Positions 1 to 64,000 of a DNA stretch of 64,000 bases are shown here, piece by piece. The notes below the pieces were generated by a model. That model saw only the letters and a list, made by a program, of their open reading frames with translations, searched no databases and was not told where the DNA came from. Position 1 is the stretch's first letter. Every line of letters starts with the position of its first letter. The position numbers were made by a program, and so were the translations under genes. This stretch comes from Sinohyriopsis cumingii (taxonomy: Eukaryota; Mollusca; Bivalvia; Unionida; Unionidae): assembly GCA_028554795.2 (NCBI GenBank), contig CM068838.1:129801428-129865427 (forward strand). Direction: 5' to 3'.

Positions 1-3000
1 CTATTGATTTTGATATTGAAAGCGTCACAGATAAAATACTGCCCTGGGGCACACCCATCTCTTGCTCGTGCAGATCTGAGAGAGTAGAGCCCACTCGCAC
101 CTTGAATTCTCTGTCTGAGAGAAAGTTGGATATGAAAGAGGGCAGACGGCCTTTTAGACCCAGATCGTGCAGGTCATTTAGTACTGATCATTCGTTCCAT
201 TGTTTTGCACACGCAGCTTGTGAGTGCAATAGGTCGATAATTGGTAGGATCTTCGCTATCTTTACCTGGTGTGGGAACTGGTATTACTGTTGCTTCTATC
301 CAAATCTTAGGTAGATTATCAGTAATCCATAAATTATTGAAGAATTTCAAAAGAGATGTTAATGATGATTCTGGAAGGTGTTTTAAAAACTGGGAATGTA
401 TTTCGTCAGGCCTAGCGGATGTATCATGGGCATTGTCTAAAGCCTCCATAAGCTCTGATAGTGAGAACAGTTGGTTATAACTTTCCGAGTTGTTGGATGT
501 GAATTTTAAACGTGACTTTTTTTTTTGAGTTTTTAATTTTGGAAGGCTTCTGAATAATTAGATGATGATGAATTTTTAGAGAATGTGTCAACGAGAACAT
601 TTGCTATGTCACTTTTTGAACTAAAATTGTTGTTGTTCAGTTTCAGATGTCGGAGAGAATTGTGTTTTCTCTTTCCGTTTATTTTGCGGATCGTGTCCCA
701 AACTTTCTTAATAGAGGAACCAGAGTTTAAAGAAGAAATATATTTCTTCCATGATGCTCGTTTACTTTCTTTGATTGTGCGGTAAGCTTTGGCCAAGAGA
801 ATACGATATTTACTTAAATTTTCGGGCGTCGGACGATTGTTAAATTTTTTCAATGCTCTCGGCGTTGTCTAGTGGCTTCCTTGCATACCTTATTGAACCA
901 AGGTTTTGGGGTTCTTTTACAGTTTGGTGAGGACTTGGGGATAGATTCTTCTGCAATCTCGGTTAAAATAGATGTAAAATGCTGAATAGGGTCATTGACA
1001 TTGAAAACTGTATCCTCATTCAGCCTAGTTTTACAGAGTGTTTCAAACTTAGCCAAGTCGGCCTTCTTTATCTTCTATTGTGGAATTACGTCATCAATTG
1101 TAGAGTTAATATTTTCAAGGAATATTGGAAAGTGATCACCACTGTGAAGGTCATCAGCGACCTTCCATTCATAGTCCAAAAGCAGTGAAGGAGAACATAT
1201 TGTCAATTCCTGGGTGTAAATATGTCAGTGATTTGGTGTTATATAGACATAAATCGTGTCTGGAAATGAAGTCTTCTATTTTGTGGCCTCTGTCACTTAT
1301 GTGATTTGATCCTCATAAAATGTTATGGGCATTAAAATCCCCGAATATAACAAAGGGTGCGGAGAGTTCTTTAACAAGATTGTCTAATTCGTTTGGTACT
1401 AGGTTGGTGTTTGGTGGTATGTAAATAGAACAAAAGGTAATCACTCGATTTAGAGTGACGCCTACTGCAATGGCTTGTAAATTTGTGTTTAAAGGGATGA
1501 CGCTATGAGTGGCTCTGTTGTTCACAAAAACAGAGACTCCTCCTGAGGCCCTTTCAACATTTCGAGAGTAGGTGTTAAACAGGGAGTAGTTTGTAAGTGT
1601 GATGTTATCCGTATATTTCAAAAACGTTTCCCGAAGACATAGTACTGCAGGATCATGTTCGTTTAAAAGCAGAAGAATATCATGGTAGTTGGCTTTAAGT
1701 CCTCTACAGTTCCATTGTATTGTGGTGTTCTTCATTACAAGTTTATATTGAAGATTCTGGAGCTAGGTTAGACCTTTCGCGCAGGCAATCTGTTTGGTTA
1801 TTTACCTGGAGGAAGTACGGGGGTGTATTTTTTGTTGTTAGGTCTAGAGCCACCCTGAGGACATGGAGCAGTTTCTTCTGCATTCATATCCTCAAAGTCT
1901 TCAAACCTATTGTGCAGCTTTATGGTGTCATCAGACCCCTTTTGCTGCCTATTTGTTTGCGACATTTTTTACTGTTTGGTGATCATGGTGGTGGAGTATT
2001 GTTGAATGTTGTTTGAGTAGATATTGAGTTTTTCGGGAGTTTGTAATGCGGAATGTTCGATCTGGAAGGGGATTCAGGTGGGTTTGTTTGGGTTTATGCG
2101 TCTTTCGTTGCTTTTTGGTTGCTTTTCACTACAGTCGAGAAGGACGGGCCGGGGAGGGATGTTCTAGCTTGTACATGCTTCCTGGCCTCTGGATAGGGGA
2201 TGTTGGTTGTCTATTTAATCCTCTGTATTTCCTTCTCCTGTTTCCATGTGTCGCATTCCTTTGAATTAGCATGGTGTTCCTGTCCGCAGTTGACATAATG
2301 CGGAGTGGCTTTGCACTCGGATTTCCGATGAGAAGGGTCTCCACATCGGCTAATATGTGACTTCTGGAACATCGGTTTTCATGATGACCGTATTCTTGAC
2401 ATTTGTAGCATCGGAGGCGATTTGTTATGTATGTCTCAACCTTAACTTGTAGGAACCCAACTTTGACAACTTTAGCTACTGTTGGTTTGTTGAATGTAAG
2501 TTTAATGGTGTTGGTGTCCTGGAGATTGTTGTTTCGTTTGATACAAATCCTACGAACTGCAGTGACACCTTCATTTTTCATCCCCCTCGACGATTTCTTT
2601 GTCGCTGACTCCAGCTAAGTCACGGCAACGAATGACGCCTTTTGATGTATTAAGTGATGTGTGTGCGAAACAAGTTACTGGAATGTCATGAAAGGTTTTA
2701 ATTTTTTGCATGTTCTCAGTATGTGCTTTACATTAGCACTCCACAAGCAGAACACCTGATTTAAACTTTTTAACGCTTTTGGGTTTGCCGACTAATCCGA
2801 GTATAGTCTTTTCGACTATAAATGGCAATAGTGCGGCTAGGGATTTTGTGTCATCGTTTGATTGGATGACCATGAAGCGAGGAAAGGATTCCACACTACA
2901 TGGTTCATCATCTGAGTCAGTTCCAGTTTTTGTACGTTTGTTTCGATTTTTTTGATTTTCCATGATGGTGTATTAAAAAATTCAGCACCCGTGCTCCCCG

Positions 3001-3520
3001 CCCACCATGGAGCCCAAACAAGGGGACACTTTTAAAGTGCCAGTGATGCACAGATGCCATACACAGTTGAGTCAATTACCTTTGATTGACCCGTGAAATC
3101 ACCACCTTCTAGGGTCGGTAAAATTACCTGCCAATTGACCCGTTAAGCCACCGCCTTCTAGGAAGTCTTCTAAGACTTGGGAAAGGGAAAGATAAAGGAA
3201 TAGACTATAGGGGCAACGGTGGTATCAAGAGAGATACAAGGAGAAATATAAAGACTTTCTAGGGCTCGGCGTGACCAGCTGATTTGTCGAGACTGGGCTT
3301 ATCCCGACCACCCTCCTGGAAGAAGCCGAGACCAAAGTAGAGTATTGCATGGAAAGCCTCTGCTCAACTACCAGGATCCTTTCCTCCCCCGACACGGGAC
3401 GCAACCCACGGCAAACAGGTTGCCTCTACTTAGTCGCCTTTTACGACACGTAGCGAGGCACGTCGGGCCAATTCTACAACCCCGGTCCCGCAGGGGGAGT
3501 TTAGCTCAGTCAGAATGTGA
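1..3520 (-). mobile_element. Degraded I/Nimb-like LINE, copy A (truncated by window start)
   Basis: Read on the minus strand from about 3520 towards 1. A gag-like ORF region lies at 2129-2963, with a CCHC knuckle (CYKCQEYGHHENRC) near 2370. An APE-type endonuclease follows at 1313-1735, opening with QWNCRGLK and containing the GDFNAHN catalytic motif. Reverse-transcriptase pieces lie at 174-1056 (NYRPIALTSCVCKTMERM at about 180-240). The frame is broken repeatedly, so the copy is dead. The RT core would continue beyond base 1. The 5' untranslated part (about 2990-3520) matches 32930-33390 of copy B, which supports the 5' limit. Clade assignment is from motif memory only. Confidence 0.82.
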
Positions 3521-4640
3521 GGTAACACACTGGCAGTTCTGTATTCTTTTTTTACTGCTTCAACATTTTCTATTAAAGTAGAAACGTTATGCAGCTGCTA
3601 ATTCTACCGTTGCATGGTGCAATTAGGAAATGATGGCATTTATCTCAAATATTGATTTATGACGTTGCCTTTCAATTTAATTCCAGACAATACCCTCTTA
3701 TACTATTATTTTTGTTGCATCAGAAGGTTTTGCGATATTAGTGCTATTGCTTTGTAAACTGTTATTTTGCCTTTTTGCTAGATAGTTTAAGCAGAAGTAT
3801 ACTGCCGCAGAATGGCTCTTTAATTGAGAATGGTCTATATAATTCTAAACCACTTAGTTTATTTCGCTACAATTTACAGTTGCAATAAAGGAACCAACTG
3901 TGTTAGTTTTGAGAACACTGAAATGGAAGAGGAACCATAAATAAGTCCTTTGTTCAGCAGGCAGTATAAGCCGATATTATATTTGTCGAATATCATGAAA
4001 TATTTACCATAGAGAGATTGCACCTTCCGTGAAATGATTATTCAGTCCGTAATAAGAAACGTAATGAAGGGGTTACATGACTGCTGCACAATATGTCATG
4101 GCTACCACACACTTTGTAATGGAACTATAGTATGCATCAATATAAACACGATATATGAACTGTAATGATATATTATATAAAGGATGTTACCTACCAAGTC
4201 TATATGTATCTATATGAGGTTGCATTGATACTAAGGATAATTCTTTCATGTACAACTAATTCGTAGTAAACAGCCACGTTCTGCAACAAAACAAGAAACG
4301 ATGGGATCTTTAATTTATCAGACTGGTAATGTAATAGCAACAAGGTCATTATATTATAAAAGGACCCTAATGAAAGGCACGAATAAATGATTTTTCTACG
4401 AAAAGTTTTATTCAAACTTTGAAGTAACCATGATAGATGAATAATGACGATGGTGATTATATATATAGCTGGTGCTATAGCAATTCCAGGTATGGATTTT
4501 GAGCTTTTTGTATATATTTATTTTGAATATATGACGGGTAAGAGTATTATCAAGAAATGTGCTGGTGTAATAACAGGAATATATCTACAATCTATTAGTA
4601 AATTGTGTCGTGCTTCAGAATTGTTCATTATGATTGGTAG
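3521..4640. other. Intergenic, no gene seen
   Basis: AT-rich sequence with no convincing ORF, RNA gene or repeat structure. Confidence 0.5.
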
Positions 4641-4648
4641 AGCGGTAA

Positions 4649-4650
<2 letters not shown>

Positions 4651-4685
<35 letters not shown>

Positions 4686-4975
4686 TTGGATTTTTAACGT
4701 AGCAATTTTTCATCATATGGCTTCGATGTCTGCAGCGTGGTAGTTTATAGTGATTTCTAGCATTGGGCGTCATGCCGCAGACATGTTGCATGATATCATA
4801 CCAAGTCACAGTATTATAACAGCAGGCCGACCAGTCATAACACTAACCTCTTAGAGCTGAGCGCCTAGCGAGGCAGATGTTAGTACCATTTGGTATGACT
4901 CGGCCTGGGTTTGAACCTGCGATCTCCCGCATCCGAGGCGGATGCTCTAACCACTGGGTCACCAGAACGGTCCAA
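4651..4975 (-). mobile_element. tRNA-derived SINE, family 1, copy A
   Basis: The minus strand starts near 4973 with a tRNA-like head: an A-box-like CCAGTGGTTAGAGC and a B-box-like GGTTCAAACC. A body follows that is shared with 34433-34708 and 53311-53640, then a 3' tail ending in (CA)n at 4651-4681. It is flanked by a perfect 10-bp direct repeat, AGCGGTAAAT, at 4641-4650 and 4976-4985. The target duplication and polymerase III promoter boxes identify a retroposed SINE, not a functional tRNA. Confidence 0.85.
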
Positions 4976-4985
4976 AGCGGTAAAT

Positions 4986-5107
4986 TTGGCGTAATCATAT
5001 TAATCGTCCAAATAATTGCTGAAAATACGTTTACGAGAAAAGATTTATCCATCAGCTTTTACGAGACTGATTGTCTCATAAACTCTTGGTCAAGCTGTTT
5101 CCATGTC

Positions 5108-5149
<42 letters not shown>

Positions 5150-7862
5150 GAAGTTCAAAACCTCTTGAAAGAGGTGTCACTTGACAACGAAGATATGGCT
5201 ACATCTGGGGGAATTTGGCAAGCGGAGGTACTGGAACGACTGTAAAGACAGAAGTCTCTTTGAGTTTCTGACGAACGAACTCGCATGTTCGTGGATTGAC
5301 GTTCTTTATATCAGTTTCTTAGGACAGGTCCAAATATGGACATACGTCTAGTTCTTGTGTGCGCCAGCATCTCAAAGTGAGGCTTCATAGTTTCTTACAA
5401 ACTATCGTCTGGGTCTATGTACGTCATTAGACAGACAATTCTACCACGTCAGTGCGTGGAGCTTATAGCTTCGTCAGGAATTTTAGGCTTCCGCAATGCA
5501 GTAACTTACACAACTTTGCGAGTGTAGTTTTTGCTGACTTATGACACAAGGGAAATGTATAAAGAGTTTCTTTGCTCATAAGGGCGGAATCTTTATTAAA
5601 TAGTAATTGTAATACCGAAATAAATGGATTTAATCTCAATATATTTTAATAGAAAATTACTTTCAATATAATTTAATAAAAAATTACTTATAATACAATT
5701 TAGAGAAAATTTCAATCTTATTACTTTTACTAAAAAATTCTGTCCTAACATATGTGTCATAAGAACTGATCTGGTTGTTTTCCTAGCTTTTCATCGCTTA
5801 TTTAATAAATGCTATGGGGGTCAATGTCGAGTCCTAACTTCAGGAGTTTTACAGTGAATGTATGAACACAAAATATCCTCATTACGGACAATACCTCTCA
5901 AGGCCTCATAAGGGTGCATTTAGAAATATGACATACAGTGTTTGTTTGATCTTCTGGAGAGAGAGAGAGAGAGAGAGAGTTCTGCCTATACCAATATATG
6001 TGATTTAGCTTTTGTAATTTGTATTTCTTTACTTATATGGTATTTTACTAATGCGTTATAACTTTATTGATGTTTTACAATTTAGATATTTGGAGAAATA
6101 TAAAACATCTTCTAAATGTGCTAGGGGATATAGATTATCCAAAGTGAAATTCAGTGGCTCTGTAATGAATATATTTTGCTGCACTATCGAACAGATAGCA
6201 AAACTGTTCTAAACTGATTCGATCCGTTTTAACATCTTTCTAAAATAAGACAGCTTTGCATACCCTGATTAGGGAACAATCCTTTTCAATTTTCATCACA
6301 TAAATATAATCATTCATGTCCATACCAAGGAAAGTAAATCGAGATTTAACAAAACGTGTCATAATTCTACAACGCTGAGAAGAATTATTCTTTATTTGAG
6401 AAGAATAATAGACAATTTCTGGCGATATGATTTGTCATATTATTCCATGGAGAAAAATTTTCTGAAAGATTAATTCAATGAATTTCGAAAGTGTATCACG
6501 GCAAAGCCATTTTTATAACAGTGATAAAGAGACCAAATGTTCCTGACTTTGTTGTGTATATTTTTATTATTGCTGATTTACATGTAATGTTGACCGAAGG
6601 GAACGAAACGTCGCAGATCTTAGGTTATGTGTACGTTATATGATGCACTGGATTATTCCAGACACACAATATTAAAACAAGACACCATTTTGTGGTAATG
6701 TAATCACTTATCTATTTAGAATCAATAACATAATCATCATTGTTAGATTAAACGCAAGATAATTAATCATATCGAGAAAATATTCGTCTTATCTCCTTGA
6801 TAATCAAGCTACCCAGTATTATGCTAATATATATTAATTTTCCCTTACATAGATTGTATCATATCAACCTCCCGAATAAAAACAAAACATAAAACCCAAT
6901 TAACCGGAAATATTTATCTCAGGTATAGGTATTTTTAGCACTGAATTTACATTTAGTGCGACCAAACAACATTGTGCTAGATTTTGGTGTTCAAAATAAA
7001 TCGAAAAACAATGAATTGGAGCTTTGAATTGGAAAAGTTTCTAATAAAGAGCCAGTACGTTCTTTAATTATTCCACAATATATAGCATGGATAGGGATAC
7101 CGCACTTATCAGGCATCTATATATCAGCTATGCATTAAACTTTTCTGATGAAATCAATTACATGTTCTCACCGCCCCCGCCCCCCTCCCGTCCCTCACAA
7201 CAATATTTAAACAAAATCACTCGACACATCAAAATAAACTATAACATTGTCACTATACATCTAAGTCCGATTAGCCCCCTTAAACTTCACTTAAAACAAA
7301 TCATGCACTATTAAGCGATAGTACAGACAATGAATACTAAAATATTTAATTTAAATTTCACTATAAGAAGTTCATTATTTAGTTGAATAAAGAACATTGG
7401 TGATAATTAAACAACAGACATTAGATTAGCGCTTTGTCCCACTAATACGGTACTAAAGTACAACCAAATCACTTCCTAATCGAACCCTGTAATGCAGTGA
7501 GTCTGCCACGCTTCATGAAGCTAAAGATATTTCATTCATAATCCAGGTTAAATTTGGACATGACTAAATAACATGCTTTCAGGTTCAGTTTATAGTGGCA
7601 ATAACAAACGCCATTTTGGTCGGATAATTATTCGCACGACAAAAATGGTTTCCTTGCATGGGACAAATGAATCTGTAAGTGTGTATTGAGTAATGATATT
7701 TTGTAACTAATTACAGCATGCAGTTCATAATGTTCCTTTTCATATCGTTATTATACTGTATTCGATCGGTGATATATATTATGTGCAAATACGGACCATT
7801 TAATATGAATATTCTTATGTCGTATTTTAGATAACATAGTTGAAGATACCTACTATCGATCT
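4986..7862. other. Intergenic with simple repeats
   Basis: Contains (GA)n at about 5110-5141 and 5949-5969. No gene recognised. A short stretch around 6590-6625 (ACCGAAGGGAACGAAACGTC) resembles 3' ends of some retroelements, but no coding remnant accompanies it. Confidence 0.5.
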
Positions 7863-7876
7863 GGAAGGAAAAATGG

Positions 7877-8123
7877 TTGTTGTTGTAGGGTTTAACGCCA
7901 TTTTTCAGCACGCGATAGGCTATACATGGCGGCCAGTATTAATGGTGGAGGAAGAACCCGGGAAAACCCCGGAAAGAACCACCGACCCACGAGAAGCTAC
8001 TGGCAAGCTTTCTCACATACCCACATTGGCTGAATCCGAGACTCGAACCTACGCAGACAGAGGTGAGATGGCAGTGATCCGTAACGGAGAGCGCTTCAGA
8101 CCACTCGGCCACTCGGGGCCCCA
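7877..8123 (-). mobile_element. tRNA-derived SINE, family 2
   Basis: The minus strand from about 8123 begins with a type-II (Leu/Ser-like) tRNA head: CCGAGTGGCCGAGTGGTCTG as A box and GGTTCGAGTCTC as B box. It ends with a CGTTAAACCCTACAACAACA tail. A perfect 14-bp target-site duplication, GGAAGGAAAAATGG, flanks it at 7863-7876 and 8124-8137. The sequence is unrelated to SINE family 1 of this window outside the polymerase III boxes. Confidence 0.85.
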
Positions 8124-8489
8124 GGAAGGAAAAATGGAACTTCAGAACTAAGTTTTCCGTTTCGTCTAACTGGTTTGTGGTTCCAGATCCATTCTGTGTC
8201 ACTTTTTCCTAGCTCTAAATCTCTATTCTTTTTTCTTTCTCTTTCTCTCATTTAGTGATAGTTGAATACATGGGGCATAACATAACATTTCTTTACTCGC
8301 TGTATTTTGTTTCGTTTCATACATTTTCGCGTTTATTGTTTTCTCTAGCCTTACACTCCCTGTTGGATTTCTGCCCTTAAATTCAGCATTCCTGATTGAC
8401 TTGTTGGAGGAATATATCATTTTCAAAACAATACTCAGCGTAAAGAGCTACTGATTTGTATTACTTTGTAGTACAAGTGTTTTGTGAAC

Positions 8490-8527
8490 GTTATATTATA
8501 TTATATTATATTATATTATATTATATT
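8490..8527. repeat. (TTATA)n microsatellite
   Basis: Seven to eight tandem TATTA/TTATA pentamers. From here to 9065 nothing else is recognised. Confidence 0.9.
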
Positions 8528-9065
8528 GCGTCGCATAGTATTACGCTATAATATTTTGTCTGCTGCGTTTTTACTAAAATTATTAGAGCATGATGACAAG
8601 AAGATTTTCAAGTGCTTTTACCTGACTTAAGGGCGGGATAATGGTTGTGCATTCAATCCTAGCGTTCAGATATGGGAGACATTACTCGAAGGGGTGGAGT
8701 GGGTTGTCGGATCTTATGGTGGAAATATGGAACATGATTTTTGTGGCCCAATATCCCCATCAAACTAAACTCAGACACATTATGAAATGCATGAATATGT
8801 GTTGATTGTTAATGCGGTTATATGTTCAAACTTTAGAATATCTTAATAATGTATGGATATTTTTCATACTATTAACAAACCCCTAAAACGTTCTCCTCTA
8901 ACAACGATTAGTTACCATCTCCGTCATTGAATAATATATTAATGGTCACTCCTTTCAATGGAGACACCATGATGACATATGGAGATCAAAGACTGGGTAT
9001 GAGGAACTAAACCTTGAGAGTAATTATTAACACAAAACAGATCTAAAATTGTATGCACTCATTGA

Positions 9066-9071
9066 TATAAC
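9066..9071. repeat. Left target-site duplication of Polinton 1
   Basis: TATAAC immediately precedes the left TIR and recurs exactly at 28558-28563 after the right TIR. Six bp is the length characteristic of Maverick/Polinton insertion. Confidence 0.93.
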
Positions 9072-9392
9072 AGTAGTTAAGTGGGATACCTTAGCGACAA
9101 TGGGAATTAGCATTACAGACCCCCCCCCCCCGGGACTGTTTAGCGACTATGTAAATTTAACATGGAGAAAAACCCTGGGACTGTTTAGCGACTATGTAAA
9201 TTTAACATGGGAAGAACTCGTGGGACTGTATAGCGTCAAGGGAATTTAAACAGGGTGGGACTGTATAGCGTCAAGGGAAATTTAACATGGGTTTATTTTT
9301 AAAAAAAATAAAAAAATAAAAATAAAAAAGGGTAGGCAATTGAAAGTCGATCTCTTTTCGAGAGATGTGGGTGGCCCTGAAAAGGGCATTTG
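9072..9392 (+). repeat. Left TIR of Polinton 1
   Basis: Matches the reverse complement of 28174-28557. Starts AGTAGTTAAGTGGGATACC, passes a C11 run (9121-9131), and carries two full 45-bp units beginning GGGACTGTTTAGCGACTATG (9132-9176, 9177-9221) plus degenerate partial units. An A-rich block follows, and it ends in the histone-like downstream box and stem-loop. The right TIR has four full units, so the two arms differ by repeat copy number. Confidence 0.92.
9350..9387 (-). terminator. Histone-type 3' stem-loop + downstream box, copy 1
   Basis: On the minus strand a GCCCTTTTCAGGGC hairpin (9374-9387; 5-bp stem, outer pair lost) is followed by ACCCA and then, 13 nt after the 6-bp-equivalent stem, GAAAAGAGAT (9350-9359). 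The metazoan replication-dependent histone 3' signal has exactly this architecture. It lies inside the left TIR and would end transcripts running outward on the minus strand. Confidence 0.82.
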
Positions 9393-9399
9393 ATTTTCT

Positions 9400-9792
9400 T
9401 CTTCTAATTTCTTCTATTTCTCTACCAGCTTCTTATTTCTGTCCTACACTCTTTCTCTTCTTTTCTTTCTTTTCTTCCTTCTTTTTCTCTTCTCTCTGCT
9501 TCTCCTCCTCTTCTTTCTTCCTCTTCTCATTTTCTTCTCCCTTTTCAATTTTCTCGTTCCATACTCTCATCCTTATCCTTTCCTCTTCATCCTCCTTCTC
9601 CTCCTTTTTTTTCTTTCATCAGAGCACTGATCATTTCCTTTACTTTTCTTAAATTGTTGATCTCCATCTTCACTCGATGGGGACTATAAGAATAGTGATC
9701 CTCGTTTATGTTAATAACATTTGCTCCATCATACCCAAATTGTCCAGGACGTCTTGCAATGTTTTCATTTTATCAAGTTGGTTTGAAGCCAT
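9400..9792 (-). pseudogene. Decayed coiled-coil gene, module a
   Basis: ATG at 9792 starts MASNQLDKMKTLQDVLDNLG, resembling the start of module b (MSSRLNKLMELQMHLEYAR). The frame stops after 28 codons. A shifted frame continues with MEINNLRKVKEMISALMKEK and then lysine/glutamate-rich codons (the CT-rich stretch 9400-9660 on the plus strand). It lies between a shared promoter block (9842-9950) and histone-like stem-loop copy 1. Function unknown. Confidence 0.6.
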
Positions 9793-9841
9793 CTTCTTTT
9801 TTATTCTTTGTAGAATGGTTTGAACGACGAATACTGTGGGT

Positions 9842-9950
9842 TCTTATAGTGAAAGCGCGGACGTGATGGAAAACATCTCCCAAAACATAAAATTGATATA
9901 CGTAGATCATAACCAAACAACGCGCGGACGTGAAGGAAAACATCCCCCTA
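9842..9950 (-). promoter_or_regulatory. Shared promoter block, module a
   Basis: Minus strand GGATGTTTTCCTTCACGTCC is repeated within the block (about 9921-9950 and again 9851-9880) and is followed by CTTTCACTATAAGAAC, a TATA box 50-60 bp upstream of the module a ATG. The same block recurs at 10842-10935 and, weaker, at 11640-11697. Confidence 0.65.
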
Positions 9951-10085
9951 CGTTTCTCATTTCATGTGATCTACTATCCACATACGTGAAGCAGCAATAA
10001 ACAAACCCCAAATCTACTATTCACACACGCAAAGCATTAAAATGGAACCCCTAATCTACTATCCACACAAACGTACGTCAGCGCT

Positions 10086-10093
10086 TACAAACA

Positions 10094-10158
<65 letters not shown>

Positions 10159-10169
10159 ACACACACAAG
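10086..10169. repeat. (AC)n microsatellite
   Basis: About 80 bp of almost uninterrupted AC dinucleotides inside Polinton 1. Open frames across it are artefacts. Confidence 0.95.
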
Positions 10170-10227
10170 AAAAAAGAGTGTTTATATTCACACTACTCTA
10201 CATACACACACAGGCAAATCGATTACT

Positions 10228-10266
10228 ATTTCTTTTCTAGAGATTGGGGTAGCCCTGAAAAGGGCT
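10228..10266 (-). terminator. Histone-type 3' stem-loop + downstream box, copy 2
   Basis: Minus strand AGCCCTTTTCAGGGCT hairpin (10251-10266, six paired bases, TTTC loop). ACCCC follows, then after 13 nt the GAAAAGAAAT box (10228-10237). The outer base pair is G-C in other copies but A-T here, so a compensatory change has preserved pairing. Confidence 0.85.
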
Positions 10267-10294
10267 GTTTGTTTTGAACTTCAGAGGCACCTGG

Positions 10295-10789
10295 TTAATG
10301 GCGACACCTTCCGGGTCTGGCACCACAGACACAACATCTACTCCAATCATGTGTCCAATTGACTGGAGTGGTTGGAAGAGCTGACGGGGGTTGAGTGGCT
10401 TCACTATCCCACTCCTCCGTTTGCGGAATAGTGAACACTTCTTGTTCCCTCTGTCTTCTATTCCACAGTCGAGGATGGACAACTGGCCTCCTTGCTTCCT
10501 GTGGGTCCTGTACTGGTTCTTGTTGTTGTTGTAACTGTGGTGCATCCATTGCCTGTGGAGGTTACATCACCCAGGGCTTCACATCACAACTTGGTCTCAT
10601 GAATAGGTGACACCTGATCTCTCTCTTTCTTTCCTCCTCTTCTTTCATTTTTCTCTCTTCCTCCTCCTGTTCTATCCTGGCTTCTTCCACAAGGGCCCCC
10701 GCAGCCAGCTCGTTCAGGAGGCATCTGGCATACTCCAGATGCATCTGAAGTTCCATTAATTTATTCAGTCTGCTGCTCATTCTACTCAT
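10295..10789 (-). pseudogene. Coiled-coil / Gln-rich protein, module b (frame broken)
   Basis: The ATG at 10789 lies about 60 bp after the TATA box in 10842-10935. The first frame encodes about 75 residues with a charged coiled coil (EEEERKMKEEEERKREI) and stops at 10562. A second frame, 10549-10295, encodes a Gln/Pro-rich tail. In a third frame 10395-10237 also looks protein-like (VDVVSVVPDPEGVAINQVPL), so more than one indel is likely. The 10295 stop is 29 bp before stem-loop copy 2. No known family recognised. Confidence 0.6.
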
Positions 10790-10841
10790 TTTTCTGTTGA
10801 TCAATCAAGAAGGTAGCTAGACTGCCGACCGATTTTTAATT

Positions 10842-10935
10842 TATAGTGAAAGCGCGGACGTGATGGAAAACATCCCCTAAAACAAAATTGATCTTACCTA
10901 GATCATGACCAAACAACGCGAGGACCTAAAAGAAA
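10842..10935 (-). promoter_or_regulatory. Shared promoter block, module b
   Basis: Minus strand GGATGTTTTCCATCACGTCC, then GCGCTTTCACTATAAATTAA (TATA box). An initiator-like GGCAGTCTAG follows about 30 bp on (near 10820). Near-identical to the block at 9842-9950, including the second half-copy. Confidence 0.68.
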
Positions 10936-11176
10936 CACTCACTCACTTTTTATACTACCAATTACTATTCTAAATATTTTTATTAAATCAACAATATACT
11001 ATCCACATATGCAAAGCAATCCAATCAAACCCCAAATCTACTCTCCACGCACGTCAAACAGCAAAAAAAAAACATGATCATTATACTATCCACACAAACA
11101 CATACACTCACACCACAAAAGAGTCAGTGTTTATATTCACACTACTCTACCTACACACATTGGCAAATCTATTGTT

Positions 11177-11215
11177 ATTTCTTTTCTAGAGTATTGGGTA
11201 GCCCTGAAAAGGGCT
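11177..11215 (-). terminator. Histone-type 3' stem-loop + downstream box, copy 3
   Basis: Minus strand AGCCCTTTTCAGGGCT hairpin (11200-11215), ACCCA, 13-nt spacer, GAAAAGAAAT (11177-11186). It begins 26 bp after the stop codon of the intact module c gene, the short 3' leader typical of histone mRNAs. Confidence 0.87.
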
Positions 11216-11241
11216 GTTGTTTTGTTTGCTATGGCAATCTT

Positions 11242-11604
11242 TTAGTTTCTAAGAATGCGACGTCCTCTGAGGATAGACTTTCTGACGATAGGTCTGCTTC
11301 TTCGGAAAGAGAAGAAGAACTCTTTGGTGTCGATACGACAATCGACAAAGCCTCTGTCAGGTTCAGGTTGCTGCTGCTGCTGCTGCTGCTGTTGTTGCTG
11401 TTGCTGCTGTCTCTGAAGTCTGTACTTCTCTGTCCATTCTTCTTTCTCCCTGTTCACTTCTTCTCTGAAGAGCTCTTCTATCAGGTCTTCAGTGACTTTT
11501 AGCATTCTCACATTCTCTATCTCTTCAGGCTTCGGTATCAGACTGTGTCTGACCCTATGCAAATTCACGTAGGCTTCGTTTAGCTTAGCTAGTTTGGAGC
11601 ACAT
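11242..11604 (-). CDS. Coiled-coil, Gln-rich small protein, module c
   Basis: Intact 120-residue frame. I place the start at ATG 11604 (MCSKLAKLNEAYVNLHR) because the promoter block with its TATA-like CTTTAAGAAC and initiator TGCAGTCTAAC lies at 11625-11697. An in-frame extension to 11733 would read through that promoter. The N-terminal half is helical and charged (EDLIEELFREEVNREKEEW). A CAG-encoded polyglutamine run follows (plus strand 11368-11412), then a basic C-terminus rich in Arg. Stem-loop copy 3 follows the stop. It belongs with modules a and b as the only uninterrupted member of this tandem family. Function unknown. Confidence 0.68.
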   Translation of the reverse strand: MCSKLAKLNEAYVNLHRVRHSLIPKPEEIENVRMLKVTEDLIEELFREEVNREKEEWTEKYRLQRQQQQQQQQQQQQQQPEPDRGFVDCRIDTKEFFFSFRRSRPIVRKSILRGRRILRN

Positions 11605-11639
11605 CTTCGTAGGAGGATGAGTCGACAATGGATGGTTAG

Positions 11640-11697
11640 ACTGCAAACTCCCCCAGTTCTTAAAGTCAAAGCTCGGACGTGAAGGAAAACATCCCTC
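11640..11697 (-). promoter_or_regulatory. Shared promoter block, module c
   Basis: Minus strand GGATGTTTTCCTTCACGTCC, then AGCTTTGACTTTAAGAAC and, near the start region, TGCAGTCTAACCATCC. A diverged third copy of the blocks at 9842-9950 and 10842-10935. Confidence 0.6.
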
Positions 11698-11739
11698 TAC
11701 GGTTTTCGAGCCGGAACGTTCAATGAGTGCCATGAGAGG

Positions 11740-11980
11740 GATAGTAAGAAGTCAAAGAGCATGAATCAACATTTCTATAGTCAAACAAAAGACAAAGGCA
11801 TTTTTTCAAAACACAACATATTTTAATTCAAAATCACTTAACACTAACCAACAACTCTAACATTTTTAACAATAACCTAACAATATAAAATCTAAAAAAA
11901 TTTTCAAATCATAAACATTTTTTTCAATTTACACATTATTTTGGACAGGGCTGACAACGTTGTGAATGAAATTGTGATTT
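11740..11980. other. AT-rich spacer in Polinton 1
   Basis: No ORF. A- and T-rich, between the protease gene end and module c promoter. It could hold the 3' end of the structural-gene transcripts, but no histone-like stem-loop is present. Confidence 0.5.
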
Positions 11981-12495
11981 TCACTGTTGGAAGTCATTAG
12001 GCCATTGATGGACACTACGTTTCCTAGCTTGAGACAAAAGATAAGCATAATGGTCACAAAACCATTGATCTACTTTCACATCGTTTCTTGAAGAAGAACG
12101 AGGATCAAAATGAGTCACTAAATGTTCTAAAGAATAGCCCAGACTGCGATGATGCAGAAAATACACACAGTACTGTCCACACACCAAGGAATCTGTGCCT
12201 TGTAATTTCACATTATTGAATCGGGTGGTCTGAGCATTTCTTCTCATAAAGTCAATGATATCGTCTTCCAAAGGGGCAATCCATACGAATCGAAATATTC
12301 CACACATCCTTCTTGAGGAAAGTAGACGGCTACCCAGTGGGTTCCTGGGAGATGACTGTCGTCCGTGTTGATCACATAAGCTAGATGGTCTTGAGGTTTG
12401 CGATGAGGGAGTTCATCTTTAGCACAGACGACAGGATTCCAAGAAGCCGTATACGAACTGTGGTTCAAAAGGTAATAAAGTTACCAGGTATCCAT
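11981..12495 (-). pseudogene. Adenain-like cysteine protease (broken)
   Basis: Capsid maturation protease of the adenovirus/Ulp1-like fold. Catalytic motifs are present in order: His in GTHWVAVYF (near 12340), Asp/Asn region YFDSYG (near 12290), and Cys in CGQYCVYFLHHR (near 12165). The likely ATG is 12495. An in-frame TAA lies four codons later (12481-12483), and a single-base frameshift just after YFDSYG moves the cysteine half to another frame. It lies next to the major capsid gene, the usual Polinton neighbourhood. Confidence 0.82.
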
Positions 12496-12508
12496 GTTTT
12501 TTTCTTCT

Positions 12509-13024
12509 TCACAGGTAATGATAAATCATCAATTCGATCCTGACCTTTTGCTTGAAAATGTCTGACAAGTAAAAGGCGTTTGGCTCCGACTTCTTATTCT
12601 GGTCAAAGAGAGATTCGATGCGACGGCGCTCCAGAGACGTTAATGGAGGAGAAGAATGTTTATCCAAGCCTTTATACCACTCGTTCAACACGAATTCTAT
12701 CTCGATGACACCCCAAGCTTTGTCCAGATATTCGTCCAATTTTTCTTCTTGGCTCAACATCAGACATTTGTCGTGTTGAATTTGACTGGGATGATCGTTG
12801 TGACATCCACAGCACTCTTCCTTGATCAATTCTTTCATTACATCTGTCAGGAATGAAGCAAAACAAGAGACTAAATGGGCTTCTTGTTCTGGCCATCTCT
12901 ACTTCATCATGATAACTTCTTCGTCTTGGGATTCTTCTTCTTCTTCTTCTTCTTCTTCCACGGTCTCCTCACATTCCATCTTCAAAGTTTCTCCACTAGG
13001 TAAAGAAGGATAACAGTCTTCCAT
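12509..13024 (-). pseudogene. Conserved Polinton-associated Cys-motif protein (one nonsense codon)
   Basis: The frame starts at ATG 13024, runs through a polyglutamate tract, meets TAG at 12899-12901, and continues in the same frame to 12509. The downstream part holds the cysteine/histidine motif CCGCHNDHPSQIQHDKC, which I recall from predicted proteins of other animal Polintons. No enzyme function known to me. An alternative is that translation simply starts at ATG 12838, giving an intact 109-residue protein. Confidence 0.6.
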
Positions 13025-13029
13025 GGCTT

Positions 13030-14336
13030 CTAATAGTCTAGAATGACTTCTCTCAAACTGTTGATTTCTATGGCATTGTCAAATTCTGCATACAGGATGA
13101 CGTTCACCGTCTCAGTTAGAGCTTCTGCAAACTGAAGTTCCACACGAATCTGACCAGATTTTATAGGGTGCAAATGTCCCTCGTCGCTGCCTTGGTCTGG
13201 AGTGAAATCAAAAGCCCACAAAGCATAGCCTCCTGCATAATACTCGTACGTAATACCGTGACTGGTGTTGGTTCCTAACTGTCCCGTGGCTTCGTACAGG
13301 GACAAGTACGACCTCAAGTAATTCTTCTTCTCAAAGTCAGGTTCGAAAGGTCGGGTACACAAGGTTTTGCCATCGCGACTGACTTCAATCTTGGACACTT
13401 TGTAATGTTTAAACTCAAAAGGATTTTGATCGTGGACTCCGTTGAAGGCTCTATTCTCGACCATACCAAGGATTAAACGTTTAGGTAACTGCCCTTGGAA
13501 CAGATGATCTTCGATCATGGATCGCTGTCCAGCAGGAATGGTGAAGGTTTTCACTTCCACGCGACGTATGGGATACTTGGCGGTCGTTCTGCTCAACGTC
13601 TGACTAATGTCGTTTCCCACTTTAGGTAACACTTCCACACGTTTTATGTAGAGTCTGGCTTCTTGGATGATGGTTTTGTAATTGTCACTAGCAGCCACTA
13701 AATGAAAAGCGACGCTGCTACGATTCAGTCTCAGGCGAACATTCACCCCATTCAGCAAATACTTTTCTTGTAACCACATGTCCAAATGCAAACGATCCAT
13801 CAGTTCTAAACTCTGTCCATTTATGATTTTGTCTCTTCGTTCTACAAAGCCCTCATTGTGGTCTTTTTTTGCATCAATTTCGGTTTGGTCAAACTTGTCT
13901 GCATCGTCAGTTTTCCATACCACACAAGCATTGAGATGAGTGTTCTTGGCGTCTATTCCGTACGTCAAGAGATTTTCCAGGTACGCTCGATAAGGGTAAG
14001 TATCCATGCTGCTACTGACCAGTTTGTTATTCAAGTACAAATCCACTCCGCTAAACAAGGAATGCATGAAATTGTTGACGGGAGCCACTGGCTCGTCATC
14101 TATAACACATCCTGTTTTATCAAGAACTTTGACTTTCAGGTACAAGTAACTGCTATTCAAATCGATGTAATCTTCGGGCTGTCCTTTGATCTCAAACTCG
14201 ATGGGAGCGGAATCCGTCAAAGAGGAGACAGGGTGAAATTCCACCCATTGGGATTCTTGCATGGTCATCATAGTGGGTGGATGGCAAACAGATCCAGTTC
14301 CCACTTGGAACAGGCGCAAGACTCTCGGTGCATCAT
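13030..14336 (-). pseudogene. Major capsid protein, double jelly roll (hexon-like), N-terminal frameshift
   Basis: About 429 residues in one frame matching the animal F54H12.2-like family that corresponds to Polinton major capsid proteins. Recognisable segments are WVEFHPVSSL (near 14240), PIEFEIKGQPEDYIDLNSSY and the C-terminal strand ILYAEFDNAIEINSL. The only ATG-started N-terminus (ATG 14336) is in another frame and stops at about 14270. A one-base deletion near 14278 accounts for both. Forms the trimeric hexon-like capsomer with the penton encoded at 14779-15711. Confidence 0.87.
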
Positions 14337-14350
14337 TTTGTTTTTGTGTC

Positions 14351-14775
14351 TCAATAATCGAAAACGTCTAAGTCTCGAACGGTTTTTCTTTTCTTTGCCT
14401 TTCTAGCTTTAGACGTGTGAAGTCTGGTGAAAGGGTATTTTCTTCGTCGTCTCTTTCTGCCTTGTCCTTGCTGAATGTCTGACTTGGTAGCGTGCAGGGC
14501 ATTTATAGGTGTTTCTCGTCGGCTCAAAAGGTCTTTGCCGGTTTGCAACAAGACATTTTTGCCTGCCCTCAAGAAGGCTTCTTTGGGTTTTGTTTGTCGA
14601 TGATGACATTTTGGAGAAATTCTTTGCCGTGTGTCAATGCCGCATCTTTCAAGGCGTGCAATCCGCGTGTCACCATCGGTTTCAAGACTGGGGCCACCGA
14701 ACGAAAGGCTGATTTTAACATATCTCCTAAACCGTGTCCTCGCTGTCGAGCAACGCCTCGGTACACTGGATACAT
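14351..14775 (-). pseudogene. GLGD minor capsid / core protein (frameshifted)
   Basis: Starts with MYPVYRGVARQRGHGLGD and an amphipathic/hydrophobic stretch. The GxGLGD motif recurs in the Polinton 2 protein at 38742-39185 (THGNGLGDAVTS). The first frame stops at 14569. The second frame continues to 14351 with a strongly basic tail (GRKRRRRK, KARKAKKRK), fitting a DNA-binding pX-like core peptide. One indel near 14590 separates them. Lies between penton and major capsid genes. Confidence 0.68.
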
Positions 14776-14778
14776 GAC

Positions 14779-15711
14779 TTACGAGTCGTGAGAGAATCGT
14801 TTTCGAAAATGGAGTTTCACTGTGACTTTCTCTTTGGTGAATGGAATATTTTGTCCCAGATCTCCTTTTATAGCAATGTTGACCGTGTCCAAATAAGATT
14901 TGCTGACGGGCAAATAGTGAGGATGTACAAATTCGCGGTGGACGTGATAAGTGTTTCCACCTTCCTCGTCAGTGACCGTGGCAGAATCCACTTTGAAAGG
15001 AATGACACGCAGTAACGGCACGGAGGTGTGTCCCACCACGTTGTACTCCACCACATCGGAGTATACAAACATCAAATTCAGTCCTTGGTTCAGTTCTACT
15101 GGGGTACGAAAGAACTTGCTAAAAGAATCGTTGTCGGAAATGACTGGCAATTCGTTTTTCTTCATCATGGCCATCCTCATGTCCATGTCCCCGCCCAACA
15201 TGTCAAACAATTCAGGACAAAATAAGAAAGACAACATTTTGTGCCCCTCAGGAAATTTCATCAGGAAGCGACGAGCTACTTTGTGGTACTCCAGGGTGAC
15301 ACTTTTTCTGACACTCTCCAAAGCTTTCAGAAACACGACATTAAACCTAGAGCTTATGGTGCTGACCAAATGTTGACAACTAAAATAATAGCCTGGGGGA
15401 ATGATCAAGCGATAGGTCGTCTTTTGAGTTTCTGGGTTATATATTTTGTGATCATATTTGACGTGGGTTTTCGAGTACTGTTGCATTTGCTCGTCATGAA
15501 CTTCCACTGAAAAAAAATTTTGATTGGGAAGGACATTGAGGACTTGAGTCGGGTGAATGATTTCTACCAAAGCCACTTCCCAATGGGCTTCGTGATCTAA
15601 TGGGATGGCCTGAGGTAATTTGGCCGTGTAACAGCACAACGTGTTATTGGGAAACACCTCCATGGAACTGTCACTGGGTAAGGTTAAGTAAAATTGGTTA
15701 GTGTGACTCAT
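14779..15711 (-). CDS. Penton-like minor capsid protein (single jelly roll)
   Basis: Intact 310 residues from ATG 15711. The N-terminal pattern FYLTLPS, VFPNNTLCCYTAKLP and HWEVALVEIIHP is the hallmark of Polinton penton proteins (vertex capsomer). It overlaps the preceding membrane-protein frame by four bases. No stop or frameshift, unlike the flanking capsid genes. Alternative identity is unlikely given gene order penton, minor capsid, major capsid. Confidence 0.85.
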   Translation of the reverse strand: MSHTNQFYLTLPSDSSMEVFPNNTLCCYTAKLPQAIPLDHEAHWEVALVEIIHPTQVLNVLPNQNFFSVEVHDEQMQQYSKTHVKYDHKIYNPETQKTTYRLIIPPGYYFSCQHLVSTISSRFNVVFLKALESVRKSVTLEYHKVARRFLMKFPEGHKMLSFLFCPELFDMLGGDMDMRMAMMKKNELPVISDNDSFSKFFRTPVELNQGLNLMFVYSDVVEYNVVGHTSVPLLRVIPFKVDSATVTDEEGGNTYHVHREFVHPHYLPVSKSYLDTVNIAIKGDLGQNIPFTKEKVTVKLHFRKRFSHDS

Positions 15712-16130
15712 AATTCCAGAGTTCTGTGGCTGTCCGAGGGGTTACTGGACGTCAGAGGCGTGTCTCCGCCCAAAATGGGGTTGTTGTTGTTGTTGTTGGA
15801 GTGGTGACTGGCACTGGCACTGGACACAAGGTTCCCGTGGTTCCCGTTCGAGGAGAATTTCAGGGAGGGATTAGGAAGCAGGTAACCGATGCAACTGCTC
15901 AATAAAATGGTCCACAATTGTTTGTCTCCTTGTTGCAAACTCAAATTGGCAATGGCTGCCCCGATGACACAATACACCACGAAGATTTGGCAGAAAAAGA
16001 CGATTTGCGTTTTAGGCACACGTTCTCCACACCACACCCACAAGGGTTGTTTTTGTAAATCTTGCAGAGAAGAACTAGGTGAAGGAGTGGTCGAAGTAGC
16101 TGCGTCTGTGTGAAAGGGTATGATGGTCAC
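15708..16130 (-). CDS. Small membrane protein (conserved in Polintons)
   Basis: About 140 codons with two adjacent hydrophobic segments (IVFFCQIFVVYCVIGAAIA and LWTILLSSCIGYLLP) and the conserved end GYLLPNPSLKF, then an Asn/Ser-rich tail. I recall this two-helix protein from other Polinton gene sets; role unknown, perhaps in a virion membrane or entry. No in-frame ATG exists upstream of the helices. The frame opens at GTG 16130 and a CTG near 16070 would suit the family, so the start codon may be lost. A TATA-like element (16135-16142) sits just upstream. Confidence 0.65.
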   Translation of the reverse strand: MTIIPFHTDAATSTTPSPSSSLQDLQKQPLWVWCGERVPKTQIVFFCQIFVVYCVIGAAIANLSLQQGDKQLWTILLSSCIGYLLPNPSLKFSSNGNHGNLVSSASASHHSNNNNNNPILGGDTPLTSSNPSDSHRTLEL

Positions 16131-17884
16131 TTCTTTTTATAGTCGATGACTTGCGAAGCGTCGATCCAAGAATCAAAACGGGGTGGATATCCTTTCCAAC
16201 GTACTTTGACTTCTTTGACACGTCGTTTGCCTACTTTACGGGTTCTGCGTTCGAGAATGCTTTCGATGTCGTACACGTCGTCTTCGTCTTTGGTGACACG
16301 TTGTAACTCGGGCAAATAAAACGTTCCTTTGAGTACTTCTCCGTTCATGTCTTCCAATTTATAGACGGCAGGATGACGGCCATGCACTCGTCCGGTGACA
16401 CGAAACAATTCGGTCGTCCAGTTAGGTAAGTAACCTTTGTCGAAAGTGCGTTTGGTTTTGCCAATGCGCACCCAATCTCCTACGGTCAACTCTCCACTTT
16501 TCTTGGGGACAGCCCTCGTCGGGGACGTACGAAACAGGCGCTCAAACACCAGTACATCGTTGTCGGGAGTCACTTCTTGCGGGGCACGTCCAATGCTTTG
16601 ATGGTAAGATTGGTTGTACGCTTGCACCAGGTGTGGTAAGATGTCGATGTACTTCAGAGTGTGGTGATGCGTAAAATATTTCCACATGCGTTCTTTCAAA
16701 GTTCCTTGAAAACGTTCCACGATGCTGGCTTTGGTTTCGGGATTCTCGGTGGTAAAAAAATGAATGTCACGTTTCTTTAATTCTTTTTGGAAAGCTTGGT
16801 TCAGAAATTCGGTGCCTTTGTCCGTTTGCCATCGAAGAGGGTGACGACCGCTTTGTTTCAACACTCGTTGCAGGGCTCGCACTAACTCGCTGCTCGATTT
16901 GGAAGTCAAGGGTACGACCCAGGCAAATTTGGAAAAGACGTCGACGACACAAAACAAATATTTGTAGCCACGATTGTAGCTGGCCAAATGAGAGACATCG
17001 GCTAAATCGGCTTGCCATTGATGATCGATGCCTTCCACTCGGGTGCGACTTCTGGAAAACTTGCGTCGAATGGGTTTGTGTAAAGTGTAGGTAGCTTGTT
17101 CTTGTAACCATCGTTGCACTTGAGGTAAACGGAGACTTTTCAGTCGAGTTTTGGCAGCACGATACAATTTTTGAACTCCTGCGTAACCTGCAGGATGGGA
17201 GGGATCGTAGTAAATGCTGGCGAACACTTTTTCCATTTTTTTGGTTTGTGTGTTAATAAGGACCCACTCTTGGAAGATGCTACTCTTTTTCTCTTGGGGT
17301 ATTTTCTTGGATTGTAATGCTTTCCGTGTGCGACCGATAATAGGTGCCGAGGAGGAGGAGGAGAATGCCTGAACAGGGGATATTTTTTCTTGTTTCACTT
17401 CTGTCTTCACCTTCTTTTTCTCTTCTGATGAAGAAGAGGTGGTCATCATCTTTTTAATCCATCCAATTCTGGAGGTAGGTGGTGTTGTTAACTTGCGTAC
17501 TTTTTCTGGTGGAGTTTGAAACCCTTCCTCTTCTTCTTCTCTTTTGTCTGTCTTGGTCACTGGTAGTAGTAGTGGTGGTGGTGGTGGTAGTGATGGTGCT
17601 GGACTTTTCATCAAGGTCTTAAAATCTTTCAGAGTGGGAAGAGCTGTTTCGTCTAAAGCTTTTTGGTGAAAGAGTTGCAGTCGTTGCAAGAGTTGACCGT
17701 ACTTTTGCGATTTTTCTGTTTCGGACAAATCGTGACGATCCATCAAGGTTTGCAATTCGTGTTGTAACTGGGACATTTCGCTCAAATGGGGATTGGGAGG
17801 TAAATGCGGGGTGCGTTGTTCTTGCCAACGATGGTATTCCATCCATCGTTTGTAAGGCACTAAAGCTAGTTTTCGTCCTTCCAT
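16127..17884 (-). CDS. DDE integrase with chromodomain, N-terminally fused
   Basis: Intact 585 residues. Retrovirus-like catalytic core: D293 in WQADLADV, D355 in QTDKGTEF, E390 in IVERFQG, spacing D-35-E. A chromodomain lies at about 537-580 (YDIESILERR, VRWKGYPPRFDSWID). Catalyses insertion of element ends and probably targets methyl-histone chromatin. Residues 1-95 (LALVPYKRW, LSETEKSQKYGQLLQRLQLF) look like a separate small Polinton protein joined by a low-complexity Pro/Ser/Glu linker (96-200). ATG 17884 follows a TATA element at 17930-17939. The last codons of the gene contain the TATA element of the next gene. Confidence 0.92.
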   Translation of the reverse strand: MEGRKLALVPYKRWMEYHRWQEQRTPHLPPNPHLSEMSQLQHELQTLMDRHDLSETEKSQKYGQLLQRLQLFHQKALDETALPTLKDFKTLMKSPAPSLPPPPPLLLPVTKTDKREEEEEGFQTPPEKVRKLTTPPTSRIGWIKKMMTTSSSSEEKKKVKTEVKQEKISPVQAFSSSSSAPIIGRTRKALQSKKIPQEKKSSIFQEWVLINTQTKKMEKVFASIYYDPSHPAGYAGVQKLYRAAKTRLKSLRLPQVQRWLQEQATYTLHKPIRRKFSRSRTRVEGIDHQWQADLADVSHLASYNRGYKYLFCVVDVFSKFAWVVPLTSKSSSELVRALQRVLKQSGRHPLRWQTDKGTEFLNQAFQKELKKRDIHFFTTENPETKASIVERFQGTLKERMWKYFTHHHTLKYIDILPHLVQAYNQSYHQSIGRAPQEVTPDNDVLVFERLFRTSPTRAVPKKSGELTVGDWVRIGKTKRTFDKGYLPNWTTELFRVTGRVHGRHPAVYKLEDMNGEVLKGTFYLPELQRVTKDEDDVYDIESILERRTRKVGKRRVKEVKVRWKGYPPRFDSWIDASQVIDYKKK

Positions 17885-17929
17885 GGGATGTCAAGGGTCG
17901 ATTCTGAGATCTTGGGACTCCAGAGGGCC

Positions 17930-17939
17930 TTTTTATCTT
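17930..17939 (-). promoter_or_regulatory. TATA element upstream of integrase
   Basis: Minus strand AAGATAAAAAGG about 48 bp before ATG 17884, overlapping the 3' end of the upstream gene. Equivalent elements lie at 16135-16142, 18387-18396, 19392-19401, 20165-20173 and 20966-20974. Confidence 0.55.
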
Positions 17940-18337
17940 GCTCCCATCAGTCCTCCCAACATGGTTCCCAAGACTCCTTTCAGTAAGGGGCCTAGCAAGA
18001 GGGGTAAAATTCCTCCACGTTGGACCAGCATCTTCTTCTTTTGTCGGAGGGGGATTTTCTTTTGAACCATTTGACGCAGAACGTGACGATGTTTGACTAA
18101 GCATTGTTTCTGGTGTTTGGACAAAGGGATCGTGCCTTTCAAGACGTTCAAACAACATTCGCACATGGTATCGATGACCTCTTTGGAGGCTGATTGAATG
18201 AGTTTTTTTCGTAGGGGTGGAGAAGCTTTGGACAGGACAGATAACATGTCCCCATGTTTGACTAAACGAGGAGGTAGTCCTTTCCTTTTCTTTCCTTGGG
18301 GTTGTTTAGAAGAGGGATGTTTTCTGCAGGGTGACAT
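17933..18337 (-). CDS. Basic conserved Polinton protein with hydrophobic C-terminus (pVI-like candidate)
   Basis: 134 residues from ATG 18337, chosen because the TATA element at 18387-18396 excludes the longer non-ATG opening. Highly basic (KKIPLRQKKKML), with a central region VIDTMCECCLNVLKGTIPL and a glycine/leucine-rich hydrophobic end (GGILPLLLGPLLKGVLGTML). This architecture is common in Polintons and resembles adenovirus pVI-type internal capsid proteins that disrupt membranes; that role is inference. Frame intact. Confidence 0.65.
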   Translation of the reverse strand: MSPCRKHPSSKQPQGKKRKGLPPRLVKHGDMLSVLSKASPPLRKKLIQSASKEVIDTMCECCLNVLKGTIPLSKHQKQCLVKHRHVLRQMVQKKIPLRQKKKMLVQRGGILPLLLGPLLKGVLGTMLGGLMGAR

Positions 18338-18391
18338 CTTTGAGTCTTCAACACCAAAAACACTGATACCCGACTTGGTCACACACCTTTT

Positions 18392-19354
18392 TTATACTGG
18401 AACGCGTCGCCACTGATTGTCTTTACGTCGTATCAACTTGAGGACAGGCATGACACGTCGTGCAGGGGTACGTAACGGACTAAATCGAGTCAGTTCTTGC
18501 TTGGACAAATCCAGTAAACTTTGTAACATGCCCGATCTTTCTTGAACTTTGATTTTGGGAGAAGGTACTTTGTGAGCAGCAGCCACTGCCACTAAATTGG
18601 AGGGTCCTGCCACTGGGGAAGTTCTTCTTGGGGTCATCAGCGGAGAAGTTCTTGGTGTGATCAACGTCTCCAAGTACTCTTCAGTTCTTGGTGACATCGA
18701 CGGAGAAGTGAATGAACCTGAGGCTGCCGGAGACGTGGTCACCGCCTTTGCAGGTTGTGATTTGCGAGTGTAAGGTTGCGTCCTGGCCGACGTGCCTCTC
18801 TTGCGACTAGTTTTCTTCTGTGGACTTTTCTTTTTCTGGGGACTTTTTCTCTGTTTCTTTTTCTGGGGGCTTCTTTTCTTTTTCCGGGGTGGTGTCTGGT
18901 AAGAGGAGGGTCCCGCCACTGGAGAAGTACTTGGAGACACGGGTCTCCTTGGGGACCTGGTCTTTTTCTTCTTCTTGGAGCTTCGTTTGACTTTTTTCTT
19001 GGGGAGAAGTTTGGGGGCATTAGGATCCCATCTTAAGAGAGAGCGAATGATGACCCCTCCTAGAGTACCGCTCCCTCCAGGTTTCAAAATGATTTGTTTT
19101 TTGGTTTGAGTGTCGATGCGGGGATCGGCCAGTTGGGTCAAAGCGACTTTGTTTCGATCGAAAAAGCGTTTGGTTTGATGAGGAATCTGAATGATTCCTT
19201 GGAGTAATTGATGTGCTGTCACCGTGAACCATCGTAAGACTTCTTTGAGACTAGCTTCTAAGACACGAGCTCGTATTTGTGGATTTTTTTATCGACTGAT
19301 GCCATACAAGGCACGAATCAATTTGACGGGGAGATGTGATTGAAGGGACGTCAT
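18392..19354 (-). pseudogene. Lysine-rich core-like protein (one nonsense codon)
   Basis: Starts at ATG 19354, 40 bp below the TATA element 19392-19401. An in-frame TAA at 19289-19291 (beside an A7 run) interrupts after 21 codons, and the frame continues to 18392. N-terminal domain with AHQLLQGIIQIPHQTKRFF and LADPRID. The middle is a long Lys/Arg/Ser/Pro repeat region (PQKKKQRKSPQKKKSPQKK) typical of nucleic-acid condensing proteins, and the C-terminus is again ordered. Likely virion core protein; inference. Confidence 0.6.
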
Positions 19355-19414
19355 GTTCACACTGTGTGAGACAGACGAAAAGGGTCTGAGGTTTTTATAG
19401 ATTTTTTGGTGCGG

Positions 19415-20119
19415 TTAAGTCGAGGACGGAGACGTGTACAGGACAGGCCCTCCGTCTTGACCCCAGTGGTGAAACAAGTGGGTACGAAATCGCAAATCAT
19501 CGGGGGTCGTAGGTTTCAAATCGACGAGTAAATAGGCGTGTGGAGTTTGAGTGGCATCGTCGTACGCCTGAGTCAGCCAAGGCGTTCCTAACTGTTTGGC
19601 TAAGACTTGCACTTGCGATTTATCTCGAGGGCTTTTAAACAAGACCACGTAATGCGCATTAAGACTGATGGTGCGATGGGCTTTACTTTGTTGAAACAAA
19701 TTTTGGGTGATGTAAACGACACTGGCATTACGGTGATGCCCTTTTGCGCGTGAACCACAGTTTAATTTCTTCTTCTCCTAACATGTCGTCGAAAATGACC
19801 AAATGGGTTTGCCGTCGTCTTCTTTAGGAATGCCTTCCACAAACACGATGGAATCGCCTTGACTTTCTCGCAAGAGGCTGTACGCCGATTGCCACTCTTT
19901 GTAACACCACACGATGCGTTGAGGTGGACGATCGATCAAATGATGTTTATGTTCGATCAAACGTTTGACGAATTCGGTTTTGCCTGAACCGCTAGGTCCA
20001 GCAATGAGCATGTTAAAGGGATGGCGAAGATACAAAGCCTCCCAACTGGCACGATCTAAGTGTTCGTCGATGACTTTGACAGTGGAGGAAGAGGGAGCAG
20101 AGACAGCAGAAGTAGCCAT
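19415..20119 (-). pseudogene. FtsK/HerA-type genome packaging ATPase (two frameshifts)
   Basis: ATG 20119, following a TATA element at 20165-20173. Walker A is GPSGSGKTEF (near 20000), Walker B is LVIFDDM in a second frame (near 19790), and the sensor segment VVYITQNLF is in a third frame (near 19710). Indels near 19798 and 19745 separate the three. Drives DNA into the capsid in the Polinton/adintovirus lineage. Compare the better preserved ATPase of Polinton 2 at 50681-51339. Confidence 0.85.
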
Positions 20120-20203
20120 AGTGTCAGGAATGTCACTTGTGACACGAAAACAAACAAGACGAGAGTTTATATACTTTTTTTCAGAACACATTTATTGAAT
20201 GTT

Positions 20204-20735
20204 TTAAAAATGAATACGAAAGGCAAAAATACATAAAAGCCAAAGGCTTAAGTACAACGATAAAAGGCACATGAAAATCATTAACGTGGAATAAAAACAA
20301 GTGTCTGTACAACATGTTTTGGGTAAAGTTCTGACCAGTTCTATAGGGGGTAAGGTCACACAAGTGTCCTCCCGAAAGGGTCTTTCAGGCCTGTCCACGA
20401 CAGTCCTGTCCTGGGTGACGGGTTCTTCTGGCACCGTCACTAACACAGGTTGAAAAGTAACTTTTTTCTTTGGACGTTGAAAGGAAGGATCACAACTATC
20501 GTGCATACTGGGCCACTTCTTGGGTCCAAGCCTCAAAACCCCTCTTTTTCCAGTCACGGACATCTGTCCAATGGGGGTGTAAGTCACAAGCTACACACAC
20601 ATCGTCATACACCTCTTGGGTAGCTAAAAGTTGACGAATCTTTTTTTCCCGTAGAGGTCGAGAAGTATCCAGATGAAAACGTAAGGCTTTGAGCAAAAGG
20701 AGTCTCTAGTGAACATTTAAAGGCACCACTTTCAT
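20204..20735 (-). pseudogene. Putative tail-anchored protein (broken)
   Basis: ATG 20735 is followed by TAG at 20706-20708. The same frame then runs to 20496 with VYDDVCVACDLHPHW. An overlapping second frame, 20587-20204, ends in a strongly hydrophobic segment (STLMIFMCLLSLYLSLWLL) a few residues from the C-terminus, as in tail-anchored membrane proteins. One nonsense codon and one frameshift would join them. No family recognised. Confidence 0.45.
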
Positions 20736-20956
20736 GTTGAATGGGGTGGTAAATACTGTTCGTAAAGAGTCCACAAGGAATCGGCTGGTAAACGAAATCC
20801 CAGAAAACAAGTCACTAAGACACACACCACTTGTCCACCCAAATTGAATGGATACAGTTCTTGTAATAATCGATGGTAATGATCCACGGTTTGAATATGG
20901 TCAATGAGTTCCTTCCACGGAATCTGTTGAATTACATACGACATAAGTCGTGGCAT
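20732..20956 (-). CDS. Hypothetical small protein
   Basis: 74 residues, intact, with a hydrophobic patch GGQVVCVLVTCFLGFRLP. The TATA-like element 20966-20974 is so close to ATG 20956 that the internal ATG 20944 may be the real start. It overlaps the 3' end of the upstream gene by 56 bases. Not recognised. Confidence 0.4.
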   Translation of the reverse strand: MPRLMSYVIQQIPWKELIDHIQTVDHYHRLLQELYPFNLGGQVVCVLVTCFLGFRLPADSLWTLYEQYLPPHST

Positions 20957-21419
20957 GGCAGCCTGTTTTTATAGTCTCTTTGTTTCGGAAACAATACACG
21001 TACTTTCTAGCCAGAGATCTTCGTTCTCCAGTGGGGAATCTAAAACTTGCATACTGTAACCTAAACTTCAAAGTTTGTTTAGATGTTTCCTCTTCCGAAA
21101 AGTAGATTCCACGTGAAATATGTTGGTAATCCTTTAACTTGTCTTCCTCAATGCGTTGCACTAGGTGAATCTCGAAGTAACCAAAATGATCAACACGTGG
21201 ATCATCGGGGGCCTGGAAGTATTGAACAAGGTCTGACCACTGAAACAATTTCTGACGAATCAGTTCTCTTATACCATTCAGGTACCAGTGGTTAAACATC
21301 TGGTGACGAAACGGATGCAATTGTTCTTTACGTTTCACTTGTATTTTGACCAGCTCTCGGTAAATGCGTTCTCTCAACTCCACAGGCAAAGCACGAATGT
21401 TCTCTTGTAAAGTATCCAT
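20901..21419 (-). CDS. F-box-like small protein, paralogue 2
   Basis: 172 residues from ATG 21419. The N-terminus IRALPVELRERIYRELVK fits the first helices of an F-box (LPxEl..rI...L), and the neighbour at 21441-21837 has IESLPKELQERIYKDVWQ at the same place. Later segments (QWSDLVQYF here, QWSEITHYV there) also pair, so the two are tandem paralogues. A role in ubiquitin ligase recruitment is only an inference from the short motif. Confidence 0.5.
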   Translation of the reverse strand: MDTLQENIRALPVELRERIYRELVKIQVKRKEQLHPFRHQMFNHWYLNGIRELIRQKLFQWSDLVQYFQAPDDPRVDHFGYFEIHLVQRIEEDKLKDYQHISRGIYFSEEETSKQTLKFRLQYASFRFPTGERRSLARKYVYCFRNKETIKTGCHATTYVVCNSTDSVEGTH

Positions 21420-21440
21420 GAATAGGTCAGTCCGTACAAT

Positions 21441-21837
21441 TCACAATCTTCTCCTAGAGCAAAAGTAATCCACATAGTGAGTAATTTCTGACCACTGCCG
21501 TTCAGGGTAACGTCCAAGAATGTCACTGAACTCTTTTGATGTAAACGGTCTAGAGTGATATAATAGGACGAATGCACACTTGACCCAAAGAAATCTAACA
21601 CACTGGTTGACTTTCTTTACTTTCCTCTTATGAATTTCTCGACACAAAAGTTCTACAGTGACCCATTGAGATTTCACTCTGGCAAACCCCTGCCTGCCAA
21701 ACGTCTTTGTAAATCCTCTCTTGCAGTTCTTTAGGTAATGATTCAATATCGTTTTTGAAATGAAGTTTAAATACTGGTCTCGGTGATGTCCAACATTTGA
21801 CTCCTAACCAATCTGGTTTCTTCTTCGTCAACGACAT
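21441..21837 (-). pseudogene. F-box-like small protein, paralogue 1 (frameshifted)
   Basis: ATG 21837. The first frame runs to 21628 and contains the LPKELQERIY motif. The second frame (to 21441) continues with QWVTVELLCREIHKRKVKK and GRYPERQWSEITHYVDYF. A single indel near 21675 joins them. Paralogue of the gene at 20901-21419. Confidence 0.48.
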
Positions 21838-21848
21838 GGTAAGTTACT

Positions 21849-22223
21849 TCAATGTCTCGGTCCCACTAAAGGTAAGTAATGACAATTCGGTGACCATCGA
21901 GCATGTTCTACGTAGGCCGAATCTTGCGGTTCCCAGTGGTGAAGTGAATCTTTGTAGATACATAGGTCCATTCGTAACTTCAGTCCGCAAGCGAAACACT
22001 GTACTTCGTATCCCAATCCTGACTCAGGTCCCAAGTAGACAAATCCTGTTCTAGCTAAAATATGCGAAGAAGGTAATCCTTTCCTATCCGTAGGCCATGC
22101 TTGAAACGTGTCCAATCGACGGGCACAATCACAATAGTCAGGCAAGAAAACCGGAAAATGGTAGGGTTTGAACTTGGAGTTCTCATCGGGTTTCTCACTC
22201 GATTCTTGCTGTGGCGAAGTCAT
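21849..22223 (-). CDS. BIR-domain (IAP-like) protein
   Basis: 124 residues, intact. A single BIR: R36 and TFxxWP, LARTGFVYLG, CFACG (C76, C79), EHARWSPNC (H107, C114), the zinc ligand set of inhibitor-of-apoptosis proteins. The C79-H107 gap is about 11 residues longer than canonical, with the extra segment in RMDLCIYKDSLHHW. No RING or second BIR. In viruses such proteins can limit host cell death; here that function is inferred only. It lies immediately after the polymerase gene (23-bp gap). Confidence 0.88.
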   Translation of the reverse strand: MTSPQQESSEKPDENSKFKPYHFPVFLPDYCDCARRLDTFQAWPTDRKGLPSSHILARTGFVYLGPESGLGYEVQCFACGLKLRMDLCIYKDSLHHWEPQDSAYVEHARWSPNCHYLPLVGPRH

Positions 22224-22246
22224 CCTTCTGGTGGGTGGCTATCCGC

Positions 22247-25200
22247 TTACAACCAATGTTTTATACCAACATATCCATACGGCAAAGTAAAGTGGTTGGG
22301 CAGTCGCACTCGCTTCTTGTACATGATTTGATAGACTTTTTCCAAGGGCCGACTGACGATGTGGTGAGTGGGTAAACGTACAATCTTGTTGGGTATCAAC
22401 CCACCTATAAAGGTGGTCACTTTAAAGTGTTCATCCTCTCCCGATTGCAAGGCTTCTTTCAATACCCCAAAGTTGACCACACGACTGGTACGATAAGTCA
22501 GAGTCAATCCTTTCACTTTACACTGCGTGTGCACTTCTCCTTGTGGGTCCCGGTATTCGTAGCCGTAATTTTTTGGACCGCCACTGACGAAACTTAGCAT
22601 CTTGTCGTCGGGATGCTCGTCTGTCCAGGCTCCTAAACGGTCTCCTTCGATGTCAGGGTGCTGTTGACTCGGGTGCTGGATGTAAATGCAACTGTCCGTG
22701 TCAAAGTACAGGACGCGTTCCCTTAACAGTTCTAAAGCTTCGTACAATTTTAAGCGAGCATGAGCTGTCACGTAAGCCGTAATGATGACATTTCCAAAAG
22801 GGTCGTCTTGTACAAAGTCCAGATCTTCTTCGTAATTGACAAAGATTAGATCCTCGCGAACGACGTCCACGTGTTTCATGAATTTGGTTTTGTCGTGAAT
22901 CATCTGGAAGTAGCGGGAAGGTTCGGTCAAATATTCCGTCTTGGGTAAACACGGTCGTTGTGCCATTTTACCCCACAAACAATTTAACATCACTTTGGCA
23001 AACGATCGCCTGCCTTCGTTTTTCTCGATGTGATGTAAAAGGATACCTTCTTGTGCCCAGTATTTCTCTTTGAATGTCTTTTGGTCTTCATGAGTGTGAC
23101 ACCAGGACGGATAGCCGCTGGCTTCTTGTTTCAGTTTCAAAAAGGCATCCACGTAGTCGGCGAAAATGCCTTTCTGCGTGGGGTCACCGTTGTGGTATTG
23201 TTGTGTCTTGGGAAAGTGGCAAATTTCGTACACTTCTAACAGTTGATATCCCATGTCCAGAGCTTTGAACAATTCTACGCTGACCCACGTCCCCGTCAAG
23301 GCACGTTCTTCCTGGGTGTGCTGACAAGGCTGATCTTGGTTGCACGTTTCGGTACAAGTACGGCACAAAGGAAACATCAGTTTGCCTTGGCAATGGTGAG
23401 GTAAGACGGGGTGGTACAAGTCCTTGGGAGGCAAAACTTTGCACCTGATCAAGCCTTCGTATTGTCGAATGTTTTTCAGGTCGATGTGTTCCGTCAGCAA
23501 TTGCGGCTGCCCTGCAGGAAAGTGACAATATTTGCACACGTAGGGATACAGCGAACACACGTCCAAGTATTTGATTTATTCTCCTTTCTCTTCGTCGGCT
23601 TGGTACAGCAAACAGTGGCATTGGTCCTTCCTCCGTACAAACTGTCCCTCGGGTTCAGGGGGTCCATGAACTGGTAACTTTCCACGAGGCGTTTAAATTC
23701 GGGATCGGTTTTCAAACGGTGATCGTATTCGTGTTCCCACATTTCCACCACTTGGTATCCTTGCTGTTCTAACTTTAGGCGTCGCTGACAAGTGGCCTGA
23801 TACAGGTCTTCCATGGTTCGTTGTAAAAACTGATTTTTAGTGTCACGATCAGGGTGGCAGACGGGACATCCGTGAAATAAGCAACCGTTAAACTCGTACA
23901 CGATCTTGGGGTTTTCTAAGCCCAGCCATCGACCGAATACGTTCCGATGGTCTTTTCGCCCCCTCCGTTGCGGGGATGCTGAATCCATTTGTCTTCCTTG
24001 TCGCACAAGTAATGTAACCAGGGTAGGGCTTTGACCGAGTATTGACGTTTGACGTAGTTGGTCGTTTGAGGGCTGATGACAGCTACGGTGTTTTCAGGCA
24101 TGAATCGTTGCCGGTACACTAAGGAACACGCTTTGGCAATGGTGCAAGCTTCTTTCAAAGGATCGACCCCTCCGTGTTCCATGAACAGTTCTCGAAATTT
24201 TCCACAGCAACGTCGTAAAATGTCCACGTCGGAACGACAATACTTTAGCATTTCGTCCTGAAAGTCGAAAGGCTCCGAGGCGTGAGCCTGATATCAAGTG
24301 TAGAAAGCTTCTCGTTGTTCGGTACACATGTTGTCGGGGTCGTAATAGTGAGCCTCAGGTAAATGGGGTAGAACGGCGTGTTGATTGGCTTCCGTATTGA
24401 AAAAGTGTGGAAAGTAACCTTTAGCCATTTCTGTCATTCCAAACGTTTTAGGCATTCGGCTCAAAGGCATGGCCAAGTAACTCATCGAATCTTTAAACTG
24501 TACTTGTCCCACTTGCATGAAAATGATTTTGGCTCCGTTCAAAGTGACTTTAGGACGTTCGGTGCCTTGTTCCGTATAGTATCTCAAAAGAAACTGTCCA
24601 TCGTATCCGGAGAAATTGTGAGCCATCACCGTGGCATGACGATGACAATCTCCGTAACGTTCGATGTCCTGTTGGTTCCACGTCTTGTCGATGGGGTCTA
24701 AGACCCATTGGGCAAAATCGGCTAACGTGTTCGGTCCTCGAAAGATTTTTTCACGCCCTCCGGGAATCTTACTGCAGTGAGGGCAATGACTGAAGATAGG
24801 TTCTTGAATGCACTTCTCGCACGCTCGATGAGCCACGCAGAAATTAGGAATGTGAATACAGGTCTCTTGCATGCATTCGAAATCGAAAAAGATGAAATTG
24901 ACTTTCTTCTTGTGACCGTCCTCTTTCTCTGGTGGGGGTTGGTATTTTTGCACGTAGCATTGGTGTTCCAAGTCCACGATGTGGTGACAAATGTGACATT
25001 TTTTCTTTCCTGAACATACGTGTGCCTTGGCATTATTGGTACGTATGCCTTGGCCACAAGTAGGGCACAATCTCAGCAGTTGACAAGCACATTTATGCTG
25101 TGAACCTTGCGTCTTCAAATGTTTTTGGTAACAGGTAGGGCTGAAAAACGTGCGCAGACAAGTTGAACAAGGCACTGGTCCTTCGCTCAGACAGGGTGGA

Positions 25201-26294
25201 GAGGCCAAACATCCTGAGCATTTCAATCCGCAATGTTTGTGTTGCTCTCGATTATTATAACCATGGTCATATTTCTCACAGTAATAACCGTATCCCAGGA
25301 ATGCAGTGATACCGGTAATGGTATCGAAATGGTCATCGTGATAATAGACATGAATGTATTTTCCGTCCTTAAAGTCTTGGCCTCGAAACAACAGAGGCCC
25401 ACGCACTTCTTGAGGGTGTACTTTCAAGGTGTAGCGTGGAGCTAGGACATCTTGCAATTTTTGCATTTCAGGAATGCCACAGGGTGTGTCTTTGGATAGG
25501 TCAGCTTGTTGCAACAGGAGTTCTTCTTCGTTTCGTTGTTTGGCTCGGTCCGATCGTTGAATAGTTTTCCAGGTTCTTTTCCATTCTACCGTGTCGTTAT
25601 TGTTGGCATAGGTTCGTCCCACCACGATGGCTCGGGCTAAGCACATCTGGTCTTGAGAATTGTGAATTTGGACGAGACTCTTTTTGGTGCTGCGAAGGTC
25701 GTTCACCAGTAACACCTTATTGCGTCCAGTTCCTTGAGGAGGAGAGAGGTGGGTCATGTCGAGTGTGGCTTTTCCATCGGTGATGTCAAACTGGTCATTG
25801 GATTGTTGCACGTGTTGAATCTTGTCCATGACTTTGGAAGCGGTCAATTCTGCAGGGGTGCTAAACTCGATCCAAACAGGGGATTTCAAACCGTCGTGTT
25901 GTATGGAGAGTCTCAAGCGATCGTCTTCTTTGGGTTGACATTGTCGCTTGAGTGTGGTGAGCAAAGAATCCCACACCCCAGTGATGAACCCTTCTGCTTT
26001 CTCTAACGGTACTTCGGACTTGAAATCTTTAAACTTCACCGTGTATTTGTAAGCCGTGGTTCAAAATTTTCTAGAGGAGCGCTTTTCCGTCTCTCGAATG
26101 GAATAGTATTTTTCAGGGTTGACTAAGGGTGGTGAACTTTGTTTAGAGGGTTCGGATTCTGGTTCTCTCATGTCCTCTTCAAAATCACTGGCATGAATTT
26201 GTGCCAAGACTTCAGCCCTGGTACGAGGCGATAGATCACGTTTCTGCCTCTTACTTTCTTCGTCTTTCTTCTTGAATGAATAGGATCGTTTCAT
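22247..26294 (-). pseudogene. Protein-primed type DNA polymerase B (multiply broken)
   Basis: Polinton replicative polymerase. Exonuclease motifs: FDFECM (near 24880), NFSGYDGQF (near 24610), YCRSDVDIL (near 24230). Polymerase motifs: DVCSLYPYV (near 23550), KVMLNCLWGKM (near 22980), LYFDTDSCIYI (near 22700). A Cys-rich region lies at about 24950-25250. Lesions: TGA at 26061-26063, TGA at 24294-24296, a frameshift near 23930, a frameshift near 23610 and TAA near 23575. The 26294-26064 segment, a separate basic ORF at first sight, is in frame with the rest and is the polymerase N-terminus. Confidence 0.93.
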
Positions 26295-26428
26295 CTTGAG
26301 TGAAAAAAGTCAAATGACTAAAATTTAAACACCATGGACTAATTTATAGTCCTAGCAGACCAGCGTATATAAAAGGGTGTGTGTCTTGTCCTTTCACTAT
26401 TCATTTCACTCTCAAACCGAGCACAACG
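26295..26428. promoter_or_regulatory. Divergent promoter between polymerase and CCHC gene
   Basis: The plus side has TATATAAAAGGG (26365-26376) 54 bp before ATG 26429, with CACTATTCATTTCACTCTC downstream. The minus side has CTATAAATT (near 26341-26349) about 50 bp before ATG 26294. A short shared control region for genes facing opposite ways. Confidence 0.6.
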
Positions 26429-26765
26429 ATGGAAGAGACTACCCAGATGGAACGTTTCATCAGAGCTTTGCGAAGGGTCATTAGAAAATTTTCTTCAGAC
26501 CAGCCGACGGACTACTCTCCTTCCTTTCGAGATAAAAGTGAAGATACTTGCTATATCTGTCAGAAGAAAGGGCATTGGTCTTCAGAGTGTCCAGACAGTC
26601 AAAAAAGAAAAACAGTGGTTAAAAGAGACAAAAGTCAAAAATACCTGTTATTATTGTCAAGAAAAAGGACATTGGTCTCCAGATTGCCCAAAAAAGAAAC
26701 AAGAGGAGTCAGAAGAAGAGAGGGATTCTTCAAAGGAAGAAGAAGAGGAGGAAGATAGCAGATAG
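26429..26765 (+). pseudogene. Double CCHC zinc-knuckle protein (frameshifted)
   Basis: From ATG 26429 the first frame encodes a knuckle CYICQKKGHWSSEC. A second, near-duplicate knuckle CYYCQEKGHWSPDC lies in the next frame, followed by a Glu/Ser-rich acidic tail ending at 26765. An indel in the A-rich stretch 26606-26645 separates them. Each knuckle is C-x2-C-x4-H-x4-C, implying single-stranded nucleic-acid binding. The only sizeable plus-strand gene of Polinton 1 other than the small ORF near the right TIR. Confidence 0.72.
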
Positions 26766-27093
26766 GTGAAGAAAAAGACACAGGAGAAGAGAAGAAGAAG
26801 GGAAGAAAGTATAGGAGGAAGAGGAGGAAAAGACTGTGACGGTGAAGAAATTAAAAAAACAGAGAGAGTAAAAAAAAGAAACAGAAGAAGTGAATGTACT
26901 TTTTAAAGTGCTTTGTTGCGAATTGTGAATTGGATTGTAACTATTGATAAAAGAATAAATTAGGTATAAAAAAGGTAAGTGTCTTTGGGTTTTGATTTTA
27001 AAATAAGAACGTACACTCACGCACTCATACACAGACACGTACTATAGGGGGTAAAATGGTTTTTTTTTTGAGTTATTGGCAATTGAAAAGTGT
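26766..27093. other. A-rich spacer
   Basis: Purine-rich continuation of the CCHC gene 3' region, with AATAAA near 26952 as a possible plus-strand poly(A) signal. No further gene seen. Confidence 0.45.
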
Positions 27094-27132
27094 ATCTCTT
27101 TTCTAGAGACGTGGGTGGCCCTGAAAAGGGCC
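27094..27132 (-). terminator. Histone-type 3' stem-loop + downstream box, copy 4
   Basis: Minus strand AAAAGGCCCTTTTCAGGGCC hairpin (27117-27132, perfect 6-bp stem, TTTC loop), ACCCA, 13-nt spacer, GAAAAGAGAT (27094-27103). Begins 21 bp after the stop of the gene at 27154-27707. Matches the metazoan histone consensus at every stem-loop position. Confidence 0.88.
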
Positions 27133-27153
27133 TTTTTTGGTGTAGGGGTGAGT

Positions 27154-27707
27154 TTAAGCAATCAACTTTAACTGTCTTAAGCCTTTGCCACGGCCGAGGC
27201 CTACTTCTGATGATAATGATTTGGTTGAAATCACTAAGGGTGGTACGGTAGGCTCGGTCACAGGGTTGGTGTGTTTATCTCGGGAAGGTCGTATTCTCTT
27301 CGGTCGTAATAAAGAAGTCTGATACATTTGTTTCAGACTTCTTAACTCCGCTAAAATGTCCAACAGTACCGTGACGGTTTGACTTTCACCCTCTTGTTTC
27401 TTTGCTGCTACTTCTTCTTCTTCTTGTTTTTTTCTTACCTCTTCTTCTTGTTGCTGTTGCTTAGGAGAAAAGCTTGTTCCGCTTCCTTTTGTCGTTGTAT
27501 AAATTTCTCCAATTCTTCTTTCTGTCTCTGTCTAAAATTCTCCACTTGTGGTAATGAAGAAGGAGACGAAGGTTCCGGAACAAATTCTTGCGAGGTAAGA
27601 AAATGCACAAAATCCCAATTTACCTCTTCTGAAAGTAAGTCCGGGTTCCCTTGGGCGGTCTCCACTGCTGGTACAACCCAATGGATCGTTTTCTGAGTTT
27701 CCGTCAT
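27154..27707 (-). pseudogene. Coiled-coil Gln/Glu-rich protein, module d (frameshifted)
   Basis: From ATG 27707 the first frame covers about 80 residues with a helical stretch (ENFRQRQKEELEKFIQRQK) and ends in a CAA/CAG/AAC-rich repeat. A second frame, open from about 27465, carries QQQQEEEVRKKQEEEEV and then LLDILAELRSLKQMYQ, ending with a glycine/lysine tail at 27154. One indel near 27475 explains the break. Same layout as modules a-c: TATA (near 27760), initiator-like TGCAGTCAATCG, charged coiled coil, stop, stem-loop. Not recognised by family. Confidence 0.6.
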
Positions 27708-27717
27708 GTTGAATCAC

Positions 27718-27929
27718 TGTCTCGCATCGATTGACTGCACACAGGCGCTAGCGAATCTATATAGACTACGTGACGTCACAGACTGTTCTCTTCGGATTGG
27801 ATGCGGACTGACTGAATTTTGTAACGTGTGTTTGGATTGGTCAATGAACTCAATCCATTTCAATCCTTCCTGCCCCCTATAAATAAGCGCAGTTCACTGC
27901 ATTGATTCACCTGTTCTCGGCGCCTCAAG
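27718..27929. promoter_or_regulatory. Divergent promoter with palindromic CRE
   Basis: Plus side: CTATAAATAAGCG at 27877-27889 about 50 bp before ATG 27930, with GCGCAGTTCACTG downstream. Minus side: CTATATAG near 27758-27765 with TGCAGTCAATCG. A perfect CRE/ATF palindrome TGACGTCA lies at 27771-27778. Both flanking genes end in histone-type stem-loops, so this region could coordinate the pair. Confidence 0.62.
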
Positions 27930-28094
27930 ATGTGGACCACAGTCGAATCATCCACCCTTGTTTCTTCAATGATGTTTAGGACGGACATGCTAATGTATGT
28001 CCGATCCAAGTGGACAGTTGTCCACAAGTCAGACACCAGTCTGTGGATACGAAGAGTGTACGTGGAGAGACATTTTGCCTCAAGAGGACACTGA
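27930..28094 (+). CDS. Small ORF (54 aa) ending in a histone-type 3' signal
   Basis: ATG 27930 to TGA 28092-28094, starting MWTTVESSTLVSSMMF and basic towards the end (WIRRVYVERHFASRGH). No homology recognised; the protein is supported mainly by context: a good TATA box 45-50 bp upstream and histone-type stem-loop copy 5 downstream at 28180. The transcript might instead be noncoding. Confidence 0.45.
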   Translation: MWTTVESSTLVSSMMFRTDMLMYVRSKWTVVHKSDTSLWIRRVYVERHFASRGH

Positions 28095-28140
28095 TTTATG
28101 GCCCTCGAGTAAGACGCAGCTTGAGGACAAGATGCCGCAG

Positions 28141-28162
28141 ATGCCCTTTATGTTAAGGGCAT
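28141..28162 (+). repeat. Hairpin upstream of stem-loop copy 5
   Basis: ATGCCCTT-TATGTT-AAGGGCAT, a perfect 8-bp stem 17 bp before the histone-like stem-loop. Role unknown. Confidence 0.6.
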
Positions 28163-28173
28163 ATTAACATAAA

Positions 28174-28557
28174 TCCAAAGGCCCTTTTCAGGGCCACCCA
28201 CATCTCTAGAAAAGAGATCGACTTTCAATTGCCTACCCTTTTTTATTTTTATTTTTTTATTTTTAAAAAAGAAAATCCCATGTTTAAATTCCCTTGACGC
28301 TATACAGTCCCACGAGTTCTTCCCATGTTAAATTTACATAGTCGCTAAATAGTCCCAGGGTTTTTCTCCATGTTAAATTTACATAGTCGCTAAACAGTCC
28401 CAGGGTTTTTCTCCATGTTAAATTTACATAGTCGCTAAACAGTCCCAGGGTTTTTCTCCATGTTAAATTTACATAGTCGCTAAACAGTCCCGGGGGGGGG
28501 GGGGCGGGATCTGTAATGCTAATTCCCATTGTCGCTAAGGTATCCCACTTAACTACT
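28174..28557 (-). repeat. Right TIR of Polinton 1
   Basis: Reverse complement of the left TIR. It contains four 45-bp units plus a partial unit (28293-28488) against two full units on the left, a G12 run (28489-28504) matching the left C run, and histone-type stem-loop copy 5 at its inner end. Ends GGTATCCCACTTAACTACT, followed by TSD TATAAC. Confidence 0.92.
28180..28218 (+). terminator. Histone-type 3' stem-loop + downstream box, copy 5
   Basis: Plus strand: AAAGGCCCTTTTCAGGGCC with stem 28180-28195, then ACCCA, 13-nt spacer and GAAAAGAGAT at 28209-28218. All stem-loop and flanking positions agree with the metazoan replication-dependent histone consensus. It sits inside the right TIR as the mirror of copy 1. 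Confidence 0.88.
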
Positions 28558-28563
28558 TATAAC
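28558..28563. repeat. Right target-site duplication of Polinton 1
   Basis: TATAAC, identical to 9066-9071. Confidence 0.93.
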
Positions 28564-29379
28564 ATATATTTTATTTGTAGTGGCACTAAGACAAATTTAA
28601 ATAAGATTATTTGATTAATTAAATACGATGAACGTGTGACCTCTATTTTGCCACCATTCTGTGTGCCATTTCCCGCTTCTGATCTCACCCTGGTCACTCC
28701 AGCGATTGTGTGTTGTGCACTGTAAATATAAAAGTGTAGGTCTAGCATCATTTGATATTCCAGTTTTACAATCTTTAATAGTTAAACTTGATCTGATTGA
28801 AATAGTAAGGTTGTACTACCTATTAGTTATGCTGGGTAAATATGATTGATTGATTGTGGTTTAACGGCCCACCAGCACTGTAAGGTTATTTAACGCCATA
28901 GAAAAGGTTATATGCAAGATTTTTTCGACTGACAAAAGGTTCATTATCGATCAGCGATAATAAAATCAAACAATTAAAAGCAAAAATATGAGACGGTGAG
29001 GGAAGTAAATGAATATTACCGATCAACGGGGAATGTAAATGATGTGTGTCAATGATTAGTTATATAAAATGTTACTTTGATTGATTGATTGACATATAGA
29101 TTGATTGATTGATTGATTGATGTTGTTTCAACGGGGAATGTAAATGGTGTGTGTCAGTGATGAATTAGATCAATAAAGGTGCGTAGGATGAAAGACAATA
29201 CATATGTTCTAAACACAGAGAGCACAAACGTTATATTTAAGGAACACTATTTACTTTTTTCAAGAAATTTTAAATAAAAGACACGTTTTATATATCAAAA
29301 CGTTCATTCGTGTGTTGAACACTGTATTAACGATCACGTGTGGTTTGGAGATCAAATTAATCTATCATATAGTGCTTTA
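28564..29379. other. Intergenic with (GATT)n
   Basis: No gene. Contains GATT-rich simple repeats at about 29080-29121 and a duplicated phrase CAACGGGGAATGTAAATG (29023-29042 and 29131-29148). Confidence 0.5.
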
Positions 29380-31238
29380 CAGTGAAGGGTTCGTTGCAAG
29401 AAAAGCACTCGATGGGTCCTCGCCTTTTAATATGTAGGAGTGGGGTTACATAAGTATGACCAATTTTAATTCTTGTAGGAACCATCTAGTCCCTACGGAT
29501 GGTTCTGTAGGAAGGAACTCAGTCGGTTAAGGTTGATTTGAGCATGTGTAGTTTTTTCTTCATTGCGTCATTCCATGATGATAACCACTTACTAAGTAAA
29601 GACGTTATGATACTTGGTTTAAAATCAGTGTACAGTATTTTAAATAGGTACAAGGAATAGGGTCATTTTACGTACGATATCTCCTTTTTCATTACTTTAA
29701 ATACCAAAAAGGCTGAGTAACCAACAATATTCTATATTGTGGGAGGCACACATCTCGGTATGCTTTATGAGAATGTTGGTCAGTAATGGGTTTTCCAGTT
29801 GTGTAGTGACGGAAGTACTGATAGTGAATCGGAGAAGATGATGTAATTTAAAATGTGTTTGCTTTCGACATGTTTCAGGGCAAGGTCTGTCGCTCTGACT
29901 TCGGCTGAAAATATCAATGCACCATCTAGCAAGCGAGCTTTTGTAGTGTAAATTCCAATAAAGAAGGCTGCATTGATCGTTTTCACATCCTTTGACCCAT
30001 CAGTGTACCTTCTTGTGTAATGTTAAAGTTCAGCGAGGAGATCGCGGTAAGCGTTGTTGAAGATGAAAGGGTTTGTCTCAGATTTTTCCCGTCTTGTAGC
30101 GTAGAAAAGTACATTTATGTTTAAGTAACAAAGGAAGTGTTTCGTGAACGGACGTTACCTGGATTTTATAAAGGTATATCTTTCTATTCTCAAGGCATGT
30201 TGATGATCTAAAGTTCTAATGCCAAAGAAATCACATTTGGTAGATTTTGGTATAACGTTTTATATTTGTTTTCGAATCAACCCGAAAAAGCAGGGTTCAA
30301 GGGTTAGATATTACTTTGAGGACATATTGTATAGAAAGCATTTCCCTACGAAGCGACAAAAGTGGCCTTCTTGTTAAACCATGAACAACATAAAACTAGT
30401 CTAGTTTGGATCGAGTAAAAGTTCTATATAAATTGAGGATGGCTTTTCTATCATCATCCCAGTCAATCGTTACTACTACTTTAAGTAAATCTAGAGATTT
30501 CAAGCATTTAGCTTTCAAGTTCTTTATGTGTGGAATAAACGTGAATTTTCTGTCGAAGTCAATATTTAAAATCTTCGTTCTTCAACAATCGGCAATAGGT
30601 ATTCCGTCCAGGGTGATTTTAGGTTCATCATGATGTCTTCGCAACTGACAGAAATGCATTCATGTCCCTTGATTTTGAGAATCTGAAACTCTTGGCATTG
30701 GTCCAATTTTGAATCATGTTTGTATTTTGTTGTAATTGTCTTGCAATTGTATGCATTTTTTTTTATACCGATAACATGTTAGGACACCATTAACATATAG
30801 GGAACAATCCACACCAGGAGCCAAAAACATGGTAACACTATTAATGTTGATGTTGAAAAGCGTTAAAGATAAAGATACTGCCCTGTGGCACACCCATCTC
30901 TTGTTCGAACACATCGAAGAGGGTGGAACCCACTCATATCTTGAATTCACTTTTTGAGAGAAATTTCGATATAAAAGCTGGTAGATGACCTTTTAGACTC
31001 AGATCGTTCAGGTCATTCATTATTCCGTACTTCCATGTTGTATCACAGGCCTTTTCTAAATCAAAGAAGACTACTACTTAATGTTTTTCTTGATAAAGCT
31101 TTGCGAATAAAGGTTTCGAATCTAAATAGAGATGATCATTGGTACTACGGCCATATAAAAAGCTGCTTTGGAAGGGAGATATTAAATTATTTGTCTCCAA
31201 GTACCAAATGAACCGGGCATTGATCATTCATTCCATTG

Positions 31239-31292
<54 letters not shown>

Positions 31293-33390
31293 CTTTCCAA
31301 ATTGTTGGTACATTATCGAGGGCGGGCAGCTGTTGGACGAGGTTGTCTAAATCATTTGGCAGTAAGTTAGTGGTGTATAAATCGAAGAAAATGTAATCAC
31401 TCAATGTAGAGTGACGCTTACAGCAATGGTTTGTATATTTACATTTAAAGGGATGACGTTATGAAGATCCCTATTACTATAAACAACAGAAGTCCCCTCC
31501 CCCCCCCCCCCGAGGCCCTGCCAACATTTTTAGAGTCTGTATTAATCGGGAGTCATTTTAAGTGTGATGTTTTCTGTATATTTTAGAAATATGTCCTAAA
31601 GGCATAGTACTGCCGGATCATGTTCATTTTAAAGCAGAAGAATGTCATTGTAGTTGGTTTTAAGTCCTGGACAATTCCATTGTATGATGTTTTTCATTAT
31701 GAATTAATAGTGATGATTGTATTGTAATTGGGTTAGACCTTTCGCTGGGGAAATATATTTGCTTATGTATTAGGATGAAGTACAGTGTTACATTTTTGTG
31801 TGTAGGTCTTGAGCCACCTTGAGTACACGCATCAGTTTCTTCTGTATCCATGTCCTCAAGGTCGCCAACCAGTTTCTCAAGGTCAATCAGACCCTTTTAG
31901 TTGCCTGTTTTTATTGTCTTGTTTTTGCTGTTTAGTGATTTAAGTAATGAGTAATTATTGAACGTTGTCTGTGTGTAGATTGTATATTTTTGTGACTTGC
32001 AGTATGGGATATTTGAAGCTGTTTGTGTATCGGGGTAGATTTGTTCGGGTTTGTGCATCCTGGGTTGTCTTTTATTTGGTAGTTGAGAGGTTTGAGATGT
32101 CATCATCTTTCTGGCCTCTGGAAACGATATGTTTGATGTGCATTTTGTCCTCTGAATTTCCTTCTCTAGTTTTCAGTTTTTCCAGTCGTTAGAATTTGAA
32201 TTGTGATCTTTGCCATAGTTTGCACAATGTGAGGCTGCTTTGCAGTCTGCTTCTCGACGATCGGAGTCGCCTCATCGTCCACACACAGGATTTCTGTAGG
32301 ATCGGTCATCGTGATATCCGTACTTCTGACACTTGAAATAGTGAAGAGAATTTTTAATATGTACTTCAACTGTAAGCTAGAAAACACAACTTATACTACC
32401 TTAGGTAGTATTAGCGTGTTAAAGATAAATATGATGGTGTTGGTGTCCTGCACTTGTCGCCCACGATTGATCCGGATTGGACGAATTGTAGTAACTCATT
32501 GGTTCCTCATACCCTCGATGATTTCATTGTCACTGACCCATGTCGGTCGCTGCTGCGAAATGACACCTTGGGATGAGTTTAGCATCAAAGGAGCAAAACT
32601 GTAGCTGGAATATCATATGACGTCTGAATTTTCTTGATATTTTCTGTCTGTAATCTACGCTCACATACAACAAACAAGCTACTCGATTTAAGTTTCTTGA
32701 CATTTCTGGGGGTGATGACTAGACCACGTTTAACCCACTTAGTCTTTTCGACTATAATAGGTGATAGCGCAGCAACAGATTTTGATCGCATCCTTTGCAT
32801 GAATTACAATGAAGCGTGTGAATGACTCCACGCCACATGGTTAATCATCTGAGTCGGTTAAAAGTTTGAATCTTTTCAGCTGGCTTTTATTTTTGTTTTC
32901 CATCATGTTTTGTTTTATATTCATCACCCATGTTCACCCACTCACCACGGAGTCAAACTAGGTCCTATACTCAGTAGGTACCTCCTGATTCACCCGTTAA
33001 GCCACAGCCTTTTAGGAAGTCTTCACAGAGGAGAAAAAGTGAAATTAAAGGAGTAGATTCTAGGAGCAACGGTGGTATCAAGAGAGATACGAGAGAGAGA
33101 GAGAGAGAGAGAGAAGTAACTTAAGAAGACCTCCTAGGGCTCCCCGTGACCAGCCGATTTATCGAGATCCTGGCAATCCCGACCATCCGTCTCGAAGATG
33201 TAGAAGCCACAGTAGCGTGTTGAATTGGAAACCGGCTACTCAGCTATTATGATATTTTTCTCCCTCGGAACTGGTCTCAACCCATGGCAAACAGGTTGCC
33301 TCCACTCAGTCGCCTCTTACAACATTCAGCGAGGACACTTCGGACCTATTCAACAACTTTAGACCCGAGTTAAACAAGGTATTGGAATTG
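29380..33390 (-). mobile_element. Degraded I/Nimb-like LINE, copy B
   Basis: Same family and strand as 1-3520. An RNase H remnant lies at 29780-29986 (AAFFIGIYTTKARLLDGALIF, SAEVRATDLAL). RT remnants lie at 30714-30950 (TLFNININSVTMFLAPGVD, with the expected YxDD region eroded to LYVNGVLTC), and endonuclease/gag remnants at 31300-32850. The 5' UTR-like segment at 32930-33390 matches 2990-3500. Many frameshifts, an inserted (AC)n at 31243-31290 and internal deletions mark it as old. Confidence 0.78.
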
Positions 33391-34421
33391 TTCAGTTTGA
33401 TAGAGAAACGTACCCTGTGACTGATGTTATTTGGTTTCTAATCATGCCAGTGTTTGTTCAGGATTTTATAAAAGTGCATAAATTTAACTTAATGGAAATG
33501 ATATTTAAAGTGTCACTGGCAAATAAGAAAGACTTTTCCCTGAACAAGTGAAACCATTTTTTTAAATTATAAAATTGAAAAATCATGCAGTCTTATAAAA
33601 ACAAATTGATCTATTTAACTTGAGCTTTTTGTTCACAACTGCTGAAATGTTTGAAAATAATAAACTCATGTTTGATTCCTACCCATTTACCGTGTTCTTT
33701 GCCGTCCAATGTGCACTTGTCTGCTCACACTAAATACTCAGATTTTTCTAAGATTTTCTTTTGTTCTTAGCTTATATTAGCTTAGTCTTGTTGGATGCGT
33801 CGTTTCGTTTGATGGAGAGTTTCAGAGATTGATCTTTATAATTGTTTTAGTTGTGCTCATAGAGGAGTTAATATTTTTTATCTATTGTCGCGACTGCCGT
33901 TTGATTTCGGCACGGCTTTTTTCTATTTGTGTTCTTTTTGGGGGGTATTTTCAGGCGTTAATCCACGAAATCAAACTCCTACAAATCTGCAAACAGCTAG
34001 CAAGATCAACCAATATAAGTACCGACGAAAATGTTTTCCCCATATAAACAAACAAAAAACATTTAGACCAGCGAAAATAAACGATATTACAGTATTTAAA
34101 CAGCGTAGTGCACTTCATTAGAAATTAATATACACCTACACTGTATATATTAAGTTAACTTCTCGCGTACCTCATCAAACATTCAAATGCACGTGCATTG
34201 TATAATCAAGCTACCTGACAATGCAGACACAGGTATCTGACAAACCTAGCAGAAAGACAACATAAACCTTCGCAGAACCTGATGGGTTGTGTTTACAAGA
34301 CTTTTGCTTAAACCGACATAACATTCTTGATCATATCAATTCATATATGCCATTATCTAGGGTTTTAAGTCTGTTTTAAACCGTTGGTTAATATCTAACA
34401 GTAAACGTGAAGAAACTACAT
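33391..34421. other. Intergenic, no gene seen
   Basis: AT-rich, no supported feature. Confidence 0.5.
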
Positions 34422-34432
34422 ACTTGCGGATG

Positions 34433-34708
34433 CGTTTTTCAGAATGTTTAAGTCATATCGCTACGATGTCTGTAATGCGGCAGTTTATAGAGATGTCTAG
34501 CACTGACGTATCGTGCCGCGGGCATATAGCATCATGTCCCACCCAGTCACATTATCCTGACACCAAGCCGACCAGTCCTAACACTAACCTCTTAATGCTG
34601 AGCGCATAGCAAGGCAACTGTTAGTACCATTTTTATAAGGCTTTGGGTTCGAACCTGCAACCTCCCTTATCCGAGGCGGACGCTCTAATCACTAGATTGA
34701 TCCGGTCC
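34433..34708 (-). mobile_element. tRNA-derived SINE, family 1, copy B
   Basis: Same family as 4651-4975 and 53311-53640: minus-strand head with GTGATTAGAGCGTCCGCC and GGTTCGAACCC boxes. Flanked by a perfect 11-bp duplication ACTTGCGGATG at 34422-34432 and 34709-34719. Lacks the (CA)n tail of the other copies. Confidence 0.85.
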
Positions 34709-34719
34709 ACTTGCGGATG

Positions 34720-35858
34720 AAAGTGTCGGGCATTCGAAATAGTTTCATAATTATATAAAAGTGCAATAAATCAAGGTTTGAAAACCTAAATATGTTAATT
34801 TTATCAATGCAGGTTACTGGTACTGCATGATACTTATAAAAGAATTGATAACCAAGTAACCTTGAAAAAGAGAATTAAGATAATGATTAGGTCACAGTTT
34901 ATAGCTTTAATACAGGCACATAAACGATACAAAAGAATGTTGAGATATATGCATCATCTTTATGAATACAGACAAGAAAATGGTATGTATCCATCTATTG
35001 GATTGTATTTATTATTTAATCAATTTAATTTCATTGAGATCTTACACTCCTAACACGCGTTACGTGGCAAAAAACATCAGTCATCCTTTATCACCTGTCT
35101 ATTCACCGTTACTTTGCATTTGAAAGGACAAGATGATTTACATAGTTGTCTTATTGCCTATAAGTAATAATTGTCAGTGTCAGAAGCTGGGAATATATCT
35201 AATGCTTTTGATATTAAATATTAAACAGGTACATGCAACGTACATCTGAAAGATGTATTTTCAGTTGACATTTTGACCAGCAACACCAGCAATGTTGTAC
35301 TGCATACCCAAGATATAAATTTCATTTTCTGTACCCGTCGAATGTGGATTTATACCCTTTTGTTCTCAATAACGTTGTGTTAAAGTTTGGTCTGAGTGCA
35401 GCAACACAACCGGTCTACTCAACACTAGCGAAATACTTTCAAACTTATATTCTGAATTTAATGAAACTAAGCTCCAAATCACATGCGTATAGTATTCAAA
35501 TCGCAGTTCGCTAAAAGTGTTCATCAAAGCGGATACGAAGATGATACAAAAATATATCGATGACATGATTTTGTGCGCGATTCTCACTGCTGGTATTATA
35601 GATAACACGCAGCGAATATGCAATTATGCAAGGGTTCAGTATCATTATACAGATATTACAAACGTGTACACCGCATGCTAAAAATTTTGTATATTAGTGT
35701 GCTAATGCTATAATTTCTTTCAGACCATCTACCGTTTGATTTCTGTTGACATCTGAAACAATTGGTGGTCATAACGATCAAAGTATATTATGTGCTGACC
35801 TCTTCCTCTTGTATTGGATTGACTTTATACATTCTTCGCCCTTATTTAAAGGAATCTG

Positions 35859-35896
<38 letters not shown>

Positions 35897-36047
35897 TTTA
35901 TTTATCTCTGACTTTATATTAAAAACTGAGTCAACATCATCCCTGTATTATTCCACCTTTCTCGAGCCATTTTCTTTTTCAGTGATATCAATATTGTGAA
36001 TCAACTGAAATATTACAGTTCACTAGCTCCAGTTTAAAAGAACCAAG
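34720..36047. other. Upstream region of CHMP4
   Basis: No other gene seen. (AC)n microsatellite at 35861-35894 about 150 bp before the CHMP4 start codon. No clear TATA box; the transcription start cannot be placed. Confidence 0.5.
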
Positions 36048-36234
36048 ATGAGTTTTTTCAAGAAAGCATTCAGCTCGAGAAAGTCGAAAGATAGGAAAGG
36101 ACCAACTCCTCAGGAATCCATACAAAGGCTGCGAGAAATTGAAGAGATGCTAAACAAAAAGTCTGAATTCTTGGAGAAAAAAGTAGAACAGGAATTGGCA
36201 ATAGCCAAAAAGAATGCAACAAAAAATAAGAGGG
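36048..36234 (+). CDS. CHMP4: CHMP4 (ESCRT-III Snf7 family), exon 1
   Basis: Residues 1-62 plus one base: MSFFKKAFSSRKSK start, then GPTPQESIQRLREIEEML and EFLEKKVEQELAIAKK, the basic N-terminal helix region of CHMP4/Snf7. The 5' splice site G|GTAAGC is at 36235. The whole gene joins exons 36048-36234, 53864-54041, 57057-57171, 59227-59362 and 61940-61992 in consistent phase to give 222 residues, the normal family length. CHMP4 polymerises into filaments for endosomal sorting, cytokinetic abscission and membrane repair. Intron 1 is 17.6 kb, of which 14.7 kb is Polinton 2. Confidence 0.95.
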
Positions 36235-36275
36235 GTAAGCTGAATTAATCAGTCAATTATAAAGTGCATATACAA

Positions 36276-36331
36276 TGCTACTACTACTATTACTACTACT
36301 ACTACTACTACTACTACTAATAATAATAATA
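36276..36331. repeat. (CTA)n/(ATA)n microsatellite in intron 1
   Basis: Trinucleotide repeats about 40 bp after exon 1. Confidence 0.9.
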
Positions 36332-36823
36332 ATAGTACAACGTATTATTTAAATTTGAGTTAATCTCACAAGGGGGCCCCGAGGGGCTTAAAATATTTAA
36401 TACGTGTACACAATATTTAAGGAAGAAAGAAAGATTATATTAATGCAGGATTCACTTTACACAAATATTTCACTTTAAGAAGATCGTGTCATTCCATCGA
36501 TATATAGCACCGTTCTAGAAGAACGGTTGTGAAGCTTGATTATTTTTTGATATTAGTTAATTTGCATGATCGTTATAATGTGCAGTAATAGTTTATAATG
36601 GGCAGTATGAAACATTAACATAATATTTTCCTTCCACTCTTTCGTAGATAGTTCTGCAGTTGTCCCGGTATTGTCAGTTTGGACTATATACTGTTACAGG
36701 CGTAATCTTTATCACGAATTCAAATTAGTGTACCATCAACAATAGCTATACGGGCAGAGGATTAGTCTTAGCCGCATACCAATTGCCACCATAGTGCCAA
36801 TATCTCGGGAGAAAATGTGAACT

Positions 36824-36830
36824 TAGTACG
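36824..36830. repeat. Left target-site duplication of Polinton 2
   Basis: TAGTACG precedes the TIR and recurs at 51575-51581. A 6-bp duplication plus one chance match, or 7 bp. Confidence 0.88.
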
Positions 36831-37084
36831 AGCAGCAGAGAGGGTGGACAGACCACGTTTGTTTGTCAAAATAAAGGCTCCCACGAGAACTAATTCGTAA
36901 GAAACCTCCAATTCCAATTCTAAAGGCTGCTATGTGATGTTATTTATGATACAAATATATGTACGTGACTACGTGTGTGTGTCATAAACACAGGTGTGTA
37001 CATGAAATTTATTTTGTTATTTAAAGCCTCATAGAGGTTCTCCACGTCCTCTGCTGCTATACAGTTAAAATATTTGATCAAGTC
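36831..37084 (+). repeat. Left TIR of Polinton 2
   Basis: Matches the reverse complement of 51320-51574 at about 97%. Inner end GATCAAGTC. The inverted arm on the right overlaps the last codons of the ATPase. Confidence 0.94.
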
Positions 37085-37139
37085 AGGCTAGTATTTTTTT
37101 TTGTCATTATAAATTGAAATTATTTGTATATTAAATATC

Positions 37140-38169
37140 ATGAGTGTTGGAGAACCACATTCCGCCAGATTAGCACGAGAGCGACTAGAAGCAATAAAAC
37201 CATATTTTCCTGTGAGAGAATCTGTCAAAAGAAAAATAAGAGCAGTTGAAGACACAAAACATGGATTTAGAGAATTATCAACAGAATTATTTGAACCAAT
37301 AACTAAAACCACCGAGAAAGTTATATTTGGAGATATTGAAGATCCTGATGTGAGAAAACGTGGTATTCTTCCCGTGTTAAAACAAATTAAAGAACAAACT
37401 CGACCTCAGCCTGCACCTGTGCGTGCACCTGCACCGGTTGTTATACCTGCGGCAAGGCCTAAAACTAAGCTTAAATCTAAAGTTAAATATAGACCTAAAT
37501 CTGGTATACCTCAAGCTGTTGAAGACATAGAAGAACAATCCACAGGAGTTCGCGCGATCGAAAAATTTACCAATGACGCTATTATTAATATTAGACGGGT
37601 TAAAAATTATAAAGATTTAGCTTATATTGCTTTAGCCACATATAAATCACGACAAAATGTTTTAAAGCCTGAATATATCGATAAACCTGTATCTAGTAAT
37701 GCTTGGTTAAAGTGGATATTCTATGTGTATCATGACCTTGATAGAGTCAATAATGATAATCCCAATTTTATCAAATATCTTTCTGAGGTAGATAAATTGG
37801 AAGAACAAGTAAAACAAGGTAAACTTCAATTTCAACCAATATTGCTGCCTAAACCGTTATCAACTGAACCTGCAAAAAAAATTACGCAACAAGTAGGACC
37901 TATACCGGAGAAAAAAACCTTTACCACATGAGTTATTTACCGAAGAAGCTCTTAATGAATTTGATGATAGATATAAATTAATTGATATCGCCATAAACGG
38001 TTATGAAAATAGACTTAAATATGTAAAAGATGAGTCTATCGCTGAACAACTTGGACAGGGCGATTGGGTCCCCGCGGTATATTTTGCCAGTAAAAGAGCA
38101 AAAATTAATACGAAAAATCCAGAATATAAAAATTTTCTTTCTGAATTAAGTAAGACAAAAACAAAATGA
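37140..38169 (+). pseudogene. Repeat-domain protein, copies 1 and 2 (single frameshift)
   Basis: The first frame (37140-37931) has a basic N-terminus, an Ala/Pro-rich linker (PAPVRAPAPVVIP) and a domain NYKDLAYIALATYKSR...WIFYVYHDLDR...NPNFIKYLSEVDKLE. A second frame to 38169 has a related domain RYKLIDIAINGYENR...DWVPAVYFASKRAK...NPEYKNFLSEL. The break is at an A7 run (about 37911-37917). The following gene carries a third copy. Domain of about 60 residues, not recognised; no function assigned. Confidence 0.6.
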
Positions 38170-38723
38170 CTCAACAACGACAAAAAATATCAGAGGAATT
38201 ACCCTCGGTTATGTTTAACGAAAGTAGTATCAGATCGCTGAAAAATCGATCTAGAGTAGCTGAAATTGCCGCGTATGATTATGATGCTCGAAACAGATAT
38301 TTATTACCAAGATATGTCAATAGTGTTACTGAAGATAAATGGCCAACCTATTTATATATTGCTCATAAAAATAGCAGGATTATTTCAAATGATCCAAATT
38401 ATATAAATTTTCTTGAAGACGTAGATAAATTAAAACAACAACCTCAAGAACAGCAATCTCAGGAAGAAGAAGAAGATTTTTCGACTCCAGTACAATCACC
38501 AACCTACACCGATAGCGGTTATAATTCTATTTGTCCCGATAGCGTTATCAACGATGTATCTCGGCTAGAAGTTCTTATTGGGGGAAAACGAGCTGGAAAT
38601 AACTCACCAGAAATAATCAACGAAGCATCTGACATTTGTCAACGATTATTTCGCGGTGGCGTCGTAGATGTTCACGTTTACAGAAATCTCATCGATGAAC
38701 TCGTCGACGAATACAGCGATTAG
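38166..38723 (+). CDS. Repeat-domain protein, copy 3
   Basis: 185 residues. Its ATG overlaps the preceding TGA as ATGA. Holds the third copy of the domain (SRVAEIAAYDYDARNRYL, KWPTYLYIAHKNSR, NDPNYINFLEDVDKL), then a Gln/Glu-rich linker and an unrelated C-terminal part (EIINEASDICQRLFRGGVVD). The shared consensus is I-A-x3-Y-x2-R, W-x2-Y-x-A-x-K and P-x-Y-x2-F-L. Upstream of the minor capsid gene; function unknown. Confidence 0.65.
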   Translation: MTQQRQKISEELPSVMFNESSIRSLKNRSRVAEIAAYDYDARNRYLLPRYVNSVTEDKWPTYLYIAHKNSRIISNDPNYINFLEDVDKLKQQPQEQQSQEEEEDFSTPVQSPTYTDSGYNSICPDSVINDVSRLEVLIGGKRAGNNSPEIINEASDICQRLFRGGVVDVHVYRNLIDELVDEYSD

Positions 38724-38741
38724 TTGTTAGATAAATAGATA

Positions 38742-39185
38742 ATGATTGTTCATAAATATCATCGTAGACCCACACAGGTTCGCGTGGTAAATTCTCGATC
38801 ACCCGTGTATAAATATACTCACGGAAACGGACTTGGCGACGCTGTCACAAGTTTTGTCACAAGAATAGCCCCTAAAATTGGACCTGCTGCTAAACAATTA
38901 GCAATGAAAGCTATAGGAGTAATTGGTGAAAAAGTTCTTTCTGGTGTTGGTAATTTGGCTAGTAAAGGTTTTGAAGCCATCAAAAGTAGAGTTTTAAATT
39001 TAGTAGGCCGAGGAAAGAAAAAATCACCAGTTAAATTACCTAGCACCGATGTGATGCCTAGCGATGTTAGTAAAATAATAAACGGCGCGGCAAATCAAAA
39101 ACTAATGGAATTAACAAATCAAATAGCGCGCCAAGATCCAATAAATACCAGCTTTACAGGTAGTGGTCTTCGTTTTAGAAGATGA
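38742..39185 (+). CDS. GLGD minor capsid-like protein
   Basis: 147 residues, basic N-terminus, then THGNGLGDAVTSFVTRIAP and an Ala/Gly-rich amphipathic segment, later NLVGRGKKKSP. The GLGD motif followed by S...AP..P matches the Polinton 1 protein at 14351-14775 (GHGLGDMLKSAFRSVAP), which also lies directly upstream of a major capsid gene in transcription order. Virion internal protein by inference. Confidence 0.65.
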   Translation: MIVHKYHRRPTQVRVVNSRSPVYKYTHGNGLGDAVTSFVTRIAPKIGPAAKQLAMKAIGVIGEKVLSGVGNLASKGFEAIKSRVLNLVGRGKKKSPVKLPSTDVMPSDVSKIINGAANQKLMELTNQIARQDPINTSFTGSGLRFRR

Positions 39186-39198
39186 TCTTTATAATAAA

Positions 39199-40614
39199 AT
39201 GTTTGCACGGACATCCAATGAAGCATTCGGCATGGACGAACCCGTAAGCAGGGACACGTCGGTGCGTGATCATCAATATTATTCATATGACACAGTAACG
39301 CCAAATAGTGAAAATCGCGTTGAAATTCAAATTCATGACACAACAAGATATTTTCTACCATCTGAGGCGTTTATCGAAGTTACTGGTGATATTATAAAAA
39401 CCGATAACACTGCCTACGCTGATGGTTTTAAAGTAGGATTCGTCAACAATGGCATTATGGCGTTGTTTAAGAGCGCCACATACATGATTGATGGAAGAAA
39501 AATAGAATCAATTACCAGTGATGTTGATCTTGCTACGACAAGTATAGGCCTGGCTAGGTACTCAGACGATTTTACCAGATCAGCTGGTCCTACTATGATG
39601 TTTGCCAAGGATAATAATAACCACACCGATCATGTACAGAATATTAAATTACAAATGACAGCAGGTGTTACCGTTGCTGCTCCACAACCTGTTGATGGTG
39701 AACACGAAGCTAGACCAGCTGATGGTGCTCAATATAGCGTCATAAAACGCGCTAATCCTAATTATAATTTAGGATTTGCCACACGCAGAGCCATGTTAAA
39801 AGGTAATCGTAGAAGTTTTTCCTGTGCAATTCCGTTATCTCACATATTTGGATTTTGTAGAAATTTTAGAAAAGTAATTTTCGGAGCCAAACACACGATT
39901 GTCCTTTTTAGAAAAGGTAACAGCAATGAAGCACTTTGGCGACAAGCTGGTGATGATGGAAAGGTGGTTTTAACTAAACTTACCTTGTGGATGCGCGCAA
40001 TGACTCCGTCGATAATTGAAGAACAAAAGTTACTATCATTTATGGATCAAGGGGGTAAATCAATTATGTCGTGGTTAACAACAACCACTGACTCAACCGA
40101 TATAAATATCAATGGTATATTTACTTGGCGTATTGCATCACAGCAAGGTGTTTCCGCACCTAGACACATCTTTATTGCTCTTCAAAACGCTAACAGATAT
40201 GATCAAACACACAGTCATATGATATTTGATAATTCTGAGGCCAGCGAAGTGTCGTTGAGAATAAACGGACAAAAGGAACCATCAGAAGAAATATCAATAA
40301 ATTTTGAAAATTTCTCGACAGCTCGTGCATATCATCATATGTTAAGTTTTATGGGGCGAGATCAAAATATTGACACGGGTTTGCAAATATCACAGTTGGA
40401 TTTTAATACTCATTACCCAATTTATTATTTTTCGCTGGAACATCTTGATTTGTTTAAACAATCTGTCGTTGATATACATTTCAAAGCCAGAATTAACACA
40501 AATGGGCCCGCTAGAGCGATCGCGGTGATACTTAGCGATAGAACTATGCTTTTAGAAGGTATTAGTGGCCGAATGAGAATAATTGACGCGCAGGTGGAAA
40601 AAAATGTAATTTAA
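39199..40614 (+). CDS. Major capsid protein, hexon-like (double jelly roll)
   Basis: 471 residues from ATG 39199 (MFARTSNEAFGMDEP). An upstream in-frame ATG at 39163 lies inside the previous gene, so I prefer the second. Intact. Segments such as VEIQIHDTTRYFLPSEAF, FATRRAMLKGNRRSFSCAIP and the C-terminal AIAVILSDRTMLLEG resemble capsid proteins of the arthropod/fungal-type Polintons. Very different from the Polinton 1 major capsid protein. Confidence 0.8.
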   Translation: MFARTSNEAFGMDEPVSRDTSVRDHQYYSYDTVTPNSENRVEIQIHDTTRYFLPSEAFIEVTGDIIKTDNTAYADGFKVGFVNNGIMALFKSATYMIDGRKIESITSDVDLATTSIGLARYSDDFTRSAGPTMMFAKDNNNHTDHVQNIKLQMTAGVTVAAPQPVDGEHEARPADGAQYSVIKRANPNYNLGFATRRAMLKGNRRSFSCAIPLSHIFGFCRNFRKVIFGAKHTIVLFRKGNSNEALWRQAGDDGKVVLTKLTLWMRAMTPSIIEEQKLLSFMDQGGKSIMSWLTTTTDSTDININGIFTWRIASQQGVSAPRHIFIALQNANRYDQTHSHMIFDNSEASEVSLRINGQKEPSEEISINFENFSTARAYHHMLSFMGRDQNIDTGLQISQLDFNTHYPIYYFSLEHLDLFKQSVVDIHFKARINTNGPARAIAVILSDRTMLLEGISGRMRIIDAQVEKNVI

Positions 40615-40632
40615 ATCAAACGAATTATAATA

Positions 40633-41538
40633 ATGCCATACGATCATGTTAGTGTGACTCTGACACCGAGTCAGATAAAAAAACTTCAGTCAAAGTCAGT
40701 AAAAACCTGCGGGATAAAATTAATGTTGAAAAATACTCAAATTCAAGGTGGGCCAAATAAATTATCGCTAACTAAAACTCAACATGGACGTTTCACAAAA
40801 GCTAAATTAGCAAATTCAGGCGTTCACGTTGAACTTAGTCCAGGTGCCATCAAGGACATGATTAAAACTGGCGGGTTCTTTCCGCTTCTCGCTGCCATTC
40901 CGGCGTTGATTGCGAAAATAGCCACTTTCGCTGCTCCGTTGGCGGCAAAGGCTGCCGCGGCGGCTCCGGCGTTAATAGCAAAAGGCGCGTTATTAGGTTC
41001 GGCTGGATACGCGGGTAGTAAAATAGCAGAAAAAATAACTGGAGGCCGATATGCCAAAAAAACAAGGACTCGGCCTTTATCTGGGACGACCAAAATACGG
41101 ACACGGCCTAAGATTAGCGCGGCCACAATAACGCCGATGTCAAATTTAGATTTATCTGACGAGGCAAAAAATAAAAAAATAAAATTCTTCAGAGGTGTAT
41201 TTATGCGCGACCAGTTGCCGGATAAACCAAACATTAACGAGTCTGGAATTATAAATCTTGACTTAAGTACCGGTCCGGGAACGCACTGGGTATCTTGCTC
41301 GATAAATCCGCGTGAAATTATTTATTTTGACTCGTACGGGCTAGCGCCGCCAAATGAGTTTCTCACTTATGTAGCGCAGTTAAAAGTTCCAATTTGGTAT
41401 TCAACGTTACCCACGCAAATGTTAACTGATCCGCCGATATGCGGTCACGAATCAATTAATGTACTCGACGCGATATCAAAATCATCTCAGCCGTATTATA
41501 AAACCGTACTTAGATATACTTCTAATCAATGTGGTTGA
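40633..41538 (+). CDS. Hydrophobic pVI-like region fused to adenain-like protease
   Basis: 301 residues, one frame. The N-terminal 1-75 is basic. Residues about 76-135 are Ala/Gly-rich and hydrophobic (FFPLLAAIPALIAKIATFA), as in membrane-active capsid proteins, followed by a basic linker. The C-terminal part is protease-like: RDQLPDKPN, GTHWVSC (His), IIYFDSYG (Asp) and PPICGHESINVLDAI (Cys). In related elements these are usually separate genes; the fusion is uninterrupted here. Ends four bases before the next start. Confidence 0.75.
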   Translation: MPYDHVSVTLTPSQIKKLQSKSVKTCGIKLMLKNTQIQGGPNKLSLTKTQHGRFTKAKLANSGVHVELSPGAIKDMIKTGGFFPLLAAIPALIAKIATFAAPLAAKAAAAAPALIAKGALLGSAGYAGSKIAEKITGGRYAKKTRTRPLSGTTKIRTRPKISAATITPMSNLDLSDEAKNKKIKFFRGVFMRDQLPDKPNINESGIINLDLSTGPGTHWVSCSINPREIIYFDSYGLAPPNEFLTYVAQLKVPIWYSTLPTQMLTDPPICGHESINVLDAISKSSQPYYKTVLRYTSNQCG

Positions 41539-41542
41539 CATT

Positions 41543-42271
41543 TATGGAAGATCCGTGTCAAGAAAGAAAAAAACTCTAACCGATATTGATTTATTTAAAT
41601 ATGCAACTCGAGATGAACTTAATAATTTATTAGCAATATCAGGAATAGATCCCGACGAGGTTGTTATTTTTCAAGATAAACATGGAAAATTACGAACAAG
41701 TAACGTCAAATTGACTGATGTAATTAATCGAGTCGAATATAATACTCACTTAGGTGATTTTACTGGTTTACAGAACGCTGTTAGAAAAATTAATGAAATT
41801 TCCGCAGAAATAGATAAAAAAATATCAGACATTAACGTAAAAATTACCGAAATTAACACCGATGTTGATTTATTTAGTGGTGCTAGCGTGCTAATTCCTG
41901 GAATTATTACCAAAGCTAGCTTTATTAAATTTCCACCAACAGTGGTACCAAATCAGTTTATAAATTTAACGTTTACGACGGCGTCGAGGTTAGCAACATG
42001 GACGCCGGAAAATAACAGCTTCACGTACACGGCGCCGGTTACCGGCTTGTATCAATTATATGTTTTATCCAAGGTGAGATTCAGAATAATAGCTAAAATA
42101 TATAAATGGAAGCACACCAGCGATAGATTTCTTGGATCTTTAAATATTCCACTAGATAATAAATCCGAAGAAATATTTGAGTTAGAGCCACCAGATAGAA
42201 CAGTGTCAACAGATTACTGGTGGTGTATGGAATTTATCGCCGAAATACCCTCATCATTTAGTTGGACGTGA
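41543..42271 (+). pseudogene. Fibre-like trimeric spike protein (frameshift near start)
   Basis: ATG 41543 opens 11 codons and then stops. The main frame (open to 42271) takes over at an A7 run near 41562-41573. The main frame has an N-terminal domain (DLFKYATRDELNNLLA), a heptad-rich coiled coil (INEISAEIDKKISDINVKI) and a C-terminal beta-rich head with TYTAPVTGLYQLYVLSKV, a pattern like C1q/TNF-type heads. A receptor-binding fibre is inferred. Alternative start: ATG 41459, inside the protease gene. Confidence 0.6.
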
Positions 42272-42279
42272 AATTAATA

Positions 42280-42543
42280 ATGACCGCATCCACGTATATA
42301 TATAATCAGGCGCGATTATGGCAGAATTCGCTAAAACTCATCATAGACACGTATCAGGTAAAGATAAAAAAATATCAACGCCGATTAGCCGCCGTCGACG
42401 TAATTATTTATTCGGTTTCCGCGGCCGTTGCCGGTGCCGGAATAATATTATCCGCGGTAACAATGATGGCACCGCTCGTTGTAACTATTATTGTTTCCGC
42501 GTCAACGACGATCGCGGGTGTTCTTAATATTATTGCAAAATAA
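42280..42543 (+). CDS. Small two-helix membrane protein
   Basis: 87 residues from ATG 42280, intact. Basic N-terminal half, then two long hydrophobic helices (VIIYSVSAAVAGAGIILSA and MAPLVVTIIVSASTTIAGV). Lies 8 bp after the fibre-like gene. Function unknown; position suggests a virion membrane or entry protein. Confidence 0.6.
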   Translation: MTASTYIYNQARLWQNSLKLIIDTYQVKIKKYQRRLAAVDVIIYSVSAAVAGAGIILSAVTMMAPLVVTIIVSASTTIAGVLNIIAK

Positions 42544-42721
42544 ATATCTTCGTGTACCAGCGCGAAATTATCCTCGTACGTGGTAAAATTAAATGTAGTT
42601 GCGGCCGCGTATGCGAAATTATCATAGTTACTTTCTGAAAGTCACAACGACGGAAATATATCTGATTTTGAATTTTCGTTGAAAGTAAAAATTTATTCAT
42701 CCGTCGATGTTAAACACGTAG
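42544..42721. other. Short noncoding gap in Polinton 2
   Basis: 178 bp, no ORF; contains a weak inverted repeat around TACTTTCTGAAAGT (42630-42643). Confidence 0.4.
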
Positions 42722-43483
42722 ATGTTAATAATGACGGAGCTGGCGCAGATTGTAACAAACACGACGGCAACGACCACGATGATGATATCGGCAAGCTCGA
42801 CTCGGCCGGAATTTAATATTAATTTTCCGACGGCAATTCCCGTCAACGAAATTGCGCTGTCGCAGTTACGCGTCTATCACAGTTGGCCCAATATCAGATC
42901 AACGTCGTTTGGTGGTTTATCATCAAATAATTTATTAGTTTTCGCTAATAAAAATCGTCCCGACGGCGTTCCCGATTGGAACGTTGTTGGATTACCATCT
43001 GGCAGTTACGAGATTGAACAAATCAATAACGAACTTATTTACAAGATATCGAATATAACCGGAGACGCCGAACCGGGCATAAAAATATCCGTGCACGAAC
43101 CTACGTTGACGTCGACGATTGAGTTAAAATCACCATATATCGTTGATATTTACGCGAGTTCGATCAGATCCGTGCTAGGTTGGCCTGAAACTGAGCCGGT
43201 TCATCCGCCAGCGCCGCCAGAACCTGTGAAATCTGATTATGTAACAACCAAAATGGCTTATCATGATCTTGAGGAGAAAAGTTATATAGATTTTTTAAAT
43301 CAATTAAAAAGAGCGATATTGGGCAGTATATTTGAATTTCGCGATGATAATGATATTATGTGGTGGTATACTCTTGAAATATTACCCGAAGGAGTTAAGT
43401 ACCGCAATGTGAATTTGAATTTTACCATTGAGTACTTCAAATTTGTTAATAAGGAACATAAAAAACAACTACAACTGCTTTGA
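42722..43483 (+). CDS. Jelly-roll penton-like protein, N-terminal half
   Basis: 253 residues. Residues 25-150 match the start of a single-jelly-roll family found in animal Polinton-like elements: FNINFPTAIPVNEIALSQL, SWPNIRS, NNLLVF, WNVVGLPSGSYEIEQIN, SIRSVLGWP. The expected C-terminal strands are missing here and are found in the next ORF. After a Pro-rich hinge the remaining ~85 residues (SYIDFLNQLKRAILGSIFEF) do not fit the family. Confidence 0.62.
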   Translation: MLIMTELAQIVTNTTATTTMMISASSTRPEFNINFPTAIPVNEIALSQLRVYHSWPNIRSTSFGGLSSNNLLVFANKNRPDGVPDWNVVGLPSGSYEIEQINNELIYKISNITGDAEPGIKISVHEPTLTSTIELKSPYIVDIYASSIRSVLGWPETEPVHPPAPPEPVKSDYVTTKMAYHDLEEKSYIDFLNQLKRAILGSIFEFRDDNDIMWWYTLEILPEGVKYRNVNLNFTIEYFKFVNKEHKKQLQLL

Positions 43484-43573
43484 CGTTATTTTCAGGAGTG
43501 TATATTTTACGTATCAAGTTCATGCAGCGAGATTATCAAACGCGTAGAAATATTAAATCAACTTGCACATGAC

Positions 43574-44143
43574 ATGGAATATTTTAACCTGCGATTGATT
43601 CAGGCAATAGTTGATGATAAATCAGATAATAAACAAAAGTTTATGACCGCGTACTCGCTTACCGAGGCGACGTTGCCAGATTTTAGATTTCCCAGCTACA
43701 ACGTGCCAGAAATGAAAAAATCCGTCACTGACACCGTTGATGAGTTATTTTCGCAATTACACGCCGCGTGGAGGAAAAAATTACCACCACCTCGAATACT
43801 TGGGCATAATAATGACCCAGATGGACTTGGCAGACATATTTCTCCGGGCATCGTAAATATAACTAACGTCGTCGCGGTTAATCTTCACGCGGACGTCGTC
43901 GATGGCAGTTACAGCGTTGACGCAAACGTGTCAGAGCAAGCTCAGCAGGGATTTATTCTTTATTCGTTTTCCCCGGACATTTCACCGGGTTATTTACTTA
44001 TACAAGAGCCGGTAAATCCGTTTTATTTACGATGTCATAATCGATTATTATCTAGAATTAATTATAAATTATCTGATCAACAAGGAAATTTACTTGATAT
44101 ACGCGGCGAAACATTAAGTATTAATCTGCTAGTAAGATCCTAA
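43574..44143 (+). CDS. Jelly-roll penton-like protein, C-terminal half
   Basis: 189 residues. The C-terminal 105 residues carry the end of the same family: VNLHADVVDGSY, ILYSFSPDISPGYLLIQEPV, INYKLSDQQGNLLDIRGE. The N-terminal 85 residues (MEYFNLRLIQAIVDDKSDN) are unrelated to it. Either an intron, an insertion or a true two-chain protein lies between this and 42722-43483. Confidence 0.6.
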   Translation: MEYFNLRLIQAIVDDKSDNKQKFMTAYSLTEATLPDFRFPSYNVPEMKKSVTDTVDELFSQLHAAWRKKLPPPRILGHNNDPDGLGRHISPGIVNITNVVAVNLHADVVDGSYSVDANVSEQAQQGFILYSFSPDISPGYLLIQEPVNPFYLRCHNRLLSRINYKLSDQQGNLLDIRGETLSINLLVRS

Positions 44144-44155
44144 GGATCTTTGATC

Positions 44156-44641
44156 CTAACCTTGCCATGGTAAAAAAAATGACAAAAAAACAAGATAAAA
44201 ATCAGTAAAAACTGACAAAAAAATCATTTTTTTTAATTCACAAAGATTCATGATGTAAAAATGATACCTTATAGAGTGATTTCCAATGCTAAATATCATC
44301 GAAGTGTGACAATAAATTTTAGGTATTTCTGATCCAATTTTAACATACTCTGCCGCTTCAAGAAATTCTCTAGCAGGAATAAAATCTCCTCGCAAGATCT
44401 TACTAATTCGTCGCTGAAATTCATTAGAAAACTCATTTGCTATTTTAATTAACGAAAACGACGTTAGATCAGGTGAATAATCACCTATAATTGGTATTAT
44501 TTCACCATTACGAAGCGTAAAAGTCATCATTGTGTCTAGAAGTAACAAGTAATGATTACGGGTTTTATCAATTATCATCTTTTCGTAAAAATAATTACAT
44601 GATAATACATTTAACGCCGCCAAATCGTTTACACTGCACAT
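44156..44641 (-). CDS. Hypothetical protein
   Basis: 161 residues, intact, from ATG 44641; its stop follows 13 bp from the convergent plus-strand gene. Mixed helical content (FSLIKIANEFSNEFQRRISK), hydrophobic C-terminus (MIFLSVFTDFYLVFLSFFL). Not recognised. Confidence 0.45.
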   Translation of the reverse strand: MCSVNDLAALNVLSCNYFYEKMIIDKTRNHYLLLLDTMMTFTLRNGEIIPIIGDYSPDLTSFSLIKIANEFSNEFQRRISKILRGDFIPAREFLEAAEYVKIGSEIPKIYCHTSMIFSIGNHSIRYHFYIMNLCELKKMIFLSVFTDFYLVFLSFFLPWQG

Positions 44642-44744
44642 TATATAATTAAAATTTTGTTAATTAAGAAATTATTGGTTTTTTTTGGGGGGGGTTGGTA
44701 GTCAAGTATTTACTTACTATCATTTACTATTTTTCTTAATTGCC

Positions 44745-45074
44745 TTACTCGAGTGTTAATATTTTTTTTGCCTCATACTCGTCAGATAATTCTGATCTTA
44801 TTTTTTCTATGGCAATCGATAACGGCGCAAAATCTCCTACCGACGACTCGTCGACGGACGCCAACGACTGATACATCGCTGACTGAATTTTCTTTATATA
44901 CTTATATTCAGCCGGTAGCACGTATCTACCCTCGTATCGGCACTGCGCGAGCGTTTCAAATTCAGCAACAATATTTTCGGTATCTAATTCGTCGTGTAAA
45001 TTTATTTCTTTAATTTTTAATTTCTCAATAGCGTCAATTACATAGTTGAAATTTTCTTCGTTCGATATAGTTAT
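44745..45074 (-). CDS. ORF without ATG, possibly an exon or truncated gene
   Basis: 110 open codons on the minus strand, protein-like and acidic/helical (NYVIDAIEKLKIKEINLHDEL, LPAEYKYIKKIQSAMYQSL, SIAIEKIRSELSDEYEAKK), ending GAG TAA. Directly upstream in frame is TAA (45075-45077), and no ATG occurs before codon 67. Compositional bias favours this strand over the plus-strand frame. Confidence 0.42.
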   Translation of the reverse strand: MTISNEENFNYVIDAIEKLKIKEINLHDELDTENIVAEFETLAQCRYEGRYVLPAEYKYIKKIQSAMYQSLASVDESSVGDFAPLSIAIEKIRSELSDEYEAKKILTLE

Positions 45075-45131
45075 TTACATTTATTTAATGTAAAAAAAAA
45101 AATTATTGTTAGAATTTTATTGTTAGAATTT

Positions 45132-45644
45132 TTAATCTAATATCAGAGAAATATAATAAAATTTAATCCACACGTCGAGTTTATACGAGTATGCTGATTT
45201 AATTATCCTATTTGCAGCTCGTCGCACCGAGGCTGAGTGTATATTAAAATATTTACCAGCAGCGCTCATAGATTGAAATGTAATTTCCTCGTTAGTTTCT
45301 AAATTTATTGATTTGACGACCTTGGCATACTTTGAGTATTTACCGGCATTGCCACGCAAGGAATTTTCTCTTGGGGTAACCGCTTGGAGATTATCTAACT
45401 TATTATTTAATTTATCTCCGTCAATGTTGTCAATCATAAGACCGTCTTTGATCAGCCCGTGAAAACACTCATATATAAATCTGTGACAGGAGTAACGTGT
45501 TTTTTCGTGATTTACTGTAAATCTAAGATAACCGAATTTATCGACGTTACCGACGGGATTTTTCGTTTTGATATGTCTAACCACGCCGTCGCACGATGCT
45601 TCGTAGCCATTAATGATTGGATGGCTTCTAAATATAGATTCCAT
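45132..45644 (-). CDS. Free-standing HNH endonuclease with NUMOD-like C-terminus
   Basis: 170 residues, intact. N-terminal NUMOD4-like segment (GYEASCDGVVRHIKTKNPVG), HNH core (YSCHRFIYECFHGLIKDGL, IDNIDGDKLNNKLDNLQAVT), and a C-terminal helix-turn-helix like NUMOD1 (SMSAAGKYFNIHSASVRRA). Such proteins act as homing endonucleases in phages and giant viruses. Its transcription start lies close to the zinc-ribbon gene. Confidence 0.85.
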   Translation of the reverse strand: MESIFRSHPIINGYEASCDGVVRHIKTKNPVGNVDKFGYLRFTVNHEKTRYSCHRFIYECFHGLIKDGLMIDNIDGDKLNNKLDNLQAVTPRENSLRGNAGKYSKYAKVVKSINLETNEEITFQSMSAAGKYFNIHSASVRRAANRIIKSAYSYKLDVWIKFYYISLILD

Positions 45645-45666
45645 ATATAATTATTGTTTGTCTAAA

Positions 45667-45948
45667 TCAAAGTTTGTTTGAAAACCTATTAAGATAATCT
45701 TCTTCGCATTTAATTATGTCGTTGGTGGGTTTTTTGTCATAATGACGCTTTAACTCTCGATATTGTTTTCCACCGCAGCGCAGACACAGACGAGTTTTTC
45801 CTCGTAATCCAACTTGACATTTAATACACCGCGGCGGTCCATAATTACCTGACCGAATCGCTTGCATATGCTCGCCGCAGTAATCACGGACGCATGATTT
45901 TTCGCAACAATTCAACGAACCGATTAATATCCATTTACAGTTATTCAT
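45667..45948 (-). CDS. Small multi-cysteine zinc protein
   Basis: 93 residues from ATG 45948. Cys/His pattern: NNCKW, NCCEKSCVRDYCGEHM, PRCIKCQVGLRGKTRLCLRCG, three potential zinc sites, then a basic helix. I recall similar short zinc proteins next to polymerases in related elements. Probably nucleic-acid binding. Diverges from the polymerase gene at 45980 with a 31-bp gap. Confidence 0.6.
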   Translation of the reverse strand: MNNCKWILIGSLNCCEKSCVRDYCGEHMQAIRSGNYGPPRCIKCQVGLRGKTRLCLRCGGKQYRELKRHYDKKPTNDIIKCEEDYLNRFSNKL

Positions 45949-45979
45949 TATTGTATTAAATATTTGTCTAAAATATAAT

Positions 45980-47906
45980 ATGGAATCGTTTGACCTCGAC
46001 GAAGTCGATGTTAACTTATCTGAAACCGCCCACGCTAAAAACGAGTTTCTCAGCGACAACGCCGTTCATACCTGGTCAACTTGGAAAACAAACTTAATCA
46101 ATAACACAATGACGGATGAACGAGCCAGAGAAATCATTAATTACATTCGAGATAATCACGGTAAAGAACAATTTATTTTTGGAATAAAATTTATCTCACA
46201 AATGAACGACGACGTCTGGGTTGTTCGAGATAAGCGAGATCCTATTATTAGCTGGAAAAAATGTTCTTTTATCTGCCACGTCAAAACCGGGTTTACTTAC
46301 CGGCATAGATAAACCATATTACGATAGATCTTACCTGGTTAGCGCGGTCGTTTACGCAATTTATCGGCTAAATAATCGACCAGATGTTGGAAAACTACCT
46401 CCAATGAAATTATCTTCAATAAATTGTGTAGCTGAGCGAGTAATAGAGCATTTAAAAAATACAAAACGCGGATCTGGCTTAACTGATTCAAGATTAACAA
46501 AAATTAATACCTGGGCGGAATCAGTCGTTGATGGCGCGTCAATAAGCGACGTTGCCGCGTTGTCGGGGAAATTAAAATTTCCCATCGTGGTAAAAACGAT
46601 AACGGGTGAGATTTTATACGAATCCGCGTATAAATCCCGAGGTGCTCCTATAATAATCGTTGATCATAATTCTCTTGCTTGGTCGGACGCGTTAACAATA
46701 TTTCCGCGAGATCGTGTCGTTAAATTCTATCCCAAAAATTCTGCAGATAACTCCGTAAATATGTTTAAATTTATTCACGAAATAAGCAAATCCGATCCAG
46801 TATCAGTTTGGTTATTTTCCAGCGAAGATGAATATGATCAGTTTGTGCGGCCATGCGGTGATATTTATGGAATAAAATCTTTACACGACTCGATGGAAAA
46901 ATTAGCAGATAAATACTCGATGAACTCTGAGCAATTATTGATTAATTGTTTTACTGTTCCATCTGTTGCCGCTCACGCAGCTAGAGAGAAAAACTCACGG
47001 AAACCAACGCGGCGTGAATTTCTCGAGGATGTCCAGATGAGTTGCGTCGAATACGGCCACGGTGGATTGTGGAACACTAAATATGATTATATTAATATGA
47101 TATCCGTCGACATGGCCGCGTGTTATCCTGGAAGTTTTTTAGGATACGGCGACGCTGCTAAATATTTTGCTGAATTTGGACATCCATGTAGTGAAATGAC
47201 GCGAGTATCAATTAACGGACCGTTACCAGATTGTTCCCTAACTGGATTCGCTCGCGTCGTATCGTTTAAATTTGCCGAGAATTTACATAAAATCTGCTAC
47301 GTTTGGTTTGGAAAACATTTTTCCCAACAACTTTGGGTTCACATAGCGCTACTTCGATATATGTTAGATTCGGCCATGTTGACGTTGCTGACGGTCAGCG
47401 AAGCAATTATTTCGTATAAAAAACAAACTTCAGTTTGGCTGCCAACAGATGACGAAAACGCAAAAGACCTAGGTAGAAAAATTATAGGTAAATTTACTCA
47501 AGGTGGCGCGTATGATCACAAACGACACCACGCCAGGTTAATTAGGGACGACGCTGAATTAGATTTTATAATCGCCGACACCGCGTCGAGAGGTATATTT
47601 TGTAACCGCGAAATCATCCACGTCGACGATATGAAGTTAGGTACCGTCGTTAGCTACGTTGACGGAGATTCACCGCAATATACTCATTTAAGATCGTCGA
47701 TGCTCGCATATGTAAGTATAAATTTACTTTCCATGATAAATAAATTTCCTAAACACGCGGTTAGAGTAGCTACAGATTCGTTTTATATTGACCGTAAATA
47801 CGCGTCGTTGCTAAATTTAACCGGAGATGGTTGGGGCACTTGGAGAATAAAAAACGAAGAAATTCTTAATTATTGTGAATCCGCGGACTTTTCTGACGCT
47901 GATTAA
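45980..47906 (+). pseudogene. Divergent DNA polymerase B (single frameshift)
   Basis: The first frame 45980-46312 and main frame to 47906 join at an A6 run near 46257-46262. Motif A-like ISVDMAACYPGSF (near 47105), motif B region GRKIIGKFTQGGAYD (near 47490), motif C-like VRVATDSFYID (near 47770). Sequence style (GFARVVSFKFAENLH, YTHLRSSMLAYVSINLL) matches a PolB-plus-helicase protein I recall from animals and arbuscular fungi. No clear exonuclease motifs seen. TAA at 47904-47906 separates it from the helicase, which is in the same frame. Confidence 0.78.
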
Positions 47907-47921
47907 TATCATCAAAATACG

Positions 47922-49207
47922 ATGCCAGATATCTCCACGGCGCCATTTGTATATGATCCAATTTCACGACATAAATTTATATACCTGAATGGACCTGGCG
48001 GCAGCGGAAAAACGACCCGAGCAATCGAATTATTAAAAAACTCTGACTTAATCGTGTTAACATCGACACACAGATTAGCAAAAGAAATGAGGCAACGCGG
48101 CGTTAATTCTTGTACGTATCATAGCTTTTTCAAATACAGCGGAGGCACGTGGATATCTTCGAGAATGAGAGAAAAATATATAAATAAAACTATAATTATC
48201 AACGAAGTTTGTACGATAAATTTAACGATATTAAAATTATTTTTCGAGTGGCTATCACTGAAAAACACCGCCGTGGTTATGTGCGGCGATCACGGTCAAC
48301 CAAATCCTATTGACGGAGAGTCACCGCATGAATGGCTGAAGAATTTTGCTGATTATTACGAAGAAGTTAATACCGATTATAGATCTCTCGATGAGTCACT
48401 AACCGAGTTTAAGAAATTAATTCGACTGCAGCCAGATAAAATTCAGTGCGACGTTATGAGAAAAGTAATTGTTGAAACACCGATGGAATTTTTTTTAAAT
48501 TTATGGCAGCCATGTCATTTAGTTGTTGCTAGTAGAAAAATAGTTCGCGATGATCTTCGAAAAAAAATGATTACAACATCATAGAGAGAAATTTCCAGCG
48601 TTGCCAGTGCCACTTTGTTATCGACCAACAGATACACGACGACAAAATATTGATGTAATTGTGCCAGGAGGAGAAAAAAAAAAATTAGTTTTAAATGATA
48701 TTGTCGCCGTTGATATTGATCTTGTTAATGACGCACTAAATGCGGAAAAATCTCCGTGGAAGCTTGGATACACTATGACGATACATTCATCGCAGGGATT
48801 AACTATCGATGGTCAAGTTTGGGTCGTCGACGACCGAATTATGTGGTCAAATTTAGTTTATTTTAGCCGTGTCTAGGGTTAGAAGATTATCTCAATTACG
48901 AAGAATTACTTTAGATGAAGCAATAATTAACGATGAAACCTGCGAAGATATAATTAAGAAAAAATTATATAGTTATCATCGATATGATAGAAAAAATAAC
49001 TACGAATTTGACCTCGACGTGGATTCGATAATTATGCTAAAACAACATCAAGACAACCACTGCGCGATTTGTAATTGCGTAATGGCGTGGAAATATAAAA
49101 TAAATGATCCTCGACAATTTACCGTAAATAGAAAAAATAACAATCTAGTTCATTTACGAAGCAACGTCACGATGGCGTGTTTAGAGTGCAACAGACGCGT
49201 TATCTAA
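47922..49207 (+). pseudogene. SF1 helicase with C-terminal HNH (two frame breaks)
   Basis: In frame with the polymerase across one TAA. Walker A GPGGSGKTTRAIEL (near 47993), TYHSFFKYSGG, motif II-like IINEVCT, CGDHGQPNPIDGE, then in the next frame YTMTIHSSQGLTIDG and finally SRVRRLSQL. Breaks lie between 48560 and 48600 and at a T4 run near 48861. The C-terminus CAICNCVMAWKY...ACLECN resembles an HNH/treble-clef nuclease. In relatives I recall polymerase and helicase forming one polypeptide, so 47904 may be a mutation. Confidence 0.78.
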
Positions 49208-50160
49208 GTGATTTTGGCTGCAGCGCAGTATCAGCGGGAATTACTTGTAATTCTTCACGAGTAAATCCGCGTTGAGGAGCTAGCGAATCAAGAAAATAAA
49301 TCGCCGGCCTTCCAGACGACCTTGTTACGGCAGATATTTTATGTGATGTAATGCTCCAGACCGGGTCGGTCGCTCTTTTTCGGCCACCTTCAGCTTCGCC
49401 GTGCTTATATAAATATCTCACAATGATACTACCTAGCACGGGTTGTGTTGAAAAATCGCGCCTTATTATTGGTATAATTGATTTTGTAATTGCCATGGCT
49501 GGTTTCATCGCTATCGTTCGTGTTATTTCGTTATTTATCGCGTTAATAACCTCAGGTAATCGTTGCACCCACTCTTGAGATCGCTCATCAGAAATAAATT
49601 CCATCGCGTATTGATATCCAAATAATCGCTCAGCAAGCGTTTTATTAAATCGCTCAACGATTGCTTGATCTCGATGAATATTAACTTTTCCACGTCTTAT
49701 TTTAACATTATTTTTTTATCAACGATGAAACCGCGCCAAGAAATTCCCTGCCAGGGTCAACCTGAAGTAAATTTGGCCAAGTTAGACCACGTTGTGGTGA
49801 TTGTTGATAAATTTCACTAAATGCGTTCGCGACCTCGGTAGCTGTTTTAGTTATCAATGGCGCTGCTCCTTTGTATCTGCTAGCGATGTCAACGACGGTT
49901 AGCACGTACTTGTAAGTTTTTCCGTCAACGACGTCATGTGGAAGGAACATTATATCGGCCTGATGAACTTCATTAGGCACGCTAACGTCGAAATGCGCGT
50001 ACTCGATTCGTTTTGGCGGAGGAAGATAAATTTGCCAAACTGCCTGCTTGGATAACCAAGACGCTGCTACGGAAATTTTTACTTTAGCCGCTTTGGCAAG
50101 TTTGGCAATTGCTGATTTTGCTCGCCAGAATCCTCGTGGAGAATAATAAATTGCCTCCAT
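49200..50160 (-). pseudogene. DDE integrase (single frameshift)
   Basis: From ATG 50160 (MEAIYYSPRGFWRAKSAI). An N-terminal helical region, core Asp in HQADIMFL (near 49945) and second Asp in QVDPGREF (near 49750). After a break at an A7 run (about 49711-49717), the glutamate lies in RDQAIVERFNKTLAERLF (near 49650). The C-terminal end DPVWSITSHKI and RGFTREELQVIP is the integrase beta domain. No chromodomain, unlike Polinton 1. Stop lies 3 bp from the PLA2 side and converges with the helicase end. Confidence 0.85.
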
Positions 50161-50163
50161 TAT

Positions 50164-50574
50164 TTATAAACCGGCGTCGAACACTAATTTACCTTTCATG
50201 GCACCTTTAATTATCCAGCTAGCTATTATTTCTCTAATATTTTTATTAGGTATTAAATTTAACGCGTGAATTAAATTTACGTCAGCGAGATGTCTTTGCT
50301 GAATATCATCGCTTCGATAAGCGAGATCATGGCGAAAACACGCGTCATCGATGGCATTTACGGGAATTTCATCTGGTTTCGGCGTATCATTAACAAGTCT
50401 AAGATCAAGCCGAGTTCCAGGTCCACAATAATTATATCCGGGAAGATGTTTTTCTCCAGGATATTTCGCCCAGGGAAGGCCAGGTAAACCTGTTAATGAT
50501 GCGGGGATATCACCGCCGTGTCGCTTTTTTATCACGAATAAATCTAAATTTTTTTGTTCCACATACTTCGCATT
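50164..50574 (-). pseudogene. Parvovirus-type phospholipase A2 domain protein (frameshift near start)
   Basis: Main frame 50562-50164: LPGYNYCGPGT (calcium loop-like) and DDACFRHDLAY (catalytic His-Asp) give the viral PLA2 signature found in parvovirus VP1 and in some Polinton-like elements, where it is thought to breach endosomal membrane. The C-terminal extension has a hydrophobic helix. The only ATG (50574) is in another frame across an A7 run (50554-50560). The 5' end overlaps the zinc-ribbon gene 50510-50668. Confidence 0.8.
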
Positions 50575-50668
50575 TGCCTGTTCCCGCTAATCTGTTATTG
50601 CGCGTCGTAATTGTAGTTAAATCTATCGTTGGTGTGCGTGAACGACATTTTACACAATATAGATCCAT
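50510..50668 (-). CDS. DUF5679-like zinc-ribbon protein
   Basis: 52 residues from ATG 50668: MDLYCVKCRSRTP, later GTGKCEVCGTKKFRFI, two CxxC knuckles spaced as in the DUF5679 family of tiny zinc ribbons common in viruses. Its 3' end overlaps the PLA2 gene by about 65 bp in a different frame. Function unknown. Confidence 0.8.
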   Translation of the reverse strand: MDLYCVKCRSRTPTIDLTTITTRNNRLAGTGKCEVCGTKKFRFIRDKKATRR

Positions 50669-50680
50669 GATAATTATATC

Positions 50681-51339
50681 ATGAATGTAATTGACTTTTC
50701 TGCCACAAAAAAAAACGTGAACCAGTTAAACATCACGTGGCGTTGCCAAATTCGATTAGAATGATAATAATTGGCCCATCAGGATCTGGTAAAACTCAGT
50801 TGTTGTTGAATTTAATATTAAGGTGGCTAAAATGGGATAAATTATATTTAGTTGCACCAAGCGTTGACGATCAGCGATGTTATCAGGTGTTAAAAGATCT
50901 CAACGAGAACGCGTCCGAAATAAGTGAAAACGTTATCGAATTTATCACCGATTTCAATGAGGCACCATCCGTGGAAGATCTTGACGGAGAAATTAATAAT
51001 TTAATTGTATACGACGACGTAATATTAGATAAACAAGCAAATCCGGCCAGGATATTCTCACGCGGGCGCCATAAAAACACCGACGTTATTTATGTAACTC
51101 AGCGGTATACACAAATTCCAAAAGTAATTAGAGATAATTGTAATATTTTGGCGGTATTTAACGGCGTTGACACGCACACGCTGAGAAATATTCATCAAAC
51201 TTGGTGCAACGGCGACATGGACATTATTAAGTTTAAAAATTTATTTAGTCGTGCTCAGGCAACTCCACATGGATTTATAACAATAAATTTACATGATCTA
51301 CGTAGTCGATATCGAATCGGACTTGATCAAATATTTTAA
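50681..51339 (+). pseudogene. FtsK/HerA-type packaging ATPase (break at A9 run)
   Basis: The main frame from 50737 is intact to 51339: Walker A IIIGPSGSGKTQLL, Walker B NLIVYDDV, sensor VIYVTQRYTQIP, SRGRHKN arginine finger region. The only upstream ATG (50681) is in another frame separated by an A9 run at 50707-50715. Drives genome packaging. The 3' end runs into the right TIR, so the last six codons are TIR sequence. Confidence 0.88.
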
Positions 51340-51574
51340 CTGTATATCAGCAGAGGACGTGGAGAACCTCTATGAGGCTTTAAATAACAAAATAAATTTC
51401 ATGCACACACCTGTGTTTATGACACACACACGTAGTCACGTACATATATTTGTATCATAAATAACATCCCATAGCAGCCTTTAGAATTGGAATTGGAGGT
51501 TTCTTACGAATTAGTTCTCGTGGGAACCTTTATTTTGACAAACAAACGTGGTTTTTCCACCCTCTCTGCTGCTT
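51320..51574 (-). repeat. Right TIR of Polinton 2
   Basis: Inverted copy of 36831-37084, ending CCCTCTCTGCTGCT before TSD TAGTACG (51575-51581). One-base difference in length arises from an A run (GACAAAACAAACG versus GACAAACAAACG). Confidence 0.94.
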
Positions 51575-51581
51575 AGTACGC

Positions 51582-53310
51582 ACAATTTTACAAGTACCTC
51601 ACAAAATGATCATTAAAAGGACAACATAAAAAGTTAAACTTCTTGTCCGCTCAGGACATATGAGAACTATGGCGACAAATCGAACTAATCCTTTGCTAGT
51701 AAAGTTATTGGTAATTGGGTTAATACGTATATTTTTCCGCAAAAGCAATTATGTTGATTATTTAATATATTTTTGAATAATAAAACAACCGTACCTGAAC
51801 AACATCAGTTATTCATTCTATTCGCAAATCAATGACTTGGGAGAATTAGACTTGATTGAACTACATCATATAGTTAATAGTTATGAGAAAAGCAATGATG
51901 ACAACATTATTGTTGGAGCTGCAAAAGGAATTATGGCGGCACATGCTACTACGTATTCTAGTGAAAGCCATCCATCGAGACAACCACTGCTATCGGAAAT
52001 TGCTCTACCTCAAACAACGGAAAATATTCATTCACCATAATCAATTTGTGGAATAGACCTGTATTCTGTTAATGGATAATATCTCTTATAGTTACATTAT
52101 ATTGAAAAATACAAAATTTTTAAGTTTTATTCCGTTCATTTGCAGGCTTATGTTATCGTTTACGACACAAACACAAACAATAGCCGACAAAAACACACCA
52201 GTATTATCACATCCCCTACGAAATATATATTAAAAAGGCAAGGTACACAGATGACATATATTTTCAATAAAACTATACAGTTCAGATACCTTAAAATGAC
52301 GACCGAAACAAAAATTTACAAGTCAAACAATATTACACAGCATATGTATGTATGTATGTATGTATGTAGGTATGTAGGTAGGTAGGTAGGTAGGCAGGCA
52401 TGCATGCATGCATGCATGTATGTATGTATGTGTGTATGTGTGTGTGTGTATGTATGTATGTATGTATGCATGTGTGTGTATGTATGTATGTATGTACGAT
52501 GTATGTATGTATGCATGTATGTATGTATGTGCGTGCGTGCGTGCGTATGTTTCTATGTATGTATGTATATATGTATGTATGCCTGTTATTTAATATTTTC
52601 TAATTCTGCAAACATATGCAGCATAAAATAAACGAAAGAAATGATAAATTCACGAACACTGATAAAATGGTTATGAAAAAAAGAATGACAATTATTGTTT
52701 TTATGTATCTCACATTCATATGCATAGACATTTTATTTGCCAATACTTTTTCTTGATAACATTCTGCATATAGCAGTTAAAGTCACACCGATTGAACAAT
52801 TTATCGGATTTGTTTGGTTTTAAACTGTCCGAGTTATCAGAAGTATATATTTTTGTATAATTATTTGAATGAGACGAAACCATAATGTCCATGCACCTAG
52901 TTAGTGACATCTTAAGATCGCATAACGACTTTATCTTTGTCCCTAGTCAATTCAATAGAGAGAAGTCGGGTTGTTCAGACTTTTGCTCCACTTTGAACAG
53001 CTGTGCAAGCCCTTTTCCTCACTGTTACATTTAAGAGAATATGTTTGCACTGCAAGTGAAAAGGTGGGGTAAATGATGTTACGTTCATGTTCAAACAGCA
53101 CGTGTAGAATCTTAATACATGGAAATTATTAACCACTTGAGATTGAAGACAGTACAGCTTCAACGAAGGGCAAGGTATACCACGAACAGGGCAGGCTCCA
53201 ACGGAATTCTGAAACTGGCTCAGTGACGATGAACAAAGCTTGGACTTACATTATCTTTCTTTTGCATGCGAGAGTCTTTTAAAAGACAAATAATATAACA
53301 TTTAACCGAC
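51582..53310. repeat. CHMP4 intron 1 remainder with (GTAT)n block
   Basis: A tetranucleotide (GTAT/GCAT)n microsatellite occupies about 52344-52586. Nothing else is recognised; open frames across the repeat are artefacts. Confidence 0.8.
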
Positions 53311-53640
53311 CGCTCTGGTGGCCTAGTGGTTAGAGCGTCCGCCTAGGATGCGAGAGGTCGCAGGTTCGAACCCCGCCCGAGTTATACCAAAGACGTTTAA
53401 AAATGATACTTGCAGCTGCCTCGTTAGGCTCTCAGCATTAGAGGTTAGTGTTAGGACTGGTCGGCCTGGTGTCAGGATAATATAACTGGATGGGAAAAGA
53501 AGCTACATGCCCGCGGCATGATGCCCCAGTTCTACACATCATTATAAACTGTCATACTGCAGGCATCTTAGCGATATGACTGACAAATTGTTAAAGCTAC
53601 GTTAAAAATTAAAATCACACACACACACACACACACACTT
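53311..53640 (+). mobile_element. tRNA-derived SINE, family 1, copy C
   Basis: Plus-strand head GGTGGCCTAGTGGTTAGAGC and GGTTCGAACCCC, then the body shared with copies A and B (GAGGTTAGTGTTAGGACTGG), ending GCTACGTTAAAAATTAAAAT followed by (CA)n. Target duplication not evident. Located 220 bp upstream of CHMP4 exon 2. Confidence 0.83.
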
Positions 53641-53863
53641 ATACACAAGTCTTAACAGGACGTTTCTAGTCACGGTGTCAACTCAAGAATAGTTTGTAGG
53701 ATAATAATCGTTATTATGTGTCCTGTTAAGATTCAGTTTCTTTTAGAGTTCTGATCTGTGTTGCAACATATGGCATTATTTTTCTGCACATGTAATGCTT
53801 CAACGCACATTGTTCATCGTATGTGTAGCAAATGCTTTACATTAGATCTTTTGGGTATTTCAG

Positions 53864-54041
53864 TCGCGTTGGCGGCACTTAAGAGGAAAAAGGGCTATGA
53901 GAAACAGCTTCTGCAGATTGATGGCACTTTATCAACAATTGAATTCCAACGAGAAGCCCTGGAGAATGCCAGCACCAACACGGAGGTGTTTAAAGCCATG
54001 GGATCGGCTTCTGCAGCCTTGAAATCTGCTCACCATAACAT
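53864..54041 (+). CDS. CHMP4: CHMP4 exon 2
   Basis: Residues 63-121 plus two bases: ALKRKKGYEKQL, DGTLSTIEFQREALENA and ALKSAHHN. 3' splice site TTTCAG at 53858-53863; 5' splice site AT|GTACAT at 54042. Phase 1 on entry, phase 2 on exit. This is the Snf7 core helix alpha-2 to alpha-3 region and the most conserved part of the gene. Confidence 0.95.
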
Positions 54042-54289
54042 GTACATAACCCCTTTATTATTGACTTGCACGTGAATGTTGTGGCATGTGAATAAACCCC
54101 ACCACCACCACCACCACCACAAGCGTTAAGATTTTGTGTTGAAATGTCTTGAACATGATCATTTTTACATTAGGTGATGTGTATTCATTTGACACTTTGG
54201 ATTTAAAGCTTCACTGACTTGGGTTGAATCCCAATCGCTGTTCTTACCGGAATCATACAATTAGTTAATCAAATAGATTTATATTAGTA

Positions 54290-55010
54290 TCACACCCTTA
54301 CAACAAAAGAGGCTACTGTGACCTGCGTGCACATTTTACGGGCCTATGTTCAGTGTTTGTACCTTGGTTATGATCATGAAAGTTTTTATCTCCAGTATAC
54401 TATTATTCCTGGAATTACGAAACTTGGCAAGAGTCTGCATCTACACCTAATCTTAAAAGTAGGTCGTTGCGACCCATATTTACACTTTGCTGAATTTGCT
54501 TAATGTCTTTTTACTGTATATTGACTGCGTCATTAAATTAGATGTCTGCATATATCACTCTTAGTACTACACCCATAGAAACATGATTGCTATTTTACAT
54601 TTTACACGCATGTTACATTTTTAGATTAGTTCATGATCACGTAGGATTGACATGCTATTGGCATACTATTCTATCTAGAATCATGAAACCTAGTGGCTGG
54701 GTAAGGACTACACTCATGGCAGAAGGAGGTCATTATTTCCCATATTTTATGATTCACCGACTTGGTATAAATTTTGCATTCGATGCCCATTTCTCAGCAT
54801 TTTTTTATGTTTCACTCACGAAATTGATGCTGATTCGCATATCTGATAGTACCACACCCTTATACAGAAAGAAGTTAACTTCTCTAAGTTTTTACGTATA
54901 GTTTGTGACCATATGAGCTTTTGCTTGATATATGCATACCGTCCTACCTAAGACCATGAAACGTGGCGAGTGAATGCTTCTTAGTTTTATATCCTTATTG
55001 CAAGGTCCAT
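54290..55010. repeat. Degenerate ~230-bp tandem repeats, intron 2
   Basis: Three diverged units sharing a phrase like TATGATCATGAAAG...ATACTATT-AT-CTGGAATTACGAAACTTGG (near 54366, 54630 and 54910) and a GGTC-TG-GACC end. Short protein-like frames here are repeats, not genes. Confidence 0.5.
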
Positions 55011-55267
55011 GTGACCTGTATGTGTTGCTTAATTAATATTCTTGTTTAGATTTCACTTATTGGGTGCATTTTATGTTCCGATCACGAATTTTTTTAATTA
55101 GATGGATCTGTGTTGAATGTGTTGAATGAAGACCAGTTGAATGTTCCACAAGCTTATCTCAATACTGTAATTTAAACTGCATTTCATAACATACAGGGTC
55201 TTGGGAAATTTACCAGCATCCTGAAAAGATTCAGTTGAGCTGTTGGTGGTATTTTGTAAAATTCTAA

Positions 55268-55500
55268 GTCCAGGGCCACATATTTATACGGCCACATATT
55301 GACAAAGTTGGGAGAGAAGGGTCATGTCTCCCTATAAGTGATGATTTAGGGCCAGATCTCCCCAAAACTGACAGTCTCGAGCAACATCTCACTGAAAATG
55401 GTTTAGAGGCTCATCGCCTCAAAACGCTGTCGAGGGCCACATTTCCCCCAAACTGAGAGTCCACTATATAAAAAAACTGAGAGACCAGGGCCAGAAATTG
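55268..55500. repeat. Degenerate minisatellite, intron 2
   Basis: Six or seven imperfect ~30-35-bp units built on GGGCCACATCTCCCCAAAAC TGA-AG (for example 55272, 55347, 55435). No coding function seen. Confidence 0.5.
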
Positions 55501-55798
55501 GAGATTGTTGAACCTGACACTCAGTAGAGATACCGTAGTTGCAGCAGCAGACAGGCAGCAGTTTAGAATGATACTTCGATATCACCGTCGTTAAGCTTAT
55601 CGATTAGCTTCTCTGCTGTTCAAGGGGACGTCTTTTCATACAGCATGCTCAGAATTAAGTAGTCATCTATCCCTTGTCGTCTCTTAATGAGTGCAATTCT
55701 ATCCTCCTCCCTAGAAACATTTTCAGGTTGCCATCTGGAGCATTTGAGACTTGTGAAGCTATAAATAAAACATTTACATTACTACCAAGTGTTATGAT

Positions 55799-55903
<105 letters not shown>

Positions 55904-57056
55904 AGCGAATCCTGTAACGTGATGATGCCTACATAAGGTTTTGTAAGTATGAAAATTATATGTTACTTTCTGTGTTGCATAAGATCGTTAATGTGATCGA
56001 TATTGTTATTTTATTGGAATATGTATGTGTGTGCTCTGCAGGGGTATTTTATTGCGGCATAAGTGGTGAGACAAGGCTCAGGAAAAATGCCTTCACACCT
56101 TGTTAGATCTTTCATTATATTTAAGTATGACTACTCATGAAAATGTAAGACTATTCAAATTTTTATCAAAATACATTAATCAATTAATATGGTGTGCGTT
56201 TCGTTGATCTAGGCTGTGCCTGTCTCAAGATCATAATTACATAGCAAACTATCAGAAATAAGACATTATCGTTACATAACCTTAAAATAATTTTGCTCTA
56301 AGCTATAACAAAACTAGCAAATTTTAAATCACTAAAAGTAATACAATCTTGTCACTTTATCCTTTAAAAAAGCTATAGTTACTTTTTCATTCTAAAACAA
56401 TTGTAAATTCTAATATTGTCAACAAGGTATACATCATTTGCATTGTCTGCTACTAAAATGAATAGAAAGTTTTTTTCAGAATTTAAAAGTGCTACTAAAA
56501 CTGATAAGAAGGTAATATTCAAGTCACCTTTTTGATCAGTTAATTATTAAGTAAGGCAGCTCAGATTTAAGTGAATGAAAATAATTAGCTTTCTTGTAAT
56601 CTAAAGGACGTCTCCTTTTACCTTCTGACTTCAAGGATATTTAAGGCTGATGAACAAACATTTCTGCTATATTGCTTTAGAATTAGATCATGACTGTAAT
56701 ATGAAGTAGAAAGTCGTAAAGTTAGGATCAACTCGTAATATTCTGTATGCAAAAGTTTCCTTGTTTGTTTAATTTATAATAGTATTTGTTCTTTCTTATC
56801 TGGATGTTTATATTAATCCCTTACAAGATGTTACTGAAACTATAACAGTGTCTAGTATGTTCAATGGTTCATACTACTACACTACCTATCTTTATAAATT
56901 GTTTCATAATAAAGATGTAACCATACATACACTAAATCAACAGATCCTACTGAATTGTATGTTAAACACAACGTCTTCAGCAGCAGACAATGCTGACATG
57001 GTGTACTTTAACTGTACGTTCCAAATAGTTGCGTAATTTTAATGTCCAATTTTCAG

Positions 57057-57171
57057 TGATGTTGAAAAGGTACATGGCCTGATGGATGATGTGGTAGAGC
57101 AACATGAAATTGGACAGGAGATTTCGGATGTAATATCTAATCCAGCTGGCTTGGGACAAGAGGTGGACGAA
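57057..57171 (+). CDS. CHMP4: CHMP4 exon 3
   Basis: Completes codon 122, then residues 123-160: DVEKVHGLMDDVVEQ, EIGQEISDVISNPAG, QEVDE. 3' splice site TTTTCAG at 57050-57056; 5' splice site GAA|GTATGG at 57172. Intron 3 (57172-59226) holds no recognised gene. Confidence 0.94.
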
Positions 57172-59226
57172 GTATGGACATTTTTGGCCGATTGCATAAT
57201 ACCAATATTCTTAGACCAAATATAGCTTGAATAAGTCTAACAAACTATGTGGTCTTTCTAAAACTGATAACAAGGTATAACTCAACTGACATCTCTGCTC
57301 AGTTTTATGTCAAGTATGGCAACTAAAATTTAGGTGAGTGATTAGGCCTTATATTACCTAATGTTCTTGGATATCATTCCGCTGCTAGACATGCTTTAAA
57401 CAGTAGCCGAAATTGATTTAAAAGGATCACACTAGAATAATTCCTCAATTACTGTGTCAAATACTGATACAAATACTCTACTGACTTATAATTAACAGAA
57501 AATTTAAAATCATTAGATAAAGAAATTTTAAAACTATCTGTTTAGGAGATTAGAAAGGATCAAAATATCTCTGGAGATGTGCTGTTCTATGATTTTAAGT
57601 ATAATAACATCCCTCTAGCCCAAGAATCATAGTATTATATGCCAAAGAGTGAAACTGATCACAAGCCATCAGTATATCAGTTCTTGGATTCATCTTAAAA
57701 AGGATGACTATTAGTGGATTCATTTATTGCAGAAGGGTTATGAGAGGTATTTGGACTTTTCTAAGCGTTTGGCATGGACCAGTTTAAATAAATTTGATCA
57801 TTGTAAACGTGTCATCCAACACTCCTAAGTCAGCTGTTATTTAAATGTTATTCTAGAACAGCAATGCACAAGCACAAAAGTTATAATTCGTGTAACTCCA
57901 TTACAGCAATGTATTCTTTCATTCACATGTTTACTAGAAACCAGATTACTATAAAAAAACAATAAAAGAAAAAACAACAAAGCTTCCGAATGGCGTTCAT
58001 ATTTACCATAAGTGATATTTTTTCATTGAAGATATTGAAAGTGTATGTATACTTGTTTACCTGTTTTTCTTGGACTACGCTATGAAAGGTAATTTAACAA
58101 AATGTCAACTTCCTTGGCCCCTATGGTTAATTTACGTCTGATTCAAATGTCAAGAAAGAGTTGCAAAGTTGTCTGTATTTTCTTTCTGGAATTGAGCACG
58201 TTTGTACCAATGCTGACCTGGCATTTTGGTTCATTATGGTGGGGAGCATTGCAAACTTAGGCAGCCTTTTAACCATTATTTATGTGTGTCCAGCCCTCTG
58301 TCTATCTATTCAAGCCTTGTGGCTATCATATTTGGATGTCGTGTTGTATGCGTAATGGATCTCTTATTTATTTAACACTCATTTTAGGGTATTATTTTGT
58401 TTACCTTATGCTTAAAATTGGGCATGGATGGACCTCAGATTTATGCTAAGACCTTATAATTGTTTCAGACAGGGTAGAAAATAACAGAATAATAGAACAG
58501 CTTGTATGTTGGAACTTCAAAATTATAAATGGTAATTACTCAGAGGCAAATAAATGTTGCTTGTATTGCATGTTAAATACAAAAGAGAAGCTGCAATGAC
58601 ATTAGGTTGGTAGATATGTTTTCTAATTTTAACAACATTTATTCCTTGGAAACTGACTTACCGTTTTCAGAAGGTAGTATGGTGTGTGTTAGTATTAGTG
58701 TATTCATGTGGCACGAAGTCTTTATTGGATGATTACTGGATAAGTGTTTGTCTTTAAAATTATATCGGCGATTCATTAAATGTAAAAGTATTTAAACTTA
58801 ATCGACCTGACCTGTATGTAATCAGGAAAGTGATTGTTATGCAGTTAATATTACAGACCCAAAACTGAAATCGCATACTTAAACGAACATCAATCTTCTA
58901 AATTTACCATTTAGTTTGGGCCCACATGGATATTATGTCTGCAAATATAGGAATGTTGGCAAGGTGGGCTATAGTAGTCACTAGTGTGGCGGCAGTAAAA
59001 TCATCAACAATATTAAATTCTTGAGAGTCAGAAGCGGTTAAACTGATATGCATACAGATTCAGGTATGATACTCTGCAGAACTTGTTTAGCATTTCTTGC
59101 TGAAGTTTTCATGCAGGGGCAAGGCATGGAATATCGTGCATGTTGTACCCATATATTTTGAACTCTGTAATATATGTGTATGCTGTTTGTAAAAGGTAAA
59201 TTTTCATACCATCTTTGTACATTCAG

Positions 59227-59362
59227 GATGACTTGCTGAAAGAGCTAGAGGAACTGGAGCTGGATGAGAAACTGATGAATGTGGGAGAACCCATTGCAGA
59301 GCTGCCATCTGTTCCGACAGAGAAGCTATCCGTTGCAAAGGCTAAACGTACTACTCTTTCAG
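59227..59362 (+). CDS. CHMP4: CHMP4 exon 4
   Basis: Residues 161-205 plus one base: DDLLKELEELELDEKL and PIAELPSVPTEKL, the acidic autoinhibitory/MIM-proximal segment. 3' splice site TTCAG at 59222-59226. I chose 5' splice site AG|GTCTAT at 59363 because its phase fits exon 5; AAAC|GTACTA slightly upstream is less likely. Confidence 0.9.
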
Positions 59363-60559
59363 GTCTATTATATGACTCGTGATTGTGGTTTTACTGTTTA
59401 TTTCTAACAAAATGCACCGAACACTCAACCAAATGCACAAACATAGCATATTATCAATCATGTTGCGTCCGCAGTATTGAAAGGTGTGTATGTGTTTGTA
59501 AAGAGATTAGGTGAAGTCGAAAATTCAAGCCAAGGTAGATAATGGAATTAAAATACCAGTTAATTGATTGTCAGTGCTTTATTATCGCTTTGGCAAATAT
59601 ATACTAATTACACAAGCATGTGCTTTGACACCCGAATTTGATATTTACTCAGCCATTATTTGGCCTCATCCAATTCTTTAATTAGTTAGTGTAGGTCGTA
59701 ATGGAGGTAACGCACGTTATTAGATAAAGGTCGCAAAAAAGTGTCGCAAAACATTTGTCATGGGAATAATTTCTTGAAACTGAAATGTCTCAAAACTTAC
59801 GGTACATTAAAAGTACTTTAAAAAAATAATGTAAAGCATGGCAACATTTCATTGAACCCAACATATGTCTTATATACTGTAACGTTTTTTAGTAATAAGG
59901 GAAAAGTCTGTTTTTTTATAAAGGTGATATCTGCTAATGTCATGACATTAAGCTGGGTTTCTCATTGACTTTGTTGGCAACCTACCCTAAGAACTATCCA
60001 TTGTACTTGCTTTTCACTGTTATTTGACTAATGTTGTATCAATTGTCCACTCCAATCATGATTTATTTTGGCGTTGTTAACTCATGATAACAGTTTAGGT
60101 TGCTAGCTCTTCCATTTTCAAAACAAGCATATTAACCATAGATATGCTTCTCAATCTGGCATTCTCTGCTTGGCTGTATACCTAACATTTTTATGAAATC
60201 CATTTTGGCCATATTTCATTATCTGACAGAATATGTCAGATCTTCTAAAAGTGATACATAAGACCAAAACTCAACACCACCTGCATCTACATCTTGTATT
60301 ATAAAGCATTTAATTTAGGAAGGAGTTTTCCGGCTTCATGATTCTGTAATGTCGTCATAATTCCTAAAGGATACTGTAGGACTCTTGACTTTGAAAGTGA
60401 AATGGAGTTTTGCTACCAACATGTTGCTTTATTGATGCTTGCTTATCTTCATCGTAATTAAGATGAAGCCAGTATGTGTTTTGCTTGTGTTGTCTTCATA
60501 ATAGTCTGTTCAGTCAATACAATAATCTGGTGTTCTCATTTCTAGAGGCGGTGGTGTAT

Positions 60560-61180
60560 AGTTATCTTTGTGTCTGTCCGTCTGCATTTCATTGTCTCAC
60601 ACTCTCGTTAGCGTAACTAGTCTCCCAATTTCGATGGATTGCCATTAACGTCGTAATTATTAATGTCATCATTTGAACATGTGTATATCGGCAAACCACT
60701 TTTCTCCCTCTTCATGTTAGAATTATTCTATGTTTGTCATTTAACCCAATGGAGCTTAGGACATAATCTCTTTTGCACACTTATTCCCCACAGTAAGTGA
60801 GGGATCTCAAAGAAGCTTAATAATTATTGTGGACATTGCATGAGGTTAAGCACATCAACGAATCACTTTGCTCCCACACTTCTTGTCAAAGCTATTGACC
60901 TTTTCACTTAAATCATATTGCAGTGTGTAACACAATATCGTTAGCGCAACTAGTCCTGCAGTGTTAGATGGATTACCGTGAAATTTGGTAAATATTATAG
61001 CTACCACAAGAAGAAGCGCATATTGAAAATTTACTTTGCTTCCGCAATTGTTCCTAGAGTTACTGTTATTTTTGTATTGTGTCTTAATCTAGTTACGGTA
61101 ACTGGGTTATTCGAGTTTTGATGAATTGCTATGAATCTTGGCAAGCTAAGAAGGTTATCAGGTAAAGATTCTCATATCGT
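60560..61180. repeat. Degenerate ~150-bp repeats, intron 4
   Basis: Repeated phrase CGTTAGCG(T/C)AACTAGTC...GATGGATT(G/A)CC(A/G)T near 60606, 60940 and 61090. No gene in this stretch. Confidence 0.45.
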
Positions 61181-61939
61181 AAAATCATAGTGTTCCTGTA
61201 AATTATTATAAGTTATTCCCCTTTCTGATTTGTACTTGAACGTATCATCTAAATGGACTTTTATTGCGATTTTAATGGATTACGTAGGAACTTTTCCATG
61301 TTACGGTCCTAGTCTAAAGATGCACGAATGGACAAATCTTTGCGGTCATGTTGCTTTTGTAAGAGTTATTGTCCATTCTGATTTACAATTGCAATGCATG
61401 ATTTTTGAATGCAGCAATTTGTGCAGGTTTCAGTTGACTGCTGTATTACCTACTACGTATAATATTCATCATCATACCTATGCTTGTTGACCTATTTTGC
61501 ACTCATACTATTTCCAGTTATGCACTTTGCTTGACGTTTGGATTCATCTCCATCACGGAAAAGGGGCTTGATGTCGGAAAGGGAGTGATCTATTTGTATC
61601 CGCACATTTCCTACCATTCCTCTAGTTTCATTGTCGTTTGAGCACATAATTCATAACCCCATCCTTGTGGTAAACTATGGAATAAACATTTAAGTCCATC
61701 GGTGAAAATAACAGCAGTTCGTTTCTTTTGACAACAAAACATAAATGTTCATCCACATGAAATGCTATATACAATGCGTTATACAGTTATAGAATGTGTT
61801 TTCTTTATAACCTTCTGGTTTTAAGGAGATGGATAATATACCCCTCCAGTAGCAGTTTTGTTTAGTATGCCAGCTACTATGATCAGTACGGAATTGGATA
61901 GAACAATGAATAAACTAATTTAACATTTCTTTTCTCTAG

Positions 61940-61992
61940 CTAGACCAGTTGAAGATGACGACCTTAACAAGCTAGAGGCATGGGCCAGCTAA
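61940..61992 (+). CDS. CHMP4: CHMP4 exon 5 (C-terminus)
   Basis: Completes codon 206 and encodes the last 16 residues, RPVEDDDLNKLEAWAS, then TAA. The L..LE.W pattern is the CHMP4 C-terminal helix that binds ALIX Bro1. 3' splice site TTTCTCTAG at 61931-61939. Confidence 0.92.
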
Positions 61993-62226
61993 ATGAGCTT
62001 AACAAAGGATGTTTATCCAATGGAGTTACGGGACCGTAGCAAATTCAGATGTGATACTGTTTGTTTGTTGTGGAGAATTTGTCATTTATCTACCCATTAT
62101 TGTGCATATTTTAGACATCAGTGATGAAGTATAATTTAAACATTAGTAACGTGCTTTTAATATCCATAAAGAAAATCTAACATTCAGATTGATTGTACAT
62201 GTCCCTTCCAGTTCCATAATATTTGT

Positions 62227-62232
62227 AATAAA
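62227..62232 (+). promoter_or_regulatory. CHMP4: CHMP4 poly(A) signal
   Basis: First AATAAA after the stop codon, giving a 3' UTR of about 260 nt. Confidence 0.65.
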
Positions 62233-62254
62233 AAATGTCAGTTTTGTTTCTTCA

Positions 62255-64000
62255 ATTTCGACTAAAACTAATGCACTCCCATTTGACATTCATATCTTCA
62301 AAAACCATTGAACCGATATGGGTCAGAAACTGATAGAACTTAACACAGGATGTTCTGTCACCTGTATCACTTAGAACATTGTCCTGGTATCAGATCATAT
62401 TAACTGTTTAGCATCCTCGTGCAATTGACATATATTAAGATTTTCAATTTATGACTATCATACTTTTATTTCAACGGTGGAAAGAAAGTTATTACCTGAA
62501 TTGTTGTTTTTAAAGAACTTTAGATTTACAAATATGATCTTGATGGAAAAAGGTATTAGATAAGTTCATTGATTATATACAGCTTTTATTTCCTCTGATG
62601 ATCGAAGAAAATGTTTGCAATATACATGACTTATTATGTTCACATGGTATCAACATTATTCAGCAGATCAAAATTAAAGATAAAGCTATTACTGAAAGTT
62701 ATATTCTGCTGATGAGCACGCGATAACCACTGAAGTTACAAAATACAGCATGCAACAATGGTAGGAATAAGCTTGTTATATCATGCACCATGCTTAATCT
62801 CTCGTATCATCAAACATGTATCTAACAACTTACAGTTGTTTATTAATTTCATATTAATATTGTTGCACGTTTTCTAACTTAATACTTATAGATAATGTAC
62901 ATTTTATGTTACATATATACCAATAGCTGCTTAAATTGTTCCATATATGTTCTTCAGAAAACACAGTTTGACAGTTTCGGATGTATTAATTTAATTTTCT
63001 TTTATGTATATTGTCGAAGGTCAAGAATTACAAATATACCTTCTCCTAATTTTCCTGTCTTCACACCTGTAACAACGCACACAAGTTTTTTTTTAAAACA
63101 TATCATAAATAATGGTACCAAGCTATATTGTACATAATTCAATAAGATGTAGCGAGGGGATATAACAAATTAACTGTTTTAACACTAAAACAATATTTCT
63201 GGGTAACAAAAGATAATGCATAGTTACTTGTAAGTTTGGATGGAATTTAAGTTAGGTGAAAGCTAGTTCTGTTGCAGAACACCTATTAAATAGAAGTGTT
63301 GATTTCAAACATAAAATATATAAGCCAATTAATGTAATACTTTTAACAATGATAACATTGAGCAGTATTGCTTTAAGACCTCGTAAATGTAACGAGCTCG
63401 ATATGAAAGGTGTCTCAAATAAATAAATTCAGTTTATGGGGAACTCGACTAAAAACTGCACGTGGTGATCCAGTATATGAAGTATCTGTAAAAAATCAAA
63501 TATTGAAATGGAAAAATTTGACATATATCTAAAAACATTTATAGGTTTGAGAAATATAAGAAACGTAAATTGTTGAAAACAAAAGTACCTGTTTTATTTT
63601 GTCGTATTTTTTGGCTTGTTAAAAATACCATCCTATGATGTATCAGGCGTAAAGTACTCTATGAAATTCTGTATATCGTTCGAAATGACCGAAAATATTT
63701 TTATTTTTAGTTGGATTCCTAAAGTCGAGTCTCTTAAGTAAATACAAATCAGATGTGGCAAAAAAACTAAAGAGGAAAACAAACTTAATATACTGTATTG
63801 AAATTATGGCTAACTGAAGAATCGTAATACACATAATACAACTGTACCGTTTCTCCAGCATCAGACACATTTAAAAGTGAAGGAGCTATTAAGATACGGA
63901 CAGCTGCGATACAAAGTAAAACATTACGAGAGGTTTTCAGAATTTCATACCAGATACTTAGAGCCTAAATTAAACTTTGCTGTTATGGCAAAGGACTATT
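62255..64000. other. Downstream intergenic, no gene seen
   Basis: AT-rich sequence without supported genes or repeats. Confidence 0.5.

Follow-up and report, generated by a model that had tools for sequence, protein, structure and literature searches.

The SLBP/U7 hairpin signal is otherwise used by histone mRNAs in place of a poly(A) tail. In a 64,000-nucleotide stretch of the genome of the bivalve Sinohyriopsis cumingii, hereafter the window, five such signals had been noticed in a single Polinton, and the question arises whether genes of a virus-like element can end their mRNAs in the manner of histone genes.

The Polinton and its five hairpin signals

All five signals lie within a Polinton (Maverick-type element) at positions 9072..28557 of the window, which is flanked on both sides by a 6-bp target-site duplication, tataac (left copy 9066..9071, right copy 28558-28563), and has long terminal inverted repeats (TIRs) at 9072..9396 (+) and 28171..28557 (-; that is, 28557-28171). 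It encodes a retroviral-like integrase (Pfam rve, 4.1e-14; Chromo, 6.5e-07) and a family-B DNA polymerase, PolB, recognized in two separate pieces (DNA_pol_B_2, 4.5e-08 and 2.4e-06). The capsid protein gave no Pfam match and no PDB-sequence match, and its predicted fold (pTM 0.81) resembles virophage and NCLDV capsids (best PDB E-value 6.0e-16), so that the major capsid protein is predicted to be a double jelly roll. The TIRs, the 6-bp duplication, the rve integrase with chromodomain, the family-B polymerase and the double-jelly-roll capsid are common to this element and to adintovirus-like Polintons/Mavericks. Because PolB is split across frames, this copy looks partly decayed and may therefore be silent. 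A second Polinton-like element within the window carries none of the histone-type signals.

Coordinates, strands and letters of the five hairpins were confirmed as given in the sequence-only reading. Hairpin A (TGCCCTTTTCAGGGCC; 9373..9388, -) is followed by the purine box GAAAAGAGAT at 9350..9359 (-), hairpin B (AGCCCTTTTCAGGGCT; 10251..10266, -) by GAAAAGAAAT at 10228..10237 (-), hairpin C (AGCCCTTTTCAGGGCT; 11200..11215, -) by GAAAAGAAAT at 11177..11186 (-), hairpin D (GGCCCTTTTCAGGGCC; 27117..27132, -) by GAAAAGAGAT at 27094..27103 (-) and hairpin E (GGCCCTTTTCAGGGCC; 28180..28195, +) by GAAAAGAGAT at 28209..28218 (+). As had been claimed, ACCC(A/C), a 13-nt spacer and GAAAAGA(G/A)AT follow the hairpin in all five cases. 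Hairpins A and E, both pointing outward, are located one in each TIR arm, left and right respectively, and hairpins B and C lie within a 133-nt direct repeat with 84% identity; since A and E are TIR copies and B and C tandem duplicates, the five signals are not independent cases.

When the five copies were aligned with a sixth one from a distant Polinton (L003, see below), no gap occurred between hairpin and box, and the spacing is therefore identical in 6/6 copies. The hairpin consists of a 6-bp stem and a 4-nt loop, with standard pairs in 35 of the 36 pair cells, the exception being the mismatched outer pair (T/C) of hairpin A; all six copies have G-C as the second stem pair and share the AC(C) flank. 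A compensated outer pair had been put forward earlier, and the A-T pair does exist in B and C, but it probably goes back to one event shared by duplication, and the outer pair of A is mismatched. For these reasons, and because variation is confined to one of the six pairs, the covariation evidence is weak; the observed covariation score was reached by 33 of 500 shuffles.

Covariance-model matches and distant relatives

A search of the window with the Rfam Histone3 model (RF00032; gathering score 34 bits) matched all five hairpins, with spans at 28175-28220 (+) for E (41.2 bits), 27093-27137 (-) for D (38.3 bits), 11175-11220 (-) for C (31.2 bits), 10225-10271 (-) for B (30.8 bits) and 9348-9393 (-) for A (26.7 bits), such that E and D exceed the gathering score and A, B and C miss it. 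The E-values of the five matches ranged from 1e-8 to 0.0026, and there was no sixth match in the window at E<=10. Likewise, 140 kb out of a 202-kb sample of the same assembly yielded no Histone3 match. A script scan for a hairpin with ACC, an A-rich flank and AAAAGA gave seven matches in the window, namely the five signals and two at 34835 and 55196 with five pairs and unrelated stems, which look like chance, and the same scan of 600 dinucleotide-shuffled windows gave 0.13 matches per window. With a looser scan, six matches were obtained (the five signals and 41194), compared to 0.37 per shuffled window (30 shuffles). The suspicion that the model might score no better than on shuffled sequence was thereby refuted, the Histone3 scores being far above shuffle expectation.

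One scan of genome contigs yielded seven relative loci (L001-L007), mostly partial contigs. Among them, L003, which lies on a stray contig, is a distant Polinton with identities of 33% for the capsid, 34% for the integrase and 38% for PolB. It carries a signal with 35.8 bits (E-value 1.1e-6), which reaches the Histone3 cut-off and has the spacing of the window copies, and its hairpin lies 28 nt past the stop of an intact C2H2 zinc-finger gene; a homologue search with the zinc-finger protein found none. As L003 is far diverged from the window element, its signal gives independent support for a histone-type signal. The possible objection that the hairpins would be absent from related elements was not borne out, given L003: the signal is present in 1/7 loci (L003), although absent from the other six, mostly partial contigs, including L002 (21 kb) and L005 (5 kb past a protease-like gene). 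Across the loci compared, the histone-type signal is not universal in Polintons. From the second capsid alignment L002 was omitted because of stops within its frame, and L004 and L005 were later omitted as well.

Searches of IMG/VR for more copies, with the window capsid, an 18-member capsid alignment, a PolB pair alignment, a gene C alignment, the L003 zinc-finger protein and the L003 capsid as queries, returned no Polinton; the sole locus returned (L008), rich in tRNA genes and devoid of Histone3 matches, was set aside. The exact signal did not occur in 2.9 million IMG/VR contigs. A looser hairpin pattern matched eight stretches, seven of which have no AAAGAG or AAAAGA within 40 nt downstream, and in the remaining one (L016) the sequence stops 2 nt past the match.

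Genes ahead of the hairpins and the purine box

The clearest gene ahead of a hairpin is gene C (11242..11604, -), an uninterrupted, intronless frame for a 120-aa protein, with its stop 26 nt ahead of hairpin C. Eight database relatives have a common start with it, and the C-terminus is common to seven of the eight. Judged from its sequence, gene C is real and encodes a non-histone protein; the predicted structure, two helices and a disordered basic tail (mean pLDDT 71, pTM 0.43), gave no functional clue. None of the units A, B and D has a single clean frame. In unit B, an 84-aa reading frame (10295..10549, -) stops 28 nt ahead of hairpin B, and a further frame lies upstream (10562-10789, -). 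Unit D has an open frame of 125 codons (27157..27531, -), the stop of which ends 21 nt ahead of hairpin D, and a 90-aa upstream frame in a different reading frame (27435-27707, -). The longest open frame of unit A, with 60 codons (9436..9615, -) and a stop ending 44 nt ahead of hairpin A, makes a weak case for a gene, and upstream of hairpin E no convincing gene was found on the plus strand.

A promoter-like block, TTCC(A/T)TCACGTCCGCGCTTTCACTATAAG, which is also TATA-like, was located at 11655..11687 (-), and its copies, starting at 9871, 9938, 10868 and 11687 on the minus strand, precede only units A, B and C. Neither the tested frames of units B, C and D nor the L003 gene gave a Pfam histone match. 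The core genes of the element for capsid, integrase and PolB have no Histone3-type match, and their 3' ends are presumably of the ordinary kind.

For mouse, PMC7026596 reports a U7 core, CUCUUU, which pairs with the sequence AAAGAG. With this mouse U7 as reference, which may not match the U7 of the host, the core is exact in four of the six copies (A, D, E, L003) and has one mismatch in B and C; under the processing proposed below, host U7 would be predicted to pair with GAAAAGAGAU. A second hairpin can fold over the purine box in A, D and E, and a conserved structure of this kind was rejected, because its pairing is interrupted in B, C and L003 and no covariation supports it.

A probable histone-type 3' end on virus-like genes

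Very probably, the terminal accessory genes of this Polinton make SLBP/U7-processed, non-polyadenylated mRNAs; Histone3 scores above shuffle and the L003 signal both support the earlier proposal of such 3' ends on Polinton genes. Small accessory genes near the element ends carry the full histone-type set of 3' processing signals, laid out as a short intronless frame (gene C being the best case), for A-C with their own TATA-like promoter blocks, followed by the stop, 21-28 nt, the hairpin with ACC, a fixed spacer and the U7-type purine box. Host SLBP would bind the hairpin and the U7 snRNP would base-pair with the purine box, with CPSF73 cutting between the two; the resulting mRNA would have the hairpin as its 3' end instead of poly(A), and may be stable and undergo translation mostly during S phase, a timing suggested by analogy. 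The likeness to the replication-dependent histone mRNA 3' end (RF00032; SLBP/U7 snRNP/CPSF73) extends to the stem-loop, the A-rich 5' flank, the ACC 3' flank, the purine-rich element at fixed distance, the short 3' UTR and the short intronless gene, whereas here the signal sits on Polinton accessory genes with non-histone products. Histone genes of another bivalve, Lucina pectinata, share the palindromic stem-loop near the stop codon and, according to PMC6210712, have a purine element near the palindrome in only some cases; in contrast to the genes of the element, they encode histones.

The signal might instead be a captured host histone 3' end, now an inert relic without present use that tandem duplication and homogenisation of the TIRs have multiplied. 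Two or more pairs of hairpin copies are indeed duplicates, hairpin A has degenerated and several of the frames are disrupted, but the far diverged L003 retains hairpin, flanks, spacing and purine box right after a different intact gene, stop distances of 21-28 nt in different genes are not expected of a relic, and Pfam scans of the tested frames revealed no remains of a histone-like coding sequence, which leaves this explanation improbable. Even less credit is due to the idea that the hairpins serve the termini at the DNA level or in replication (as palindromes, packaging sites or protein-priming sites) and look histone-like by chance: the position of A and E within the TIRs and the second hairpin of A, D and E would suit it, yet copies B, C, D and that of L003 lie outside mapped TIRs or after genes, all hairpins are oriented with the preceding gene wherever such a gene can be recognised, the second hairpin is disrupted in three copies (B, C and L003) and does not covary, and the match, with an E-value of 1e-8, reaches the SLBP/U7-specific flanks. 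Mere chance similarity to the histone signal, for which the two weak look-alikes and the 0.13 matches per shuffled window could be quoted, is hardly credible in view of the E-values that the full Histone3 model gave, 1e-8 and 1.1e-7 for signals of the window and 1.1e-6 for that of L003.

In the literature found on Polintons/Mavericks, histone-type 3' signals, present in this element, are not reported, and among the open-literature matches listed under the names Polinton and adintovirus, none linked these elements with the histone stem-loop or the SLBP pathway. Transcripts with such ends would go undetected in RNA-seq libraries made by poly(A) selection, and this may be one reason that they escaped notice.

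If true, a histone-type end on non-histone, virus-like genes would break the exclusivity of the signal to histones, and the action of SLBP and U7 could be tested on these genes as naturally occurring substrates. We lean, with some reserve, towards the broader proposal that animal Polintons of more than one lineage have taken over the histone 3'-end pathway to run their terminal accessory genes as a dedicated regulon, which would yield virus-derived, non-histone mRNAs that are naturally SLBP/U7-dependent. An integrated virus-like element would thereby have a simple means to time its accessory genes to S phase without poly(A) tails, and the expression of such accessory, perhaps early or regulatory, genes would be linked to the DNA replication of the host and to its histone locus bodies.

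Histone-type signals and the Polinton that carries them

All five histone-type 3' signals described in the sequence-only reading were found as stated when the letters of the window were re-read: hairpins A (9373), B (10251), C (11200) and D (27117) on the minus strand and E (28180) on the plus strand, with a consensus of an A-rich flank, (G/A)GCCCUUUUCAGGGC(C/U), ACCC, a 13-nt spacer and GAAAAGA(G/A)AU. A search with the Rfam model Histone3 (RF00032) returned the same five, with 41.2 bits for E, 38.3 for D, 31.2 for C, 30.8 for B and 26.7 for A, so that D and E exceed the cut-off of 34 bits and A, B and C lie below it. No sixth match was obtained in the 64 kb at E≤10, nor any match in the 14 of 21 stretches of the same assembly that were scanned (140 of 202 kb), and the exact signal was absent from the 2.9 million contigs of IMG/VR. 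The signals also stood out from shuffled sequence, in which strict look-alikes occurred at 0.13 per window.

The five copies are not independent. Hairpins A and E are the two copies of a terminal inverted repeat (TIR) and B and C lie within a tandem repeat, so the window holds at most three signal lineages. With the copy of a distant Polinton (L003, below) included, the outer stem pair is G-C in three of six copies, A-U in two and mismatched in one; the compensated A-U variant that had been read as selection on structure is present, but covariation is restricted to this pair and is weak.

All five signals reside in one Polinton (9072-28557), for which self-alignment gave a left TIR at 9072-9396 and a right TIR at 28557-28171, 79% identical over 388 aligned columns and 92% in the segment holding the hairpin, with the 6-bp duplication tataac on both sides. 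Tandem repeats of about 45 nt occupy 9099-9255 and 28278-28495 within the TIRs. Pfam identified an integrase with rve and chromodomain (16127-17884), a BIR-domain (inhibitor-of-apoptosis) gene on the minus strand (21849-22223; E 1.9e-16) and family-B polymerase pieces at 22247-23377 and 24294-25829; as these pieces are in separate frames, the copy looks decayed. A CCHC zinc-knuckle frame (26429-26758) is on the plus strand, opposite to most genes of the element. From gene order and look, 11981-12307 is a putative protease gene and 14779-15711 a putative minor capsid gene. The protein of 13030-14271 had no match in Pfam or by sequence in the PDB; its predicted fold (pTM 0.81) resembles the double-jelly-roll capsids of Sputnik, mavirus, iridovirus and PBCV-1 in a PDB structure search; when viral models were searched, the matches were to virophage, adomavirus, MELD virus and adintovirus proteins. 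This predicted capsid fold supports the Polinton assignment. The nearest named relatives of this capsid, among 120 listed of 948, are from bivalves (Mercenaria, 52-53% identity), and a bivalve host is likely.

Another Polinton-like element spans 36831-51573, bounded by TIRs of 97.6% identity and flanked by agtacg as its target duplication. It encodes a double-jelly-roll capsid domain (PF21738), a Pox_A32-type packaging ATPase and a weak rve domain; its capsid shows no similarity to the first detectable by BLASTP and, as the window has no sixth Histone3 match, it lacks the signal. Elsewhere, tRNA-related repeats lie at 4652-4972, 34437-34695 and 53308-53647, the last with an Rfam tRNA match of 30.3 bits (53312-53383); they are probably a tRNA-derived SINE, and a duplicated stretch (1374-3480 and 31337-33357; 68-74% identical) flanks the first Polinton on both sides.

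Genes preceding the hairpins

The clearest gene is that of unit C (11242-11604), an intronless frame of 120 amino acids whose stop lies 26 nt before hairpin C. It shares the start MxSRLAKLNEAY with its eight database relatives and a basic C-terminus with seven of them; no domain was recognised in the domain search (matches only at E 0.015-0.068), and the predicted model comprises a pair of helices plus a basic, disordered tail. In unit B the last frame ends 28 nt short of the hairpin and in unit D 21 nt short of it; both units are interrupted further upstream. Unit A is ambiguous, its longest frame ending 44 nt before the hairpin and others at 33 and 55, and only short frames precede hairpin E. 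The core virion and replication genes are without the signal.

A block TTCC(A/T)TCACGTCC on the minus strand lies upstream of units A, B and C (within 9838-11687), in four copies and nowhere else in the window; three of the four continue into a TATA-like CTATAA/CTTTAA, making it a candidate shared promoter. Tandem histone genes are laid out in the same way, each with a promoter of its own, a short frame lacking introns, a short 3' UTR, the stem-loop and the purine element.

A distant Polinton with its own signal

Seven loci with capsid relatives (L001-L007), contigs from bacterial assemblies, were taken for stray eukaryotic DNA. One of them, L003, has the signal; the other six gave no match. 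L003, an 8.9-kb contig labelled as a Bacteroidia MAG, scored 35.8 bits with Histone3 at 504-549 on the minus strand. An 89-aa C2H2 zinc-finger frame is followed, 28 nt after its stop, by the hairpin, which aligns with the window copies without gaps over hairpin, spacer and purine box, with loop UAUC versus UUUC. Identity to the window Polinton is 33% for capsid, 34% for integrase and 38% for polymerase, and the L003 signal is an independent case. GACAATGGG, located in the outermost part of the window TIRs, recurs at the L003 end (134-222), in repeats that look subterminal. L003 also encodes a 168-aa TATA-binding-protein homologue at 1189-1695 on the plus strand (Pfam TBP, E 1.2e-27; PDB TBPs down to 7.1e-20), which hints that the Polinton may control its own transcription initiation.

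Histone3 found nothing at E≤5 in L001, L002, L004 and L005, and nothing at the gathering threshold in L006 and L007, where a script scan was also negative. Most of these six are partial; L002 (21 kb) and L005 reach well beyond the capsid genes without a signal, which is why we consider it not universal.

Proposed processing

According to PMC7026596, the downstream element pairs with U7 snRNA, CPSF73 cleaves between stem-loop and element, and CUCUUU of mouse U7 pairs with an AAAGAG core. This core is exact in A, D, E and L003 and reads AAAGAA in B and C, as judged against mouse U7. At the sequence level, the signals are located 3' of stop codons. Literature searches under the name Polinton gave no paper for the histone stem-loop or for SLBP, and the papers listed by further searches included no relevant one; we therefore regard the histone-type 3' end as a familiar signal whose presence in a Polinton is, within the literature covered, unreported. 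SLBP would bind the Polinton hairpins, the mRNAs would be tail-less and accessory gene expression would be restricted to S phase; the element might, speculatively, benefit by keeping in step with host replication or by evading control that depends on poly(A).
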